Assembly: GCA_944384725.1 (NCBI GenBank)
Contig: CALWUJ010000001.1
Coordinates: 1-64,000 of the forward strand
Length of the DNA stretch: 64,000 nt
Reading direction: 5' to 3'
DNA from: an uncultured Agathobaculum sp.
GTDB taxonomy: Bacteria; Bacillota; Clostridia; Oscillospirales; Butyricicoccaceae
The translations under genes and the position numbers were made by a program. The notes beneath the pieces were generated by a model, which saw only the letters and a program-made list of their open reading frames with translations, did not search any database and was not told where the DNA came from. How positions within the stretch are numbered: position 1 is the stretch's first letter; every line of letters starts with the position of its first letter. Positions 1 to 64,000 of this stretch are shown in pieces.

Positions 1-434
1 TCTTTATTTAATTGCGTTGGATTTTCCAACGTAGGTTTTTCCAACGTTGGATTATCCAATGTTGGATTTTCCAATGTAGGTAAATCCGATATAGGCGGCT
101 GTTCGCCGCTGGTAGCTGCTTCCGGCTCTCGCGGCTGCGGCTGCTCATATATGACATAATCCGCGCCCCGCAAGCGTCCTTTCTCGTCGCGCTCCCGGCT
201 GCGGACGATATACCCGGCTTTTTCGAGTTCCTTTACCGCTTCGCGGATTGCGTCGATCTTTTCCCGGTTGATATGGGATAAGCCCGCAAGGGTATAATCC
301 CAATCCTCCGGCAAGGACAACATTTGCGAAAGCAAGCCTTTTGCCTTTAAGGTGAGTTCCTTGTTTCGCAAGTGGTGGTTGCTCATAACGGTATATCCCG
401 TATTGCGTTCCACTCTGAAAACTGCCATTTTCAT
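1..434 (-). CDS. Replication-initiator-like HTH protein of an integrative element (partial)
   Basis: The gene runs off the left edge, so only the first 144 codons are present. The start ATG (434..432) follows a GAGAGGAAGTG ribosome site on the minus strand. The visible protein begins MKMAVFRVERNTGYTVMSNH and continues with a winged-helix region (about residues 20-90) containing KAKGLLSQML and a TLAGLSHINREKIDAIREAV helix pair, as in the RepA-N-terminal/DUF6017-type proteins carried by clostridial plasmids and ICEs. From about residue 115 it changes to a repetitive PTLEN linker that commonly precedes the C-terminal domain in this family. It lies downstream of the small Cys-rich gene at 556-774 and is read in the same direction, so the two probably share a transcript. 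A role in element replication or its control is inferred from family resemblance only. Confidence 0.7.
   Translation of the reverse strand, partial: MKMAVFRVERNTGYTVMSNHHLRNKELTLKAKGLLSQMLSLPEDWDYTLAGLSHINREKIDAIREAVKELEKAGYIVRSRERDEKGRLRGADYVIYEQPQPREPEAATSGEQPPISDLPTLENPTLDNPTLEKPTLENPTQLNK
16..90. repeat. Five tandem 15-bp units encoding PTLEN-like linker
   Basis: Units start at 16, 31, 46, 61 and 76; the most typical is GTTGGATTTTCCAAT. Read on the minus strand they encode successive PTLEN, PTLDN, PTLEK and PTLEN pentapeptides plus a diverged copy. Each unit is itself partly palindromic (TTGGA...TCCAA). The length is a multiple of three, so copy-number change would keep the host gene in frame. 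Confidence 0.85.
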
Positions 435-555
435 CACTTCCTCTCTTGGTCTGCGTGGAATATTAGAAAGCCGTTTTCGGCTGTTTTGGTATTGCAATAT
501 GCCCTTTGCCGTTTTCGCGTCTGCAAAGCCGCATGGCGTAAGGCTTTTTACCCGT

Positions 556-774
556 CTATTTGTCCATGCTGGCGGGCGTTTTCCGCGTCCTCTTGCCGGG
601 GCAGTAGGGACACTCTTTGAAAACGCAAAACTCATATTTCCATTGTGGGCGGTAGAAACGGCAAGTGCCGCAATCTTCATCATCTCCGGCACAACCGGAT
701 TGATAGCGGTCAAATCCCGGCTTCTGCTGCATGAGCAGTTCAAACGCCCGCTGCTTGCCCTTTGTGAAATACAT
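556..774 (-). CDS. Small Cys-rich element-borne protein (72 aa), function unknown
   Basis: The start ATG at 774..772 is chosen because AGGAAAGGAGG lies just upstream on the minus strand; a longer upstream reading frame passes through two hairpins and has no ribosome site. The 72-residue product starts MYFTKGKQRAFELLMQQ and has a Cys pattern CGTC (residues 35-38), C50, C55 and C58, suggesting a small zinc-binding fold. Similar small proteins sit directly upstream of the HTH initiator-like gene in Tn1549-like clostridial elements, which matches the arrangement here. No specific function can be assigned. Confidence 0.6.
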   Translation of the reverse strand: MYFTKGKQRAFELLMQQKPGFDRYQSGCAGDDEDCGTCRFYRPQWKYEFCVFKECPYCPGKRTRKTPASMDK

Positions 775-803
775 TCCGGCTGTACCTCCTTTCCTGCGGG
801 CAT

Positions 804-880
804 AAAAAAACGCCACAACTTCTTTGAAGCTGCGGCGTAGTATGCAGAAAGGGACGCTATCTCTCGATAACGTCCCTTTT
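804..880 (-). promoter_or_regulatory. Two stem-loops in the leader of the Cys-rich gene (possible attenuator)
   Basis: On the minus strand, stem-loop 1 pairs 876-866 with 861-851 (GGGACGTTATC with GATAGCGTCCC, loop GAGA). Stem-loop 2 pairs 837-826 with 822-811 and is followed by seven T (810-804), the form of an intrinsic terminator. Both lie between the element's outer end and the first gene, and an open frame (starting GTG AAT AAC near 894) reads through them. Hairpin 1 is also followed by TTTT on the plus strand. A leader attenuator is inferred. Confidence 0.5.
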
Positions 881-997
881 GCTTGGTTATTCACTTGTAA
901 CCTGTTTGCCCGCTGTCCATAAACGCGATGATTTAAGGGCTTTTGCTTGTTTTCTTATCTCACCGCGCTTAAACCGTGGGATTTTTCATTGCAGAAA

Positions 998-2980
998 TTA
1001 TTTCTGATCGTCCGAATGAATGAACGCGGCCTTTTCTTCCTCGTCCGACTCGTCTGCGTCAGTGGCTTCAGCAGCGCTTTCCGGCGCCTTGCCAACATTC
1101 GCATCCAGTTCTTCCTTCAGTTCGGTCATCAAATCCTCGCCAACAACCTTATCCGGTACAACTTCGCCATTGAATACCTTGACAAAGGTCTCACCGTCCA
1201 TGGTTTCGTTGCGGATCAGATACTCTGCTACGTTGGTCATCTGCTCCATGTGCTCACTCAGCAGCTTCTTACAGGCTCGATACGCCTCTTCGATGATACG
1301 ATGGATCTCATCATCAATCTCCGCTGCCTTGACCTCGGAATAGCCCTTGCCCGCCGCAAAGTCGCGGCCAAGGAAAATCTCTCCGCTGTCCGAACCGTAG
1401 TCGATCGGACCAAGTTTCTCGCTCATACCGTAGCTGGTGACCATCGCACGGGCCATCTGCGTGGCCTGCTTGATGTCGCCGTATGCGCCGGTCGAGATAT
1501 CCTCCATCGTCAGCTGCTCAGCTACGCGGCCGCCCAAGCAGACGATGATGTATTCCTCCATATACTTCTTGGTGCGATACGCCTGATCCTCCTCCGGCAG
1601 CGGCATGGTAAAGCCGCCTGCACCGGAAGAACGCGGAATGATCGTAACATGATGCACAGGGTCTTGCGTCGGCAGCACATGGAAGCAGATCGCATGACCA
1701 GCTTCATGGTACGCCGTCAGACGCTTATCCTTATCGGTGATGATGTGGCTCTTCTTTTCGACACCCATGACCACCTTAAGCAGGGATTCTTCGATCTCTT
1801 CCTGCGAAATCAGCTTCTTGTTACGGCGCGCCGCCAAGAGCGCAGCTTCGTTGAGCAGGTTTTCCAGATCCGCGCCGGTGAAGCCCGCCGTGGTCTTGGC
1901 GATATCCGCGAACTTAACATCCGGATCAAACTGCTTATTGCGCGCATGCACCTTGAGGATTGCCTCACGGCCCTTTACGTCTGGTGCGCCGACATAAACC
2001 TGACGGTCAAAGCGGCCCGGACGCAGCAGCGCGTTATCCAGAATATCCTTACGGTTGGTTGCCGCAATGACGATAACGCCCTCGTTTGCGCCAAAACCGT
2101 CCATCTCGACAAGCAGCTGGTTGAGCGTCTGCTCGCGCTCGTCGTGTCCGCCGCCGAGACCCGCGCCACGCTGACGGCCGACCGCGTCGATCTCGTCGAT
2201 GAACACGATTGCCGGCGCGTTTTTCTTCGCCTGCTCAAACAGGTCACGCACACGCGATGCGCCGACACCGACATACAGTTCGACGAAATCCGAACCGGAA
2301 ATCGACAGGAACGGTACGCCCGCCTCGCCTGCGACCGCACGCGCAATCAGGGTTTTACCGGTGCCCGGAGGGCCGACCAGCAGCACACCCTTGGGGATGC
2401 GCGCACCGATCTGCACGAACTTCTGTGGGTTCTTGAGGAACTCAACAATCTCCTGCAGCTCCGCTTTTTCTTCGTCCGCACCGGCAACATCGTTAAACGT
2501 CACCTTGCGCTTATCATCCTGCGCCAGCCGTGCGCGCGCCTTGCCAAACTGCATCGGGCCTGCGCCGCCGCCGGACTGCTTGTTCATCATGAAGTACCAG
2601 AATGCGCCAAGCAGTACGATCAGGATGATATACGGCAGGAACTGCGCCCACCACGGGATGGTAGTGGTTACATAATCGACTTCTTTGAGCGTACCGTCAT
2701 CCATCTGTTCCTTGATGGTATCGCCCAGCTGATCCCAGAAAATACTCCATGAGCCGCTCAGATCATAGCTGACCACGCGGTTGCCTTCCTTCAGGCGCAT
2801 GGTAATAACCGAATCGTCCACCTTGTATTCCTCTACCTTACCTTCGGTAAAGTAGGTATACACATCATAATAGGTAACCGGTTCAGTCTGCTGGGTCTGG
2901 CTGATCACATAACTGACGCCCGCCAGAAGGAACACCAGAATGATGAGATAAAGGCCAAAGCCTTTCATTTTGCCTTTCAA
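998..2980 (-). CDS. ftsH: ATP-dependent zinc metalloprotease FtsH
   Basis: Membrane-anchored AAA+ protease that extracts and degrades membrane and regulatory proteins. The 660-residue product has the usual layout: membrane segment at about 8-27, an extracytoplasmic domain, a second membrane segment at about 111-132, then an AAA domain with Walker A GPPGTGKT (203-210), Walker B VFIDEID (259-265) and SRH residues near 310-325, and an M41 peptidase domain with HEAGH (425-429). The C-terminal tail is acidic ([12 protein letters not shown]). It is the last gene of the dnaB-tilS-hpt-ftsH run; hpt ends 30 bp upstream of the ftsH start. Length and motifs fit the family fully. Confidence 0.98.
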
Positions 2981-3010
2981 ATTGGTTTGACACCTCTTCC
3001 TTGTTGATAT

Positions 3011-3565
3011 TTACTCGCCGCCGTAAACACTCGGCTTCAAAATGCCGATATACGGCAAATTGCGGTATCTTTCTGCATAATCCAGACCGTAACCGACCAC
3101 AAACTCATCCGGAATCTCAAACCCCAGATAGTCGACCGGCACATCCACCTTATGACGCGCAGGCTTGGACAGGAGCGTGCACAGGCGGATAGACTTCGCG
3201 CCGCGCGCTTTGAGCACCTGCATCAGATAGCTGAGCGTCACGCCGGAGTCCAGAATATCCTCCACAATCAGCAGGTCGCGCCCGTCGATCGGCTGCTCGA
3301 TATCCTTGATGATCTGCACCTCGCCCGAGGTTTTGGTTCCCTTGCCATAGCTAGATACGACCATAAAATCCACGTTGCAGGGCGTGTCGATCTTACGCGT
3401 CAGGTCCGCCATAAACACATAGGAGCCCTTGAGCACACTGACAATCAGCGGGTTTTTATCCCGATAATCCTCCGTGATGCGTGCGCCCATTTCCGCGACC
3501 TTATCCGCCAGTTGCTGCTCAGTAAAATAGATTTCCTTGATATCGTCCCGCATATTATATGCCAT
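3011..3565 (-). CDS. hpt: Hypoxanthine phosphoribosyltransferase
   Basis: Purine salvage enzyme converting hypoxanthine or guanine and PRPP to IMP or GMP. The 184-residue protein carries the PRPP-binding loop VEDILDSGVTL (101-111) and VLKGSYVF (44-51), both diagnostic of the type I PRTase HPRT branch. It starts 3 bp after the tilS stop, and the tilS-hpt-ftsH order is the standard one in Firmicutes. Translation is probably coupled to tilS. Confidence 0.97.
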   Translation of the reverse strand: MAYNMRDDIKEIYFTEQQLADKVAEMGARITEDYRDKNPLIVSVLKGSYVFMADLTRKIDTPCNVDFMVVSSYGKGTKTSGEVQIIKDIEQPIDGRDLLIVEDILDSGVTLSYLMQVLKARGAKSIRLCTLLSKPARHKVDVPVDYLGFEIPDEFVVGYGLDYAERYRNLPYIGILKPSVYGGE

Positions 3566-3568
3566 TTT

Positions 3569-4906
3569 TCAATACCCCTCTATTTTTATTTGCATCCGCG
3601 CGCCTCCCTGCGGAGAACGCGAACAATCCATGCCTATATCCTGCACTGCGATCACGCCGGTTTTGTCTGCTATGACCGCCAGCCCATCCCGCTTGCAGAG
3701 TGGAATTTTCCGGTCGATCAGCAGCTTTTTGAGTGTCCGACTGCCGCCTGTTTCCGTCAGACGGATCCGGTCGCCCACCTTGCGTGTGCGAACGCACAAT
3801 GATACGAAATCTATTGTACCACAATCCACGCAAAAAGTATTGAATGATTTGTAAAAAACTTCGTTTTTTTCTAAGACATGCACTGAAACCCGCACGCTGC
3901 CGTTCCACAGTGTCTGCTCGGACGGAACAACAAGCGGCACTGCAAGCCGTATCGGCTGCTCTCCCTCCCGCACAAACCGCAGCGCACTGTATTCGCGCCG
4001 CGCGGTAAATCCATGCGGCAAATCACAGCTGGCAGACGGCTTTTTGCTTTCCAGCAGCTGTTCCAATGCAAAAATATGCTGCGCAGTCAGATCCCGCAGC
4101 GGCATGCCGTCCTGTGCGAGCAGCCGCCGCAGCGCACGCGTGCGCACTGCGGGATGCACCTGCCGCAGGGGAGCAATCTCCCATGCACCGTCGGGTCGCG
4201 CCGCCTGTGCCATGCACGCCTGCACCAATCCATCCAGACAGTCCTCATCCTGCCGCAGCAGGTCACCCAGCCGCGCCGCAGCCTGCGCCGCCGACGGCTG
4301 AATCTCCCGCAGCGCGGGCACGACCGTATGTCGGATGCGGTTGCGGGTGTAAGCGTCGTCCGCATTCGTGCTGTCGGTGACATAATCCTGCCCAATTGAC
4401 GCAAGATATTCCTCGACCTGCACGCGTTCCACCCGCAGCAGCGGGCGGATGATCCGCCCGCGCACGGGCGGGATGCCCGCCAGCCCTTTCGGGCCAGTGC
4501 CGCGCACCAGATGGAACAGAACGGTCTCCAGATTGTCATCTGCGGTATGCGCGGTAGCGATCTTCATGCCCTGTGCAGCGTCTTGCAGCCGCGCATAGCG
4601 CATGCGGCGGGCGGTTTCCTCCACGCCATTTCCTTGCTCCCGTGCCGCCGCAGCGACATCTACACGTTCGACCGTTAATTCAACACCCAATCGTGCACAC
4701 AGTGCCCGGCAGAATGCTTCGTCCCGATCAGACTCCGCGCCACGCAGACAATGGTTCAAATGAAACGCCTGCACTGGATATCCCAGCGCCCGCAATGCAT
4801 GCAGCAGCGCCACAGAATCCGCACCGCCCGAAAGGGCGACCAGCACTGGTTCGCCCGACCGCAGCATATCATATGCCGCAATGGTCTGCTTTACCTGTTC
4901 CACCAT
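3569..4906 (-). CDS. tilS: tRNA(Ile)-lysidine synthase TilS
   Basis: ATP-dependent enzyme that makes lysidine at position 34 of the CAU-anticodon tRNA-Ile, changing its decoding to AUA. The N-terminal PP-loop SGGADS is at residues 26-31 of the chosen product, and the C-terminal TilS domain (KVGDRIRL, TLKKLLIDRKIP) is intact. The ATG at 4906 is preferred over the ATG at 4921 because a GGAG lies about 9 nt upstream of it. It begins 5 bp after the dnaB stop. The reading frame stays open far upstream, antisense-like through dnaB, but that part is not protein-like. Predicted length is 445 aa, normal for the family. Confidence 0.95.
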   Translation of the reverse strand: MVEQVKQTIAAYDMLRSGEPVLVALSGGADSVALLHALRALGYPVQAFHLNHCLRGAESDRDEAFCRALCARLGVELTVERVDVAAAAREQGNGVEETARRMRYARLQDAAQGMKIATAHTADDNLETVLFHLVRGTGPKGLAGIPPVRGRIIRPLLRVERVQVEEYLASIGQDYVTDSTNADDAYTRNRIRHTVVPALREIQPSAAQAAARLGDLLRQDEDCLDGLVQACMAQAARPDGAWEIAPLRQVHPAVRTRALRRLLAQDGMPLRDLTAQHIFALEQLLESKKPSASCDLPHGFTARREYSALRFVREGEQPIRLAVPLVVPSEQTLWNGSVRVSVHVLEKNEVFYKSFNTFCVDCGTIDFVSLCVRTRKVGDRIRLTETGGSRTLKKLLIDRKIPLCKRDGLAVIADKTGVIAVQDIGMDCSRSPQGGARMQIKIEGY

Positions 4907-4910
4907 GGCC

Positions 4911-6275
4911 TCAGTCTCCATGGATGCGATCCGGGTTGGAGAAGGTAGTATATTGACCAACCCACTGCAATTCGATCGTTCCCGTCGCACCATGACGGTT
5001 TTTTGCAATGATGATTTCCGCGATGTTCTTGTTTTCGCTCTCATCATCATAATAATCATCTCGATAGATGAACATGACGATATCCGCGTCCTGCTCAATG
5101 GCGCCGGATTCACGCAGGTCGGACAGCATCGGCCGTTTATCCGAGCGCTGCTCGGACGCACGCGACAGCTGCGACAGGCAGACAACCGGTACGTTGAGCT
5201 CTTTCGCCATGATCTTGAGCGAACGCGAGATCTCCGCGACCTCCTGCACACGGTTGTCCTTGTGCCGCCCGCCGACATGCATCAGCTGCAAGTAGTCAAT
5301 GACGATGAGGCCCAACTCCTCGCCCAGACGACGGCATTTTGCTTTGATTTCTGCAACCGTGATCGCAGGATTATCGTCCACATAAATGTTCAGTCTGGCC
5401 AGTACGCCCGATGCACGGGCGATCTTTACCCAGTCCTCTTCATCCAGATTACCGGTTTTGAGTTTCTGGGACTCGATAAGCGCTTCGCTGGACAAAAAGC
5501 GGCTGGCAAGCTGCTCCTTGCCCATCTCAAGCTGGAACACGCACACACCCGTCCCCTTTTTGTAGCCGCGCGGCTTGTCTTTCACACTCGCCTTGGCAGC
5601 ATTGAGTGCAACATTAAGCGCAAACGCCGTCTTACCCATACCGGGACGCGCCGCAATCAGGATCAGGTCAGACTTGTTCAGACCGGTCAGTGCGGTGTCC
5701 AGCGCATGGAATCCGGTCGACATACCCGGAATGTCGCTGTCCGACTTGGCGCGCTCGTCCAGTTCGGTATACAGGTCGGCAATGACCTCGCTGAGTTTGG
5801 ACAAACCCTTGATTTCACGTCCCTGCCGGATGCTGTAAATCCGCTGTTCCGCCAGTTCCGCAATGCTGGATGCTTCGCCGCGCGCCTCCAGCGCGTTCTG
5901 CTGAATCTCGCTGCCTGCATCGGCCAGCTGTCGCAGCAGACTTTTGTCGCGCACGATGCGCACATATTCGTTTACATTGCGCGCGCCCGGTGTGACCTCC
6001 ATCAGCTGGAATAGATATGCACGGCCGCCCGCTTCGTCATAATAACCCATGCGCGTGAGCATATCGAGCACCGTGACCGGGTCGATGCGCTGCGCACCGT
6101 TGAACATGGAATAGATGGTCTCAAAGATGCGCTTGTTTTCATCGGCATAAAAGTCGTCCGCGCGCACCTGCTCGATCACCTCAGGGATGCAGTTCGGGTC
6201 AACCAGCATCGCACCCAAAAGCGACTGCTCCGCTGTCAGGTCCTGCGGCACCTGCCGCATCAAAAGCTCATCCAA
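4911..6275 (-). CDS. dnaB: Replicative DNA helicase DnaB (DnaC of Bacillus)
   Basis: Hexameric fork helicase. The N-terminal domain starts QDLTAEQSLLGAML, and the RecA-like domain has Walker A ARPGMGKT at about 209-216, with IVIDYLQLM and NRHGATG further on. I chose a TTG start at 6275 because AAAGGTGG stands 6 nt upstream; the longer frame to 6347 would add 24 residues that read through hairpins and have no ribosome site. The resulting 454 aa matches the family. It is followed closely by tilS and preceded by rplI, a conserved Firmicutes order. Confidence 0.95.
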   Translation of the reverse strand: MDELLMRQVPQDLTAEQSLLGAMLVDPNCIPEVIEQVRADDFYADENKRIFETIYSMFNGAQRIDPVTVLDMLTRMGYYDEAGGRAYLFQLMEVTPGARNVNEYVRIVRDKSLLRQLADAGSEIQQNALEARGEASSIAELAEQRIYSIRQGREIKGLSKLSEVIADLYTELDERAKSDSDIPGMSTGFHALDTALTGLNKSDLILIAARPGMGKTAFALNVALNAAKASVKDKPRGYKKGTGVCVFQLEMGKEQLASRFLSSEALIESQKLKTGNLDEEDWVKIARASGVLARLNIYVDDNPAITVAEIKAKCRRLGEELGLIVIDYLQLMHVGGRHKDNRVQEVAEISRSLKIMAKELNVPVVCLSQLSRASEQRSDKRPMLSDLRESGAIEQDADIVMFIYRDDYYDDESENKNIAEIIIAKNRHGATGTIELQWVGQYTTFSNPDRIHGD

Positions 6276-6308
6276 AACCGCACCACCTTTCTTTGAAAAT
6301 TCGCTTTG

Positions 6309-6517
6309 CCGCGCCCCGCGCGGTAATTTGATAGGAATTTCCTGCAAAACGGGAAATTCCGTAAAAAGTCAGGACATGCGCCTGACTTTTTACACTTCTG
6401 ACGGAGAAAAGTTTCGTATATCGGAACTTTTCTCCGTCCCGGATCCTTGTCCGCGCCTTTGCGCGGCAAGGTTCCCTCGATTGGAACAGTCTGTTCCAAT
6501 CGAAGCCGTCAGGCTTC
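6309..6517. repeat. Run of seven consecutive stem-loops between rplI and dnaB
   Basis: Inverted repeats occur back to back: 6309-6323 (CCGCGC/GCGCGG), 6334-6360 (GGAATTTCC/GGAAATTCC), 6361-6393 (13-bp stem GTAAAAAGTCAGG), 6400-6438 (14-bp stem GACGGAGAAAAGTT), 6445-6471 (CCTTG-t-CCGCGC), 6477-6503 (12-bp perfect stem TCGATTGGAACA, loop GTC) and 6502-6517 (GAAGCC/GGCTTC) overlapping the rplI stop. The stems differ in sequence, so this is not a CRISPR or a single repeated unit. None has a classical terminator U-tract, although the third carries T5 inside its arm. Possible roles are mRNA processing, stability or partial termination. Confidence 0.85.
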
Positions 6518-6955
6518 TACTACCTGCACCAGAATCTCGCCCGCGATGTCCTGATACAGCTTTGCCTTGACACGGTGCACACCGAAGGTCTTGATCGGCT
6601 CTTCCAGCACGATTTTCTGCTTGGGCACATTCAAACCGTACTGCTTATTCAGCTCCTCCGCAATTTCCTTGGAGGTTACCGCGCCGAACAAACGGCCACC
6701 GGAACCACCCTTAGCCGGCACCTTAACCGGGCTGACCTTGAGTTTTTCCGCCGCCTCGCGCGCCGCCTGCTGCTCGAGCGCAATCTTGCGCGCATGCGCC
6801 TCGTCCTGCGCCTTCTTGACGTTCAGATTATCCGCCGTTGCAGGCTCTGCCAGTCCGCGCGGCATAAGAAAATTGCGGCCATAGCCCTCGCTGACCTCGA
6901 TCAGGTCACCCTTCTTGCCCTTGCCCTTGACATCGGCTTTCAAAATAACTTTCAT
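6509..6955 (-). CDS. rplI: 50S ribosomal protein L9
   Basis: Large-subunit protein that binds 23S rRNA near the L1 stalk. The 148-residue product opens MKVILKADVKGKGKKGD, the N-terminal RNA-binding domain containing GYGRNFLMPRGLA, followed by the long connecting helix (about 41-75) and the C-terminal domain. A GGAGA site precedes the ATG. It lies between gdpP and dnaB, as in most Firmicutes. Confidence 0.98.
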   Translation of the reverse strand: MKVILKADVKGKGKKGDLIEVSEGYGRNFLMPRGLAEPATADNLNVKKAQDEAHARKIALEQQAAREAAEKLKVSPVKVPAKGGSGGRLFGAVTSKEIAEELNKQYGLNVPKQKIVLEEPIKTFGVHRVKAKLYQDIAGEILVQVVEA

Positions 6956-7008
6956 GATACTGTGTTCTCCTTTTCTGACTGTTCTATATGCGATAAAAAC
7001 CCGGCAAA

Positions 7009-9006
7009 TTATTTTTCCGCCGGTTTCTCGGTTTTCTGATCGGCAAAATAGCCGTCAATCGCCTCGGTGATCATGCGGTCCGCCTCTTCGGGGGTAGTAT
7101 TTTTCAGCTGCGCACCCGCCGCAGAGTGGTTGCCGCCGCCGCCCAGCCGCTCCATGAGCAGCTGCACATTGACCTGTCCGGATGCGCGCGCGGATACCGC
7201 CATGTCGTTGCCGCTGCGGAACGCCACCACACTTGCGCGTGTGCCGATGATGCTCAGCAGCTCGTCTGCCGCCTGTGCCGCCGCTACGCGGTCCACTTCT
7301 TCATCGGTGATGGCAAAAATGACGCCCTGCCCGCAGTCGCGCGCGGAAGAAATGAGCTTCTGCCGCTCCATATACTGCGTGAAGCTGGACTGGAACAAAT
7401 GCTTGACGTCGCTCGCCTCCGCACCTGCGCGGCGCAGATAGGCGGCTGCCTCAAAGGTACGCACACCGGTGCGCATCGAGAAGCCCTTGGTATCCAGATA
7501 AATGCCCGCGAGCATCGCTTCCGCTTCGCCCGTCAGAATACCGCTGGTCGGCACCAGATATTGCAGCAGCTCGCTGACAAGTTCGGATGCGGACGACGCA
7601 TACGGTTCATGCAGCGAAACGACCGCGTTTTCGATATAGTCCGCTGCACGGCGGTGATGGTCGATGACCGCTACCTTATTGATGGATTGCAGCAGCGCTT
7701 CGTTTTCCACATATCCCGGACGGTTGACATCCACCACGATTAGAAGCGTGTTAAAATCGCACAGGATCATCGCGTCCTCCGCGCTGATGAACACATCCTT
7801 ATACTCCGGCAACGTCTCCAACCGCTCGATCAGGTCGCTCGCCATGGTGTGCTCCCGATCAACCACGATATGCACCGGCTTGCCCTTGACGCGGGCAGCG
7901 CATACCATACCGGCCGCAGCGCCGATGGCGTCCATATCGCTGTTCCGATGCCCCATAACCAGCACCTGCGAAGAATCGCGAATAAGCTGGGAAAGCGCGT
8001 TTGCCACCACGCGGCTTTTGACCTTGGTGCGTTTCTCGACCTCCTCGGTCAGACCGCCGTAGAACTCAAAGGTATAACGGTTTTTGATAACCGCCTGATC
8101 GCCGCCACGCGACAGCGCCATGTCGATCGCCAGACCGGCATATTGATAGCACTCCGCCAGCGTTTCGCCGTCCTTGCCGATACCGATGGAAAGCGTCGCA
8201 ATGACACCTTCATGGTTCTGAATATCGCGCACATCCTGCAAAACTGCAAATTTGCGCGCGCTGAGTTTATCCAGCTCGGCATTTTCGATGATGAAAATGT
8301 ATTTGTCGCGGTCGTATTTGCGCAGCACTGCATTGCAGTCCTTGATCCAGGCAAACAGCCGCTTGTCAATGCCCGCCAGAATGGTCGATTTTTCCGAATC
8401 GGTCGCATTCTTGGTCAGTTCCTCATAGTTGTCAATTGCAATGACTGCAATCGCCGGGCGGCGAGTCTCCGCCGCGTCACGCAGCTGCACATATTCTGTG
8501 CAGTCCAGAAAATGCAGCATCATCATCTGTCCCGCATCGCTCTGCACCAAGCTGCCGAACACATGATAAGCATTCCTGCCCATCCGTAGTTCACCCGGAA
8601 ATTCATTTTTTCCTTCGATCAGCCAGCGGGTTTCAAAGGTCGGTGCAAGCTCGGTCAGACGCATATGCCGCGCGCCGGCAAACTGGCCGCTGATGTCCGC
8701 AAACGCACTATTTGCCCAGACAATCTCGCCCGTTGTCGCCAAAGCAACCACAGTCGGCAGCGGAGAGTGGGTCACAGCAGGATGGATTTCTCCGCCATCC
8801 ACCACAATGTTATCCATCAACGCCTGCATCTGCCTGCTGCATCCTTGCTCTCCATGCAGTGCAATCATGCGCAGAAGCACGCCTAAAATCAGGCCGACCA
8901 GTCCATATATCACAGAAAAATACATGCTGCCGAGCGCAAACAGAAGAAACAAAACAAAAAATACCCTGCTGCCCGACCGCAGTGCTTTTCGAGACGGCTT
9001 ATTCAA
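7009..9006 (-). CDS. gdpP: Cyclic-di-AMP phosphodiesterase GdpP (DHH-DHHA1)
   Basis: Membrane enzyme that hydrolyses c-di-AMP to pApA and so tunes potassium and cell-wall homeostasis. Order of parts: two membrane segments (about 14-50), a degenerate PAS region, a degenerate GGDEF domain, then the DHH domain with GHRNSDMDAIG (352-362) and VIDHH, and a C-terminal DHHA1 domain with GGGGNHSAAG. I chose the TTG at 9006, which follows AAAGGGGGACGAGAAG; the ATG at 9039 lies at the predicted transcription start and has no ribosome site. The family commonly has about 650-670 residues; this gives 665. Confidence 0.93.
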   Translation of the reverse strand: MNKPSRKALRSGSRVFFVLFLLFALGSMYFSVIYGLVGLILGVLLRMIALHGEQGCSRQMQALMDNIVVDGGEIHPAVTHSPLPTVVALATTGEIVWANSAFADISGQFAGARHMRLTELAPTFETRWLIEGKNEFPGELRMGRNAYHVFGSLVQSDAGQMMMLHFLDCTEYVQLRDAAETRRPAIAVIAIDNYEELTKNATDSEKSTILAGIDKRLFAWIKDCNAVLRKYDRDKYIFIIENAELDKLSARKFAVLQDVRDIQNHEGVIATLSIGIGKDGETLAECYQYAGLAIDMALSRGGDQAVIKNRYTFEFYGGLTEEVEKRTKVKSRVVANALSQLIRDSSQVLVMGHRNSDMDAIGAAAGMVCAARVKGKPVHIVVDREHTMASDLIERLETLPEYKDVFISAEDAMILCDFNTLLIVVDVNRPGYVENEALLQSINKVAVIDHHRRAADYIENAVVSLHEPYASSASELVSELLQYLVPTSGILTGEAEAMLAGIYLDTKGFSMRTGVRTFEAAAYLRRAGAEASDVKHLFQSSFTQYMERQKLISSARDCGQGVIFAITDEEVDRVAAAQAADELLSIIGTRASVVAFRSGNDMAVSARASGQVNVQLLMERLGGGGNHSAAGAQLKNTTPEEADRMITEAIDGYFADQKTEKPAEK

Positions 9007-9043
9007 CTTCTCGTCCCCCTTTCGGACGCAAAAATTCATGTTA

Positions 9044-9072
9044 ATTATACCATCGCTCCGCTATAATGTAAA
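9044..9072 (-). promoter_or_regulatory. Sigma-A promoter for gdpP-rplI-dnaB
   Basis: On the minus strand TTTACA (9072..9067) and TATAAT (9049..9044) are 17 bp apart. The predicted start near 9037-9040 supports the internal TTG start of gdpP. Confidence 0.8.
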
Positions 9073-9105
9073 CAAAAATCGTATAAAGCACTCCCCGTAC
9101 CGATA

Positions 9106-9134
9106 TTGACAGGCTTATCCCCTCAGGGTATGAT
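9106..9134 (+). promoter_or_regulatory. Sigma-A promoter for glpK
   Basis: Consensus TTGACA (9106-9111), a 17-bp spacer, then TATGAT (9129-9134). The glpK ATG is at 9162, giving a leader of about 20 nt. Confidence 0.85.
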
Positions 9135-9161
9135 TACTTTACGAAAGCGAGGCGACAAATC

Positions 9162-10652
9162 ATGGCGCAATATATTTTGGCTTTGGATCAAGGCACCACC
9201 AGCTCGCGCGCGATCCTGTTCGACCGCGAGCAAAACATTCTTGCCATCCGCCAACATGAGCTGACACAGCACTACCCGCATGAAGGCTGGGTGGAGCAGG
9301 ACCCAATGGATATCTGGTCGACGCAATACGCCGCGATGCTTGAGGTGCTGGCGGCTTCCGACGTATCTCCAAAGGACATCGCCGGCATCGGCATCACCAA
9401 CCAGCGTGAAACCACCATCCTCTGGGACCGGAAAACCGGACGTCCGATTTATAACGCCATCGTTTGGCAGTGCCGCCGCACGGCCGATATCGTGGACGGA
9501 CTGGTGGCACAGGGCCTTTCCGAGCACATCCGGCAAACGACAGGGTTGATCCCGGATGCTTATTTTTCCGGCACAAAAATTAAATGGATTCTCGACCATG
9601 TCGAGGGCGCGCGGGAAAAGGCTGCGCGCGGCGACATTCTGTTCGGCACGGTCGATTCCTGGCTGGTCTGGAAGCTGACGGGCGGTAAAGTGCACATCAC
9701 GGACGCGACCAACGCCGCACGCACCATGATCTTCAATATCCACACGCTGGATTGGGATGACACGCTGCTCGAAGCGCTCGACATTCCGCGCGCTATGCTG
9801 CCGCGCGTGTGTTCGTCCAGCGAAGTGTACGGCACGGTCGCCATGCCGGGCGGCGATATCCCGATCACAGGTATCGCAGGCGACCAGCAGGCCGCCCTCT
9901 TCGGGCAGACCTGCTTTGCGCCGGGCGATGCAAAAAACACCTACGGCACTGGCTGCTTCCTGCTGATGAACACCGGCACACAGGCCTGCGAAAGCGAAAA
10001 CGGGCTGCTGACTACCATCGGCATCCGCATCGGGAACGAAACGCAATATGCGCTGGAAGGCAGCGTTTTTGTCGGTGGCGCGGTCATCCAGTGGCTGCGG
10101 GATGAAATGCGCTTTTTCGCGGAAAGCCGTGATGCGGAATACTATGCCAAAAAAGTGCCGGACACAGGCGGCGTTTATCTTGTGCCCGCTTTTACCGGCC
10201 TTGGCGCACCGCACTGGGACATGTATGCGCGCGGCTGCTTAGTCGGCTTGACGCGCGGCACCTCCCGCGAGCACATCATCCGTGCCGCACAGGAGTCCAT
10301 CGCCTATCAGGTCAACGATCTGCTGGACGCCATGGCGCGCGACACCGGCGTGCCGCTGTCCTCGCTCTCGGTAGACGGCGGCGCGAGCCGCGACAGCTTC
10401 CTGATGCAGTTTCAGGCAGATATCTCACAGTGTTCCATCCGCCGTCCGGTCATCCGCGAAACAACCGCGCTGGGTGCCTGCTATCTGGCAGGGCTTGCCA
10501 CCGGCGTATGGCGCAGCCGAGAGGAACTGACGCAGCTTTGGCGTTGTGATACATTCTATGAACCCGCCATGGAAGCGGATACCCGCCGGCGGCTGCTGAC
10601 AGGCTGGGCAAAAGCAGTCGGCCGCAGTCTGGACTGGGCGGAACACAGCTAA
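9162..10652 (+). CDS. glpK: Glycerol kinase
   Basis: FGGY-family kinase that phosphorylates glycerol to sn-glycerol 3-phosphate. The 496-residue protein has the N-terminal phosphate loop DQGTTSSR (9-16), [32 protein letters not shown] and the C-terminal [16 protein letters not shown] signature. It stands alone on its strand, with its own promoter and terminator and no glpF or glpD next to it. A GAGGCG site precedes the ATG. Confidence 0.98.
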
Positions 10653-10663
10653 AAAATGCAAAT

Positions 10664-10694
10664 AAGAACGGCCTTACGAAGGCCGTTCTTTTTT
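10664..10694. terminator. Bidirectional terminator between glpK and the U32 peptidase gene
   Basis: 12-bp perfect stem AAGAACGGCCTT/AAGGCCGTTCTT (10664-10675 with 10679-10690), loop ACG, followed by T-rich sequence on the plus strand and flanked by A-rich sequence that serves the minus strand. The stem overlaps the stop of the convergent peptidase gene. Confidence 0.85.
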
Positions 10695-11909
10695 CTTGCG
10701 TAAAATTGCGTATTCATCCACAGCAAACGGGAAAGAGAAGTGTACCCGCATCTGCGGTACATTGAATAGGTCGAGCGTCTCGCCCTCGTCGTTGACCACG
10801 CCATCTGCGTGGAAACGATACGGAGACTGCCCCGGCTGAATGAGTTCCAGCTCCTCGCTCTTGAAAATACGGTTTTTCAAAGCAAACACCGCGTGCCCGT
10901 CCGCACCGCAGTCAACCGGCATACCCACCACTTCGTATTCCCGGATATACTGGCTGTCACCATAATGCTGCCCGTTTTCCTCCGAACCGAAGTAAAATCC
11001 GGTGTAATATTCGCGGTGGCTGACCTTGTTCACTTCCTCACGGCAGAACTGCGGCAGCACGAAGCCCGCTGGATCGGCGGCATAGGCGTCGATCGCTGCG
11101 CGGTATGCGCCGGTCACGCAAGCGGTATAATACGCCGTCTTGTTGCGCCCCTCGATCTTGAAGGAATTCACACCGGCGCGCACCAATTCCGGAATATGCT
11201 CGATCATGCACATATCTTTGGAATTATACAGATAGGTGCCGCGGGCATCCTCCTCAACCGGGAAAAACTCACCCGGCCGCTTTTCCTCCATCAGCGCGTA
11301 ATTCCAGCGGCAAGGCTGGGCACACGCGCCGTGATTAGCATCCCGTCCGGTCATATACTGCGAGATCAGGCAGCGCCCAGAATAGGAAATACACATCGCG
11401 CCATGCACAAATGCTTCGATTTCCAGCGTTTTCGGCGTTTTCGCACGAATCGCTGCAATTTCGTCAAGCGACAGTTCACGCGCCAGCACCACACGCTCTG
11501 CGCCCAGATCTGCCCAAAAGTTCGCTGCCTCGTGGTTGAGGATGCTGGTCTGGGTCGAAATGTGCAGCGGCACCTTGGGTGCATAGCGCTGCGCCATGCG
11601 GATCACACCCACATCCGCCACGATCAAAGCATCTGCCCCCGCGTCTGCCAGCAATTCCAGATATGCAGGCAGTGCAGGCAAATCACATTCAGACGGCATG
11701 ATATTGACCGTGATATAACATTTGACGCCGTGCGCATGTGCATAGGCAATGCCCGCGCGCAGCTCCTGATCGTCAAAGTTTGCGGCAGCGGCCCGCATGC
11801 CGAACCGCTGTCCCGCAAAATACACTGCATTTGCACCATACGCAATGGCAAAACGCATTTTTTCCATATCGCCCGCAGGCGAAAGCAACTCCGGCATCTG
11901 ATTATTCAC
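10674..11909 (-). CDS. Peptidase U32 family protein
   Basis: Collagenase-like U32 family; bacterial members also include tRNA and cofactor hydroxylation factors, so the substrate is uncertain. The protein starts MPELLSPAGDMEKM after a few leader residues and contains the family signature EAFVHGAMCISYSGRC with its Cys residues, followed by CAQPCRW. A GTG start at 11909 is preferred because GGAGGG lies 6 nt upstream; the ATG at 11897 is the alternative. The start overlaps the mltG stop by 8 bp, suggesting coupled translation. Length is about 411 aa. Confidence 0.9.
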   Translation of the reverse strand: MNNQMPELLSPAGDMEKMRFAIAYGANAVYFAGQRFGMRAAAANFDDQELRAGIAYAHAHGVKCYITVNIMPSECDLPALPAYLELLADAGADALIVADVGVIRMAQRYAPKVPLHISTQTSILNHEAANFWADLGAERVVLARELSLDEIAAIRAKTPKTLEIEAFVHGAMCISYSGRCLISQYMTGRDANHGACAQPCRWNYALMEEKRPGEFFPVEEDARGTYLYNSKDMCMIEHIPELVRAGVNSFKIEGRNKTAYYTACVTGAYRAAIDAYAADPAGFVLPQFCREEVNKVSHREYYTGFYFGSEENGQHYGDSQYIREYEVVGMPVDCGADGHAVFALKNRIFKSEELELIQPGQSPYRFHADGVVNDEGETLDLFNVPQMRVHFSFPFAVDEYAILRKKKERPS

Positions 11910-13059
11910 CGCTGCCCTCCGCATTTGCAGCCGCAGCAGCAGCCTGCGCCGCATTGGATTTCGTGATATTCGCCTCGTGCTCTGCATAGCTGTTGGCAAA
12001 CAGGTGCGTGCCATCCGGCATAGCGACATAGTAGTAATAATTATGCTGCTCCGGATGCGATGCCGCATACAGGGAAGCGTAGCCCGGATTGCAGATCGGT
12101 CCGGGCGGCAGACCCTGCTTGGTGTACAGGTTATACGGCGTATCGGATGCCAAATCCGCTTCGCTGAGCGTACCGCTTGTCCGACCAAGGCCATACAGGA
12201 CGGATGCGTCCACCTGCAGATACGGGAACTCGCTGGAGTTATTCAAACGGTTATAGATAACGCCGGCAATCGTTGCACGTTCGCTGTCCACCTTCGCCTC
12301 ACGTTCAACCAACGATGCAATCGTTACAATATCATGCATGGACCGGCCAAGGCTTTCCGCACCGGCCTGAACATCCGCATCATATTTGGTTTCAAAGTTG
12401 TTGAGCATCTTGTTAATGGTATCAACCACCGTCGCGTTGCCCTTATAGATCTCATAGGTATCCGGGAACAGATACCCTTCCAACCAGCCCTCGGTTGCCG
12501 GCAGCTCATCCTTCAGGAACGTATGCTTGAACGGATATTCGTTGAGCGCTTCGTTCAGCGCATCCTCCGTGCAAACATGCTCATCCAGCAGCAGCTGCTT
12601 GATCTGAGAGACCGAGTAACCCTCCGGAACCGTAATTTGCATGGTCTCCTTGCTCGATGCATTGACCAGCGTATCAATGATCTGACCGTAGTCCATATTG
12701 GGATTGAGCGAGTAAGAACCTGCCAGCACGCCATCATTATCACCCTTGATGCGGACATACAGCTTGAAGATGGTGCCGTAATTGATGACACCTTCATCAT
12801 CCAGCTGTTTTGCCAGCGAAATCAGGTCGGTGTTTTCCGAAACCGTGATTTCCTTGACCGCATTTTCCTTAACAAACGCGAATACGTCATTGGCAACAAA
12901 AATCGCCGCCAACGACAGAATAATCGAAATACCCAGCACGGCAATCACATAAACCACCGTTCCTGCACATCCGCCGTTGACCTGGCGGCGGCTACGGCGG
13001 CGGCGCTGCTCCTGCGGCTGCGGGATACGCTGTGTTTCCTGATTAAAATTATTATCCAT
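11902..13059 (-). CDS. mltG: Endolytic transglycosylase MltG (YceG-like)
   Basis: Membrane-anchored lytic transglycosylase that cuts nascent peptidoglycan and is thought to end glycan elongation. A short basic cytoplasmic N-terminus (RRRRSRRQ) precedes one membrane segment (about 31-55), an extracytoplasmic LysM-like region, and the YceG domain with the catalytic-Glu motif VEREAKVDSERATIAGV. The C-terminus ends in an alanine-rich tail (QAAAAAANAEG). It is translationally linked to the downstream U32 gene and follows the CPBP protease gene by 30 bp. Confidence 0.94.
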   Translation of the reverse strand: MDNNFNQETQRIPQPQEQRRRRSRRQVNGGCAGTVVYVIAVLGISIILSLAAIFVANDVFAFVKENAVKEITVSENTDLISLAKQLDDEGVINYGTIFKLYVRIKGDNDGVLAGSYSLNPNMDYGQIIDTLVNASSKETMQITVPEGYSVSQIKQLLLDEHVCTEDALNEALNEYPFKHTFLKDELPATEGWLEGYLFPDTYEIYKGNATVVDTINKMLNNFETKYDADVQAGAESLGRSMHDIVTIASLVEREAKVDSERATIAGVIYNRLNNSSEFPYLQVDASVLYGLGRTSGTLSEADLASDTPYNLYTKQGLPPGPICNPGYASLYAASHPEQHNYYYYVAMPDGTHLFANSYAEHEANITKSNAAQAAAAAANAEGSGE

Positions 13060-13089
13060 TGTCTCACCTCAATATTGTTCTGTTTTCCA

Positions 13090-13980
13090 TTAAAGCACCC
13101 GGTTTACAATCAGCTTTGCGACAAAAGCAAGGAAAAAAGCCAGCATACCCGGATTGCGCACCAGCAACCACAGGTCATACAAACCGGCGCTTTTTTCAAA
13201 ATGAGGAATGCAGCCTCTGGTCAGAAGCGTTTCCAGTTCGCGCAGTGTCAAATAAAGGAAGAGCAGCAATACAAGTGCATTGATCGCCGCAAAATAGCTC
13301 CATATGCCAAAAGCCGCATAAGTATCCGTGATCCAAAGCACAAACACATAATACAGATTGTTCACGCCGTGCGCTAGAATCGCAGGCCAGACGCTGCCGG
13401 ACACATAGGTCAGGTATGCATAAGCGATACCAGCCAGAAACGGGCCTGCAAAGTTCATCATACTGCCATGCAGCATGGCAAACGCCAAACCGCTGAAAAT
13501 CAGGCAGGCGGACGTGCCGACGCTTTCCTCATGTACGGTAAACAATGTACCGCGCAAATACACCTCTTCCATCACGGATGAGAGCACCACAATGATGAAA
13601 AAACGGGCAGACATGCTCAGCCCTGACTGCGGCGCATCGAGCGGAGTTGCTGATAAATCCGCACCAACCAGACCCGCCAAATGGTAAACCAGCAAATTCA
13701 GGAACAACGAAAGCACCGCCACGGTGACACCCAATCGGACCGTCAGTCCCAGTATCCCCTTGCGCATACGGCGAGGCTGCAACCGTTTGCGCAGCTTCTT
13801 TTGATCCCGCATGGAAAACACCAGCAGAACCAGTGGCAGCGCGAACGAAATAAACTCCGCCAGTGCAATCAGCGGCGCACTGCCGCCGAAGCGGCCCGCC
13901 AGCTTTCCGGTACCCGTCAGCAGACAAAAGCACAAAAACAGGGAAAGGCCGGGCAGCAGCGCAATTTTGTTATTCTTCAT
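13090..13980 (-). CDS. CPBP-family intramembrane metalloprotease
   Basis: Multi-spanning membrane protein of 296 residues with the three catalytic motifs of the CAAX-protease/bacteriocin-processing (CPBP, Abi) family: EEVYLRG, FAMLH and HGVNN. Hydrophobic segments run through most of the length. It overlaps the end of the upstream 5-formyl-THF cyclo-ligase gene by 11 bp. Substrate unknown; members process peptides or act in membrane stress and bacteriocin immunity. Confidence 0.9.
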   Translation of the reverse strand: MKNNKIALLPGLSLFLCFCLLTGTGKLAGRFGGSAPLIALAEFISFALPLVLLVFSMRDQKKLRKRLQPRRMRKGILGLTVRLGVTVAVLSLFLNLLVYHLAGLVGADLSATPLDAPQSGLSMSARFFIIVVLSSVMEEVYLRGTLFTVHEESVGTSACLIFSGLAFAMLHGSMMNFAGPFLAGIAYAYLTYVSGSVWPAILAHGVNNLYYVFVLWITDTYAAFGIWSYFAAINALVLLLFLYLTLRELETLLTRGCIPHFEKSAGLYDLWLLVRNPGMLAFFLAFVAKLIVNRVL

Positions 13981-14539
13981 CCGTGCGCAGCACCTGCCTT
14001 TCCGTTATGATCCAATGGCATCTTTGATCGAGCGCAGTATGCGGCAGGCTTTCCACCAGACGCTTTTCGGCGCAAAGCGCCATGCGAACGGCTCCCGTCC
14101 GGCAAAGAAAGCGGTCATAGTATCCGCCGCCATACCCCAAGCGATAGCCCTGCTTGTCACAAGCAAGCGCCGGAACCAATACCAGATCGATCTCTTCAGG
14201 CAGAATCTCCCGCGTAGTATCAGACGGTTCGTCGATCCCGTGCGCGCCCGGCCGCAATTCATCCAGCGAGGTGATTTGCCGCGCGGTCATTTCGCCCGCT
14301 GCGCCGCAAAGCGGAACGCAGACGGTTTTCCCCGCCGCAAGCGCTTCGCGCAGCAATGCGCGGGTGTCGATCTCCTGCGGCGTAGATACATAGGCAAAAA
14401 TACATCCCGCGCGGCGATAGCTTTCATGCTCGAGTACTTGAGCGGCAATCCGCCTGTCGGCAGACTGCTTGCCCTCCGCATCCTGCGCAGCGCGTTCGGA
14501 AAGAAATTTGCGACGCAGTATCTTCTTATCGTTCGACAT
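13970..14539 (-). CDS. 5-formyltetrahydrofolate cyclo-ligase
   Basis: Converts 5-formyl-THF with ATP to 5,10-methenyl-THF. The 189-residue protein has an N-terminal basic helix (KKILRRKFLSER) and the signature VPALACDKQGYRLGYGGGYYDRFL. The ATG at 14539 lies inside the end of the DJ-1 gene (14-bp overlap) and has no strong ribosome site, so coupled translation is likely. The upstream extension in the same frame is DJ-1 antiframe and was left out. Confidence 0.92.
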   Translation of the reverse strand: MSNDKKILRRKFLSERAAQDAEGKQSADRRIAAQVLEHESYRRAGCIFAYVSTPQEIDTRALLREALAAGKTVCVPLCGAAGEMTARQITSLDELRPGAHGIDEPSDTTREILPEEIDLVLVPALACDKQGYRLGYGGGYYDRFLCRTGAVRMALCAEKRLVESLPHTALDQRCHWIITERQVLRTDEE

Positions 14540-15077
14540 GGTGCACAACTTCGGCAGCAATCCGGCGCGCCTGCTCTTCGCCGCGCAGCGCGGACACCAG
14601 CGCACAGCCGAAATCGAGTGCGCCGCCCACGCCGCAGGCGGTGATAATGCGGCCGTCCACCACGCAGGTGCGCTTGAGCGGGGTTGCTCCCGTCATGCCG
14701 TCCTCCATACCCGGATAGCAGGTTGCCTTGCGCCCCTTGAGCAGACCCATGCCACCCAAAATAATCGACGGTGCAGCGCAGATCGCAGCAACGTATTTGC
14801 CTTCGTCATAGCACTTGCGCACTGCGTTTGTGACACGCTCGTCCGCATACAGGTTTTTCGTGCCCGGCATGCCGCCCGGCAGAACCACCATATCCGCGTT
14901 GTCCCAATCCGCCTGATCCATGGGCAGATCGGTCTGGATGCCGATGCCATGCGAGCCGTGCACGAGCTCACCCGTCACACCCACCAGCTTGACCTCGACG
15001 CCCGCGCGGCGCAGCAAATCGGCCGGGGTAATGGCTTCCGTCTCTTCAAATCCCTCTGCTAACAGTACATATACCAT
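14526..15077 (-). CDS. DJ-1/PfpI family protein (YajL/ThiJ-like)
   Basis: 183-residue single-domain protein. The family acidic residue lies in AEGFEETEA (7-15) and the nucleophile-elbow cysteine in AAICAAP. LPGGMPGTKNL follows the family pattern. DJ-1 relatives include glyoxalases and protein-deglycase candidates; the specific activity cannot be told from sequence. Confidence 0.9.
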   Translation of the reverse strand: MVYVLLAEGFEETEAITPADLLRRAGVEVKLVGVTGELVHGSHGIGIQTDLPMDQADWDNADMVVLPGGMPGTKNLYADERVTNAVRKCYDEGKYVAAICAAPSIILGGMGLLKGRKATCYPGMEDGMTGATPLKRTCVVDGRIITACGVGGALDFGCALVSALRGEEQARRIAAEVVHHVER

Positions 15078-15092
15078 CTCTTGTCACACCTT

Positions 15093-15890
15093 TCAGTTCA
15101 GCATTAAATTCATATATCCACGGGAATCCTCCCGCTCTTCATACCATTTGATACAACCGAGCGCACTCTGCACGCCGCTGCCAGTAACCGGGCATCGTTC
15201 CAAACCGAGCGCCGCAAGCAGTCCTTGCTCGCGCTCCTCTGTCAAGCCAAACGCCTCCTGTACCGTATCCGTCCAGCAAAAGACATAGGCCGCAAGGGTA
15301 TCCCCTGTGAACCAGCCAAACACGCCTGCGCCCAGTGCGTCAAACATATCTATCTGTGCGCACCAGTATGCTGCATCGCGCACAATCCGGCAATCCGTTG
15401 CCAAACGGTCATATATTGCTGCCATTTGGGGCACATCGGCCCGCGTCAGCCGCCGCGGTGCTTGGCCGTCCTCTGTTCGCACGATTTCGTGCTTTTCCGT
15501 ATAGAAAAACGGCTCATATCCAAACGGACGGTAAAAATCAAACAGCCAAGGCTCAGCTGGAATCAGCGTCGAAGCCGCTCTGCCCTGCTCCCGGTCGATC
15601 TCAAAGGATGCTTCGAGCAGACGTGCCATATGGCCCTTGCGGCGGTGCGCCGGATCAGTGCACGCGCCGTAAATATAGGTGATTTCCTGTTCGCTGCCGC
15701 CAGTCCTCAGCCGGTACGGCAGCATCTGCACCATTGCGCACAGCGCCCCCTGTTCTTCGCTCAGCAGCACCGTGCCGCAGTCAAAGAAGTGCGCAAAAAA
15801 ATAATCGTTAAAACCGCCCTCGTCGGGAAAACAAGTTTCCCACAGTTGCCGAATGCCCGGTATGTCCTGCGGTTTCGCCCACCGGATCAT
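15093..15890 (-). CDS. GNAT-family N-acetyltransferase
   Basis: 265-residue protein with an N-terminal GNAT fold: acceptor region WETCFPDEGG and acetyl-CoA motif A DPAHRRKGHMARLL, then FDFYRPFGYEPFF. The C-terminal half resembles the extra domain of Eis-like two-domain acetyltransferases. Its ATG overlaps the upstream DUF2156 stop by 4 bp. Substrate unknown. Confidence 0.87.
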   Translation of the reverse strand: MIRWAKPQDIPGIRQLWETCFPDEGGFNDYFFAHFFDCGTVLLSEEQGALCAMVQMLPYRLRTGGSEQEITYIYGACTDPAHRRKGHMARLLEASFEIDREQGRAASTLIPAEPWLFDFYRPFGYEPFFYTEKHEIVRTEDGQAPRRLTRADVPQMAAIYDRLATDCRIVRDAAYWCAQIDMFDALGAGVFGWFTGDTLAAYVFCWTDTVQEAFGLTEEREQGLLAALGLERCPVTGSGVQSALGCIKWYEEREDSRGYMNLMLN

Positions 15891-16801
15891 GCCTGCGGCT
15901 CCTTCGGCACGGCAGTATATTTCACGCCACGCATCACCGGGTAATACGACTTCTTCGCCTTGCGCAGACCTTCCAGACCAAGATCTTCCTCTCTATTGAC
16001 GTATTGCACGTCATCGCAGTTCCGCAAAACGAACTGCTGGTTAATCATCTGATACGCACCTGGAATGGTGTGATCGGCCTTTTCAATCTGCACCACATAC
16101 ATATCCGGCTCCGCCTTACAGCCGAACGTGAAGGCAATCACCTCACCGTCCAACCGCAGCACACCGCCCCGCAGTTCAAGTGCGTCAAAGTTGTGCAGCG
16201 CCTGCACAATTGCACAGGTCTCACCCTGAAAATCCCGGCTCTGCGCGCAGCCGTTCTGGTTGCACCAGCGGATATGATACCCAAACGCATCTTTGATATT
16301 ATCGCGCGACATATCCTCATAGCTCCAGCGGCCTTCATATGCCGCCTGAAACCGATTGACCAGATTGCGCTTGCTTTGCAGCTTTTTGCCCGACAGCGTG
16401 CGCAGCTTTTCCGCCAGATAAATATAATCGTCGCCATCCTCATTGTCATGAGAAAAGATAAATTTGCCCGGCCGCACCGCCTCGATCCGTTCGATCATCG
16501 GTTCCGCCACCGATACAACCACAAACGGAATGCCGCGCTCGGCGGCATCATGCTCAAGCGCATCGAGCGCATCGCCCAGATCGCCCTCACCTATAGGAGC
16601 GAGATAGCAATCGTGGCCCCCGTCCAGCGGCGTCATCTTGACCAGTAAAAAGCCGTCCCGAAAACAAATTTGCGTGTTATAGTGGCTGCGCCACATAAAC
16701 AGATCCACGAAGCAGCGCTCACACAGATGATAATAATAGTGCGAACCGCATTCCTCTACTTGTTGCTTGTCCTCCAATGTAATTTCTCGAAATGGTAACA
16801 T
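15887..16801 (-). CDS. DUF2156 / phosphatidylglycerol lysyltransferase-like protein
   Basis: 304-residue protein matching the DUF2156 fold, which is a pair of GNAT-like halves as in the catalytic domain of MprF. Recognisable parts include LSGKKLQSKRNLVNRF and GAYQMINQQFV. No membrane segments are present, so it is not a full MprF. The ATG at 16801 is preferred because AAAGGAAAAGG lies upstream. It overlaps the GNAT gene by 4 bp (ATGA). First gene of the seven-gene minus-strand run; no convincing promoter was found in 16802-16956. Confidence 0.85.
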   Translation of the reverse strand: MLPFREITLEDKQQVEECGSHYYYHLCERCFVDLFMWRSHYNTQICFRDGFLLVKMTPLDGGHDCYLAPIGEGDLGDALDALEHDAAERGIPFVVVSVAEPMIERIEAVRPGKFIFSHDNEDGDDYIYLAEKLRTLSGKKLQSKRNLVNRFQAAYEGRWSYEDMSRDNIKDAFGYHIRWCNQNGCAQSRDFQGETCAIVQALHNFDALELRGGVLRLDGEVIAFTFGCKAEPDMYVVQIEKADHTIPGAYQMINQQFVLRNCDDVQYVNREEDLGLEGLRKAKKSYYPVMRGVKYTAVPKEPQA

Positions 16802-16956
16802 AAACAATCCTTTTCCTTTATTATCGCGGCGATCCCCCATCGCCTGCATCCGGTTTCCCGTGTCGCTTGGAATTTTCTTTCTGTCCTACTGACCCATTTT
16901 TCCCATATTTTCCGGGTTTTATCGCAAAGCTTTATCGGCTTGGCACATCCCCTATC

Positions 16957-17694
16957 TTATTTTCGTTTGCCGCCGAACAGCCGCTCCCGAATGACGATCA
17001 GCAGGAATTTAGGCAGCTTCATCATGCGGCCGATACGGCTGGGCTGACAAAGCAGCCGGTAAAACCATTCCAGTCCCAGCTTGATAAAGATTTTCGGCGC
17101 ACGCTTGGCAACGCCCGCAAACACATCGAGTGAACCACCCAATCCGCAGAACAGGCTTGCATGGATTTCATCCATATAATTTGCCATAAACCGTTCCTGC
17201 TTGGGTGCACCGAGGCAGACAAACACTACGTCTGCACCGCCGCAAGCATTAATCGCATCCACCGCGGTTTGCGGATCAGTGAAATAGCCATCCTGTGTGC
17301 CGGCCAGCACCAGCCCCGGATATTTTTTGCACAGATTTTCCCCGGCTTTTTCAGCAACGCCCGGTTTCGCCCCGAGCAAGAACAGCCGCATGTTCTCTTT
17401 CGCCATTGCAGCGACCAGATTCTCGGCAAACTCAATGCCTGCAACCTTGCCGCAAAGCTCCTCACCGAGGATTTTCGCCGCATAAATAATGCCGATACCA
17501 TCCGGCAGAACAAGCGCCGCACGGTTGACGATGCCCATATATTCGCTGTCCCGACAGCAAAGATCAACGATTTCGGGATTTGGCGTTACCACATAGCCCT
17601 TCTGCCTTGCGCGGATACGGCTCATCGCCGTATCAACAGCCTGCTGCATGGTCACTGCATGGAAATGCACGCCCAAAATGGAAGCGGTTTTCAT
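16957..17694 (-). CDS. WecB/TagA/CpsF-family glycosyltransferase
   Basis: GT26-family enzyme; TagA adds ManNAc to undecaprenyl-PP-GlcNAc in wall teichoic acid synthesis. The 245-residue protein has TPNPEIVDL (37-45), LPDGIGI, VCLGAPKQERF and the C-terminal RAPKIFIKLGLEWFYRL. A basic membrane-association tail (ERLFGGKRK) is present. It stands alone behind its own promoter, downstream of the leu terminator. The precise acceptor cannot be told from sequence. Confidence 0.92.
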   Translation of the reverse strand: MKTASILGVHFHAVTMQQAVDTAMSRIRARQKGYVVTPNPEIVDLCCRDSEYMGIVNRAALVLPDGIGIIYAAKILGEELCGKVAGIEFAENLVAAMAKENMRLFLLGAKPGVAEKAGENLCKKYPGLVLAGTQDGYFTDPQTAVDAINACGGADVVFVCLGAPKQERFMANYMDEIHASLFCGLGGSLDVFAGVAKRAPKIFIKLGLEWFYRLLCQPSRIGRMMKLPKFLLIVIRERLFGGKRK

Positions 17695-17756
17695 TTTCTA
17701 TCTCCTGCATTCTTTATTGTCATAATATAGAACAGTGGGTACTCAAAATCTATCTT

Positions 17757-17785
17757 ATTATACAGCAGTCTCTGCAAAATCTCAA
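17757..17785 (-). promoter_or_regulatory. Sigma-A promoter for the TagA-like gene
   Basis: Minus-strand TTGAGA (17785..17780) and TATAAT (17762..17757) with a 17-bp spacer. The leader to the ATG at 17694 is about 55 nt. Confidence 0.8.
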
Positions 17786-17894
17786 GTCTATGCATATCAA
17801 ATCTCTTTTTGGCACAAATATAAGCAAGAAGTACGGTATTCCGCCTAACTTCTTGCACATTTTCTTCTTTTCTATTGGTCTTGGCGACAAAGGC

Positions 17895-17926
17895 AAAAAG
17901 GGGACGCAGCCGTTCGCTGCGTCCCC
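17895..17926 (-). terminator. leuACDB operon terminator
   Basis: 11-bp perfect stem GGGGACGCAGC/GCTGCGTCCCC (17926..17916 with 17910..17900), 5-nt loop, followed on the minus strand by five T. It lies 12 bp after the leuB stop. Confidence 0.9.
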
Positions 17927-17937
17927 GTATGCGTTTC

Positions 17938-19014
17938 TTAAATCTGTGCGCGGATGAGTTCGCCCATCTCGCTGGTGGAAAGCACCTTTTCGCCCTTGGC
18001 GGCAATGTCCGCCGTGCGGTAGCCAGCATTCAGCACAGCCTCGACCGCGTTTTCAATCGCGTCTGCCTCCGTCATCAAGCCGAAGGAATAGCGCAGCATC
18101 ATCGCGCAGGACAGAATGGTCGCGATCGGATTTGCAATCCCCTTGCCCGCAATATCGGGCGCCGATCCGTGGATCGGTTCGTACATGCCCTTGCCGGTCT
18201 CGTTCATCGAAGCCGAGGGCAGCATACCGATCGAGCCGGTAATCATGGAAGCTTCGTCCGACAGGATATCGCCGAACAGGTTGCCGGTCACGATCACGTC
18301 GAACTGACCAGGATTGCGCACCAGCTGCATTGCGCAGTTATCGACGTACATATCCGAGTACTCCACCTCGGGATATTCGTCCTTGATACGGTGCATAGTC
18401 TCGCGCCAGACGCGGCTGGTCTCCAGCACATTTGCCTTATCGACCGAGCAAACCTTCTTATTACGCTTCATCGCCATTTTAAAGGCACGGCGGCCGATAC
18501 GCTCAATCTCATAAACCGAATAGTTCATGTCGTCCGCACCGACCTCGCCCCAGCCCTTTTCGCTTTCGCGGCGGTAGTGCTTGCCGAAATAAACGTCGCC
18601 GGTCAGCTCGCGGCAGACGAGGATGTCAAAGCCGTCCCCGATAATCTCCGGCTTGATCGGGCAGGCATCCGACAGAGCCTTGTGCATCTGCGCGGGGCGC
18701 AGATTAACGAACAGGCCGAGCGCCGAACGCAGACCGAGCAGCGCCTTTTCCGGGCGCTTTTCCGAAGGGACTTCGTCCCACTTCGGGCCGCCGACCGCGC
18801 CGAGCAGCACAGAATCCGCATTTTTGCAGATTTCAATGGTTTCCTCGGTCAGCGGGATGCCATTTGCGTCAATGGAGCAGCCGCCTGCGAGTACCTCGGT
18901 ATAGTTGAACTGATGGCCAAACTTTTCTCCGACCTTATCCAGTACCTTCATCGCCTCAGTAACGATCTCCGGGCCAATGCCGTCGCCCTTGACGACCGCA
19001 ATATTGTACTGCAT
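17938..19014 (-). CDS. leuB: 3-isopropylmalate dehydrogenase
   Basis: Oxidises and decarboxylates 3-isopropylmalate to 2-oxoisocaproate with NAD+. The 358-residue protein has LLGAVGGPKWD, the Arg-rich substrate region GLRSALGLFVNLRP, metal-binding DNCAMQLVRNP and HGSAPDIAGKGIANP. Last gene of leuACDB; it begins 3 bp after leuD. Confidence 0.98.
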   Translation of the reverse strand: MQYNIAVVKGDGIGPEIVTEAMKVLDKVGEKFGHQFNYTEVLAGGCSIDANGIPLTEETIEICKNADSVLLGAVGGPKWDEVPSEKRPEKALLGLRSALGLFVNLRPAQMHKALSDACPIKPEIIGDGFDILVCRELTGDVYFGKHYRRESEKGWGEVGADDMNYSVYEIERIGRRAFKMAMKRNKKVCSVDKANVLETSRVWRETMHRIKDEYPEVEYSDMYVDNCAMQLVRNPGQFDVIVTGNLFGDILSDEASMITGSIGMLPSASMNETGKGMYEPIHGSAPDIAGKGIANPIATILSCAMMLRYSFGLMTEADAIENAVEAVLNAGYRTADIAAKGEKVLSTSEMGELIRAQI

Positions 19015-19017
19015 CGC

Positions 19018-19509
19018 TTATTCCCCTCTCTCCTTGAGCGACTTCAAAAGGCCGCCCGCCTTGATGATGCTCTGGATGAACGGCGGGAACGCTGCCGCCT
19101 GATAGGTTTCACCCTTGGTCTCGTTGGTGATCACACCGGTGTCAAAATTGACCGAAACCGTGTCGCCATCATCGATTCCGTTCGCCGCCGCTTCGCACTC
19201 CAAAATCGGCAGGCCAATGTTGATGGCATTGCGATAGAAGATGCGCGCAAAGGACGCAGCGATGACGCAGGAAACGCCGTTTTCCTTGAGCACCAGCGGC
19301 GCATGCTCGCGCGACGAGCCGCAGCCAAAGTTACGCGTTGCCACGACGATATCGCCCGGCCGCATCTTTTTGACAAACTCCGCGTCAATGTCCTCCATCG
19401 CGTGCGTCGCCAGTTCCTTGGGATCTGCAATATTTAAGTAACGTGCGGGAATAATAACGTCGGTGTCGACGTTATCCCCATATTTGAAAACTCTGCCTTT
19501 TGCATTCAT
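19018..19509 (-). CDS. leuD: 3-isopropylmalate dehydratase small subunit
   Basis: Swivel domain of isopropylmalate isomerase, the partner of LeuC. The 163-residue protein starts [25 protein letters not shown] and has [11 protein letters not shown], the signature of this subunit. It sits between leuC and leuB with short gaps, so the subunits are made from one mRNA. Confidence 0.97.
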
Positions 19510-19525
19510 GGTACTGTTTCCTCCC

Positions 19526-20788
19526 TTACTTCAGCTCGTCCGGCGCGCAGATATAGCCCGCAACCGCGCTCGCCGCGGCTACCGCCGGGCTGGCCAGATA
19601 GATTTCCGAGGAAATGTGACCCATACGGCCGACAAAGTTACGGTTGGTCGTCGAAATCGACTTCTCGCCATGCGCCAGAATACCCATGTGGCCGCCCAGA
19701 CACGGACCACAGGTCGGAGTGGAAACGATTGCGCCCGCCTGAATGAAGATTTTCGTCAGACCTTCTTCGATGCACTGGAGGTACACCTCCTGTGTCGCCG
19801 GAATGACGATAGTACGCACGTTCGGGTTTACCTTGCGGCCCTTGAGAATCTCAGCTGCGGCGCGCATATCGTCAATGCGGCCATTGGTGCACGAACCGAT
19901 CACCGACTGCTGGATCTCGATGTGACCCAGTTCGTCGATCGTCTTGGTGTTTTCCGGCAGGTGCGGGCAGGCAACAGTCAGCCCCAGCGCAGACAGATCG
20001 ATTTCGATCGTCTGCTCATACTCCGCGTCTGCATCCGCCTCAAAAGCTGTCACGTCGCGGTGCACGCGATCCTTGATATACGCCATGGTCTTGTCATCCA
20101 CCGGGAAAATGCCGTTTTTCGCGCCCGCTTCGATCGCCATGTTGCAAATGGTAAAGCGGTCATCCATCGACAGGGAGGAAACGCCCTCACCAACAAACTC
20201 CATCGACTTATAAAGCGCACCGTCCACGCCGATTTTACCGATGATGTGCAGGATTACGTCCTTGCCGGACACCCACGGACGGAGCTGCCCCTTCAGCACA
20301 AACTTAATGGCGCTCGGCACCTTGAACCACGCCTTGCCCGTCGCCATGCCGGCAGCAAGGTCGGTCGAACCGACACCGGTCGAAAACGCGCCGAGCGCGC
20401 CGTAGGTGCAGGTGTGGCTGTCCGCGCCAATAATCAATTCGCCCGGAGCAGTCAGGCCTTTTTCCGGCAGCAGCGCATGCTCGATGCCCATCGCGCCGAC
20501 ATCGTAAAAGTTAACGATGCCGTGCTTTTTGGCAAATTCGCGGCATTCGAGGCATTGCTCCGCCGATTTGATATCCTTATTCGGTGCAAAATGATCCATC
20601 ACCAGCGCGATTTTGGTGTTATCGAACACCTTGTCAAAGCCTGCCTTCTCCATTTCACGGATGGCGACCGGTCCGGTGATATCGTTGGCGAGCGTCAGAT
20701 CGACGTTCGCCTCGATCAGCTGCCCCGCGCAAACGCTGTCCAGCCCCGCATGTTTTGCGAGGATTTTTTGCGTCATTGTCATACCCAT
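19526..20788 (-). CDS. leuC: 3-isopropylmalate dehydratase large subunit
   Basis: Catalytic [4Fe-4S] subunit that isomerises 2- to 3-isopropylmalate. Cluster-ligand regions GSCTNGR and TCGPCLGGH are present. The 420-residue length is that of the short bacterial/archaeal LeuC type that pairs with a separate small LeuD. The GCAGGAGGAAAC site upstream supports the first ATG (20788). Confidence 0.97.
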
Positions 20789-20809
20789 AGCGGTTGTTTC
20801 CTCCTGCCC

Positions 20810-22318
20810 TCAGTCAATGAGATACTTGTTGATGCCGTTGATGTAGGCCTTGATGGACGCCTCGATTACGTCGGTCGATACGCCGCGGCCGGTGACGATC
20901 TCGCTGCCGTCAATGCTGATCTTGGCGATCGCCTCAGCCTGCGCGTCTTCGCCGTCGGTCATAGAACGCAGCGTATAATCCTCCAGCACAACATCCTTGT
21001 CGACGATCTTGTTGATTGCGCGGAATGCCGCGTTGATCGGGCCATCAGAAACCGCGGCACGCTCGAACATCTCATCACCCTTCTTGACACGGATGACAGC
21101 GGTCGAGGTGATGGTGTTGCCAGAGTTGATAACAAAGCGGTCGAGCGTGTAGCGCTCCTCGCCGGAAACCGGCACCGCGCCGACCAGTGCTTCCAGGTCG
21201 CGGTCCTTGATAACCTTTTTCTTGTCAGCCAGCGCCTTGAACTTCTCGAAGGTCTTATCGAGCTTCTCCTTATCCAGCGAGTAGCCCAGTTCGCGCAGAC
21301 GATCTTCAAACGCGTGGCGGCCGGAATGCTTGCCCAGTACAATCGCATTCTTCGGAATGCCGACCGACTCCGGCGTCATGATCTCATAGGTTTCCTTATT
21401 TTCCATTACGCCATGCTGGTGGATGCCCGCCTCATGCGCAAAAGCGTTCGCGCCGACGATCGGTTTGGTCGGAGCGACCGAAACACCGGTGATCGTCTGG
21501 ATCATGCGGCTGGCACGGTAAATCTGATGGGTGTCGATGTTGCACTGTACGCCGAACAGATCCTTGCGCGTGTTGAGCGCCATGACACACTCTTCCATCG
21601 AAGCGTTGCCTGCGCGCTCGCCGATGCCATTGATCGTACATTCGATCTGGTCGATACCGGCTTCCACACCGGCCAGCGAGTTTGCGACTGCCATGCCAAG
21701 GTCGTTGTGCATATGGCAGGAGAGGACAACGTTCTCGATGCCTTCAGTATACTCGCGCAGATACCGGATACGCGCGGCGTACTCTTCGGGGATCATGTAG
21801 CCGACCGTGTCCGGGATATTGAGCGTGGTCGCGCCGGCCTTAATAGCAGTCTCGAACACACGGCACAGAAAATCCAGATCGGAACGGCAAGCGTCTTCAG
21901 CCGAAAATTCGATATCCTCGCAGTACTTCTTGGCGTATGCTACATTGTGCGCCACCGATTCGATGACCTCATCGGGCGTCATCTTGAGCTTATATTCCAT
22001 ATGCACCGGAGACGTTGCGAGGAAAGTATGGATGCGGGCAGAGTCCGCACGGCGGATGGCGTTCCAAGCCGCGTCAATATCCTTTTCCACACAGCGCGCC
22101 AGCGAGCAGATGGTAGAGCCACGCACATTGTCCGCAATTGCCGCGATCGCTGCTGCGTCGCCGGGCGAGGAAGCGGCAAAGCCCGCTTCAATAATATCTA
22201 CCTTGAGCGCTTCCAGCTGCTTTGCGACCTCGATTTTTTCGTTCAGGTTCATGCTGCAGCCGGGAGACTGCTCGCCGTCACGCAGGGTCGTGTCAAAAAT
22301 TCGGATGGTTCTTGCCAT
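20810..22318 (-). CDS. leuA: 2-isopropylmalate synthase
   Basis: First committed step of leucine synthesis: condenses acetyl-CoA with 2-oxoisovalerate. The 502-residue protein begins MARTIRIFDTTLRDGEQSPG, with HMHNDLGMA and GERAGNASMEE in the TIM barrel and the C-terminal LeuA allosteric domain where leucine feedback acts. The ATG at 22318 follows GAGAGGACAAGAAC; the in-frame ATG at 22360 lies inside the T-box terminator. First gene of the operon. Confidence 0.97.
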   Translation of the reverse strand: MARTIRIFDTTLRDGEQSPGCSMNLNEKIEVAKQLEALKVDIIEAGFAASSPGDAAAIAAIADNVRGSTICSLARCVEKDIDAAWNAIRRADSARIHTFLATSPVHMEYKLKMTPDEVIESVAHNVAYAKKYCEDIEFSAEDACRSDLDFLCRVFETAIKAGATTLNIPDTVGYMIPEEYAARIRYLREYTEGIENVVLSCHMHNDLGMAVANSLAGVEAGIDQIECTINGIGERAGNASMEECVMALNTRKDLFGVQCNIDTHQIYRASRMIQTITGVSVAPTKPIVGANAFAHEAGIHQHGVMENKETYEIMTPESVGIPKNAIVLGKHSGRHAFEDRLRELGYSLDKEKLDKTFEKFKALADKKKVIKDRDLEALVGAVPVSGEERYTLDRFVINSGNTITSTAVIRVKKGDEMFERAAVSDGPINAAFRAINKIVDKDVVLEDYTLRSMTDGEDAQAEAIAKISIDGSEIVTGRGVSTDVIEASIKAYINGINKYLID

Positions 22319-22339
22319 GTTCTTGTCCTCTCTTTCTTG

Positions 22340-22625
22340 TCTTAGGGTGTACAGGGACAAAAAAAGCTTCGTCCCTTAATCAAAATTAAGAGACGAAGCA
22401 TAAACTCCGCGGTACCACTCTTGTTGCCGCATAAAATACGGCCCCTCATCGCGTATCTAACAATACGCCGCCCCTGTAACGGTGGGCATCCGTTCCCTCC
22501 TACCGGCCAGATGGCTTTCAGCGGACCGCTCCCGGGCGAGTTTCACCGTTTCCTGACGCTGCCTTACACCAACCGACAGCTCTCTGCGGACAGGGATGCG
22601 ATTACTTTACCCGTTCATCACCTTT
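22340..22625 (-). promoter_or_regulatory. T-box leader (leucine specifier CTC) controlling leuA
   Basis: The T-box sequence GAGTGGTACCGCGG occurs on the minus strand (22420..22407). After it comes a terminator stem of about 15 bp (22399..22385 with 22380..22366) followed by seven T (22365..22359). Stem I features AGAGAGCTG and GGTTGGTG lie near the 5' end, and the likely specifier loop reads GAAACTCGCC, giving codon CTC (22540..22538), a leucine codon. Uncharged tRNA-Leu would stabilise the antiterminator and allow leuACDB transcription. Confidence 0.93.
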
Positions 22626-22639
22626 TGCAATATGCTATT

Positions 22640-22668
22640 ATATTAGCCTTTGCCCTCGCGGTTGTCAA
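22640..22668 (-). promoter_or_regulatory. Sigma-A promoter of the T-box leader/leu operon
   Basis: Minus-strand TTGACA (22668..22663) and TAATAT (22645..22640) with a 17-bp spacer; an overlapping TATAAT lies 3 bp further downstream. Confidence 0.75.
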
Positions 22669-22705
22669 GGGGTATTTTAATTTTTTCCCAGCAGATGTCC
22701 CCGAC

Positions 22706-22734
22706 TTGCGAATAGGGCAGCAATCTGGTATAGT
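22706..22734 (+). promoter_or_regulatory. Promoter for the anion symporter gene
   Basis: TTGCGA (22706-22711), 17-bp spacer, TATAGT (22729-22734). It is back to back with the leu promoter. Confidence 0.7.
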
Positions 22735-22770
22735 AATAGCTATACTGTAAAAAAAGAGGAGAAAATTGAC

Positions 22771-23967
22771 GTGAAACAACTCGGATTGCTTATTCGCCTG
22801 ATTATCGGCATTGTCGCCGGTACGCTGATCGGCCTTTGCGGCGGCTGGTTCGACATTGCGGATTCCACCGCTTTTATTGCCGTTGTGCGCCTGTTCGCCA
22901 CGTTCACCTCCCTGTTTTCCACCTTCCTGTCTTTCATGATCCCGCTGATCATCCTCTCGTTTATCACAGTGGGCATGGCGGAACTGGGCAAGAAGGCCAA
23001 CCGCCTGTTCGGCATCACCCTGCTGCTGGCTTACGGCACCACGGTTGTCTCCGGTTTTCTGACTTTCCTAATCGGCAAGGCAGTACTGCCCTCGCTGATC
23101 CAGCCCATCACGGGCGACGTATTGGAAAGCAATGCTTTCCAGCCGTTTTTCACCATTGAGATCCAGCCGATTTTCGGTGTCATGACTGCACTGGTTCTTT
23201 CGTTTGTGCTCGGCATCGGCATGGCCAATCTGCGCGGTTCCTCTCTGCTGGATGTGTGCCGCGATCTGCAGCGCATCGTCTCCGGCGTGCTCAAACACAT
23301 CATCATCCCGCTGATTCCGGTGCATATCGCGGGTCTGTTCTGCAACATTGCCGCAGAAGGCCGTCTGTTTGCTACGATCAAGATGTTTGCTTCCCTGTAT
23401 GGCATCATCATCGTTTTGCAGCTGCTGTATATCCTTTCGCAGTTCGGACTGGCCAGCGTTGTCTGCCGCAAGAACCACTTTAAGAGCATCAAGAATGTTG
23501 CACCCGCCTATTTCACCGCACTGGGCACCCAGTCCTCCGCTTCAACCATTCCGGTTGCGCTCAACTGTGCGTATAATAATGATGTCAACGAGGACGTAGC
23601 GGACTTTGTGGTGCCGCTTTGCGCCACGATCAACCTTAACGGTGACACGATCTGTCTGGTGCTCGGTTCGATGGGCATTATGATTGCCAGCGGTTTGACA
23701 CCTACGCTTGCCATGTTTGCGCCCTTCATTATGATGCTCGGCGTGACTATGGTAGCAGCGCCCGGCGTGCCCGGCGGCGGTGTTATGGCAGCGCTCGGCC
23801 TGATTACCTCTATGCTCGGCTTTACCGACCCCATGCAGCAGCTGATTATCGCACTGCACTTCTCGCAGGATAGCTTCGGCACCGCGACCAACGTGACCGG
23901 CGATCAGGCGATTGCGCTGATTGTCGACCGGATTGATCGCACAAGCAGCGAAAAAACCGCTTACTGA
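22771..23967 (+). CDS. Dicarboxylate/amino acid:cation symporter (DAACS family)
   Basis: Secondary transporter of the GltP/DctA/SstT family, likely taking up an acidic or small neutral amino acid or a dicarboxylate with Na+ or H+. The 398-residue protein has about eight membrane segments, the serine-rich HP1 motif TQSSAST and the TINLNGDTI motif, which corresponds to the cation and substrate site. A GTG start at 22771 follows GAGGAG. Substrate not resolved. Confidence 0.88.
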   Translation: MKQLGLLIRLIIGIVAGTLIGLCGGWFDIADSTAFIAVVRLFATFTSLFSTFLSFMIPLIILSFITVGMAELGKKANRLFGITLLLAYGTTVVSGFLTFLIGKAVLPSLIQPITGDVLESNAFQPFFTIEIQPIFGVMTALVLSFVLGIGMANLRGSSLLDVCRDLQRIVSGVLKHIIIPLIPVHIAGLFCNIAAEGRLFATIKMFASLYGIIIVLQLLYILSQFGLASVVCRKNHFKSIKNVAPAYFTALGTQSSASTIPVALNCAYNNDVNEDVADFVVPLCATINLNGDTICLVLGSMGIMIASGLTPTLAMFAPFIMMLGVTMVAAPGVPGGGVMAALGLITSMLGFTDPMQQLIIALHFSQDSFGTATNVTGDQAIALIVDRIDRTSSEKTAY

Positions 23968-23989
23968 TTGACAGAAAGGAGCGCCTGCT

Positions 23990-24562
23990 TTGGAGGTACT
24001 GCTTGACATCATCCGGTCATTTGACTTTGATATCCTATATGAAATTTCCACCCATCTGCGCGGCGGCGCATCCGATTTGTTTTGGAAATTCTTTTCGCTG
24101 ATTGGAAACGCCGGCGCCGTCTGGATTGTGCTGGGCATCGCTTTGCTTTGCTTTCGAAAAACACGGCGGGCAGGCGCGGCAATACTGGTAGCTCTGGTCA
24201 TTGGCCTGCTCATCGGTAATGTATGGCTGAAAGAATGGATCATGCGTCCCCGTCCTTTTGTGACGCATCCGGAGCTGACCGCCCTGCTTGACCCGGGCGA
24301 TCAATGGTCTTTCCCGTCCGGCCACACGCTGTCCTCCTTTGCGGCGGCAACCGCCTTGCGCTTTTTCCACCGCAAATCAGGCGCGCTTGCCTATGTTCTG
24401 GCTGCACTGATCGCCTTTTCCCGTCTGTACGCCAGCGTGCATTATCCGACCGATGTGCTGGCCGGTCTGCTGATCGGCATTGTCTGCGGTCTGGTCGCCG
24501 CGTGGCTGACCGACCGCGTCACGGACCGCATCCATACCATTCAGCTGAGAAAGGGTGCTTAA
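23990..24562 (+). CDS. PAP2-family membrane phosphatase
   Basis: 190-residue membrane protein carrying all three phosphatase motifs: KEWIMRPRPF, PSGHT and SRLYASVHYPTDV. Such enzymes dephosphorylate lipid phosphates, often undecaprenyl pyrophosphate. The TTG start at 23990 is supported by AAAGGAGC 9 nt upstream. The flippase gene starts on the next base after its stop, and the pairing fits lipid-carrier recycling. Confidence 0.9.
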   Translation: MEVLLDIIRSFDFDILYEISTHLRGGASDLFWKFFSLIGNAGAVWIVLGIALLCFRKTRRAGAAILVALVIGLLIGNVWLKEWIMRPRPFVTHPELTALLDPGDQWSFPSGHTLSSFAAATALRFFHRKSGALAYVLAALIAFSRLYASVHYPTDVLAGLLIGIVCGLVAAWLTDRVTDRIHTIQLRKGA

Positions 24563-25981
24563 ATGAATCAATATAAGCGTCTTTTAAGCAACACCTTTGT
24601 CTTCGCGGTCGGCACGTTCAGCTCCAAGATCCTCGTCATCCTCATGCTGCGCTTCTATACCGGCATGATGACGACGGACGAGATGGGCGTTGCCGATCTG
24701 ATTGTCAAAACGACGAGCATTCTGTATCCGGTCGTTTCGCTCTCCATCGGGCAGGCCATTATCCGTTACGGTCTGGAACGCCGCCGACGCAAAAGCGATG
24801 TGTTCACCATCGGTCTGGCAACGATCTTATGCGGTTTTGTCATTGCGCTGCCGTTTCACCCGCTGCTCGGCCTGGTGCACTATAACACTTCGACCGGTAT
24901 AACCGGCTCCCTGCTCGAATACCAGTGGCTGATTTATCTGTATGTGCTGACTTCCTGCACACAAAATGCATGCAGCCAGTTCATCCGCGCGCTGGGATAT
25001 GTGCGCCTGTATGCCATCGACGGCATCTTCCGCACCTTTGTCACCATCCTGCTGAATATCCTGTATCTGACGGTATTCAAATGGAACATTTTCGGCTATG
25101 TGTTCTCGATCATCTGTGCAGATGCGCTTTCGACCGTCTGTCTCTTCCTGATTGCAAGCCTGTGGAAGTATATCCGCCTGCGCAAGCCGAATTTTTATTT
25201 GTGGCGCAGCATGCTGGCCTACTCTCTGCCGCTCGTACCGGACGCCATTTTGGTCTATATCATCGGCTTTTCCGATCAGGCATTTCTCGCTGCTATGCAG
25301 GATACCTCGGTCAGCGCGATTTACTCCATCGCCTATCGCGTGCCGACACTGATTGCGCTGGTCGCTTCGATTTTCGTCGATGCATGGCAGATCTCCATCG
25401 TCAACAACAATTCGCGTGAAGAGCAGATCCAGTTCTTCTCCAACGTCGGCAACACATACAGCTCGATTGTATTCATCATCGCGTCCGGCGGCATCATGTG
25501 CGCCAAGCTCGCCATCACCGTACTGGCCGTGCCCAGCTATTATATTGGCTGGACGTTTATCCCAGTGCTGGCAGTCGGCGCGGGCTTCAACTGCCTGTCG
25601 AGTTTTCAGAAGAGTGTTTATCTGCTGGAAAAACGCACCATCCCCTCATTCCTGTCCACCGCATTTTCTGCGGTTGTCAACATTTCGCTCAATGCGCTGC
25701 TCATTCCGCGCTACGGCGGTATGGGTGCGGCAACGGCAACGCTCATCAGCTATGTCGTCCTGTTCCTGTACCGTGCCGTAGACAGCCGCCGCTTCATGCC
25801 GGTGCGCTGGAACAAAAAACGGCTGGGCTGCACGGTATTTCTGCTATGCGCACAGGGTGCTTTGATGCTATTGGAACCACCGCTCTGGCTGCTGTGGCAG
25901 CTGCTGCTGTTCTCTATCGTATTTCTTCTCAACTGCCGCGAGCTGCTGGTCGGTGTCAAAAAATTGCTGCACCGCGCATAA
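24563..25981 (+). CDS. Polysaccharide/oligosaccharide flippase (MOP superfamily)
   Basis: 472-residue membrane protein with about 12-14 hydrophobic segments, of the Wzx-like branch of the MOP superfamily. N-terminal NTFVFAVGTFSSKILV is typical of polysaccharide-biosynthesis exporters. It follows PAP2 with no gap, so both are likely co-translated and serve export of a lipid-linked saccharide. Cargo not known. Confidence 0.86.
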   Translation: MNQYKRLLSNTFVFAVGTFSSKILVILMLRFYTGMMTTDEMGVADLIVKTTSILYPVVSLSIGQAIIRYGLERRRRKSDVFTIGLATILCGFVIALPFHPLLGLVHYNTSTGITGSLLEYQWLIYLYVLTSCTQNACSQFIRALGYVRLYAIDGIFRTFVTILLNILYLTVFKWNIFGYVFSIICADALSTVCLFLIASLWKYIRLRKPNFYLWRSMLAYSLPLVPDAILVYIIGFSDQAFLAAMQDTSVSAIYSIAYRVPTLIALVASIFVDAWQISIVNNNSREEQIQFFSNVGNTYSSIVFIIASGGIMCAKLAITVLAVPSYYIGWTFIPVLAVGAGFNCLSSFQKSVYLLEKRTIPSFLSTAFSAVVNISLNALLIPRYGGMGAATATLISYVVLFLYRAVDSRRFMPVRWNKKRLGCTVFLLCAQGALMLLEPPLWLLWQLLLFSIVFLLNCRELLVGVKKLLHRA

Positions 25982-26003
25982 GTGTTTCATTTTCCAAAAA
26001 GAA

Positions 26004-26030
26004 AACGCCGGACGAAAGTCCGGCGTTTTT
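26004..26030. terminator. Bidirectional terminator between flippase and Rrf2 genes
   Basis: AACGCCGGAC/GTCCGGCGTT stem with GAAA loop (26004-26013 with 26018-26027), T-run on the plus side and A-run on the other. Confidence 0.9.
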
Positions 26031-26033
26031 GTT

Positions 26034-26462
26034 TCAAATCGAAAAATCCAGCGCTTGACCGCGGTTGACCAATTCCTCCAGCGTGACCGAATCCACATAC
26101 TGATTGACCACATCGTATAACCCGCGCCAGAACTCCAGCGTAATGCAGTCCTGCGCACGGGCGCACTCCACCGGATCGTGTTCCAGACACGCCACCGGCA
26201 CCAGAGCGCCTTCTGTAATGCGCAAAATATCTCCCACGGTATATTCCGACGGGTGCCGCGCCAATTGGTATCCGCCCTGTGCGCCGCGCGTAGATGTCAC
26301 AAAACCTGCGCGAGACAGCTGAACGACAATCTGTTCCAGATATTTGGCTGATATCTCCTGCCTTTTGGAAATATCCCGCAACGGGATATAGCCGGCAGCA
26401 TCATGCTGTGCCAGATCGATCATCAGGCGAAGCGCATATCTTCCCTTTGTCGAAATCTTCAT
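26034..26462 (-). CDS. Rrf2-family regulator with NsrR-like Cys spacing
   Basis: 142-residue winged-helix regulator beginning MKISTKGRYALRLMIDLA, with the recognition region SAKYLEQIVVQLSRAGFV and STRGAQGGYQL. Three cysteines follow the pattern C-x7-C-x5-C (CLEHDPVEC then CARAQDC). This is the ligand spacing of the Fe-S sensor NsrR and close to that of IscR, so an Fe-S-dependent regulator is inferred. The ATG at 26462 follows AAAGGGG; the frame extends a little upstream without support. Target genes are not evident from the neighbours. Confidence 0.88.
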   Translation of the reverse strand: MKISTKGRYALRLMIDLAQHDAAGYIPLRDISKRQEISAKYLEQIVVQLSRAGFVTSTRGAQGGYQLARHPSEYTVGDILRITEGALVPVACLEHDPVECARAQDCITLEFWRGLYDVVNQYVDSVTLEELVNRGQALDFSI

Positions 26463-26524
26463 ATACATACCCCTTTGCAACATTTATTCCTCAAAAGCCG
26501 CCACGTTTTTACATCCGCCGTCTA

Positions 26525-29089
26525 TTATTGCTGCAAACGTGCAATTACATCCGCAATATGTCGGCTGGCCTGCTCCACTTCCCATTTCAGTTCCGTGGCG
26601 GAAATACGCTCCGCACCATGCCCCAAAATAATCATCTGCTCCATGCCATCCGATGTGGCAACGCGCACACGGTGCTTGCGGGAGAGGTCATAGGATGCCT
26701 GTTCAATATACATGTCTGCCGTTTCCGCCTCCTTGGTGTAAACGATATGCAGTCCATGCCTTTTTTCGATCGACCCCATTCCCCCTTTGACCTTGTATGC
26801 ATCAAACACCACGATCAAATGACATTTGCGCACACTTTGATAGTTGCTCAGCACATTGATAAGCGCTTCCCGCGCTGCATTGATATCCGCAGCCGCCATG
26901 CTGCGCAGTTCATCCCATGCAAATATGATATTATATCCATCCACCAGCAAGTAATCATCCGCTCGAATGCGGGTAACATACAATTGCTCGATCGTTTCCG
27001 CTTTTTTGCGGCTCTGCTGAAAGGCTTCAAAGCCACGGTCACGGATTGGGCCATATGTGCGCTCAAACAGCGCGCGCAGTTCTTTATCGTCATCCAAACC
27101 GGAAGATGCCGCCGTGCGGCGCACCAGCTGAGGCGCTGGTTCTTCTTCCTCCGGCTGCAAGCAGACACCTGCATCCATGTGCGCATGGGCGCGCACCTCA
27201 TCCCACTTGACGACATAACCTGCGCCATGCGAACAAAACACAGAATCCGGAGAATTCTCGGTATCATGCTCCGGCTGATAACCGCACTGCTCTATCACCT
27301 GCGCAGCGTTATGACAAGGCGCATAGCCGTCCGGCGTACACACCAGCCGTCCGCGTCCCTTGGTGTAAGCTGCCACTTCGGTCCAGTAATTGCGCATCGT
27401 GGAAACCGGCGCCGTGCCAGTCAGCAGCACGCCGTCCTCCTGCGGTTCGGGCGGCTCGAATGTTCCCTCCATGCGTTGGACATCATTCATTGCACGACCC
27501 ACACATTCCTCCGGCAGCGTCAACTCAAAGGCATAATACGGTTCGAGCAGCATACTTTCCGCCTGCATCAAGCCGTTACGCACTGCGCGGTAGGTCGCTT
27601 CGCGAAAATCGCCGCCCTCTGTATGCTTGACATGCGCGCGGCCGGTCAGCAGCGTAATTTTCATATCGGTGATCGGCGCGCCGATGAGTACACCAATATG
27701 CGTTTTTTCCGCAAGATGTGTCAAAATCAGGCGCTGCCAGTTGAGATCCAGCGTATCCGTCGGACAAGCCGTGGCAAACTGCAAACCGCTGCCGCGCTCA
27801 CCCGGCTCCAGCAGCAGATGCGCCTCTGCATAATGGCGCAGCGGCTCAAAGTGACCGATACCGACCGCAGGCGTAGTGATGGTTTCTTTATAAACGATAT
27901 TGCCTTCATCGAATGTGACCGGAACGCCAAAACGTTCCGCAATCACGCGGGTCAAAATCTCCAACTGCACCTCACCCATGAGCTGCAAATGAATTTCACC
28001 CAAACGCTCGTTCCAGACCACGCGCAGCTGAGGATCTTCCTCTTCCAGCTGACGCAAATTTTTCAGCATGGTATGCGCGTCATATGTGTTCGGAAACTGC
28101 ACACGATATCCCAAAACCGGTTCCAGCACCGGCGGCAGTGCCCCCGCCGCGCTGCCCAGCCCCATACCGGGCGTGGTATGCGTCAATCCGGTCACGGCAC
28201 AGACCATGCCGCTTTCCGCCTGTTCAACCGTCTGAAATTTCTCACCCGAATACACCCGGATCTGGTTGACTTTTTCCTGCCAGCCGCCATCCTCTTTACC
28301 GGACAGCAACGCACGCACAGTAAGCGTACCGCCCGTGATCTTGAGGTGCGACAGGCGGTTCCCCTGTCCGTCGCGCGTAATTTTGAAAACCTGCGCACCG
28401 AATGTGCTATTATACTCCGTCTGCTGTGTATAGTGCTCCAGTCCGTCGAGCAGTGCTTGCACACCTTCCAGCCGCAGTGCAGAACCGAAGTAACACGGAA
28501 ATACCTTGCGGGCGCGAATCAGGGAAACAATGTCCTCCGGCTGCACACATCCCGTTTCCAGATACCGTTCGAGCAATGCCTCGTCGCACATGGCGATCTC
28601 CTCAGCCATGGTATCCGGCTGGTCACACGCGATACAGCCATCCCCCAAACGCTTTTTTAGCTCGGCCATACGAGCCGCCCGCGCATCCGGATGGATATCC
28701 ATTTTATTGATAAAAAGAAAGGTCGGTACATGGTGACGTTTCAGCAGCCGCCACAGCGTCTGTGTATGCGCCTGCACGCCATCTGTCCCACTAACTACAA
28801 GAATCGCATAGTCCAGCACTTGCAGCGTGCGCTCCATCTCCGCAGAAAAATCCACATGTCCCGGCGTGTCCAGCAGCGTCACCGCGGCGGTTGGCAGCGA
28901 CAGCTCTGCTTGTTTGGAAAAAACTGTGATACCTCGTTCCCGCTCGATCGCGAACGTGTCCAAAAAAGCGTTTTGATGGTCTACACGTCCCAGTTTTTTC
29001 AGCGCGCCCGTCAGATACAGCAACGCTTCCGACAGCGTTGTTTTCCCCGCATCCACATGCGCCAGAATACCGATGACTAATCGTTTCAT
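26525..29089 (-). CDS. TetM-like translational GTPase fused to a Rae1/YacP-type NYN nuclease domain
   Basis: 854-residue fusion. Residues 1-640 are an EF-G-like ribosomal-protection GTPase: AHVDAGKT (10-17), GITVFSKQ, DTPGH (74-78), NKMD (128-131), then EF-G domains II-V including GEVQLEIL. After an acidic linker (about 645-700), residues 711-854 form a NYN/PIN-like domain starting YLLVDGYNII, with conserved acidic positions (VFDAY, EAETADMYIE, VATSDG), as in YacP/Rae1, the ribosome-dependent A-site mRNA endonuclease. Stand-alone Tet(M) is about 640 residues, so the tail is a true extra domain. It is next to Rrf2 on the same strand. Tetracycline resistance should not be assumed. Confidence 0.9.
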   Translation of the reverse strand: MKRLVIGILAHVDAGKTTLSEALLYLTGALKKLGRVDHQNAFLDTFAIERERGITVFSKQAELSLPTAAVTLLDTPGHVDFSAEMERTLQVLDYAILVVSGTDGVQAHTQTLWRLLKRHHVPTFLFINKMDIHPDARAARMAELKKRLGDGCIACDQPDTMAEEIAMCDEALLERYLETGCVQPEDIVSLIRARKVFPCYFGSALRLEGVQALLDGLEHYTQQTEYNSTFGAQVFKITRDGQGNRLSHLKITGGTLTVRALLSGKEDGGWQEKVNQIRVYSGEKFQTVEQAESGMVCAVTGLTHTTPGMGLGSAAGALPPVLEPVLGYRVQFPNTYDAHTMLKNLRQLEEEDPQLRVVWNERLGEIHLQLMGEVQLEILTRVIAERFGVPVTFDEGNIVYKETITTPAVGIGHFEPLRHYAEAHLLLEPGERGSGLQFATACPTDTLDLNWQRLILTHLAEKTHIGVLIGAPITDMKITLLTGRAHVKHTEGGDFREATYRAVRNGLMQAESMLLEPYYAFELTLPEECVGRAMNDVQRMEGTFEPPEPQEDGVLLTGTAPVSTMRNYWTEVAAYTKGRGRLVCTPDGYAPCHNAAQVIEQCGYQPEHDTENSPDSVFCSHGAGYVVKWDEVRAHAHMDAGVCLQPEEEEPAPQLVRRTAASSGLDDDKELRALFERTYGPIRDRGFEAFQQSRKKAETIEQLYVTRIRADDYLLVDGYNIIFAWDELRSMAAADINAAREALINVLSNYQSVRKCHLIVVFDAYKVKGGMGSIEKRHGLHIVYTKEAETADMYIEQASYDLSRKHRVRVATSDGMEQMIILGHGAERISATELKWEVEQASRHIADVIARLQQ

Positions 29090-29119
29090 AGCTTCCTTCT
29101 CATTGATTGGTTTATTGAT

Positions 29120-29148
29120 ATTATATCAAAAAAGTAGTCAAAGCACAA
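29120..29148 (-). promoter_or_regulatory. Promoter for the TetM-NYN gene
   Basis: Minus-strand TTGTGC (29148..29143), 17-bp spacer, TATAAT (29125..29120). The rest of 29149-29336 has no further gene. A possible forespore-type -10 AATACTA lies at 29284-29290 ahead of the SASP half, but without a convincing -35. Confidence 0.65.
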
Positions 29149-29336
29149 GACGTTCCAGCCCCTGCATGCGCACAACATTTTTTCCTGTTAAACTGCCAAA
29201 TTTGAAATTTCTGCACACAATTTGCGCATCATTTTCCATGAAGAGCAGCAATTTCATCTTATATTGCGCTTTTTTTCGCACAAAATACTATCAGCAAATC
29301 CCCAAAACACAAATCAAACAAAAGGAGAGAAAAAAC

Positions 29337-29450
29337 ATGACTAACACGAAGAATGGTTCTAATCAGGGTATGGTTCCGGAAGCACGCGCTGCAATGGATC
29401 GCTTTAAGATGGAGGCGGCAGCCGAGGTTGCTGTCTCTTCTCCATCTTAA
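29337..29450 (+). CDS. Alpha/beta-type SASP gene, N-terminal half (interrupted)
   Basis: Small acid-soluble spore proteins coat spore DNA and protect it. The ATG at 29337 has a strong AAAGGAGAG site. Codons 1-29 encode a canonical SASP start (SNQGMVPEARAAMDRFKMEA). Instead of continuing EVGVNL, the frame leaves the family after EV and stops at 29448-29450, giving 37 aa. The remaining 42 codons are at 52649-52777 on the same strand. Joined at the shared GAGGTTG they make an uninterrupted 71-codon SASP. The last seven codons present here belong to the inserted element. As it stands the product lacks the DNA-binding C-terminal half. Confidence 0.93.
   Translation: MTNTKNGSNQGMVPEARAAMDRFKMEAAAEVAVSSPS
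29400..29449. other. Left attachment junction (attB left half + attP right half)
   Basis: The chromosome side ends GGCGGCAGCC (29414-29423), then central GA (29424-29425), then element sequence GGTTGCTGTC. Further out, CCATCTTA (29442-29449) starts 17 nt from the centre and mirrors TGAGATGG at the other end of the element. The SASP frame is lost immediately after the core. Confidence 0.8.
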
Positions 29451-29495
29451 AAAACCCCTTTACCACAACTATACTACATACCGGCTCACAACACA

Positions 29496-29535
29496 AACGG
29501 CCGCCTTTCACTTCCGTGAAAGGCGGCCGTTTTCT
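29496..29535. terminator. Bidirectional terminator at the left end of the element
   Basis: 16-bp perfect stem AACGGCCGCCTTTCAC (29496-29511) with its complement (29516-29531), loop TTCC, T-run after it on the plus strand. It insulates the minus-strand SLH gene from the SASP half. Confidence 0.9.
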
Positions 29536-29563
29536 ATTGCCACGCTTTTATAGAACAAAATGT

Positions 29564-31901
29564 TCACTCATCTGCGCGCACACGCACGGTATAGCTTTCG
29601 CCGTTCTCCAAATCAATGCCCCTATAGCTATACCCCGGCTCGATGAAGAAACTGCCGTCATCCTCAATATCCCAACTGGCTGCATAGGTCGTTCCGCTGC
29701 CGACGACCTCACCGGACGAATTGAGCAGCTCCCACACAAATTTCGGTGTCGAATAATGGCCGCAATCAGCCGTACCACGGAAGGAAATATCCAGCTCATA
29801 GCAATCGCCATAGGTGGAATAGCTCAGTTCTGTACCGATCTCCTCAATCGTGGCGGTGCCGTTTTTGTCCGTCACAGTCAGCGGAACGCCTTCGACGCGT
29901 ACTTCCGGCGCCGCCGCCTGCACTTCTCCGGCATCCTTGCCGCTGTCATTGCGGAAGGAGACAGTATACGAACCCTCCAGATCCACATTATTGAGATAGA
30001 TCGAAGCCGAGAACGTATCCCCTACGCTGTTCGGTGTGCCATGTGTATCAACAACACCACTGTATACGGTTTTTCCGTTTTCATCCTTCACTTGGCATTT
30101 GAGATACGGCTGGAACTTGAATCGGAAATCCTCATTCAGGCTGGTCAAGGTACCATTGACCTCAATGACGGCCAGACTGTCATTTGTCCAAGAGGACGGC
30201 TTGACATCGGTCACCTGAAGTGTACCGGCAATGATAGGATCGGACGGGACAAAGTCATAATCCTGATCCTCCCAATCTTTATCCTTGAGATACAGGCAGT
30301 TGAGCGTTACCGGCAGGCGCTCCGCCTTTACGTTAAACTGATACGCCGGCAGAACGGTAATCGTGCAGCTGCCCGTCGCGCCGTCGGGCGAAACCGCCGT
30401 AATGGTGACTTCACCACGGCGTTTGCCGGTTACCACGCCGCCATTTACCGTCGCAATCAGGGAATCAGACGTCTTCCATTCCTTGATCGTGCGATTGGTC
30501 GTGTTTTCCGGATAGAATTTCACATCCACCGAGCAGGTTGTGCCCTCACGGATGGATTCTTCGCTTGGTGTCAGCTCCAGACGTTCGCCTTTGACAACGG
30601 AAATCTCGCGCATGCGCATGATCGTTACGATGCTCTGCTCCCGGGTATACGAGCCCTGCGGATCGAACTTACCGCCTTCAATGCCGTTCATGATGCCCGC
30701 AGCCTGTACCTGACCAACCTGCGCATTGGCCCACGAAGAGATCGCGCTACTGTCCGTAAATGCAGGCGATGCTGCCTTTAGGTCAGTTCCGAGCTTACTG
30801 CTGAGATTGTTCAGAATAACAGCCGCCTGCTCACGGGTCAGTAGTTCATTCGGTGCAAACTTCCCATCACCGACACCCTGAATCACACCCAAACTGCCCA
30901 TTTTCTGCACATTGATATCCTTTGTATCCGAAAACTCCACCTTGGCACCGATGGTCCTCCCCGTGCTGTTCTCATACAGGCTGACCGCCAGCGCACAGAA
31001 ATCCGCACGAGTGATGGGTGTATTAAACTTATATCGCAGTTGTCTGGGGACAATTCCTTCCGCAATGCCGTTTTCCACATCGGCTGCCGCCCAAGCAGAT
31101 GGTGTGCGATAATGCGCCACATAATCCGGATCAACCCTTGTGGCCAGTGTATTCAGTGTGGACTGCACGGTGTTGCGTAGGTCATACGTTTTTTCTCCGC
31201 CGCTTGTCAGCTGCTGCAAGCGTGCATACCACGTTGCATGCGGCATTTCGACCGAACTGTTGTCATCCACATAATAAATAATGCATCTCACCAGTGGATG
31301 AGAACACATCCTGACTGATGTAAATATCCGGCGAGAAACGCATGTGAAATCCCTGTACGAGCTGCCATTTGCCGTCCACTACGGAATAGTAATAATCCGA
31401 TCCCCGGCTGGTTCCGGACGCATCGATCGAATAAACCGCATATTTGCGTCCGTCACTTCCGGTGCTGACCTTCATTTCGTATTCATAATTGTCACCACCC
31501 GAAAAATCGCGATCCACCGGGATTCCTCCGGCCAGACGCACCATTTTTCCGTCTTGATAGGTATACACGCAGTCGATCATGGCGGACACCATACTTTGCC
31601 CTTTGCCCCCCAGATCCTTTCCGAACACCAACTCCGGAATACCATTCTGATCAAAATCAATGAGCTGGGCATAACACACCTTTTCGTTGATCCAGTTAAC
31701 ATAAAAGTCATAATTAGTCAACTCGGACGACGGCACATCGGTCGGCGGCAGGTCGATGCTGTCCAGCTCGGTCTGCACAAAGTCGTAATACGCGCGGTAC
31801 GCGTCATCCACTGCGGCTGCTTCGGCAGTCACCGGACAAGACACTGCCACCGCAAGTGCCAATACCGAAAACAATCCCAAAGAACACAATCACTTTTTCA
31901 T
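29564..31901 (-). pseudogene. SLH- and Ig-like-domain surface protein, broken by a nonsense codon and a frameshift
   Basis: Intended start: ATG at 31901..31899 after AAAGGAGAGGG, encoding MKK, but codon 4 is TGA (31892..31890). The frame behind it encodes a signal peptide (LCSLGLFSVLALAVAVSCPVTAEAAA) and a DFDQNGIPELVFG calcium-loop-like region, then stops at 31263. The rest lies in another frame (from about 31309): two to three SLH repeats (ITRADFCALAVSLYEN, LTREQAAVILNNL, YTREQSIVTIMRM), a Big2-type Ig domain (TSDSLIATVNGGVVTGKRRGEVTITA) and Ig-like repeats to 29564. Removing one base of the AAA at 31276-31278 joins both frames as HYYYVDDNSSV. The original protein had about 775 residues and was probably exported and wall-bound. 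Confidence 0.85.
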
Positions 31902-32020
31902 ATGACCCTCTCCTTTACCTTTCTTGCAATTCTTTCCCCAAACACCTCTATGCTACCGCCCCCATTTTATGTTTTGCACAGAAATGAATTTATTTTTTTC
32001 ACTTTTTTGTTATATATGTC

Positions 32021-32049
32021 ATTTTAGCATTCTCCTCCTTTTCTGTCAA
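32021..32049 (-). promoter_or_regulatory. Intact promoter of the broken SLH gene
   Basis: Minus-strand consensus TTGACA (32049..32044), 17-bp spacer, TAAAAT (32026..32021). With the divergent promoter at 32143-32171 it accounts for the 324-bp gap 31902-32225. Confidence 0.75.
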
Positions 32050-32142
32050 ATCCTTCTCATTCCCAACTCCGCATAAGTGATCTTCCATTCTTTCCAATAC
32101 TGAATGCAACCGTTTTCTTCGCATTCCAAGGCAGAATTTGTT

Positions 32143-32171
32143 TTGCGGAATGGGGAGAAATTTGGTATAAT
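32143..32171 (+). promoter_or_regulatory. Promoter of the response regulator operon
   Basis: TTGCGG (32143-32148), 17-bp spacer, TATAAT (32166-32171), leader of about 50 nt to the ATG at 32226. Confidence 0.75.
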
Positions 32172-32225
32172 ACTGCACAGCAGAACCCCAAATACCGCCT
32201 TAGCGAGGAAAGGACGGGTGCCGCG

Positions 32226-33509
32226 ATGGCCGCTAAATCATTATATACCGTGATTGTCGCAGACGATGAGGATGAATTGAGGGAAGCTGTATGCAGCATG
32301 ATCCCTTGGGAGGAATACGGTTTCCGTCTGGTGGGCAGCGCCAGCAACGGGCTGGACGCACTGCAAATGGTAGAGGAATGCGAGCCTGACCTTCTGCTCA
32401 CCGATATCCGGATGCCGTTTATTTCCGGCATCGAGCTTGCCCGGCAGGTTCGCGAGATACGGCCTGCCACCAACATCGCTTTTCTCAGCGGTTACGACGA
32501 TTTTGAATACGCCAAACAGGCGATTCAATATAATATCATCAGCTATATGCTCAAACCCCTGACCATGGAGGGGCTGAGTAAGGAACTGCAAAATATCCGG
32601 CAGAAGATCGACACCCAGTTTGCCATGTTCCGTCAGGCAACCCCCAATCCCGGCGGCATTGACCTACAGACGGCAATGCTGATGCCACTGGTGCTGGATG
32701 ATTACGCCGAACCGGACGGAGAGCCGCGGGCAAAAGCCTTTGCCCGCCAATGCGGCTTGCTGCGGGATATGGATGACAGGTCCTATTTTGTCGTGATGGT
32801 ATCCACTCTGTTGGAAGCGGACGGCGGCAACTGCACCGCTCCCTCTTTTGTCGCGTCCGTCAATCGGCTGGCAACCAAATATCTGCGCGGCGCTCACTTT
32901 TTCGCATCCGGAAAGGTGATTTCCGTGCTGCTGGGCAATCCCTCCGATTTTGATAAGTATCTTCATATTCTGGCGGACGAAATCCCCCAAATGGCCGACC
33001 GTGTGTTGGGCAAATGCTGCCGCATCGGCATCAGTCGTGCCACACCGAATTTGACCGCTCTGCACGATGCATACCGGGAAGCGATGGAAGCACTGCGTCA
33101 GGGCGACCGCATGGAAAGCGGCGCACAGTTCATCAGCGACCTGTCGCCTGCTGTCAAGGGGGGCGAGCGGCTGTGCAAAAAGGCCATGGAGGCACTCAAC
33201 CAGCATTATATGGATGCCAACCTCTCTCTGGTTTCGCTCAGCGGCATGCTGACCGTCAGCCCCAACCACCTTTCTTCTTGCATCAAAAAATACACCGGCG
33301 AAACCTTTATCAATATCCTGATCCGCAAGCGAATGGAGGCCGCCCGCGAGCTTTTGGTTTCTTCCCCTCTGAAAATTCAGGAGATCGCCCAGCGGTGCGG
33401 CTATACCGACCAGCATTATTTCAGCTATTGTTTCAAAAAGTACTGCGGCGAATCCCCCAGCACCATGCGCCGCAGACTGGATCGGGAAAAGGTGGGTGAT
33501 GGGGCGTGA
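32226..33509 (+). CDS. AraC-type response regulator (YesN-like)
   Basis: 427-residue two-component regulator. The receiver domain has acidic pocket VADDED (11-16), phospho-acceptor D60 in LLLTDIRMP, and K107-region YMLKPLT. The C-terminal AraC/XylS DNA-binding domain includes SLSGMLTVSPNHLSSCIKK and the second helix-turn-helix IAQRCGYTDQHYFSYCFKKY. It overlaps the kinase gene by 4 bp (GTGA). Its position before mglBAC-gal suggests that it controls these sugar genes; this is inference from context. Confidence 0.93.
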   Translation: MAAKSLYTVIVADDEDELREAVCSMIPWEEYGFRLVGSASNGLDALQMVEECEPDLLLTDIRMPFISGIELARQVREIRPATNIAFLSGYDDFEYAKQAIQYNIISYMLKPLTMEGLSKELQNIRQKIDTQFAMFRQATPNPGGIDLQTAMLMPLVLDDYAEPDGEPRAKAFARQCGLLRDMDDRSYFVVMVSTLLEADGGNCTAPSFVASVNRLATKYLRGAHFFASGKVISVLLGNPSDFDKYLHILADEIPQMADRVLGKCCRIGISRATPNLTALHDAYREAMEALRQGDRMESGAQFISDLSPAVKGGERLCKKAMEALNQHYMDANLSLVSLSGMLTVSPNHLSSCIKKYTGETFINILIRKRMEAARELLVSSPLKIQEIAQRCGYTDQHYFSYCFKKYCGESPSTMRRRLDREKVGDGA

Positions 33510-35224
33510 AAGCCGGTGTCTCCCGCACAGGGCTGCGTATTACCACTATCCTCGTCTCCATGGTGGTGAGCGTAGTCGCTGTCATCCTGTGCTGCTGTAT
33601 TCTCCTCTTTCTCAACCGATATCGCAGCGCTATGGTGCAAAGCGCCCTGACCAACAGCGATCAGGCCGTCTCCCAAGTATCGAACACGGTCGGCAACTAC
33701 CTGCAAAGCATGGAGCAGGCTATGTCGCTGGTAGAATGGTCCCTACTGGAAAGCGCTGACAACCGCAATCAGCTTCTGGAGGCATTTCTGACCTTTCGCC
33801 CGGATGTGGTGGCAGTGACCAGCTATTCTCCTTCCGGCAAGATGCTGGACTGCTGGTGTCTGGATCGGGAACCGCGCGAGAACATCTATCAGAACCTGTC
33901 CTTTAATCTGGATCGGGCGCGCGCCTCCGGCGGTGCCTACATGACCGCCCCCCATGTAGAAAGCATTTTTGAAGGCTATTACCCTTGGGTCGTGACCATG
34001 ACTGTTCCGCTCGCGTCCGGCAACCAGACAGCATGGGTGTCTCTGGACCTGAGTTTTTCCAGCATCTCCACTTATATCAATAATGTCAGCATTGGCCAGC
34101 GTGGCTATTGCTTCCTGATGGACAAGGAAGGCAACATCGTCTATCATCCGCAGCAGCAGCTGATATACGCAGGCCTGAAATCCGAGGACACTTCCTCCCT
34201 GGCCTCCTTGACAGACGGTTCTTATGTTGACGATACGGTGATCTATTCCGTCACCAGTGTGGCGGACAGCGACTGGAGAATTGTGGGCGTCAGCTACGTG
34301 GATGAAATGGTCAACCGCAGCTTCCGGGAAATGATCCGCCTTTCCCTTGTGCTGGGCGCGGTGCTGCTTGCCGCTGCGGTGTTGACGAGTTTTCTTCTCT
34401 CCCGCCTGCTGGCGCGTCCACTCCGCGGTTTAGAAGCTGCTATGGAAAGCTTCGAGACCGACGCCGACCACTTCACCTATGTGCCTGTGGGCGGCACCCG
34501 CGAGGTACAGGAATTGTCCAGCTCATTCGAGCACATGGTGCTGCGCATCCAGCGCCTTATGTCCACCGTGCGCGAGGAAGAGGTCAACCTGCGCAAAACC
34601 GAACTGAAAGCGCTTCAGGCGCAGATCAATCCGCATTTTTTATATAATACGCTGGATTCTATTGCATGGATGTGTGAACAGGGCCGCAATGACGATGCGG
34701 TAAAAATGATCCACGCGCTGGCAAGGCTTTTCCGCATCAGCATCAGCAAAGGGCACGAACTTATCCCCATTGCCAAGGAGATCGAACACGCGGAAAGCTA
34801 TCTGCAAATCCAGAAATACCGCTATAAAAACCAATTCACCTATGAATTCGATATCGACCCCGCATGTCTGAACTACTACTGCAACAAGATCACCTTACAG
34901 CCCATCATCGAAAATGCCATCAACCACGGCCTTGACTTGCTGGTAGATGAAGGCCGCATCACTGTGCAGGTGCGGCAGGACGGCGATGACATTGTATTCA
35001 AGGTGCAGGACAACGGCGTAGGAATGAGCGACGAGCTGATCCAATCCATTCTGGCGCACGCTCCGGAGGATCGCACCGGCATCGGCATCCGAAACGTAAA
35101 CGACCGGCTGCAAATCTATTTCGGCAAGCAATACGGTCTGCACATCACCAGCGAACCGGATGTAGGCACTTGTGTGGAGCTTCGCATGCCGAAGATACAG
35201 GAGGGCGAGTATGAAACGAAATAG
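33506..35224 (+). CDS. Membrane sensor histidine kinase (YesM-like, LytS/His_kinase family)
   Basis: 572 residues: membrane segment at about 11-36, extracytoplasmic Cache-type sensor region (about 40-270), second membrane segment (about 279-301), HAMP linker, His_kinase domain with QINPHFLYNTLDSIAWM (phospho-acceptor H377), and a C-terminal ATPase domain (QPIIENAINHG, DNGVGM, GIGIRNVNDRL). GTG start overlapping the regulator stop. Partner of the AraC-type regulator. The ligand is probably a sugar or a sugar-loaded binding protein, given the next gene. Confidence 0.93.
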   Translation: MKAGVSRTGLRITTILVSMVVSVVAVILCCCILLFLNRYRSAMVQSALTNSDQAVSQVSNTVGNYLQSMEQAMSLVEWSLLESADNRNQLLEAFLTFRPDVVAVTSYSPSGKMLDCWCLDREPRENIYQNLSFNLDRARASGGAYMTAPHVESIFEGYYPWVVTMTVPLASGNQTAWVSLDLSFSSISTYINNVSIGQRGYCFLMDKEGNIVYHPQQQLIYAGLKSEDTSSLASLTDGSYVDDTVIYSVTSVADSDWRIVGVSYVDEMVNRSFREMIRLSLVLGAVLLAAAVLTSFLLSRLLARPLRGLEAAMESFETDADHFTYVPVGGTREVQELSSSFEHMVLRIQRLMSTVREEEVNLRKTELKALQAQINPHFLYNTLDSIAWMCEQGRNDDAVKMIHALARLFRISISKGHELIPIAKEIEHAESYLQIQKYRYKNQFTYEFDIDPACLNYYCNKITLQPIIENAINHGLDLLVDEGRITVQVRQDGDDIVFKVQDNGVGMSDELIQSILAHAPEDRTGIGIRNVNDRLQIYFGKQYGLHITSEPDVGTCVELRMPKIQEGEYETK

Positions 35225-36182
35225 ATTGCGCTCTATTTGGGCTGCTATGCTGTGCATCCTGCTTTGCGGCTGCTCCACCGGCACCGACTATTCCCGTCAG
35301 CATACGGTGGCTCTGGTGGTCAAGTCCACGCAGACCGAATTCTGGCTGTCCGTTTTCGCCGGGGCGGAAGCTGCTGCCACAGAATATAATCTAAAGCTCA
35401 ATATCATCGGTCCGGATACCGAGGAGGATTATGAAGCCCAGAACCAAATGGTGGCCGATGCAGTCAGTGCAGGCGCAGAAGCGATTGTCTTTTCCGCCAT
35501 CGACTACGAAAACAACGCCGCTGCCATTGATGCCGCCGCCAAGCAGGGCGCCAAAATCGTAGCCATTGACAGTAACGTAGACTCCGAAGCGGTGAGCACC
35601 TATATCGGCACCGATAACTACGCTGCCGGACAAATGGCAGCGCAGGCAGCTCTTGAGCGGGTCAAAACACCGCTCAAAGTCGGCATCGTCAACTATGATA
35701 TCAGCAGCGCCAACGGTCAGGAGCGAGAACAAGGCGCGATGGATTCCTTTGCCGACAGCGGCAGAGCCGAGGTCATCAGCGTCATCAACACGCTGGCTGA
35801 AGCCGGACACGCCAAGCGGGACACGGCTGCTCTGCTCACATCTCACCCGGAAATCAATGTGCTGCTGGCCTTTAACGAGCCGACCAGCGTAGGCGCCGCA
35901 CAGGCAATCGAGGAGATGGGTTTGTCCGACACGGTTTTTCTGGTGGGCTTTGATTCCAACGTTGCCACCGTGGATGGGCTGCAGGAAGGCTCTGTCGATG
36001 CCCTTATTGTGCAGAACCCTTATGCCATGGGATATCTGGGCGTGGAAAGCGCATACAAGCTGCTCGCCGGACAGTCCGGTGGGATGGAACGCATCGTGGA
36101 CACCTCAACCCAGATCGTCGACCGGGATAATCTTTTTGAAGTGGATAGTCAAAAGGCTCTGTTCGCCTTTGACTCCCGTTGA
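35211..36182 (+). CDS. Periplasmic-binding-protein-like sugar lipoprotein of the sensor operon
   Basis: 323-residue protein starting at the ATG inside the end of the kinase gene (14-bp overlap). A lipoprotein signal with lipobox LCGC puts the acylated Cys at residue 21. The mature part is a Peripla_BP_4 (RbsB/YtfQ-like) fold: KSTQTEFWLSVFAGAEAAA, VFSAIDYENNAAAIDAAAKQG, DSNVDSEAVSTYIGTDNY, GFDSNVATVDGLQEG. Tight coupling to the kinase and the absence of a permease next to it suggest a sensory co-receptor. It is distinct from the transporter's own MglB. Confidence 0.87.
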   Translation: MKRNRLRSIWAAMLCILLCGCSTGTDYSRQHTVALVVKSTQTEFWLSVFAGAEAAATEYNLKLNIIGPDTEEDYEAQNQMVADAVSAGAEAIVFSAIDYENNAAAIDAAAKQGAKIVAIDSNVDSEAVSTYIGTDNYAAGQMAAQAALERVKTPLKVGIVNYDISSANGQEREQGAMDSFADSGRAEVISVINTLAEAGHAKRDTAALLTSHPEINVLLAFNEPTSVGAAQAIEEMGLSDTVFLVGFDSNVATVDGLQEGSVDALIVQNPYAMGYLGVESAYKLLAGQSGGMERIVDTSTQIVDRDNLFEVDSQKALFAFDSR

Positions 36183-36207
36183 TTTGTGTAATATGCACAG
36201 TTTTTAT

Positions 36208-36256
36208 GGGGTGTAATTTTACTTTGTGATAGATTTCAATGAAATTCACCCCTTTT
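36208..36256 (+). terminator. Terminator after the sensor operon
   Basis: GGGGTG-t-AATTT (36208-36219) pairs with AAATT-CACCCC (36242-36252) around a 22-nt loop and is followed by TTTT. Confidence 0.6.
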
Positions 36257-36272
36257 GCAGTGATTTTTTACC

Positions 36273-36301
36273 TTGTTTTTCCGTCTCACTTCGCCTACAA
36301 T
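36273..36301 (+). promoter_or_regulatory. Promoter of mglB
   Basis: TTGTTT (36273-36278), 17-bp spacer, TACAAT (36296-36301), then a leader of about 60 nt to the ATG at 36369. Confidence 0.7.
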
Positions 36302-36368
36302 AAAAGCAAGCAGGGAGGAACCTCAGTCGGATGTCCCTCCCAATTCAAAGGAGAGAAGGAGAATCATT

Positions 36369-37652
36369 ATGAAGAAGAAGGTACTCGCGCTTACCCTGAC
36401 TGCAGCAATGATGCTCAGTATGGCAGCTTGCTCCTCTGGCGGCAACGCTTCGGATGCCCCGCAGGACAACGGCGGTGGCGAAACGGCAGAGGTGGCCAAC
36501 AAGGATAAGCCCTTAGTATGGTTTAACCGTCAGCCCTCCAACAGCTCCACCGGCGAGCTGGACATGACCGCTCTGAACTACAACGACAGCACTTACTATG
36601 TAGGCTTCGACGCCAATCAGGGTGCTGAGCTCCAGGGCACCATGATTCTGGATTACGTAAAGGCTAACATCGACACCATCGACCGTAACGGCGACGGCAT
36701 CATCGGTTATGTACTGGCCATCGGCGATATCGGCCACAACGACTCCATCGCCCGTACCCGCGGCGTTCGCGCAGCACTCGGCACGGCGGTTGAGAAGGAC
36801 GGCGCAATCGTCAGCGATCCGGTCGGCAGCAACGCGGACGGCTCCGCTACCGCTGTTAAGGACGGCTCTCTGGAAGTCAACGGCAAGACCTACACGGTTC
36901 GCGAGCTGGCTTCTCAGGAAATGAAGAACTCCGCTGGTGCTACTTGGGACGCTGCTACCGCTGGTAACGCGATCGGCACCTGGGCTTCCTCTTTCGGCGA
37001 TCAGATCGATGTTGTAGCTTCCAACAACGACGGCATGGGCATGTCCATGTTCAACGCTTGGTCCAAGGCTAACAAGGTTCCGACCTTCGGCTACGACGCA
37101 AACGCTGACGCTGTTGCAGCTATCGCAGAAGGCTACGGCGGCACCATCAGCCAGCACGCTGACGTTCAGGCTTACCTGACCCTCCGCGTACTGCGCAACG
37201 CACTCGACGGCGTTGACATCGACACCGGTATCGGCACTGAAGACGACGCTGGCAACGTACTGAGCGACGACGTTTACTACTACGACGAAGCAGCTCGTTC
37301 CTACTACGCTCTGAACGTAGCAGTTACCGCTGATAACTACACTGAGTTCACCGACTCCACCAAGGTTTACGCGCCTGTCAGCAATCAGCTGGATGCATCC
37401 GCTCATCCGGAAAAGAGCGTATGGCTGAACATCTACAACGCTGCTGATAACTTCCTGAGCGCTACTTACCAGCCGCTGCTGCAGAACTACGACGATCTGC
37501 TCAACCTGAAGGTCGAGTACATCGGCGGCGACGGCCAGACCGAGGCTAACATCACCAACCGCCTGAGCAACCCGAGCGCATACGACGCCTTTGCCATCAA
37601 CATGGTTAAGACCGACAACGCTGCTTCCTACACTGCTCTGCTGAATCAGTGA
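36369..37652 (+). CDS. mglB: Galactose/methyl-galactoside ABC transporter substrate-binding lipoprotein
   Basis: 427-residue lipoprotein: signal MKKKVLALTLTAAMMLSMAAC with acylated Cys at 21. The calcium-loop-like DRNGDGIIGYVLAIGDIGHND matches the sugar-side region of MglB. Other conserved parts are ASNNDGMGMSMFNAW and PTFGYDANADAVAAI. It is longer than E. coli MglB (about 330) owing to a serine/glycine/acid-rich linker and insertions. A strong AAAGGAGAGAAGGAG site precedes the ATG. The coding sequence uses a narrow codon set (GCT, AAC, GAC, GTT), suggesting high expression. Confidence 0.95.
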   Translation: MKKKVLALTLTAAMMLSMAACSSGGNASDAPQDNGGGETAEVANKDKPLVWFNRQPSNSSTGELDMTALNYNDSTYYVGFDANQGAELQGTMILDYVKANIDTIDRNGDGIIGYVLAIGDIGHNDSIARTRGVRAALGTAVEKDGAIVSDPVGSNADGSATAVKDGSLEVNGKTYTVRELASQEMKNSAGATWDAATAGNAIGTWASSFGDQIDVVASNNDGMGMSMFNAWSKANKVPTFGYDANADAVAAIAEGYGGTISQHADVQAYLTLRVLRNALDGVDIDTGIGTEDDAGNVLSDDVYYYDEAARSYYALNVAVTADNYTEFTDSTKVYAPVSNQLDASAHPEKSVWLNIYNAADNFLSATYQPLLQNYDDLLNLKVEYIGGDGQTEANITNRLSNPSAYDAFAINMVKTDNAASYTALLNQ

Positions 37653-37701
37653 TTCGGGCTCGGACCCTTTTCAAGCCAAATAATAAGTAACAAGCCAATG
37701 T

Positions 37702-37780
37702 GATTGGGGAGAAGGAATTCTCCGTCTTAGGGGAAGCGATTCTCCATACGGAAGAAGGCCTTCTCCCCAATCCTGTTTTT
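37702..37780 (+). terminator. Intercistronic stem-loop between mglB and mglA
   Basis: A 14-bp stem GATTGGGGAGAAGG (37702-37715) pairs with 37759-37772, with a large internal part that can itself pair (GGAGAA/TTCTCC), followed by CTGTTTTT. Such a partial terminator or mRNA-stabilising structure after a binding-protein gene would favour excess MglB over MglA and MglC. Confidence 0.75.
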
Positions 37781-37849
37781 CCAAGGAAACCGGGCGGATC
37801 ACTTGGATCTGTCCAATCTGGCAATATTGCATAAACGGGAGTAACGAGA

Positions 37850-39358
37850 ATGGCAGATGCAAAAAATGATGTTGTCCTGTCAATCCGCGGCATGAGCAAA
37901 TCCTTTGGCCGTAACCGAGTGCTCGATCACATCAATCTGGATGTCAAGCGCGGAACGGTCATGGGGCTGATGGGCGAAAACGGCGCCGGTAAGTCCACGA
38001 TGATGAAGTGCCTGTTCGGTACTTATCAGAAGGACGAAGGCAAAATCTTTTTGAACGGCAAAGAGATCAGCTTCTCCGGCCCGAAAGATGCTCTGGAGAA
38101 CGGAATCGCCATGGTGCATCAGGAACTCAACCAGTGCCTGGAACGCAACGTGATCGACAATCTGTTCCTGGGCCGGTACCCCACCAATTCCGTGGGCATG
38201 GTCGACGAAGGCAGGATGAAAAAGAAAGCTTCGGAACTGTTCCGCAAGCTGGGCATGACGGTAAACCTCACCCAGCCCATGCGCAACATGTCCGTTTCAC
38301 AACGACAGATGTGCGAAATTGCAAAGGCAATTTCCTACAACTCTCAGGTTATTGTTCTGGACGAACCCACCTCCTCCCTTACCGTGCAGGAGGTAGATAA
38401 GCTCTTTGAAATGATGCGGATGCTCAAGGAACAGGGCATTGCTCTAATCTACATTTCGCACAAAATGGACGAAATCTTTGAGATCTGCGACGAGATCTCT
38501 GTGCTCCGCGACGGCAACCTGGTCATGACCAAGCCCTCGCAGGAGACCAATATGAACGAACTGATCGCCGCCATGGTAGGCCGCTCTCTGGAGAGCCGCT
38601 TCCCGCCGGTGGACAACACACCGGGCGATACCATTTTGTCTGTACAGCACCTTTCCACCAAGTATGCGCCTCACCTGAAAGACATATCTTTTGATGTCAA
38701 GGAAGGCGAGATCTTTGGTCTGTATGGCTTGGTCGGCGCCGGACGTACCGAACTGTTGGAAACCATTTTCGGTGTGCGCACGCGTGCTGCGGGACGTGTT
38801 TACTTCAAAAACCGTCTGATGAACTTCAACAGCGCTCGTGAAGCGATCGAGCATGGCTTCGCATTGATCACCGAGGAACGCAAAGCCAACGGCCTATTCC
38901 TCAAATGCGACCTGACTTTCAACACAACCATCGCAAATCTGAATCAGTACAAGAGCGGCCTTGCCTTGTCTGATGCCCAGATGATCAAAGCTACCAACAA
39001 AGAAATCAAGATCATGCACACCAAGTGCATGGGACCGGATGATATGATCTCCAGCCTGTCCGGCGGCAACCAGCAAAAGGTTATCTTCGGCAAATGGCTG
39101 GAACGCGAACCCCAAATCTTTATGATGGACGAACCCACGCGCGGCATTGACGTGGGCGCCAAATATGAGATTTATGAGTTGATTATCAATATGGCCAAGC
39201 GCGGCAAGACCATCATCGTTGTCTCTTCCGAAATGCCTGAGATCCTCGGTATCACCAACCGCATCGGTGTCATGTCCAACGGACATCTCTCCGGCATTGT
39301 CAACACCAAAGAGACCGATCAGGAAGAGCTTTTGCGGCTTAGCGCAAAATACCTGTAG
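37850..39358 (+). CDS. mglA: Galactose ABC transporter ATP-binding protein
   Basis: 502-residue double-ABC ATPase of the MglA/RbsA type. The first domain has GENGAGKST and LDEPTSSL; the second has a degenerate P-loop GLVGAGRTEL with LSGGNQQKVIFGKWL and MDEPTRGIDVGAK. It powers import through MglC. mglC follows after 15 bp. Confidence 0.96.
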   Translation: MADAKNDVVLSIRGMSKSFGRNRVLDHINLDVKRGTVMGLMGENGAGKSTMMKCLFGTYQKDEGKIFLNGKEISFSGPKDALENGIAMVHQELNQCLERNVIDNLFLGRYPTNSVGMVDEGRMKKKASELFRKLGMTVNLTQPMRNMSVSQRQMCEIAKAISYNSQVIVLDEPTSSLTVQEVDKLFEMMRMLKEQGIALIYISHKMDEIFEICDEISVLRDGNLVMTKPSQETNMNELIAAMVGRSLESRFPPVDNTPGDTILSVQHLSTKYAPHLKDISFDVKEGEIFGLYGLVGAGRTELLETIFGVRTRAAGRVYFKNRLMNFNSAREAIEHGFALITEERKANGLFLKCDLTFNTTIANLNQYKSGLALSDAQMIKATNKEIKIMHTKCMGPDDMISSLSGGNQQKVIFGKWLEREPQIFMMDEPTRGIDVGAKYEIYELIINMAKRGKTIIVVSSEMPEILGITNRIGVMSNGHLSGIVNTKETDQEELLRLSAKYL

Positions 39359-39373
39359 TAGGAGAAATCGCTT

Positions 39374-41029
39374 ATGGCATCAACAAGTACAAAAATTCTT
39401 ACGGCTGAGCAGGAAGCGAAGCTTCGCCAGCCTATCGACGAATATGTCGGCAAAATTCAGGATCAGATCAATGACCTGCGCGAGGACGGCACCGATAAGG
39501 TGATCGAAATCCAGAGCACCATCGACAGCCTGAAGCGGGACAAAATCTATACCGCTCAAGAAAAAGAAGCCCGTATCCGGGAACTGCAGTCAGAACTGGA
39601 GAAGGCCAAAGCGGTCGAGAACCGGAATAAGGACGCGATTGCCAAGCTGATCAGTGACGCAGAAAGCTACTTAAAGGCACACTTCAATACCGACTACTAT
39701 CAGGCGGTCATTGCAAGCTGCCGGGACGAAAAAGTGCTTGCAGAGGAGAAATACCGCGCAACGGTTGCCAAGCTGAATCAGGAACATCAGAGCACGATGT
39801 CCAAACTCAGCGATGCACACGAAATCAAGGACGAAAAGTACGTTCACAAAAACCGTCTTTTCGATGCCAAGATGCAGCGAGTGCAGAACCTGCAGCAGAT
39901 CAAAGATCGCCAGCATGCTGCTTTCGAGCATAAGTTCCACCTGATCGACATGCTGCGCATGTCCAAATTCTCCTTTGCTGAATCCATGGCGCAGCGCTGG
40001 GAGAACTACAAGTACACGTTCAACCGCCGCGACTTCCTGCTGAAAAACGGTCTGTACATCGCCATTATCATCATCTTCATCGCCCTGTGTATCATCACGC
40101 CGCTGGTGAAGAACGTACAGCTGCTGACGGTAAACAATGTGCTGAACATTCTCCAGCAGGCTTCGCCCAGAATGTTCCTGGCATTGGGCGTTGCGGGCCT
40201 GATCCTGCTCGCCGGCACCGACCTGTCCATCGGCCGTATGGTTGGTATGGGCATGACGGCAGCAACCATCGTCATGCATCAGGGCATCAATACCGGTTCT
40301 GTGTTCGGTCATATCTTTGACTTCACCAGCCTGCCGGCAATTGCCCGCGTCCTTCTGGCGCTGGTCGTTTGTATCGTACTTTGCACCGTGTTCACCACGA
40401 TCGCTGGTTTCTTCACGGCGAAGTTCAAAATGCATCCGTTCATTTCCACCATGGCGAACATGCTGGTTATCTTCGGTCTGGTCACTTATTCCACCAAGGG
40501 CGTTTCCTTCGGTGCGATTGATCCGAACATCCCCAACATGATTATCCCGCGCATCAACAACTTCCCCACCATCATCCTGTGGGCGGTTGCCGCGGTCGTC
40601 ATCGTGTGGTTCATCTGGAACAAGACCACCTTTGGTAAAAACCTGTATGCGGTTGGCGGCAACCCGGAGTCCGCTGCTGTATCCGGTATCTCGGTATTCT
40701 GGGTCACCGTAGGCGCGTTCGTTCTGGCTGGTATCCTGTATGGCTTCGGCGCTTGGCTGGAATGCATCCGCATGGTAGGTTCCGGCTCCGCAGCATACGG
40801 TCAAGGCTGGGAAATGGACGCCATCGCAGCTTGCGTAGTAGGCGGCATCTCGTTCACCGGCGGTATCGGCAAGATCTCCGGTGTTGTCGTGGGCGTATTC
40901 ATTTTCACCGCCCTGACCTACTCGCTCACCACGCTGGGTATTGACACCAACCTGCAATTCGTATTCTCCGGTATCATCATTCTGGTAGCCGTTATGCTGG
41001 ACTGTCTGAAGTATGTACAGAAGAAATAA
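39374..41029 (+). CDS. mglC: Galactose ABC transporter permease MglC with a 215-residue N-terminal coiled coil
   Basis: 551 residues. Residues about 220-551 are a standard BPD_transp_2 permease: first membrane segment at about 226-245, LALGVAGLILLAGTDLSIGRM, FKMHPFISTMANM, VGGISFTGGIGKISGVVVG. Residues 1-215 are highly charged and helical (repeated EKE, KAK, QSE, EKY runs) with no hydrophobic segment, predicted to be a cytoplasmic coiled coil. E. coli MglC is 336 residues and lacks it. The start ATG is supported by GGAGAAATCGCTT upstream, and the extension is in the same uninterrupted frame. Confidence 0.93.
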   Translation: MASTSTKILTAEQEAKLRQPIDEYVGKIQDQINDLREDGTDKVIEIQSTIDSLKRDKIYTAQEKEARIRELQSELEKAKAVENRNKDAIAKLISDAESYLKAHFNTDYYQAVIASCRDEKVLAEEKYRATVAKLNQEHQSTMSKLSDAHEIKDEKYVHKNRLFDAKMQRVQNLQQIKDRQHAAFEHKFHLIDMLRMSKFSFAESMAQRWENYKYTFNRRDFLLKNGLYIAIIIIFIALCIITPLVKNVQLLTVNNVLNILQQASPRMFLALGVAGLILLAGTDLSIGRMVGMGMTAATIVMHQGINTGSVFGHIFDFTSLPAIARVLLALVVCIVLCTVFTTIAGFFTAKFKMHPFISTMANMLVIFGLVTYSTKGVSFGAIDPNIPNMIIPRINNFPTIILWAVAAVVIVWFIWNKTTFGKNLYAVGGNPESAAVSGISVFWVTVGAFVLAGILYGFGAWLECIRMVGSGSAAYGQGWEMDAIAACVVGGISFTGGIGKISGVVVGVFIFTALTYSLTTLGIDTNLQFVFSGIIILVAVMLDCLKYVQKK

Positions 41030-41051
41030 GCCAACCTGATATGAAAAGCGA

Positions 41052-41104
41052 AAAGCCGCTGCAAGGCACTTATAAAGGCCCCGCCTGCTTGCAGCGGCTT
41101 TCCA
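41052..41104 (+). terminator. Terminator-like stem after mglC
   Basis: 14-bp stem AAAGCCGCTGCAAG (41052-41065) with CTTGCAGCGGCTTT (41088-41101). The U-tract is short, so read-through into galK is likely. A second small stem CGCTCCG/CGGAGCG (41143-41162) lies just before the galK ribosome site and might affect translation. Confidence 0.65.
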
Positions 41105-41181
41105 TTTACACGAACCGAAAAATATTTGATGTTTGACAACAACGCTCCGCCCCACCGGAGCGAGAAGGAGTGAATGCAACC

Positions 41182-42468
41182 ATGCAAAAATTAGGTGATG
41201 TGCGCCGCGCACTGGATGCCGGAGAACTGAACGAGGCTCTGTCCCATCTATTGTATGATGATCTGGCTGCTGCCCGCGAGCGGATCGCAAATGTACTGGA
41301 GCAGTTCCAGAAAAGCTTTGGCGCAGGAGACGATACCCTTGTCGCTCTGTGCTCTGCCCCCGGCCGCACCGAGATCGGCGGCAACCATACTGACCATCAG
41401 CACGGCCGCGTTCTGGCCGGTGCAGTTGATCTGGACTTCTTGGCCTGTGCCAGCCCGAACGGCACCAACACCATCCGCTTCCAGTCCGAAGGCTGGCCGA
41501 TGGTAGAAGTCAATCTGGACACGCTCGACCCCAAGGAAGAGGAAAAGGAAAGCACCGCAGCTCTGGTACGCGGTATGGCGGCGCAGGCAGCCGAGAAGGG
41601 TTACAGCGTGGCAGGATTTGATGTATATGCCACTTCCAGCGTACTGCCCGGCTCCGGCCTGTCCTCCTCTGCGGCATGCGAAGTGCTGCTCGGTGTCATT
41701 GAAAACCACCTGTTCTGCCGGGATGAGCTCGATCCGGTTACGATCGCACAGATGGGCCAAAAGGCTGAGAATGTATTCTTCGGCAAACCTTGCGGCCTGA
41801 TGGATCAGACCGCGTCCTCGGTCGGCGGTGCTGTTACGATCGACTTTGCCGATCCTGCCGCTCCGGTCGTCCGCGCACTCAAGGTCGATTTGGACAGCCT
41901 TGGCTATGCCCTGTGCATCATTGACTGCGGCGCAGACCATGCTGACCTGACGGACGAATATGCCGCAGTTCCGCGCGAGATGAAAGCCGTTGCCGCTTTC
42001 TTCGGCAAAGAGGTACTGCGTGAAGTAGACGAAGCGGAAGTACTTCACAACCTGCCTGCGCTGCGCAAAGCAGTGGGCGACCGTGCCGTGCTCCGTGCGC
42101 TTCATTTCTTTGCTGACAACCAGCGAGTTGCAGAACAAGCTGATGCATTGGCGAACGGCGATATGGATACCTTTCTCGCACTGGTCAACGAGTCCGGTGA
42201 TTCCTCTTGGGAAAAGCTGCAGGACATCACCCCTGCCGGCGCGGTACAGGAACAGTCCATGGCGGTTGCCCTCGCGGTGGCGGAGCGTGCACTCAAAGGC
42301 CGCGGCGCCTGCCGCGTACATGGCGGCGGCTTTGCCGGAACCATTCAGGCGTTTGTCCCGCTGGATATTCTCGCCGCGTTCCGCAGCGAGATCGAAAGCA
42401 CGCTGGGCGACGGCTGCTGCCACGTGCTGCGAATCCGTCCGGTTGGCGGTACAGTACTCTGGTCCTAA
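41182..42468 (+). CDS. galK: Galactokinase
   Basis: GHMP kinase making galactose 1-phosphate. The 428-residue protein has APGRTEIGGNHTDHQHG (galactokinase signature), the ATP loop LPGSGLSSSAA, and RVHGGGFAGT. About 45 extra N-terminal residues (LGDVRRALDAGELNEALSHLL) precede the usual start, as seen in several clostridial GalK. The ATG at 41182 is chosen because GGAG lies about 11 nt upstream; a GTG at 41170 would overlap the ribosome site. First gene of galKETM. Confidence 0.95.
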   Translation: MQKLGDVRRALDAGELNEALSHLLYDDLAAARERIANVLEQFQKSFGAGDDTLVALCSAPGRTEIGGNHTDHQHGRVLAGAVDLDFLACASPNGTNTIRFQSEGWPMVEVNLDTLDPKEEEKESTAALVRGMAAQAAEKGYSVAGFDVYATSSVLPGSGLSSSAACEVLLGVIENHLFCRDELDPVTIAQMGQKAENVFFGKPCGLMDQTASSVGGAVTIDFADPAAPVVRALKVDLDSLGYALCIIDCGADHADLTDEYAAVPREMKAVAAFFGKEVLREVDEAEVLHNLPALRKAVGDRAVLRALHFFADNQRVAEQADALANGDMDTFLALVNESGDSSWEKLQDITPAGAVQEQSMAVALAVAERALKGRGACRVHGGGFAGTIQAFVPLDILAAFRSEIESTLGDGCCHVLRIRPVGGTVLWS

Positions 42469-42509
42469 ACGATACAACTGCGATTATGTGAAAGGAGCGC
42501 ACCTGTAAC

Positions 42510-43502
42510 ATGGCAATTTTAGTATTGGGCGGAGCCGGCTATATCGGTTCCCATACGGTATATGAACTGATCGACGCAGGCCGTGAGGTCGTGGTAGCAG
42601 ACAATCTGCAAACCGGCTTCCGTGCCGCGGTTCACCCCAAGGCAAAGTTCTATGAGTTGGATATCCGCGATCAGAAGGCGCTGGACGCACTGTTCGAAGC
42701 AGAGCAGATCGACGGCGTGATTCATTTCGCCGCCTCCTCTCAGGTCGGCGAATCCATGTCCGACCCGCTCAAGTATTACGACAACAATCTCCACGGCACC
42801 ATGGTGCTGCTGAAATCCATGGTTGCGCACGGCATCGACAAAATCGTTTTCTCCTCCACCGCCGCAACCTACGGCGAGCCGGAACGTGTTCCGATTCTGG
42901 AAGACGACCCCACCCATCCCACCAACTGCTACGGCCAGACCAAACTGGACATGGAGCACATGATGAGCTGGGTGTCCCGTGCGCACGGGCTGAAATATGT
43001 GGCTCTGCGGTACTTCAACGCCTGCGGCGCACATGCTTCCGGTCAGATCGGCGAAGCGCACAACCCGGAAACCCACCTCATCCCCCTCATCCTGCAAGTG
43101 CCGCTTGGCCAGCGCGAGCAGATCAGCGTATTTGGCGAAGACTATCCCACCAAGGACGGCACTTGTGTTCGTGACTACATCCATGTTACCGACCTGGCGC
43201 AGGCTCATATTCTGGCGCTGGATTACCTGATGAACGGCGGCAAAAACGATGTATTCAACCTCGGCAACGGTGTTGGCTTTACGGTCAAGGAAGTCATCGA
43301 CGTGGCCCGTGAGGTCACCGGTCATCTGATCCCCGCGCAGATGGCGCCCCGTCGCGCCGGTGATCCGGCGCAGCTCATCGCCTCCTCGGAGAAGGCCGTC
43401 AAGGTACTGGGCTGGAAGCCGGAATACAATGACCTGTCCACCATTGTGGCCTCCGCTTGGGCTTGGCACAAAAACCATCCCCACGGCTATACGGAGGGTT
43501 GA
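42510..43502 (+). CDS. galE: UDP-glucose 4-epimerase
   Basis: Extended SDR enzyme interconverting UDP-galactose and UDP-glucose. The 330-residue protein has the NAD loop GGAGYIGSH, SSTAATYG, the catalytic YGQTK, and PRRAGDPAQLIASSEKA. AAAGGAGC precedes the ATG. The galT gene starts 2 bp after the stop. Confidence 0.97.
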   Translation: MAILVLGGAGYIGSHTVYELIDAGREVVVADNLQTGFRAAVHPKAKFYELDIRDQKALDALFEAEQIDGVIHFAASSQVGESMSDPLKYYDNNLHGTMVLLKSMVAHGIDKIVFSSTAATYGEPERVPILEDDPTHPTNCYGQTKLDMEHMMSWVSRAHGLKYVALRYFNACGAHASGQIGEAHNPETHLIPLILQVPLGQREQISVFGEDYPTKDGTCVRDYIHVTDLAQAHILALDYLMNGGKNDVFNLGNGVGFTVKEVIDVAREVTGHLIPAQMAPRRAGDPAQLIASSEKAVKVLGWKPEYNDLSTIVASAWAWHKNHPHGYTEG

Positions 43503-43504
43503 GC

Positions 43505-45001
43505 ATGGAACGCGATCAAGCCATTGCGATGCTGGTGACCTATGCACTGCGCACAGGTCTGATCCAGCCTTGTGAAGAAATCTGGGCAGTCAACAGCCTG
43601 CTGGGCGTGCTCAAGCTGGACAGCTACACGCCCCCCGAAGAGGCCATGCCGGAGGACATTGATCTTCCTGCTGTACTGGACGCTCTTATGGATGACGCGC
43701 ATGCGCGTGGCGTTTTGGAAGAGAATTCCATCGTATACCGCGATCTGTTTGACACCGCGCTGATGGGCGCCCTCACGCCCCGTCCCGCGCAGGTTATCGA
43801 AACCTTCCAGTCCCTGCGTCAGGAAAGCCCGGAAAAAGCCACCGACTGGTATTACCGTTTCAGTCAGGATACCAACTACATCCGCCGCGACCGCATCGCA
43901 AAGGATGTACAGTGGAAAGCACCGACCGAATACGGAGAGCTGGACATCACCATCAACCTCTCCAAGCCGGAAAAGGACCCCAAGGCTATCGCTGCAGCCC
44001 GCAACATGCCCGCTTCGGCCTATCCCCGCTGCCTGCTGTGCGCGGAAAATGAGGGATATGCCGGTCGGGTCAATCATCCCGCTCGGCAGAACCACCGTAT
44101 CGTCCCTATCACCATCAACGACTCGCCGTGGTTCCTGCAATACTCCCCCTATGTGTACTACAACGAGCACTGCATCTGCTTCAATGCAGTTCATACCCCG
44201 ATGAAGATCGACCGGGCATGCTTTGCCAAACTGCTGGACTTTGTCGGTCAGTTCCCGCATTATTTCGTCGGCTCCAACGCCGACCTGCCCATCGTGGGCG
44301 GTTCCATTCTGGCGCATGACCACTTCCAAGGCGGTCGCTATACTTTCGCCATGGAAAAGGCACCCATCGAGACCCCCTTCACCTTCCCCGGCTATGAGGA
44401 TGTGCAGGCGGGTATCGTCAAGTGGCCGATGTCGGTCATCCGCATCACCGCTGCCGATCCGCAGCGTCTGATCGATCTGGCGGACCGCATTCTGACCTCG
44501 TGGCGCGGCTATACCGATGAGAGCGCCGTTATCCTCGCAGAAACAGACGGTGAACCGCACAACACCATCACCCCCATCGCCCGCCGTCGCGGCAGCGACT
44601 ACGAACTGGATCTGGTGCTGCGCAACAACCTCACCACGCCGGAGCATCCCTTGGGTCTCTATCACCCCCATGCGGAGCTGCACCACATCAAAAAAGAGAA
44701 TATCGGCCTGATCGAGGTCATGGGTCTGGCTGTTCTGCCTGCCCGCCTCAAGACCGAGCTGGCTGCTGTGGCGCAAAAGCTGGCCTCCGGCGAAGATTTA
44801 ACCGCCGACCCGCTCACTGCTTCCCATGCCGAATGGGCCATGGGCTTCCGGGATAAATATGAGCTTACCGAAGAAAACGCACTGGATGCGGTCTATAAGG
44901 AAACCGGCTTGGTCTTTGCCAAGGTGCTGGAGCATGCCGGTGTATATGCCCGCACACCGGAAGGCAAGGAAGCTTTCCTCCGTTTCTTAAGGCAGGTGTA
45001 A
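43505..45001 (+). CDS. galT: UDP-glucose--hexose-1-phosphate uridylyltransferase, class II
   Basis: Leloir enzyme exchanging UMP between UDP-glucose and galactose 1-phosphate. The 498-residue length and sequence (YPRCLLCAENEGYAGR, NEHCICFNAVHTPM, GSILAHDHFQGGRY) identify the Firmicutes class II type, longer than the E. coli class I enzyme. The His-containing AHDHFQGG is the likely catalytic region. The ATG at 43505 is used because the start of the longer frame lies inside galE. Confidence 0.95.
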   Translation: MERDQAIAMLVTYALRTGLIQPCEEIWAVNSLLGVLKLDSYTPPEEAMPEDIDLPAVLDALMDDAHARGVLEENSIVYRDLFDTALMGALTPRPAQVIETFQSLRQESPEKATDWYYRFSQDTNYIRRDRIAKDVQWKAPTEYGELDITINLSKPEKDPKAIAAARNMPASAYPRCLLCAENEGYAGRVNHPARQNHRIVPITINDSPWFLQYSPYVYYNEHCICFNAVHTPMKIDRACFAKLLDFVGQFPHYFVGSNADLPIVGGSILAHDHFQGGRYTFAMEKAPIETPFTFPGYEDVQAGIVKWPMSVIRITAADPQRLIDLADRILTSWRGYTDESAVILAETDGEPHNTITPIARRRGSDYELDLVLRNNLTTPEHPLGLYHPHAELHHIKKENIGLIEVMGLAVLPARLKTELAAVAQKLASGEDLTADPLTASHAEWAMGFRDKYELTEENALDAVYKETGLVFAKVLEHAGVYARTPEGKEAFLRFLRQV

Positions 45002-45004
45002 GAA

Positions 45005-46042
45005 ATGACAGAATTTTCGCATCAACCCTTTGGCGTCACGGCTGACGGTCAGGCAGTCGAGCAGTGGACGCTGCGCGCCGGTTCCTATGCCGCTCAGGTA
45101 CTGACCTACGGCGGTGTCCTGCGTTCGTTTACCGTCCCCTCTCCTGACGGTAGCCGGGACATTGTGCTGGGGTATGACAGTCTGGCCGAATATGAGGCAC
45201 AGGACAAGTATCTGGGCGCATTGGTCGGCCGTGTGGCCAACCGTATCGGCGGCGCAGCCTTCGACCTGAACGGCGTCCACTACTCGCTGGCTGTCAACAA
45301 CGGCCCCAATTGCCTGCATGGCGGCTTGCGTGGCTTTGACCGCGCCGTATGGAAGGCACAGGTCGAAAACGACGCCTTGGTTCTTCGGCATGTCAGTCCG
45401 GCTGGGGACGAAAACTTTCCCGGCACGCTTGAGGTACAAGTGACCTACACCCTCACGGATGACGGTGCGCTCACACTGGATTATCAGGCCAAGAGCGATG
45501 CCGATACCCTGTGCAACCTGACCAACCACAGCTATTTCAACCTGCTGGGACACGCCCACGGTTCTCTGGAAGGACAGCAGGTGCAGGTTTTTGCCGATGC
45601 CATCACCGAAACCGACGCCGACAGCACGCCAACCGGTGTTCTGCTGCCGGTCGAGGGTACGCCGTTCGATCTGCGTACCCCCCGGGATTTCCTGCAGGGC
45701 TTGGCGATGGAACATCCTCAGCTGACGCTGGGCAACGGATACGATCATAACTTTACACTGCACACGACGCCTGTCTCCCCGCTGGAACCGGCAGCACGGG
45801 TCTGCGGCGGCGGTCTGTGTCTGGAATGCTCCACCACCCAGCCCGGCTTGCAGCTGTACACGGCCAATTATCTGGACGGCAGCGCCGGTAAGGACGGCGC
45901 ATGCTATGGCCCGCGGTCTGCTTTCTGCCTGGAAACGCAGGCTTGGCCGGACTCCATCCATCATGATAATTTCCCCTCCGTCGTGCTTACAGCTGGTCAG
46001 ATCTATCATCACACCACCTGCTATCGCGTCACAATGATCTGA
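45005..46042 (+). CDS. galM: Aldose 1-epimerase (galactose mutarotase)
   Basis: Interconverts beta- and alpha-D-galactose for GalK. The 345-residue beta-sandwich enzyme has GRVANRIGGAAFDL, the catalytic-His region NHSYFNL, GYDHNF and the C-terminal ETQAWPDSIHHDNFPSV. It starts 3 bp after galT, completing the Leloir set. Confidence 0.95.
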   Translation: MTEFSHQPFGVTADGQAVEQWTLRAGSYAAQVLTYGGVLRSFTVPSPDGSRDIVLGYDSLAEYEAQDKYLGALVGRVANRIGGAAFDLNGVHYSLAVNNGPNCLHGGLRGFDRAVWKAQVENDALVLRHVSPAGDENFPGTLEVQVTYTLTDDGALTLDYQAKSDADTLCNLTNHSYFNLLGHAHGSLEGQQVQVFADAITETDADSTPTGVLLPVEGTPFDLRTPRDFLQGLAMEHPQLTLGNGYDHNFTLHTTPVSPLEPAARVCGGGLCLECSTTQPGLQLYTANYLDGSAGKDGACYGPRSAFCLETQAWPDSIHHDNFPSVVLTAGQIYHHTTCYRVTMI

Positions 46043-46079
46043 GGGTAAATTACACAATTTTATCTTAATAAATCACCGC

Positions 46080-46117
46080 AACCGGAACACTGCAAACACC
46101 TTTGCAGTGTTCCGGTT
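46080..46117 (+). terminator. Terminator after galM
   Basis: 17-bp perfect stem AACCGGAACACTGCAAA (46080-46096) with 46101-46117, loop CACC, then GTTTGC. The rest of 46118-46341 contains a probable promoter (TTGACG 46225-46230; TATAAA/TAAAAA 46246-46253) for the OPT gene and nothing else I can support. Confidence 0.8.
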
Positions 46118-46341
46118 GTTTGCATATTCCCCTTCTTCATCAAAAAGCACCACATTCCTACAATAAAATTCCGAGAATTTGTTATTATTTTGCCGTTTTT
46201 TATCGCAAAATAGCGCATTCTTCCTTGACGCATCGCAACTTTTTGTATAAAAATATATGAGTTGTCTGTACTGAGCGTCTGCGCTTTTCACTTTATCGCT
46301 CTACTATGCAGACAAGAAACAAAATGAAGGGATCGAATGTT

Positions 46342-48267
46342 GTGGACAAGAAAGAATTCCAACCTTATGTTCCCGCCGACAAAGTTATGCCGGAATTTAC
46401 TGTGGTATCCATCCTGTTGGGTTCCATTCTGGCAGTCGTCTTTGGCGGTGCGAACGCCTATCTTGGGCTGCGAGTCGGCATGACCGTGTCTGCCTCCATC
46501 CCCGCTGCAGTTATCTCGATGGGCATCATCCGAAAAGTTCTGCGCCGTGACTCCATTCTGGAGAACAACATGGTGCAAACCATCGGCTCGGCGGGCGAAT
46601 CCGTTGCGGCCGGTGCGATCTTCACCCTGCCTGCTCTGTTCATGTGGGCAAAGGAAGGCCTGTGCGATGTGCCGTCTCTGGTGGAGATCGGCCTGATCGC
46701 ACTGTGCGGCGGTGTACTGGGCGTACTGATGATGGTACCCCTGCGCAGCGCGCTGATCGTCAAGGAGCACGGCGTGCTGGCTTATCCGGAAGGACAGGCT
46801 TGTGCTGAAGTGCTGATTGCCGGCGAAGAAGGCGGCTCCAAGGCGTCGACCGTATTCTCCGGTCTGTTTATTGCCGCCATCTACAAGTTCGTAGCCGACG
46901 GCCTGAAGATCTTCCCCAGCGAAATCACCTATGACATCTCCGCTTATAAGGGCTCCGGTGTCGGCATTGATGTACTGCCCGCTCTGGCTGGTGTTGGTTA
47001 CATCTGCGGCGCACGAGTATCTTCCTACCTGTTTGCCGGCGGCGTGCTGGGCTGGCTGGTCATCATGCCGCTCATGTGCCTGTTCGGCAGCGACGCTATT
47101 CTTTTCCCGGTCATGGATATGACCATCGGCGAGCAGGTTGCTAAAAACGGCGTTTCCGCACTGTGGGGCAACTATCTGCGTTACATCGGTGCAGGTGCGG
47201 TTGCCTGTGGCGGTGTGCTGAGTCTTCTGAAATCCCTGCCCATGATCATCCGCACCTTTAAGGATTCCATGAGCGTTTACGGCAAGGGCCGCGAAGCCAG
47301 CACCCTGCGCACGCAGCAGGATATTTCCATGCGCAGCGTGCTGCTGGGTATCCTGCTCGTTGCGCTGGCGCTGTGGCTGATTCCTGCCATCCCGCTGAAC
47401 TTCTTCACTGCACTGATTGTTATCGTGTTCGGCTTCTTCTTTGCGACGGTATCTTCCCGTATGGTTGGTCTGATCGGCTCCTCGAACAACCCGGTTTCGG
47501 GTATGGCTATTGCCACCCTGCTGATCTCCACCATCCTGCTGAAATCCACCGGCACGGACGGTGCGGAAAGCATGACAGCTGCCATTGTTATCGGCGGCAT
47601 CATCTGTGTCATTGCTGCGATTGCCGGCGATACCTCTCAGGACCTCAAGACGGGCTTCCTGGTTGGCGCTACCCCGAAAAAGCAGCAGATCGGTGAGCTG
47701 ATCGGCGTTGCGGTTTCTGCTATTGCTATCGGCGGTACGCTTTACCTGCTGTCCATGGCTTGGGGCGGCTACGGTTCGGATGCACTGCCCGCTCCGCAGG
47801 CAACGCTGATGAAGATGATCGTGGAAGGCGTTATGGGCGGCAATCTGCCGTGGAACCTCGTCTTTGCGGGTGTCTTCATTGCGCTGGTCATTGAGATTCT
47901 TGGCCTCCCTGTTCTGCCGGTCTCCCTCGGCCTGTATCTGCCCATTTATCTGTCTGTTCCGATCATGCTGGGCGGTATTCTGCGCTGGTTCCTCGAGAAG
48001 CGCAAGTACAGCTCTGAGAAGGACAAGAACACGGTTATCCAGTCCGGTATCCTGTACTCTTCCGGTTTGATCGCTGGCTAAGGCATCGTTGGTATCATTC
48101 TGGCTATGCTGGCCGTCATCCCGATGGGCGCAGGCAGCAATGTCGACGAGTTCATCGACCTGAGCGGCTCGTTCAGCATCGGCCGCATCGGTGGTCTGAT
48201 TGTGTTTGCACTTCTGCTGCTGACCATTTATCTCTTTGCAACCAAAGAACAGAAGAAGAACAAATAA
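46342..48267 (+). pseudogene. OPT-family oligopeptide transporter, interrupted by an in-frame TAA
   Basis: Oligopeptide transporter family membrane protein. A GTG start at 46342 is supported by GAAGGGA 9 nt upstream. The frame runs 579 codons to TAA (48079-48081), where the family has GEG in LIAGEGIVGI; GAA to TAA is a single-base change. The same frame then continues open for 61 codons (GIVGIILAML... FALLLLTIYLFATKEQKK) to a natural stop at 48265-48267, encoding the final two membrane helices. Undamaged length would be 641. A truncated product lacking the last helices could still be made. Confidence 0.9.
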
Positions 48268-48286
48268 AAAACACTTGCTTTCTTCC

Positions 48287-48323
48287 GAACAGGGCTGTAT
48301 CCTACTGGTATACAGCCCTGTTC
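48287..48323 (+). terminator. Stem-loop between the OPT gene and the PqqD-like gene
   Basis: 14-bp stem GAACAGGGCTGTAT (48287-48300) with ATACAGCCCTGTTC (48310-48323). No U-run follows, so it may be a processing or partial termination site. Confidence 0.55.
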
Positions 48324-48343
48324 GACCATTATAGGAGGATACT

Positions 48344-48703
48344 ATGGCAAAGAAGCAACAAAACTATCTGGACTTTATCCCTGTGGTCAATCCGCAGAAC
48401 AGCTGGAATGAAGACGCTCAGGGTATTGTCACGATTGATATGGTCCACCACGGTTTTTATGCACGCATTGCGCAAAAATTTTTTCACACGCCGCGCGTCA
48501 GCCATATCAAGCTGGATGAATACGGCAGCTTTCTTTGGAAAGAAATCGACGGCACGCAGACCGTTGGTGACCTTGCCAAAAAGATGAAAGCACAGTTCGG
48601 TGAAAAGGCTGAGCCCTTGTACGACCGGCTGGTCAAGTATATGCAGATTCTGCACAACAACCGTTTTATCCTGTTTGCGGGAAAGGATAAGGTAAAATCA
48701 TGA
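48344..48703 (+). CDS. PqqD-family protein
   Basis: 119 residues with the PqqD fold pattern: KLDEYGSFLWKEIDGTQTVGDLAKKMKAQFG and a following helix. PqqD-like domains bind peptide substrates for modifying enzymes, but no radical SAM or other partner is encoded nearby. ATAGGAGG precedes the ATG. It overlaps the next gene by 4 bp. The neighbourhood OPT-PqqD-small membrane protein-pepD suggests a link to peptide uptake and breakdown. Confidence 0.8.
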   Translation: MAKKQQNYLDFIPVVNPQNSWNEDAQGIVTIDMVHHGFYARIAQKFFHTPRVSHIKLDEYGSFLWKEIDGTQTVGDLAKKMKAQFGEKAEPLYDRLVKYMQILHNNRFILFAGKDKVKS

Positions 48704-49044
48704 GCACTGGACAGATCATCATTGGCATTGTTCTGTTTGCCATTGCGTCTGCCATTCTGTATGTCTGGGGACTGCGCAAAAGCATGACGCAGGCCGCTGA
48801 TTTGGAACACATCCTGCTGAGCAAGAGCGCCGCGCGCGTGATGCAATATCTCAGACAGCACCCCACCATTTCCCAAAAGGAAATCGCGCGCCAGATCAAA
48901 AACGTCAAAGCGGGGCTGTTCTGGTCCCGCAAGCAGGTACAGGTGCAAGACGCAACTGTGTTCGCCAAAAAGCTGACCCAGTATATGCTGGAACAGCAAC
49001 TGCTGGAACCGGCGGGCAACGCGTGCTACAAGCGAAAATCATAA
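48700..49044 (+). CDS. Small membrane protein with winged-helix-like tail, unknown function
   Basis: 114 residues. One N-terminal membrane segment (IIIGIVLFAIASAILYVWG, about 6-24) is followed by a helical cytoplasmic part (RVMQYLRQHPTISQKEIARQIKNV) resembling a winged-helix pattern. I do not recognise the family. The start overlaps the PqqD-like gene (ATGA), and pepD follows after 25 bp. Confidence 0.7.
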   Translation: MSTGQIIIGIVLFAIASAILYVWGLRKSMTQAADLEHILLSKSAARVMQYLRQHPTISQKEIARQIKNVKAGLFWSRKQVQVQDATVFAKKLTQYMLEQQLLEPAGNACYKRKS

Positions 49045-49069
49045 CCATTTCAAAAAGGAGCATCACACA

Positions 49070-50509
49070 ATGAATGTACTGGAACAATTAGAACCCCAAA
49101 GCGTATTCCACTTTTTTGAGCAGATGTGTGCCATCCCGCATGGCTCCGGTAATACCAAGGCTATCAGCGACTGGTGCGCTGCTTTTGCGCAGGCGCGCGG
49201 GCTGGAATACCATCAGGATGCCGACAACAATATCATTATCATCAAAGAAGCTACCCCCGGCTATGAGCAGGCAGAGCCCATCATTTTGCAGGGTCATTTG
49301 GACATGGTCTGCGAAAAGGAGCTTGGTTGCACCAAGGACATGGAAACAGAAGGGCTGGATCTGATGATCGACGGCGACTGGGTTCGCGCCAAGGGCACCA
49401 CGCTCGGCGGTGACGACGGTATCGCGGTCGCCATGGCGCTGGCTGTGCTCGACGCAAACGATCTTGCACATCCGCGCGTGGAAGCCGTATTTACGGTCGA
49501 TGAGGAGATTGGTCTGCTGGGCGCGGACTCGCTCGATGTCAGTCCGCTCAAAGGCCGCCGAATGATCAATATGGACTCGGAAGCCGAAGGCATCTTCACT
49601 GTCAGCTGCGCAGGCGGCAACACCACCACCTGCATTCTGCCGCTGCGCCGCGACGCATTTTCCGGCTGTCCCCTGCGTATCACAGTCGGCGGTCTGACCG
49701 GCGGTCACTCCGGCGCTGAAATCGACAAAGGCCGTGCCAACGCCAACATGCTGATGGGCCGCATATTGCAAGCCATTGCTCTGCGCACAGAGCTGCGCAT
49801 TCAGTCTGTCAACGGCGGTTTGAAAAACAACGCCATCCCGGTCGAGTCCATTGCCGATGTCTTGGTCGCAGACGAAACAGCAGCGCGAGACGTCATCACA
49901 GAAATGGAAGCTGCCCTGAAAGAGGAATGCCGTGTTGCCGATCCGGCGCTGCATATCAGCACGGAAGCGGCAGAGACGGCACAGACTCCGCTAGATGCGG
50001 CAACCACCGATCAGGTGATCTGCATGCTCACCTGCCTGCCCAACGGCATTCTGGCCATGAGTGCGGATATTCCGGGTCTGGTGCAGACCTCCCTGAACCT
50101 CGGTATTCTGACCACGACGGCCGAAGAACTGTCCGCTGTATTCAGCCTGCGCAGCTCGATCGACTCTCAGCTCCAGATGCTCAAGCAGCGCCTGACCTGC
50201 CTGATGAATCAGCTGGGCGGCCGTGTGGAATTTGAGGGAGAATATACCGGCTGGCAGTATCAGGAGCACTCTCCCCTGCGCGAATTGATGGTCGAGGTAT
50301 TCCAAGCACAGTACGTCCATGCCCCCAAGATCGAAGCGATTCACGCCGGTTTGGAATGCGGTTTGTTCGCCGGAAAAATCCCCGGTCTGGACTGTGTTTC
50401 TATCGGCCCGGATATGCCGGAAATCCACACCCCGCGTGAACGCATGAGCATTGCTTCGGTGCAACGCGTTTGGAAGTTCCTTGTCGAAGTGCTTGCACGC
50501 GCCAAGTAA
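49070..50509 (+). CDS. pepD: Beta-Ala-His dipeptidase / cytosol non-specific dipeptidase (M20)
   Basis: 479-residue metallopeptidase of the M20C type. Zinc-site motifs: QGHLDMVCEK, LGGDDGIAVAMAL, FTVDEEIGLLGA, MDSEAEG, TGGHSGAEI. It cleaves dipeptides in the cytoplasm, fitting the upstream peptide transporter remnant. AAAAAGGAGC precedes the ATG. Confidence 0.95.
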   Translation: MNVLEQLEPQSVFHFFEQMCAIPHGSGNTKAISDWCAAFAQARGLEYHQDADNNIIIIKEATPGYEQAEPIILQGHLDMVCEKELGCTKDMETEGLDLMIDGDWVRAKGTTLGGDDGIAVAMALAVLDANDLAHPRVEAVFTVDEEIGLLGADSLDVSPLKGRRMINMDSEAEGIFTVSCAGGNTTTCILPLRRDAFSGCPLRITVGGLTGGHSGAEIDKGRANANMLMGRILQAIALRTELRIQSVNGGLKNNAIPVESIADVLVADETAARDVITEMEAALKEECRVADPALHISTEAAETAQTPLDAATTDQVICMLTCLPNGILAMSADIPGLVQTSLNLGILTTTAEELSAVFSLRSSIDSQLQMLKQRLTCLMNQLGGRVEFEGEYTGWQYQEHSPLRELMVEVFQAQYVHAPKIEAIHAGLECGLFAGKIPGLDCVSIGPDMPEIHTPRERMSIASVQRVWKFLVEVLARAK

Positions 50510-50560
50510 AACGCCCTTTCAAAATTCCGTATCACATTTTGAAAGCACAGCAATGTCAAA

Positions 50561-50597
50561 ACCGCCGATCCTGCATCCTGCAGGGTCGGCGGTTTTT
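50561..50597 (+). terminator. Terminator after pepD
   Basis: 15-bp stem (ACCGCCGA-CCTGCA arms, one T-G pair, 50561-50575 with 50579-50593), loop TCC, then TTTTT. Confidence 0.9.
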
Positions 50598-50702
50598 CGT
50601 TTCCGGCTGGCCGTTCCTCTGTCCAATACCGCTTGTCGAACAGCCATGCAGCACATAATTTTGCGTTGGATGATGCAACTTATAGGAAAAGGAGGAATTG
50701 CT

Positions 50703-50891
50703 ATGCATACCGATACCCATTCCACCCTGCCCGCTGTACAAGGCACACGGACACAGATCGGTGCAGGTACTTTTCTGATCAGTCGGCAATACGTTGGCAA
50801 TTGTCCGATCGGCGAACTGCTCCAGCAGCGTGTACAGCAAGCTGCACACACAACATCATCCATTGACGAGAAGATCGGCGCCGCGGTATAA
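50703..50891 (+). CDS. 62-aa protein upstream of the recombinase (possible TnpW-like or excision factor)
   Basis: The ATG at 50703 has a strong AAAAGGAGGAATT site. The product contains TQIGAGTFLISRQYVGNCPIG followed by an amphipathic helix (ELLQQRVQQAA), loosely like the IGxTTYxV...DKL pattern of TnpW-type small proteins beside serine recombinases in clostridial elements. It lies 36 bp before the recombinase start, so the two are probably co-expressed. A role as a recombination directionality factor is inference. A CATAATTT box at 50654-50661 could be a sporulation-sigma -10, but I see no matching -35. Confidence 0.6.
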   Translation: MHTDTHSTLPAVQGTRTQIGAGTFLISRQYVGNCPIGELLQQRVQQAAHTTSSIDEKIGAAV

Positions 50892-50927
50892 TCATTGCGT
50901 GAGCCGGTTCTGAAAGGAGCGAACCAC

Positions 50928-52601
50928 ATGAGAACCGGTAACAAAACATTGGCATTCGCTTACTTGCGCCTTTCCAACGAGGAAGCGCACAGTAGTGAAT
51001 CATCCAGTATTGCCAACCAACGGCAAATGATTCGTGACTATTGCCAACGCCACAGCATTATGCTGGTACGCGAATTCGTGGACGACGGCTACTCAGGCGG
51101 CAATTTTGACCGTCCTGCATTTCAGGATATGCTGCGACAGCTGCACGATAACAGAGCCAATATGGTACTGACCAAAGACCTGTCCCGACTTGGGCGCGAC
51201 ATGCGCGAGGCCAGCTATTATGCCGAGCAGTTTTTCCCGGAGCACGGTATCCGCTATCTGACCATTGCAGATAACTTTGACACCGCGCACGAAAACGTCA
51301 TGGCGCCGTTTCAGTTTGCCATGAACGAAGTCTATCTGCGGGACGGTTCACGCAAGGTCAAAGACGTGCTCCGCAGCAAACGGGAAAACGGTCAGTACTG
51401 TGCCTGCCCGCCTTATGGCTATCGTAAGAACCCGTCAGACAAAAGCCGTCTTGTCCCGGACGAGCAGACCGCACCCATTGTACAGCGTATTTTCCAGCGA
51501 GCAGCAGCCGGAGATTCCTCACGAAGGATCGCGCTCGACCTGAACGCGGACAGCGTTATCCCCCCGCTCAAATACCGTGTGCTGTTTCGTGACGATTTCA
51601 GCCCAGAGGGCGCGGCACGAGCATCCGACCTGTGGAACTACACCACCGTCAAACGGATTCTGAAAAACCCGGTCTATCTCGGACACACTTTGCTCGGCAA
51701 AAGCCGCAAGGTCAGCGTCAAGTCCAAGAAAAAAGTTGCTATACCGCAAAGCGACTGGGCCGTGACGCTTGACACACATCCCCCACTCGTCACCCAGACG
51801 CTCTATGAACAGGCGCAACGCAATCTGGGGCGCGGACAGCGCACCAACCGTACCGATGGAGACATCCGCAAAAGTATTTTTTCCGGACTGGTGTTCTGCG
51901 CACGCTGCGGACATGCGCTCTGTTCCTGCGGCACAGTCTACAAAGGCGAACGGGAAAAATACTGGTATTTATCCTGCACACATCAGCGCGGCGATATCGC
52001 CAATCACTGCGACGGCGTGCGCATCAAATATGCGGATCTGATGGAAGTAGTGCGACGTGACCTTAATGATCTGCTGGCGCTGACCGATGCACAGGCCGAA
52101 TCGCTTGCACGGGCGGCGGCAGAAAGAGAGCAGAGTGCATCCGAACGCACAGCACGGCAGGCTCGTTTACGGCAAGCACAGTCCCGCCTGCTGACCATCG
52201 ACAAAATTATCACCAAGCTGTACACGGACAACGCGGAAGGACGGCTGGACGACGATCGTCTCACCCGCATGGTCGAAGCACTGGAGCAAGAATCCGCTTC
52301 GCATCAGGCCGTCATCGCAGAGTTATCGCAGACGCTTCCACAGCAAGAGGACACGGAGGAACGCTTTCGCCGCTTCTTTGCACTTACCAAACAATACAGC
52401 CAAATTGACGTACTCGACCGCGAGACGCTGCTCACCTTTGTTGAACGCATTGAAGTCGGGCCTAAGCAATTTGCCGACGGCCGGCGCAAAGCGACCCACC
52501 GCAACACCCCCTATCAGCAAAGCATCCGCATATCATATCGCTTTATCGGTGAAATCGCCAGCGGCAGCACGCAGGCGCTCGATGCCCCCTGCAACTTTTG
52601 A
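50928..52601 (+). CDS. Large serine recombinase (resolvase-Recombinase-zinc ribbon)
   Basis: 557 residues. The N-terminal resolvase domain has AYLRLSNEEA with nucleophile Ser16 and VDDGYSGGNFDRPAFQDML. The central Recombinase domain spans about 160-300 (PYGYRKNPSDKSRLVPDEQTAPIVQRIF). The zinc ribbon CARCG...CSC...SC...HC is at about 323-365, and a coiled-coil region follows (AESLARAAAEREQSASERTARQARL). The ATG at 50928 follows GAAAGGAGCGAACC. It ends 48 bp before the right att core, the usual place for an element's own integrase. Same family as SpoIVCA, SprA and TnpX; it should catalyse integration and, with a helper, excision. Confidence 0.95.
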   Translation: MRTGNKTLAFAYLRLSNEEAHSSESSSIANQRQMIRDYCQRHSIMLVREFVDDGYSGGNFDRPAFQDMLRQLHDNRANMVLTKDLSRLGRDMREASYYAEQFFPEHGIRYLTIADNFDTAHENVMAPFQFAMNEVYLRDGSRKVKDVLRSKRENGQYCACPPYGYRKNPSDKSRLVPDEQTAPIVQRIFQRAAAGDSSRRIALDLNADSVIPPLKYRVLFRDDFSPEGAARASDLWNYTTVKRILKNPVYLGHTLLGKSRKVSVKSKKKVAIPQSDWAVTLDTHPPLVTQTLYEQAQRNLGRGQRTNRTDGDIRKSIFSGLVFCARCGHALCSCGTVYKGEREKYWYLSCTHQRGDIANHCDGVRIKYADLMEVVRRDLNDLLALTDAQAESLARAAAEREQSASERTARQARLRQAQSRLLTIDKIITKLYTDNAEGRLDDDRLTRMVEALEQESASHQAVIAELSQTLPQQEDTEERFRRFFALTKQYSQIDVLDRETLLTFVERIEVGPKQFADGRRKATHRNTPYQQSIRISYRFIGEIASGSTQALDAPCNF

Positions 52602-52624
52602 CCCATTTTATCTATTTATCACTT

Positions 52625-52660
52625 TGAGATGGTGCGGGAACACCAAGGGAGGTTGGCGTC
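52625..52660. other. Right attachment junction (attP left half + attB right half)
   Basis: Element side: TGAGATGG (52625-52632), then AACACCAAGG (52639-52648), central GA (52649-52650), then the chromosomal SASP sequence GGTTGGCGTC. TGAGATGG ends 17 nt before the centre, mirroring CCATCTTA at the left junction. Confidence 0.8.
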
Positions 52661-52777
52661 AACCTGAAGCAGGGCTATAACGGCGATCTGACTTCCCGTC
52701 AGGCTGGTTCGATCGGTGGTCAGATGGTCAAGAAGATGATCGAATCCTACGAACAGAACCTGGCTGGCCAGGGCTGA
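52649..52777 (+). CDS. Alpha/beta-type SASP gene, C-terminal half (interrupted, no start)
   Basis: 42 codons plus TGA encode EVGVNLKQGYNGDLTSRQAG and then SIGGQMVKKMIESYEQNLAG, the most conserved DNA-binding part of alpha/beta SASPs. There is no in-frame start or ribosome site; upstream in this frame a TGA occurs at 52625-52627 inside the element. The missing first 29 codons are at 29337-29423. Both halves are on the plus strand and share GAGGTTG exactly at the break. A natural gene terminator follows at 52790-52835. Confidence 0.93.
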   Translation, partial: EVGVNLKQGYNGDLTSRQAGSIGGQMVKKMIESYEQNLAGQG

Positions 52778-52789
52778 TCTGAGGCAATA

Positions 52790-52835
52790 GAAAGCGCGCG
52801 GCTTCCGGAATAATTCCGGAAACCGCGCGCTTTTC
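52790..52835. terminator. Bidirectional terminator between SASP and ptsI
   Basis: Long stem AGAAAGCGCGCGG-c-TTCCGGAA with its near-perfect complement around TAA, followed by TTTTC; serves the SASP gene and the converging ptsI. Confidence 0.9.
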
Positions 52836-52871
52836 TCTTATGTCATTGCACAGCTTATCGCTCAAAGGCAC

Positions 52872-54584
52872 TCAAGCACGCCACTCTGCAAAAATCTGCT
52901 CCGCATCGGTTGCACTCGCCGCTGCAACCAACTTATCCGCCAGTTCCTTGCACTCCGCGTAAGAATGCGCTGCCAGATCCGCCTTCGCCGCCAGCATCGC
53001 AGAAGCGGACATAGACAGATTGGTGACGCCCAGACCGCAAAGTACCGGTGCCATGCCCGGTGTACCAGCCATTTCGCCGCATACGCCAACCTCGATGCCA
53101 TTCTCATTGGCTGCCTTCGCCGTCATCGCAATCAGACGCAGCACGCCCGGATGCAGCGGACGATACAGGTACGAAATCTTCTCATTGATACGGTCGACCG
53201 CGCAGGAGTACTGAATCAGGTCGTTCGTGCCGATCGAGAAGAAATCAACTTCCTTCGCCAGAATATCCGCGCAAACAGCAGCCACCGGAATCTCGATCAT
53301 GATACCAACCTTAACATCCGGATTGTGCTCCACGCCTTCCGCCGCGAGCAGATCCTTTGCCTGCTGCAGGACTTGCTTGGCATTGCGGATTTCTTCGATT
53401 GAGGAGATCATCGGGAACATAATGCGCAGATCACCGTACTTTGCCGCACGCAGCAGGGCGCGCAGCTGGGTCAGGAACAAATCGGTCTTGTTCAGGCAGA
53501 TACGGATTGCACGATAGCCAAGGAAGGGGTTCTGCTCCTTCTCCAGTTCGAGTGCCGGCACTTCCTTATCGCCGCCGATGTCCAACGTACGGATAATAAC
53601 CGGCTTGCCCGCCATGATTTCGCACGCCTTCTTATACGCTTCAAACTGCTCTTCTTCACTCGGCAGATCATCGCGGTCCATAAACAGGAACTCGGAACGG
53701 AACAGGCCAACGCCTTCGCCGCCCAGATCTGCTACGCGGACTGCGTCATCCGGCGTACCGATATTGCCTTCCACAATGATGCGGCGGCCGTCGCTCGTTG
53801 CGCCCTGACGATCCTTGAACTGCGCCAGCATTGCGCGGCGCTCGTCCTCTGCTTTTTTCTTCTGCTCAAACTGTGTCAGCGTTTCCGCATCCGGATCGAC
53901 CACGACTTCGCCTGACACGCCGTCAAGCAGCAAATCAGAGCCATCTTCAATACCGTCCACCTTGTCGCCTGCGCCTGCAACAGCCGGAATACCAATCGAA
54001 CGCGCCATGATCGCAGAATGGCTGGTGCGGCCGCCGATACGGGTGACAAAGCCGACAACCGGCTTAGAGCCGATCTTCGCCGTATCCGACGGCGTCAGGT
54101 CATTGGCGATGATGATGCACGGTTCGGTGATCGTGTCGATTGCATTATCTGCAATGCCCTTCAGGTTCTTGAGCACACGCTTGGAAATATCGCCGATATC
54201 CGCTGCACGCGCCTGCATGTATTCGCTGTCCATCGCGCGGAACATCGCCTGGAAGTTCTCGCAGTTAACAAAGCAAGCATACTCCGCGCATACTTTTTCC
54301 TCTTCTACCAGATTGGTCATGCCCTCAATAAAATCCGGGTCGTCCAGCATGAGCAGATGCGCATCAAAAATTTCTGCCTCAGAGGCGCCAATATTTTTTT
54401 CCGCCTCATCGCGCAATGTCTGAATTTGTTTTTTTGCATTTTCCACCGCATCGGTCACACGTTTCTGCTCGGCCGCAACATCTGTGATGCTGTCCTTGAC
54501 GACCGTCAGATCCTCCTCCTTGATGACCAAAGCTTTGGCATGCGCAAGCCCCTCCGAAACGCCAATCGCTTTAAACTTAACCAT
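52872..54584 (-). CDS. ptsI: PTS enzyme I (phosphoenolpyruvate-protein phosphotransferase)
   Basis: Transfers phosphate from PEP to HPr, the entry of all PTS sugar uptake. The 570-residue protein has the phospho-His in GGRTSHSAIMA (H189), the PEP-binding FRSEFLFMDRDDLPSEEEQF and the C-terminal CGEMAG. The ATG at 54584 is chosen because AGGAGG lies 8 nt upstream; the ATG at 54590 would be only 2 nt from it. No ptsH is adjacent. Confidence 0.97.
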   Translation of the reverse strand: MVKFKAIGVSEGLAHAKALVIKEEDLTVVKDSITDVAAEQKRVTDAVENAKKQIQTLRDEAEKNIGASEAEIFDAHLLMLDDPDFIEGMTNLVEEEKVCAEYACFVNCENFQAMFRAMDSEYMQARAADIGDISKRVLKNLKGIADNAIDTITEPCIIIANDLTPSDTAKIGSKPVVGFVTRIGGRTSHSAIMARSIGIPAVAGAGDKVDGIEDGSDLLLDGVSGEVVVDPDAETLTQFEQKKKAEDERRAMLAQFKDRQGATSDGRRIIVEGNIGTPDDAVRVADLGGEGVGLFRSEFLFMDRDDLPSEEEQFEAYKKACEIMAGKPVIIRTLDIGGDKEVPALELEKEQNPFLGYRAIRICLNKTDLFLTQLRALLRAAKYGDLRIMFPMISSIEEIRNAKQVLQQAKDLLAAEGVEHNPDVKVGIMIEIPVAAVCADILAKEVDFFSIGTNDLIQYSCAVDRINEKISYLYRPLHPGVLRLIAMTAKAANENGIEVGVCGEMAGTPGMAPVLCGLGVTNLSMSASAMLAAKADLAAHSYAECKELADKLVAAASATDAEQIFAEWRA

Positions 54585-54646
54585 AGCCATATCCTCCTGT
54601 TTTCTTGTAGTTCTTGTACAAAAACCATATTCATTTCCCAAAATAC

Positions 54647-54675
54647 ATTGTATAATATTTCCGCTCTTTCGTCAA
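54647..54675 (-). promoter_or_regulatory. Promoter of ptsI
   Basis: Minus-strand TTGACG (54675..54670), 17-bp spacer, TACAAT (54652..54647). Confidence 0.8.
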
Positions 54676-54794
54676 GTGTACGGGCCATTTTTCAGAAAAC
54701 TTGGAAGAATTGAAAAATTTCTGTGCCGATTCGCCGGTTTTCTGCTATACTTATACCATTCTACATATGATCTTCTACAGGAGGAATGACAACC

Positions 54795-56105
54795 ATGGCA
54801 AACCGCTGCACCCATATTCCTGAAATTATGCTGCCCCGCGAGGGCACGGATCTTTCCAAATGGGCGGTCATCGCCTGCGACCAATACACTTCCCAGCCCG
54901 AATACTGGGCGGAAACCGACCGCACGGTTGGCGATGCTCCCTCCACGCTGCGCCTGACGCTGCCGGAAGTCTATCTGGAAGAGGACGACGTTGCCGAACG
55001 CACGGAGAAAATCCACCGCACCATGCACCAGTATATCGAGGACGGCACATTGCGCACGTTGCCCGCAGGCGTCATCCTGACCGAGCGTTGGTCCGGCGGC
55101 TCCTGCCCACGCCGCGGCATCGTGATGGCGGTCGATCTGGAAGCCTATGAATACACCCCCGGCTCTGCATCGCTCATCCGCCCGACCGAAAAGACGGTAG
55201 TGGAACGCATCCCGCCGCGTCTCAAGGTCCGTCAGGGTGCATGCATGGAGCTGCCGCATATCATGATCCTGATCGACGATCCCGCCCGCAAGATCATCGA
55301 ACCACTGTTTGACCAGACCGCAGAGCTGGGAAAGGTCTATGACACCGATCTGATGCAGAACGGCGGCCACATCACTGGCTGGTTCATCCCCAAGGGCGTA
55401 CAGACCGACGCAATCGAAGCCGGTCTGGAAGCGCTGTGCGACCGTGAAACCTTCAATCAGAAATATGGCTGCACCGATGCACAGGCTCTCCTGCCCTATG
55501 CCGTCGGTGACGGCAACCACTCGATGGCGACTGCCAAAGCCTACTGGGAAGAAGTCAAGGCCGGACTGTCCGCCGAGGAGCAGGCTACCCATCCCGCACG
55601 CTTTGTGCTGGTCGAGGTCGTCAATATCCACGATGAAAGCCTGATTATCGAGCCGATTCACCGCATTCTGTTCGGTGTGAATGCCGATGAGATGCTGCAC
55701 GATCTGATTGCGTTCTATCAAGCGCAAGGCTGCAAGGCCTATGTTGCGGACAAAGCGCCCACAGATGCATCAGCGCATTGTTTCCCGTTCTGTGCAGCGG
55801 AAAAGTCCGGCGTGCTGGTAGTCGAAAATCCCAAGTGGTCTATCCCGGTTGCTACCATGCAGACCGCGCTCGACGCTTGTCTGGAACAGAACCCGTCCGC
55901 GCGCATCGACTACATCCACGGCGAAGATGTAGTAAACGATCTTGCCAAAAAGCCCGGCAATCTTGGCTTTATCCTGCCGGACATTGCCAAGAACGATCTG
56001 TTCCGCGGCGTTGTCTTTGATGGCGTTTTGCCGCGCAAAACTTTCTCCATGGGCGAAGCACACGAAAAGCGCTACTACATGGAAGCCAAGACAATCGTTA
56101 AGTAA
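54795..56105 (+). CDS. DUF1015-domain protein
   Basis: 436-residue soluble protein of the DUF1015 family (HIPEIMLPREG at the start, VGDGNHSMATAKAYWE in the middle, GFILPDIAKNDLF near the end). Function is unknown; the conserved GDGNHS resembles a metal or phosphate site. The ATG at 54795 is preferred because AGGAGG is about 10 nt upstream; the ATG at 54786 would be too close. Divergent from ptsI. Confidence 0.9.
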   Translation: MANRCTHIPEIMLPREGTDLSKWAVIACDQYTSQPEYWAETDRTVGDAPSTLRLTLPEVYLEEDDVAERTEKIHRTMHQYIEDGTLRTLPAGVILTERWSGGSCPRRGIVMAVDLEAYEYTPGSASLIRPTEKTVVERIPPRLKVRQGACMELPHIMILIDDPARKIIEPLFDQTAELGKVYDTDLMQNGGHITGWFIPKGVQTDAIEAGLEALCDRETFNQKYGCTDAQALLPYAVGDGNHSMATAKAYWEEVKAGLSAEEQATHPARFVLVEVVNIHDESLIIEPIHRILFGVNADEMLHDLIAFYQAQGCKAYVADKAPTDASAHCFPFCAAEKSGVLVVENPKWSIPVATMQTALDACLEQNPSARIDYIHGEDVVNDLAKKPGNLGFILPDIAKNDLFRGVVFDGVLPRKTFSMGEAHEKRYYMEAKTIVK

Positions 56106-56691
56106 TCGCCTGATTATCATTGGACGCAGCTGCATCAGCTGCGTCCTTTTTCGTCCAGTCGAGGATAGCCTCGTCCCTTTCCACCCGGCACAGCACAAAC
56201 GCAGGCGCAAGCGCGAATGGCCGGTCGGATGCAAAGGGACAATGCAGGCGCAAGCCCTCCTGCCTGCGCTCTGCCTGCACTTCCCCGCCGTCCAGCAGTG
56301 CATCCAGCACCGCATCGCCTGTTTGCAACGGTGGTTTTGCATTGTCCGAGGTCTGAGATGGCACATCGGCTTGTAAAGGTTGCTCTGTCTCCGTCGCAGC
56401 AGCATCTTTTTGATGGGGATGCTCCGCCAGATAAAACGCTTTGGGCAGATCATTCATGCATCCCGTCGCTTTGAGCGTCTCCTTGGATAAATGTCGCCGC
56501 AGACGCAGCCTGCCGTTTTCCGGTGCAGGTAAACCCACGAGCAGAGGTTCGCCGCCGGTCTCTCCATAGCAGCGCAGCAACGGTGCATCGGGCGGCATTG
56601 CGCAATCCACCTCAATCTGCACACCATATGCATCCGGCTCCCATATCAGCCAACCTGCCGGCTCGCCCGCATAGTTTACCGCCGCCCGCAT
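56098..56691 (-). CDS. Hypothetical protein (197 aa)
   Basis: Starts at an ATG after GAGGAGGTGCGGCA. The N-terminal part (about 1-85) reads GEPAGWLIWEPDAYGVQIEVDC and looks like a beta-rich module; a Gln/Thr/Pro-rich linker (about 95-125) leads to a second beta-rich part (LRLHCPFASDRPFALAPAFVLCRVE). No family recognised. The last 8 bp overlap the converging DUF1015 gene, whose terminator lies in the 3' end of this coding region. Confidence 0.65.
   Translation of the reverse strand: MRAAVNYAGEPAGWLIWEPDAYGVQIEVDCAMPPDAPLLRCYGETGGEPLLVGLPAPENGRLRLRRHLSKETLKATGCMNDLPKAFYLAEHPHQKDAAATETEQPLQADVPSQTSDNAKPPLQTGDAVLDALLDGGEVQAERRQEGLRLHCPFASDRPFALAPAFVLCRVERDEAILDWTKKDAADAAASNDNQAIT
56122..56151 (+). 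terminator. DUF1015 terminator inside the converging gene
   Basis: Perfect 11-bp stem GGACGCAGCTG/CAGCTGCGTCC (56122-56132 with 56136-56146), loop CAT, then TTTTT. It overlaps codons for KKDAADAAA of the minus-strand gene. Confidence 0.85.
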
Positions 56692-56710
56692 TGCCGCACC
56701 TCCTCAAAAA

Positions 56711-56741
56711 AACGCGTATCCCATAACAGGATACGCGTTTT
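56711..56741. terminator. Terminator after the EndoA-type toxin gene
   Basis: 11-bp stem AACGCGTATCC/GGATACGCGTT (56711-56721 with 56729-56739) with flanking A and T runs; works on the minus strand after ndoA. Confidence 0.85.
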
Positions 56742-56758
56742 GTTTTGCGGATATGCCC

Positions 56759-57121
56759 TCAGCCCTGCACCGAACCCAGACCGAAACTGACCGCCAATGC
56801 TTCGTCCACATGACGCATCGCTTTTTCATCCAACGATCCCATTTTCTCGCGCAGCCGCCGCTTATCCAGCGTGCGGATCTGCTCAGTCAGGATGATGGAA
56901 TCCTTGGTCAGGCCGTAATTGGGCGCGCCGAGCGTAATATGCGTCGGCATTTTGGCCTTGTTGATCTGCGATGTAATGGCGGCGGCGATCACGGTCGGAC
57001 TGTACCGGTTGCCCACATTGTTCTGTACGATCAGCACCGGGCGGATACCGCCCTGTTCACTGCCGACCACCGGGCTGAGATCGGCATAGTAAATATCTCC
57101 CCGTTTGATGCTGGTATCCAC
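56759..57121 (-). CDS. ndoA: EndoA/MazF-type mRNA interferase (PemK family)
   Basis: 120-residue toxin-fold endoribonuclease: [46 protein letters not shown] and [17 protein letters not shown] match EndoA of Bacillus. A GTG start at 57121 follows GGAG. The 152-bp gap to alr holds a promoter and a stem-loop but no reading frame for a MazE/EndoAI antitoxin. The alr-ndoA adjacency is conserved in Firmicutes, usually with the antitoxin between them. Confidence 0.93.
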
Positions 57122-57191
57122 GTTGGTTCACACTCCGATGAAATAGATTTGCGGTTTGTCCGCAAACCTATTTTCCCCGCGCTGCGAAAAA

Positions 57192-57220
57192 ATATAACAG
57201 CTGTCTGTCATTTCGCGCAA
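57192..57220 (-). promoter_or_regulatory. Promoter of ndoA
   Basis: Minus-strand TTGCGC (57220..57215), 17-bp spacer, TTATAT (57197..57192). A stem-loop (AATAGGTTTGCGG arm, 57139-57170) lies between it and the start codon. Confidence 0.6.
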
Positions 57221-57273
57221 GCATGGGTGGGAATTTCTTCCCGTTTCATCTTATGCAGCATAGCATCCCATCG

Positions 57274-58395
57274 TCAATCCTGATAGAACCGCGGCACACG
57301 GCTGCTGGCCGCGCAGATGACCTCATACGAAATGGTTCCCGCGGCTTCTGCGGTGTCCTCCGCCGTCCAGACCTCCGGTCCGAATACCGTCACCTCATCG
57401 CCGCGGCGTACTTCCACACCATCCGGCACGCGCACCATGCACATATCCATGCAAATGCGGCCGAGTACCGGCGCTTTTTGTCCGCCCAGCACCACATGCG
57501 CCTTACCTGAACCAGCGCGCAAAAAACCGTCGGCATAGCCAATCGAAACCACCGCCACCCGGGTCGGCTCGTCCGTTTCATAAGTACGGCCATAGCTGAC
57601 CGTAGTATGCGCCGGAATGTCGCGCACCTGCACCACCCGCGCCTTGACCGTCATGGCGGGACGCAGATCAAGCACAGGCGGCACGGACGCATCCGGCCGA
57701 CAACCGTACAGGATGATACCCGCACGCGTCATCGTACAGTGCATGCGTTCATAGCTCTGGATCGCACCACTGTTGGCACAGTGCCGCAGAGGCAATTCCA
57801 GCCCGTGCGCTGCCAAATCATTGCACACATCGGCAAAACGCTGGTACTGCAATTCGGTATAGGCTTCACCCTCCGGCACATCCGATACCGCAAAATGCGT
57901 AAAAATGCCCTCGGATACCAGTCCCGGCAGGGCAGCACATGCTTCGATCTTGCGCACAGTCTGCTCGCGCTCCCATGCGGGAAAGCCCAGACGGGTCATG
58001 CCGGTATCCAGCTTATAATGAACCGTCAATTTTTCTCCGGTACGCACCGCTGCATCACTGAGCAGCTGCGCCGTTTCCTCATCGTATACCGGCGCGGTAA
58101 TATGCTGCCGTGCGATGGTATCCATATCTGCTTCATCCACATATCCCAGAATCAAAATGGGCTTTGTGATGCCGTTTTCGCGCAGCTCCACCGCCTCTGG
58201 TACGGTCGCTGCCGCAAAATACGGCGCGCCCATCGCCTGCAAGTGCTGCGCGACCGGCACCGCACCATGTCCATATGCATCCGCTTTGACCACGCACAGC
58301 ACTGGCGATTTCGCCTGCTGACAGATCATACAGTAATTGTGTTCGATCGCGCCCAAATCCACTTCGGCCCAGGCGCGGTGTTTACTCGGCTTCAT
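57274..58395 (-). CDS. alr: Alanine racemase
   Basis: PLP enzyme making D-alanine for peptidoglycan. The 373-residue protein has the PLP lysine in VVKADAYGHG (K37), KLDTGMTRLGF, HCANSGA and the C-terminal catalytic-Tyr region with GRICMDMCMV. The ATG at 58395 is used, with GGGG about 12 nt upstream; the ATG at 58407 directly abuts that GGGG, so the choice is uncertain by four residues. Confidence 0.96.
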   Translation of the reverse strand: MKPSKHRAWAEVDLGAIEHNYCMICQQAKSPVLCVVKADAYGHGAVPVAQHLQAMGAPYFAAATVPEAVELRENGITKPILILGYVDEADMDTIARQHITAPVYDEETAQLLSDAAVRTGEKLTVHYKLDTGMTRLGFPAWEREQTVRKIEACAALPGLVSEGIFTHFAVSDVPEGEAYTELQYQRFADVCNDLAAHGLELPLRHCANSGAIQSYERMHCTMTRAGIILYGCRPDASVPPVLDLRPAMTVKARVVQVRDIPAHTTVSYGRTYETDEPTRVAVVSIGYADGFLRAGSGKAHVVLGGQKAPVLGRICMDMCMVRVPDGVEVRRGDEVTVFGPEVWTAEDTAEAAGTISYEVICAASSRVPRFYQD

Positions 58396-58415
58396 TTCGT
58401 TATTCATCCCCAGAT

Positions 58416-58994
58416 TTATGTTTCCCGGTACGATGCCACCTGAATTTGCAGCACCCGCTCGCCGTCCGCATACAGTTCGGCGCAGACCAGCTGGTATCCC
58501 TGTTCGGTGAGCCATACCTGTTTTTCGACCTTCCCATCGTCGCCGTCCTGCTCATAGCGCAGCGCCAGCAGATCCACGCCGCCCGTTCTCTCCGTCCAGA
58601 CCTGTGCAGGTTCTGCACTGCGCAAATCATCCAGTAGGCAGAACAGCGCATCCGCAGGCGTCAAGCCCGTGCGCTGCGGCATAGCGTCATCCAGTTCGAG
58701 GCCGTCATACTGCAAAACGAAGGACGCACTGTCTGTCCCTGCGATCGTGCCGCCGATGCCGGCGAGACTCTCCGGCGCGGTGATGGTGAAAGTGTCGTTA
58801 TCTTTTTTATTATAAACGTAATCCACTTCATATTCCAGTACCGATTGCTCCAAATCGGACAAAATTTTCAAATGCGCTTCAAATCCGGCGAGTTCCTCGA
58901 AATGGGCACGCACAGATGATCCGTCTGCCGCTGTACTGCCGCCGCAGCCGGATAACAGCACCAACAGCATGGCCATACAAAATATCCGTTTCAG
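58416..58994 (-). CDS. Small lipoprotein, unknown function
   Basis: About 192 residues with a lipoprotein signal (KRIFCMAMLLVLLSGC, lipobox LSGC). The mature part resembles outer-membrane-lipoprotein-carrier or LolA/GerS-like beta-rich folds only loosely (YEVDYVYNKKDNDTFTITAPESLAGIGGTI). A CTG start at 58994 is inferred because AGGGAG lies 7 nt upstream and gives a normal basic n-region; the ATG at 58976 would lose it. The upstream nnrD stop is 1 bp away. GerS-like lipoproteins act in spore germination, but this is only a possibility here. Confidence 0.7.
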   Translation of the reverse strand: MKRIFCMAMLLVLLSGCGGSTAADGSSVRAHFEELAGFEAHLKILSDLEQSVLEYEVDYVYNKKDNDTFTITAPESLAGIGGTIAGTDSASFVLQYDGLELDDAMPQRTGLTPADALFCLLDDLRSAEPAQVWTERTGGVDLLALRYEQDGDDGKVEKQVWLTEQGYQLVCAELYADGERVLQIQVASYRET

Positions 58995-58995
58995 G

Positions 58996-59874
58996 TCACC
59001 ACTCCCTTGTATTGTACCGTTTGAGCAGTCCCGGCAGCTCACACAGCATATCCCCCGGTGTCATACCGTATTCGCTCAGTCGGTTCGCAGCGGCATCTCC
59101 CGCGCGCCCGTGCAGCCATGCAGCGGCGCAAGCCGCCTGCACCGGCGCAATCCCCTGTCCGCACAGCGATACCAACATACCCGCCAGCACATCCCCGCTG
59201 CCGCCCTTCGCCATGCCGGGATTGCCTGAGTGATTGCGGTACATTGTGCCGTCCGGCGCAAAAATACATGTGCGGTGACCTTTGTAGAGCAAAATACAGC
59301 GGTTTTCCTGTGCAAACGCGGCTAACTCTTCAGTTTCTGGCTGTCTGATACCACCCAGTCGTGCAAACTCAGCGGCATGTGGAGTCAACACGACCGGCTG
59401 CGCCGTCTGCCGTAATACATCTTTATGCGCGGAAAGCGCATTTATGCCGTCCGCATCCAAAACAATCGGGCATGTTATTGTTTGCAGCAAACTGCAAACA
59501 ATCTCTGTCACCGCGTCCGGGCGTCCCAACCCGCACCCAATCAGCACCGCATCTGCACGAGCAGCCAGATCAATCAGAACAGGGAGAGCTTCGTGCGACA
59601 GCATACCGTCCGCATCGCACGGCATAGGCCGCACGACCGGCTCATTCAGCTTGACTGCCAGCACCGGCCAAGCTTTTTCGGGTGTTGCCAGCGTCACTAC
59701 GCCGCTGCCCATGCGCACTGCGCCCTGCGCGGCAAAATACGCGGCTCCCGTATAGCCCGCCGAGCCGCATATGCACAATACACGCCCAAACACATTTTTA
59801 TCCGCGTCCGGTTTCCTGCGCGGCATGATTTCGTCCACATACGCCTGATTGATCTCGATAAACGTTTCCGCCAT
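58996..59874 (-). CDS. nnrD: ADP-dependent NAD(P)H-hydrate dehydratase
   Basis: Repairs hydrated NAD(P)H. The 292-residue protein has the ribokinase-like fold with CGSAGYTGAAYFAA, LDADGINAL, TPHAAEFARL and the signature GMAKGGSGDVLAG. The fused N-terminal epimerase (NnrE) found in many bacteria is absent, so the epimerase, if present, is elsewhere. The ATG at 59874 follows AGGAGCGG. Confidence 0.93.
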   Translation of the reverse strand: MAETFIEINQAYVDEIMPRRKPDADKNVFGRVLCICGSAGYTGAAYFAAQGAVRMGSGVVTLATPEKAWPVLAVKLNEPVVRPMPCDADGMLSHEALPVLIDLAARADAVLIGCGLGRPDAVTEIVCSLLQTITCPIVLDADGINALSAHKDVLRQTAQPVVLTPHAAEFARLGGIRQPETEELAAFAQENRCILLYKGHRTCIFAPDGTMYRNHSGNPGMAKGGSGDVLAGMLVSLCGQGIAPVQAACAAAWLHGRAGDAAANRLSEYGMTPGDMLCELPGLLKRYNTREW

Positions 59875-60020
59875 ATCGCATCCGCTCCTGTTTCTGCTTT
59901 TTTCTGTTTTCAGCATAGCACTCTGCCGCACCTCGCGTCAAGAAACACGCAGAACTTTGCCCGTCCTCCGTGTCCCGTCCCAGCATCCAGCCGAATACAA
60001 TGAACCGAGGAGGTGATTTT

Positions 60021-60593
60021 TTGCCCATCCGTATTTTCATTGACCCGGGACACAATCCGACCGGCCCGAACACCGGCGCAGAAGGCAACGGACTGCGCGA
60101 GCAGGACGTCAACTTCGAGGTCAGCATGTATCTTGCCGACTTACTGCGTGCCGACCCGCGCTTCGCTGTACGGCTGAGCCGCAACACGCCGACCGAAATC
60201 CTCGGCACGAGCAACGCGACCAGCCTTGCCATGCGCGTCAATATGGCCAACAGCTGGCCCGCGGATTACTTTATCAGCATCCACTGCAATTCCAACGTCA
60301 ACCCCGCCATCAACGGCACTGAGGTTTACGTCTACCAGCAGAATACGCAGCCCTACTGGCTGGCGCAGCATGTGCTGCAAGGCATTGTCAACCGTGTCGG
60401 CACCAAGGACAACGGCGTGCGGCTCAATCCCAGTCTGTTCGTATTGCGCCGCACCCGCATGCCCGCCATTCTGGTAGAACTCGCCTATCTGAGCAACGAA
60501 GCGGATGCCCAAAAGCTCAAGAATGATCCCTACGGCTTTGCACAGGGTATCTACAACGGACTGCTGAACTATTTCGGATTCAGCCCGATGTAA
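60021..60593 (+). CDS. N-acetylmuramoyl-L-alanine amidase (Amidase_3) without signal peptide
   Basis: 190-residue zinc amidase. Zinc and catalytic residues: DPGHN (8-12), GLREQDVNFEV, SIHCNSN and ILVELAYLSN. A TTG start at 60021 follows GAGGAGGTGATTTT. The protein begins directly with the catalytic fold (PIRIFIDPGHN), so there is no signal peptide or membrane anchor. Cytoplasmic activity, mother-cell or phage-like release, or non-classical export are all possible. Divergent from nnrD. Confidence 0.9.
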   Translation: MPIRIFIDPGHNPTGPNTGAEGNGLREQDVNFEVSMYLADLLRADPRFAVRLSRNTPTEILGTSNATSLAMRVNMANSWPADYFISIHCNSNVNPAINGTEVYVYQQNTQPYWLAQHVLQGIVNRVGTKDNGVRLNPSLFVLRRTRMPAILVELAYLSNEADAQKLKNDPYGFAQGIYNGLLNYFGFSPM

Positions 60594-60595
60594 TC

Positions 60596-60627
60596 AAAAA
60601 GGTCTTGCCCGAAGGCAAGACCTTTTT
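60596..60627. terminator. Bidirectional terminator between amidase and fabG-like genes
   Basis: GGTCTTGCC/GGCAAGACC stem (60601-60609 with 60614-60622), loop CGAA, flanked by A5 and T5. Confidence 0.92.
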
Positions 60628-60650
60628 CTGTCTATCCATTGATCCAGCGG

Positions 60651-61364
60651 TCAAAATCCGCCGGTCACACCAAGCACCTGCCCCGTGATGAACGAAGCGC
60701 GTTCAGTGCAGAGATACAATACGCTTTGTGCAACATCATCTGCCGTGCCTATACGACCGAGCGGTGTTTCCGCTGCCAGTTCGCGCATGGTTTCACCGCT
60801 GTGCATCGCGTTCATATCCGTGTCGATCACACCGGGCGCTACACAATTGACCCGGATACCGCTCGGCCCGAATTCCTGCGCCAGTGACTTGGTCAGTCCA
60901 ATCAGCGCTGCCTTGCTCGCCGCGTAATGGCTTTCGCAAGAAGCACCCATCTGTCCCCAAATGGACGATATCGTCACGATGCTGCCATGCTTCCGGTGCA
61001 GCAGATCGGGCAGTGCCGCGCGAATGGTGCGCACCGCTCCCATCAGGTTGATATCCAGCATGCGCTGCCAATCCTCGTCCGTGATGTCTTGAAACATCTT
61101 TTGTTCCGCAATGCCTGCATTGCATACCACGGCATCCGGCGCACCAAAATGCCCGCGCACCTCGCCAAACGCACGACTGACCGCTTTATCATCACGCAGG
61201 TCGGCGCACAGCGCCAATGCGCCCGTTTGCTCCGCCAGTGCACCGGCCATCTCCCGGCTGACCCGATAGGTAAACGCAACCTGCCAGCCCGCCGCAGCAA
61301 ACGCACGCACACATGCCGCACCGATGCCACGTGAGCCGCCGGTAATGAAAACCGTCTGTGCCAT
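60651..61364 (-). CDS. Short-chain dehydrogenase/reductase (FabG-like)
   Basis: 237-residue SDR: TGGSRGIGAA cofactor loop, NAG, catalytic Ser in SSIWGQMG and YAASKAAL. It is close to 3-oxoacyl-ACP reductases and YmfI, but the place after pfkA does not indicate a pathway. Overlaps the pfkA stop by 1 bp, so coupled translation is likely. Confidence 0.9.
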   Translation of the reverse strand: MAQTVFITGGSRGIGAACVRAFAAAGWQVAFTYRVSREMAGALAEQTGALALCADLRDDKAVSRAFGEVRGHFGAPDAVVCNAGIAEQKMFQDITDEDWQRMLDINLMGAVRTIRAALPDLLHRKHGSIVTISSIWGQMGASCESHYAASKAALIGLTKSLAQEFGPSGIRVNCVAPGVIDTDMNAMHSGETMRELAAETPLGRIGTADDVAQSVLYLCTERASFITGQVLGVTGGF

Positions 61365-62338
61365 CAGATCGCAACCGTCTGCTGCGCTTCAAACAGGCAC
61401 TGGTTGAGATCCTTATCGCGGGACAAACCTTCCTCAATATCCAAATCGGTGACCTGATTGTTGTCAAACACGACCACGCGATTGGTCTTGCCCTCCATCA
61501 GCGCGCGCACCGCAGCATAGCCCATGCGGGTCGCCATGACGCGGTCCTGTGCGGTCGGCGCACCGCCGCGCTGGATGTGGCCCAGAATGGTCACGCGGGT
61601 GTCGATGCCCGTTGCCTCATGGATGTGGTCGGCAACCTCCTGCGCAGAGCCGTAGCCCTCAGCAACAATAATAATATGGTGGTTGCGGCCTTTGATGCGG
61701 CCAACACGCATTTTTTCCACAATATCGGTATCAAAATCCAGCTTACGCTCGGGCAGGCAGATTGCCGTTGCGCCAACTGCACAGCCGACATGCAGCGCCA
61801 AATGGCCTGCACGGCGTCCCATGACCTCGACAACAGAGCAGCGTTCATGCGACTGCATCGTGTCGCGCAGCTTGTCAATGCACTCGATTGCGGTGTTGCA
61901 TGCCGTGTCAAAGCCGATGGTATAATCCGTGCACACGATATCGTTGTCGATCGTGCCGGGCACGCCGATGCACGGAACACCCTTGCGGGAAAGCGCCTGC
62001 GCACCACGGAACGTACCGTCGCCGCCGCAGCAAATCAGGCCGTCAATGCCGAGATATTTGCAGGTGTCCGCCGCCTTTTGCAGACCCTCTTCAGTCATCA
62101 TTTCCTTGCAGCGTGCCGTATACAGCATCGTGCCGCCGCGGCGAATGATGCCGTCCACGCTGCGCGCACCCATCTCAATGATATCGCCATTGATCAGGCC
62201 ACTGTAACCACGACGAATGCCAAGCACGGAAATATCATAAGCGGATGCGGTTCGAACGACCGCACGAATCAATGCGTTCATACCGGGCGCGTCGCCGCCG
62301 CTGGTGAGTACGCCAATTCTACGAATCTGCTTGTCCAT
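61364..62338 (-). CDS. pfkA: ATP-dependent 6-phosphofructokinase
   Basis: Committed step of glycolysis. The 324-residue protein has TSGGDAPGMNA (12-22), GGDGT (105-109; Gly at this place marks the ATP type), PGTIDND (127-133) with the catalytic Asp, and MGRRAGHLAL. It follows dnaE by 51 bp on the same strand, a known Firmicutes order. Confidence 0.98.
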   Translation of the reverse strand: MDKQIRRIGVLTSGGDAPGMNALIRAVVRTASAYDISVLGIRRGYSGLINGDIIEMGARSVDGIIRRGGTMLYTARCKEMMTEEGLQKAADTCKYLGIDGLICCGGDGTFRGAQALSRKGVPCIGVPGTIDNDIVCTDYTIGFDTACNTAIECIDKLRDTMQSHERCSVVEVMGRRAGHLALHVGCAVGATAICLPERKLDFDTDIVEKMRVGRIKGRNHHIIIVAEGYGSAQEVADHIHEATGIDTRVTILGHIQRGGAPTAQDRVMATRMGYAAVRALMEGKTNRVVVFDNNQVTDLDIEEGLSRDKDLNQCLFEAQQTVAI

Positions 62339-62389
62339 AATGAGCCTCCCTGTATCAAACCATAAAATAATTGGCCATAAAAATATGCT

Positions 62390-64000
62390 TTATTTTATTA
62401 TAACATCCTCTTCTCCCAATAGGAAGCGTAATTTTTCCAGAAATGGTACATCCGGCTGGCACCAGTATCGCCGCGCCGCAAGGGTTTTCTTTTTGGTATC
62501 CGTTGGGTACAGATAAACCGGCGTATCGCCCGGCTGTGTAACCAAAATCTCTTTGATCTGTGGCCATTCATCACTCTGCATACTGTCAATACGCAAATAA
62601 AGCTTTTGCGGTGCAAGGCGGGCAGCCTGCGCATCGGTATAAACCGACTGCTGCGGATGCTCGCGCGACTGCATGCTGCTGACCGCCGCTTCGGTCAACG
62701 GCTGCGCTTCGTTCAAAAGAATCTTTGGCGCTTCATCCTCACGCGCATCGATCTTACCGGTCAGCAATACCGCGCTGTCCTCGGTCAGATACGCGCCGCA
62801 CTGCTGGAGGGAACGCGGGAACACCACCAGCTCGATGGCTGCCGACTCGTCCTCCACCGTGACATACGCCATCATCGAGCCGTTTTTCGTGGATTTCAGT
62901 CGCACTGCCGTGATGACACATGCCAGATGCACGGTCATACCGTCCTTATACTGCGGCTGTGCGCTCTCGCCAGATAAATCATCGATAATCTGCCGCACCG
63001 AAGCCGCCTGTGCCTGCCGTGCCAGATCGCGGTATTCGTCCATCGGATGTCCGGACAAATAAAGACCGGTCGTTTCCTTTTCCATCGCAAGCAATTCCCG
63101 CTTGGAAACCTCCGGAATATTGGGCAAAGCGATCTGCGTATCCTGCACCTCGTCGTTGCCCATACCGAACAGATCCATCTGCCCTTCGATATTCTTTTTG
63201 CGGCTCTGCGCAATCGCATCCACCACCGCACCCACAATCTGAATCAACTGACTGCGGCGGTAGCCCATGGAATCGAATGCACCCGCTTTGATCAGACTTT
63301 CCAGTGCGCGGCGATTGAGCTCTCGATCATACATACGCTCACAGAACTCCTGAAATGAGGAAAACAGTCCGCCCGTCTCGCGTTCCGCCACCAGCTGTTT
63401 CATGAACGAACGGCCCACGCCTTTAACTGCGGCAAGACCAAAGCGAATATCCCGCCCGGAAACCGAAAATCCGTCATACGACTCGTTGACATCGGGCGGC
63501 AGCACGGAAATACCCATTTCGCGCGCCGCCTGAATATACTCGGAGATCTTGTCCGAAGAATCGAGAACGCTGGTCAGCAGCGCCGCCATATATTCGCGCG
63601 GATAATGGCATTTGAGATAAGCCGTTCGGAAAGAAACCACCGCATAGCATACCGCATGCGCTTTATTGAACGCGTAGTTGGCGAAATCCATGATCTCGTC
63701 AAACAAACTCGCCGCAACAGCTTCCGGCACACCGCGTTTCACCGCGCCGTCGATACCGAGTTCCTCGTTGCCGTGGATGAAGTTAACGCGCTCCTTTTCC
63801 AGCTCCTTCATCTTCTTTTTGCTCATCGCGCGGCGCACCATATCCGCCTTGCCGAGCGAATAGCCTGCCAACGACTGGAACACCTGCATGACCTGTTCCT
63901 GATAAATCATACAGCCATAGGTGACGCCCAAAATCGGCTCGAGCAGCGGATGCTTATAGGTCACCTTTTCCGGATGGTGACGGCACTCGATATAGCGCGG
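62390..64000 (-). CDS. dnaE: DNA polymerase III alpha subunit DnaE (C-terminal part)
   Basis: Replicative polymerase subunit cut by the right edge; 536 C-terminal residues are visible. They start in the palm/fingers region (PRYIECRHHPEKVTYKHPLLE, GCMIYQEQVMQV) and include the helix-hairpin-helix part (GLAAVKGVGRSF), an OB fold (VHLACVITAVRLKSTKNGSMMAYVTVEDESA) and a short tail. First visible gene of the dnaE-pfkA-fabG run. Confidence 0.96.
   Translation of the reverse strand, partial: PRYIECRHHPEKVTYKHPLLEPILGVTYGCMIYQEQVMQVFQSLAGYSLGKADMVRRAMSKKKMKELEKERVNFIHGNEELGIDGAVKRGVPEAVAASLFDEIMDFANYAFNKAHAVCYAVVSFRTAYLKCHYPREYMAALLTSVLDSSDKISEYIQAAREMGISVLPPDVNESYDGFSVSGRDIRFGLAAVKGVGRSFMKQLVAERETGGLFSSFQEFCERMYDRELNRRALESLIKAGAFDSMGYRRSQLIQIVGAVVDAIAQSRKKNIEGQMDLFGMGNDEVQDTQIALPNIPEVSKRELLAMEKETTGLYLSGHPMDEYRDLARQAQAASVRQIIDDLSGESAQPQYKDGMTVHLACVITAVRLKSTKNGSMMAYVTVEDESAAIELVVFPRSLQQCGAYLTEDSAVLLTGKIDAREDEAPKILLNEAQPLTEAAVSSMQSREHPQQSVYTDAQAARLAPQKLYLRIDSMQSDEWPQIKEILVTQPGDTPVYLYPTDTKKKTLAARRYWCQPDVPFLEKLRFLLGEEDVIIK

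Follow-up and report, generated by a model that had tools for sequence, protein, structure and literature searches.

A SASP gene split by a recombinase-bearing element in Agathobaculum and its relatives

Results

A SASP gene in two halves

SASP is a protein that shields the DNA of the spore. A search of the Agathobaculum genome studied here for alpha/beta SASP (PF00269) matches found just the two halves of one gene, lying 23.2 kb apart in the window (the whole stretch of DNA that was analysed, 64,000 nucleotides) with a large serine recombinase (LSR) gene at the right boundary of the intervening DNA (Table 1). The split is real. From the 5' half, the reading frame passes GAGGTTG and meets a stop supplied by the element (AVSSPS*), and the 3' half opens GAG GTT GGC..., with an in-frame stop seven codons upstream and no start codon (ATG, GTG or TTG) between that stop and the half. 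When the halves were joined in silico, an uninterrupted 71-codon SASP was obtained, with MEAAAEVGVNL across the seam. The initial annotation, which had claimed two incomplete halves and their exact restoration on joining, is thereby borne out, as regards restoration in silico; it had also placed the recombinase correctly at the right boundary, at a distance of 48 bp, where we measured 47 bp before the 3' half. The site upstream of the SASP gene is of the forespore type, and its promoter pair was located in 26 of 26 aligned upstream regions (23 genomes of the genus and three of the family). A tRNA search returned none, and the only Rfam match, a T-box, lies outside the element.

Table 1. Features of the split SASP locus (window coordinates).
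Feature	Position	Strand	Basis or remark
SASP promoter-like site: TTATA (29259-29263), 17 nt, CAAAATA (29281-29287)	29259..29287	+	
5' half of SASP gene, codons 1-29	29337..29423	+	sequence, PF00269 match
attL: GA core 29424-29425, then element sequence closing the truncated frame (AVSSPS*)	29424..29450	+	
Intervening DNA, 23,225 bp	29426..52650	.	SASP uninterrupted at this codon in 14/25 genus genomes
SLH / Ig-like surface protein	29564..31309	-	Pfam
Second ORF, no Pfam match	31263-31889		
Response regulator, sensor kinase, sugar-binding proteins, MglA-like, MglC-like, galK, galE, galT, galM	32226..46042	+	
OPT transporter, PqqD, winged-helix-like ORF (below cut-off), M20 peptidase	46306..50509	+	Pfam
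Forespore-type (sigma-F/G-like) promoter of small ORF: ACATA (50653-50657), 18 nt, CAACTTA (50676-50682)	50653..50682	+	
62-aa TnpW-like small protein, candidate recombination directionality factor	50703..50891	+	fixed place before LSR
Near-consensus sigma-A promoter of LSR: TTGACG, 18 nt, TATAAT, over small-ORF end	50863..50892	+	
Large serine recombinase, 557 aa	50928..52601	+	PF00239, PF07508, PF13408, DUF4368
attR: element arm TTTGAGATGGTGCGGGAACACCAAGG, then GA core 52649-52650	52623..52650	+	
3' half of SASP gene, codons 30-71 + stop	52649..52777	+	without start codon

The same codon is interrupted in many relatives

Among 25 Agathobaculum genomes, the SASP locus was uninterrupted in 14, present as both halves in seven, as one half in three and not found in one; the comparison with close relatives that the initial annotation had suggested thus yielded intact genes at the split codon. 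Each interrupted Agathobaculum genome contained one PF00269 gene, the split one. Ten of the 25 genomes, and members of other families of the order, have the gene broken at this one codon, so that chance is excluded as the cause on these comparisons. Assembly error is an unlikely source, because the isolate genome G012 (2 contigs) has both halves on one strand ~20 kb apart (interval length ~19.7 kb, with a DUF6017 gene outside the interval). Among GTDB loci of this LSR family, of which the 80 best of 85 relatives were retained, 76 adjoin a SASP half at the same site. In Flintibacter muris DSM 110149 the LSR likewise adjoins the SASP 3' half, and no 5' half was located. Judged from sequence, the split locus is an arrangement shared by many relatives and not an isolated one.

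According to the initial annotation, relatives with the halves in other contexts would refute its reading; such contexts were found in part, in G011, G015, G016 and G023. Core genes adjoin the halves in G011, G016 and G023, on contigs holding one half each, and the SASP neighbourhood is variable even among intact genomes. These findings would suit halves that were left behind when the chromosome was rearranged, or brought about by assembly joins, and that are no longer rejoined. However, at nine loci both halves lie on one contig and the same strand, ~4-36 kb apart and with matching att ends, one isolate genome carries the arrangement, and both halves are constrained (see below), which makes this explanation scarcely credible.

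Att sites and the crossover core

GA are the only letters common to every attL and attR across the interrupted relatives, and the crossover is therefore most likely at this dinucleotide. The 7-bp repeat GAGGTTG, at which the initial annotation had placed the break, is present in the window but was rejected as a conserved core: attL reads GAGCTTG in G001, GACCTTG in G014 and GACTTTG in G011. Joining at GA keeps the SASP frame in silico in all nine resolved loci.

The large serine recombinase

The LSR has Resolvase, Recombinase and zinc-ribbon domains, as expected of large serine recombinases. Y-L-R-L-S, which we take to be the catalytic-serine motif (Ser16), is invariant in 11 of 11 aligned LSRs. 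Within the genus, the LSR was found in 8 of 25 genomes (E 1e-100), in single copy each and 47-48 bp before the SASP 3' half. Its nearest solved sequences are TnpX (PDB 2mhc, E 3.3e-31, the best) and SPbeta YokA; no relatives were found on plasmids at E 1e-60, and none were confirmed in viral contigs. Of 72 loci, 63 have a sigma-A match of at least 10/12 ahead of the LSR, as compared with 3 of 216 control windows. Recombinase dS was clearly above gpr dS in 25 of 28 genome pairs, hence the history of the recombinase is not simply vertical.

The intervening DNA carries a galactose operon

Much of the 23.2-kb interval is a galactose-use operon, which lies within the interval in four species, and the cargo gene order of the window is repeated in the intervals of G005, G001 and G014. 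The regulator, kinase and gal names were read by eye from sequence, while MglA-like, MglC-like and the two binding proteins are NCBIfam best matches, all below curated cut-offs. The operon of G000, G005, G001 and G014 was also found outside the SASP gene, in G003, G015 and G023, and its synonymous distances are within the gpr range; the operon therefore looks native, and cargo as foreign DNA was rejected. Prophage identity was rejected as well, given that the 12 interval genes scanned (of 18; the remaining six were named by eye) included no phage structural or replication gene and that no relative of the LSR was confirmed in viral contigs. Nor did any of the interval genes that were scanned or named in the window prove to be a mobilisation gene.

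The cargo differs by genome, with type I restriction-modification, Rep-like and FtsK-like genes in G012 and a HipA-like gene, below Pfam cut-offs, in the interval of G004. In the species tree, uninterrupted genomes are interspersed among interrupted ones, e.g. G003 beside G001. Both observations, together with TnpX as the nearest solved sequence, fit an ordinary integrative element family, its attB happening to be a conserved SASP codon, with the SASP off and no sporulation role. Against such a family stand the LSR at one place per genus genome, the retention of gpr, the open and constrained 3' halves (most of them without a start codon) and the forespore-type promoter before the small gene described below, and we consider it unlikely, though not negligible.

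A small ORF with a forespore-type promoter

With a loose motif as the search criterion, 72 of 73 places were found to have a small ORF ahead of the LSR. AlphaFold2 predicts a beta-hairpin followed by a helix at moderate confidence (mean pLDDT 72.2, pTM 0.33). Comparison with Pfam, NCBIfam, PHROGs and PDB sequences gave no useful match and no family above cut-off; a TnpW match was obtained for one of 13 members and was weak (E 0.21). The protein probably acts as the directionality factor of the LSR, a putative function.

Using a forespore promoter matrix built from gpr and SASP sites, a forespore-type promoter was found before the small gene in 45 of 64 non-Agathobaculum loci and in 16 of 24 LSR clusters, as compared with 18 of 502 control ORFs, the distance range of 44-53 having been chosen after inspection of the data. 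The signal is strong across loci. Taken alone, the promoter in the window is modest (shuffled sequences give p = 0.025, and 10.8% of 231 control ORFs reach an equal score), and in G012 and G016 it is no better than shuffles (p 0.15 and 0.26). In a mother-cell comparison derived from spoIVA, best scores were <=1.1 in the six loci covered; the contrast for the forespore set is one-sided. The four published elements considered (skin, SPbeta, gin and yin) lie in mother-cell genes, so that excision in the mother cell only, as in skin and SPbeta, might be envisaged, with the SASP used or made unlike in other spore formers. Yet the SASP genes of C. difficile are sigma-G forespore genes and the small-ORF promoter fits the gpr/SASP-site matrix, with the one-sided contrast just given; we regard mother-cell-only excision as very unlikely.

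Constraint on the halves and sporulation genes

Between G000 and G005, 0 nonsynonymous differences were counted in either half of the gene (29 codons in the 5' half, 42 in the 3' half). For the 3' half, dN/dS over its opening 30 codons was 0.028 in eight interrupted and 0.026 in 13 intact genomes; when all 42 codons are counted, the interrupted genomes give 0.101 and the intact ones 0.071. The SASP halves are constrained much as intact genes are. None of 64 3' halves has an in-frame stop within 28 codons, and 54 of 65 offer no possible start codon (ATG, GTG or TTG); in G004 an in-frame ATG directly precedes the half. The gene for Gpr, the protease degrading SASPs during germination, is present in 25 of 25 genus genomes.

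G000 and G005 have the same 18 interval genes in order, with a dS of 0.37 for the recombinase and 0.36 for gpr. Because of the matching dS and the shared interval, the interrupted state probably predates the split of these two genomes. This bears on the idea that excision in the forespore is irreversible, so that spores lose the element and the interruption persists via non-sporulating growth or re-acquisition. Such loss is consistent with the scattered intact relatives and with the intact SASP genes, which carry no insertion scar at the split codon, but one 18-gene interval common to G000 and G005 at a dS of ~0.36 and a galactose operon lying within the interval in four species argue against it, and we rate it as improbable.

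Of the sporulation genes, spoIVA is present in all 14 uninterrupted genomes but missing from 4 of 8 LSR carriers; it was not found in G000, G001, G014, G016 and G008. A 9.5-kb query of the spoIVA region, including ORFs read as mreB and tadA, was compared with 40 of 41-78 first-look candidates per genome and gave no match in G000, G014 and G008 and ~0.6 kb only in G001 and G016. As the whole neighbourhood is nearly without match, assembly gaps are the likely, but not proven, cause.

Discussion

We cautiously favour a gene-intervening element, run by the LSR and, probably, a small directionality factor, whose excision rebuilds the SASP gene in the forespore and whose circle reintegrates after germination. 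The proposal builds on what can be read from the genomes, namely the split, its in-frame repair, the fixed LSR site, the two promoter types and the fact that both halves are constrained; from these we infer the role of the small protein, the cell type of excision and the reintegration. In growing cells, the LSR, expressed from its sigma-A-type promoter and without a partner, would hold the element within the SASP gene. Once sporulation has begun, at an early stage, the small TnpW-like protein would be made in the forespore via the sigma-F/G-type promoter, and this protein would switch the LSR to excision, so that attL and attR recombine at GA and the SASP frame is rebuilt. The intact gene could then be transcribed by sigma-G. 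After germination, with the small protein gone and the LSR alone again, the excised circle would be reinserted. It is the DNA of the forespore that is inherited, and under this scheme reinsertion of the circle must therefore be the normal course, or the cargo, with its galactose operon, would be lost. Several observations count against this reading: the core genes beside the halves in G011, G016 and G023; the absence of spoIVA from 4 of 8 LSR carriers, in a host that is a putative spore former; the dN/dS over all 42 codons of the 3' half; the recombinase history, which is not simply vertical; the in-frame ATG of G004; and the modest promoter of the window. The Listeria comK prophage, excised in a non-terminal cell, is a precedent for a reversible switch; it differs from the SASP element in being a phage and in splitting a competence gene rather than a sporulation gene. 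It is also mentioned in PMC5025042.

No described case of an element splitting a SASP gene was found in a search of open-licence PMC articles, in agreement with the initial annotation. The likeness to skin and SPbeta that it had drawn holds for the recombinase and the predicted precise repair, but not for the mother-cell target: SASP is a forespore gene, and excision would therefore enter the inherited genome unless reversed. The element shares with sporulation gene-intervening elements a split sporulation coding sequence, a frame restored in silico and its own recombinase at one end. A mother-cell target, common to skin, SPbeta, gin and yin, is by gene identity not found here.

In the C. difficile skin element in sigK (PMC5025042), the LSR likewise adjoins the 3' part of the gene and is made throughout, integration needs the LSR alone, and a small directionality factor is under a sporulation promoter, where here there is a candidate protein only; the difference is that sigK acts in the mother cell, which dies, whereas SASP belongs to the forespore, whose DNA is inherited. 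SPbeta in spsM of B. subtilis (PMC4191935) is similar in that the SprA LSR is made in growth and repair is precise, with the 58-aa SprB timed by sporulation; it differs as a phage genome in a mother-cell gene and with a mother-cell promoter, while no phage gene was found in the 12 of 18 interval genes scanned here. An LSR made throughout with a cell-type-specific directionality factor is thus published for both elements, and the two papers give as the reason for their survival that excision takes place in the doomed mother cell while the element stays in the spore (PMC4191935, PMC5025042). In C. botulinum, yabG is interrupted by the yin element (PMC10747680), which is also clostridial and has a recombinase and a proposed directionality factor, but is prophage-like, lies in a sigma-K gene and is described as unique. 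Like the present element, gin in gerE of B. cereus ATCC10987 (PMC5595907) combines non-phage cargo, a short sporulation gene and a small helper (GirX, 42 aa); unlike it, gin has three recombinases, lies in a mother-cell gene and is reported from B. cereus and B. toyonensis. The Agathobaculum-type element, in contrast to gin, has a single LSR family that recurs in many families of the order. The mobilisable transposons of the Tn4451 type carry the LSR TnpX with the small gene TnpW beside it. The element described here has a related LSR and, beside it, a small gene that may correspond to TnpW; by contrast, its SASP target is nearly fixed and no mobilisation gene was found among the interval genes covered in the window.

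As a wider reading, we tentatively put forward as a real possibility an order-wide reversible germ-line switch, in which the LSR and an early-forespore directionality factor would open and close the SASP gene once in each spore cycle; part of the inherited DNA, with ordinary metabolic genes on it, would then leave the chromosome in every spore and be put back after germination. Widespread interruption of a forespore gene either breaks the mother-cell rule or forces a reversible cycle, and cultured gut commensals allow the direct question of whether the spore genome is different from that of the growing cell. There is also a bearing on gut metagenomics, because SASP-based sporulation calls can miss split genes.

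An element divides the only SASP gene found in the window genome

A PF00269 search of the window genome (Agathobaculum; 1.94 Mb, 47 contigs, 78% complete) gave as sole matches the two halves of one alpha/beta small acid-soluble spore protein (SASP) gene, separated by an interval of 23,225 bp. The split proposed in the initial annotation was thus confirmed. As it had also stated, neither half is complete: the 5' half reads into a stop codon encoded by the element, and upstream of the 3' half an in-frame stop is reached after 7 codons, with no start codon in between. The large serine recombinase (LSR) indeed adjoins the 3' half, at a distance of 47 bp rather than 48 bp.

Features of the split SASP locus in the window
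Feature	Position	Remarks
SASP 5' half	29337-29423	codons 1-29; same strand as 3' half
Small ORF	50703-50891	62 aa, form GxxTYxVxRxF; directly before recombinase
Large serine recombinase	50928-52601	557 aa; Resolvase, Recombinase, zinc-ribbon and DUF4368 domains
SASP 3' half	52649-52777	codons 30-71; same strand as 5' half

The sequence GAGGTTG, taken at first as a direct repeat at both breaks, was rejected as a conserved repeat, since the element ends (attL and attR) of relatives diverge right after GA. The attL of G001, G014 and G011 departs from it at this point, and in G222 and G087, outside the genus, attL and attR have little beyond GA in common. When the halves were joined in silico at GA, an in-frame SASP gene was restored, as predicted, in the window and in the eight other loci used, which have both halves on one contig (9/9; G000, the window genome, G001, G004, G005, G012, G014, G087, G161 and G222). 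Interval lengths range from about 4.1 to 36 kb. In agreement with the initial annotation, the open-licence PMC literature searched yielded no description of a SASP gene that harbours an element; in a large LSR survey (PMC10083194) the words spore, SASP and acid-soluble are absent, and sporulation occurs once, in the references.

The recombinase family is tied to one codon of the SASP gene

The intact gene expected in close relatives was found: at this codon, 14 of 25 Agathobaculum genomes are uninterrupted, seven have both halves, three one half (G011, G015, G023) and one no match (G008). Six of the seven, including the A. massiliense isolate (G012), carry the halves on a single contig, G016 on two. 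At E 1e-100 the LSR was detected in 8/25 genomes, each with a single copy next to the SASP 3' half; the 14 uninterrupted genomes gave no match. In a sample of 394 genomes from the order, the matches listed outside the genus include split SASP genes in G087, G049, G222, G161, G278 and G321 and, in G373, G133 and G368 among others, single or odd halves.

An alignment of 11 recombinases was used to search GTDB contigs for relatives of the LSR, and the best 80 of 85 loci (48-94% identity), which overlap in part with the named genomes, were kept. Among these, 65 adjoin a SASP 3' half and 11 a 5' half at the same codon; three join something else and one lies at a contig end. Thus, the LSR family shows a close association with a single codon in a single gene. 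The 11 loci with the recombinase end on the 5' half (L191, L199, L203-L206, L208, L210, L219, L223, L228) represent the element in opposite orientation.

A second change point was seen at the SASP 3' end, where after QMVKKM, or a variant of it, the gene passes into a foreign tail that is similar between loci and often reads xP[VI]R...RTAPGH... (L048, L053, L096-L098, L174, L179, L180, L183, L184, L193, L197, L201, L209, L237, L242, L243). L095 breaks at the same point, beside a 551-aa ORF that looks by motif like a serine recombinase; two element families may therefore have a hot spot in the SASP gene. In L051 (G002) and L058 (G017), an intact SASP gene occupies the same place but is inverted with respect to ptsI.

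Halves in other contexts, which the initial annotation held would speak against it, were encountered in part. In G023 (L044), ligA, ispH-S1 and further core genes come after the 5' half, with spoIVA nearby, and in G011 (L043) glmS-like and NFACT genes do so; in G016 (L040) the recombinase end adjoins a gene read from sequence as alaS, which contains one in-frame stop. Each of these contigs carries one half, which reflects either a rearranged chromosome or faulty binning. The spoIVA gene is present in 14/14 uninterrupted genomes and absent from 4/8 recombinase carriers; it was not found in 5/25 genus genomes, including the window's. With 40 candidates scored per genome, a 9.5-kb spoIVA-region query had no match in G000, G014 and G008, and in G001 and G016 a match of about 0.6 kb. 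The missing spoIVA probably reflects assembly gaps.

The separated halves remain constrained

The 3' halves are open over 28 codons in 64/64 loci (L187, where the contig ends, was left out); 54 of 65 lack any ATG, GTG or TTG in the stretch that leads from the preceding in-frame stop to the SASP sequence, and four have an ATG. Across those loci pN/pS was 0.169, a value with no intact set for comparison. Within the genus, dN/dS over the first 30 codons of the 3' half was 0.028 in 8 interrupted versus 0.026 in 13 intact genomes (G006, with a changed end, was dropped), and 0.101 versus 0.071 over all 42 codons. No pair of the seven genomes with both halves differs in an amino acid of the 5' half; inclusion of G011 and G023 gave a dN/dS of 0.008, versus 0.030 in 14 uninterrupted genomes.

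G000 and G005 share an identical set of 18 interval genes in conserved order, and their synonymous distances are nearly equal for the recombinase (0.37) and for gpr (0.36), the germination protease gene. Hence, the interruption was probably in place while their SASP halves diverged, without a single amino-acid change. The wider history of the recombinase is mixed, as its distance clearly exceeds that of gpr in 25/28 pairs, is nearly equal in G000/G005 and G014/G015, and is smaller in G004/G015 (0.53 vs 0.67). The gpr gene, whose product breaks down SASPs at germination (PMC3789822), is present in 25/25 genus genomes.

A small ORF with a forespore-type promoter precedes the recombinase

With a loose motif, the small ORF was found at 72/73 places searched. 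Resemblance to TnpW was confined to 1/13 members, at E 0.21, and a beta-hairpin plus helix is predicted for the product (mean pLDDT 72.2, pTM 0.33). We infer that it encodes a directionality factor, since its position and length are comparable to those of SprB (58 aa; PMC4191935) and GirX (42 aa; PMC5595907).

Upstream of the LSR itself lies a near-consensus sigma-A promoter: 10 or more of the 12 bases match in 63/72 loci with enough upstream sequence, versus 3/216 control windows inside genes. For the small ORF, a forespore-type matrix was trained on the genus gpr (approximately GNATA, 17, CAAANTA) and SASP (NHATA, 17, CANNNTA) promoter sets. A matrix site lies 48-51 nt from the start in 8/8 Agathobaculum loci, with spacers that differ by eye; against shuffles, six of the eight fall below 0.05, and G012 (0.15) and G016 (0.26) do not. 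In the first seven elements tested outside the genus, with start codons set by hand, G278 alone was below 0.05. With a search for start codons, 45/64 non-genus loci versus 18/502 control ORFs had a site 44-53 nt upstream of a start; this range was fixed after the data were seen, and the best of several starts was taken in loci and controls alike. One automatic start per locus gave 27/64 versus 7/215. By recombinase cluster (75% identity), 16/24 clusters have the site in at least half of their members.

In C. difficile, a G upstream of the -10 box marks sigma-F promoters, such as that of gpr, and an A downstream marks the sigma-G promoters of ssp genes (PMC3789822). The upstream G occurs at 24/53 small-ORF, 20/25 gpr and 1/26 SASP sites, which is consistent with early-forespore expression of the small ORF. 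The sigma-G mark was not seen at the SASP sites, where C follows the box in 24/26.

A putative cycle of excision and return

In C. difficile skin and in SPbeta, the recombinase is made during growth and its partner in one cell type, and excision is limited to the mother cell, so that the element is kept in the spore (PMC5025042, PMC4191935). Akin to these, the SASP element combines a growth-type LSR promoter with a candidate partner that has a cell-type promoter. In contrast to mother-cell excision, however, excision in the forespore is indicated here both by the gene that would be repaired and by the type of promoter. The small ORF would be expressed early in the forespore and SASP later, the order needed for repair before expression. 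Forespore excision would bring the change into the inherited genome; if it occurs there, the excised circle would usually return, since the same cargo has long been retained in G000 and G005. The vegetative LSR promoter could supply this reintegration step, because for C. difficile skin the recombinase alone suffices for integration (PMC5025042).

Cargo and neighbouring genes

In the window, the interval (12 of 18 genes scanned, six named by eye) encodes galactose uptake and the Leloir pathway in an operon together with its regulators; a surface protein, a peptidase, a PqqD protein and an OPT transporter are also encoded there. The galactose operon lies inside the interval in G000, G005, G001 and G014, on a third contig in G016, and elsewhere in G003 (SASP intact), G015 and G023; its synonymous distances are within the gpr range. 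The G012 interval contains Rep-like and FtsK-like genes alongside a type I restriction system, and in that of G004 the recombinase/small-ORF pair is accompanied by little more than a HipA-like gene (below Pfam cut-offs). The OPT, PqqD-region and peptidase genes, which are part of the interval in the window, are found outside the interval in L042 (G015; 1-3074), next to the SASP 3' half. Elsewhere in the window, a TetM-like GTPase (26525-29089) is fused to a domain named NYN-type in the initial annotation and matched tetracycline-protection models below cut-offs alone, and a T-box leader lies on the minus strand at 22386-22627.
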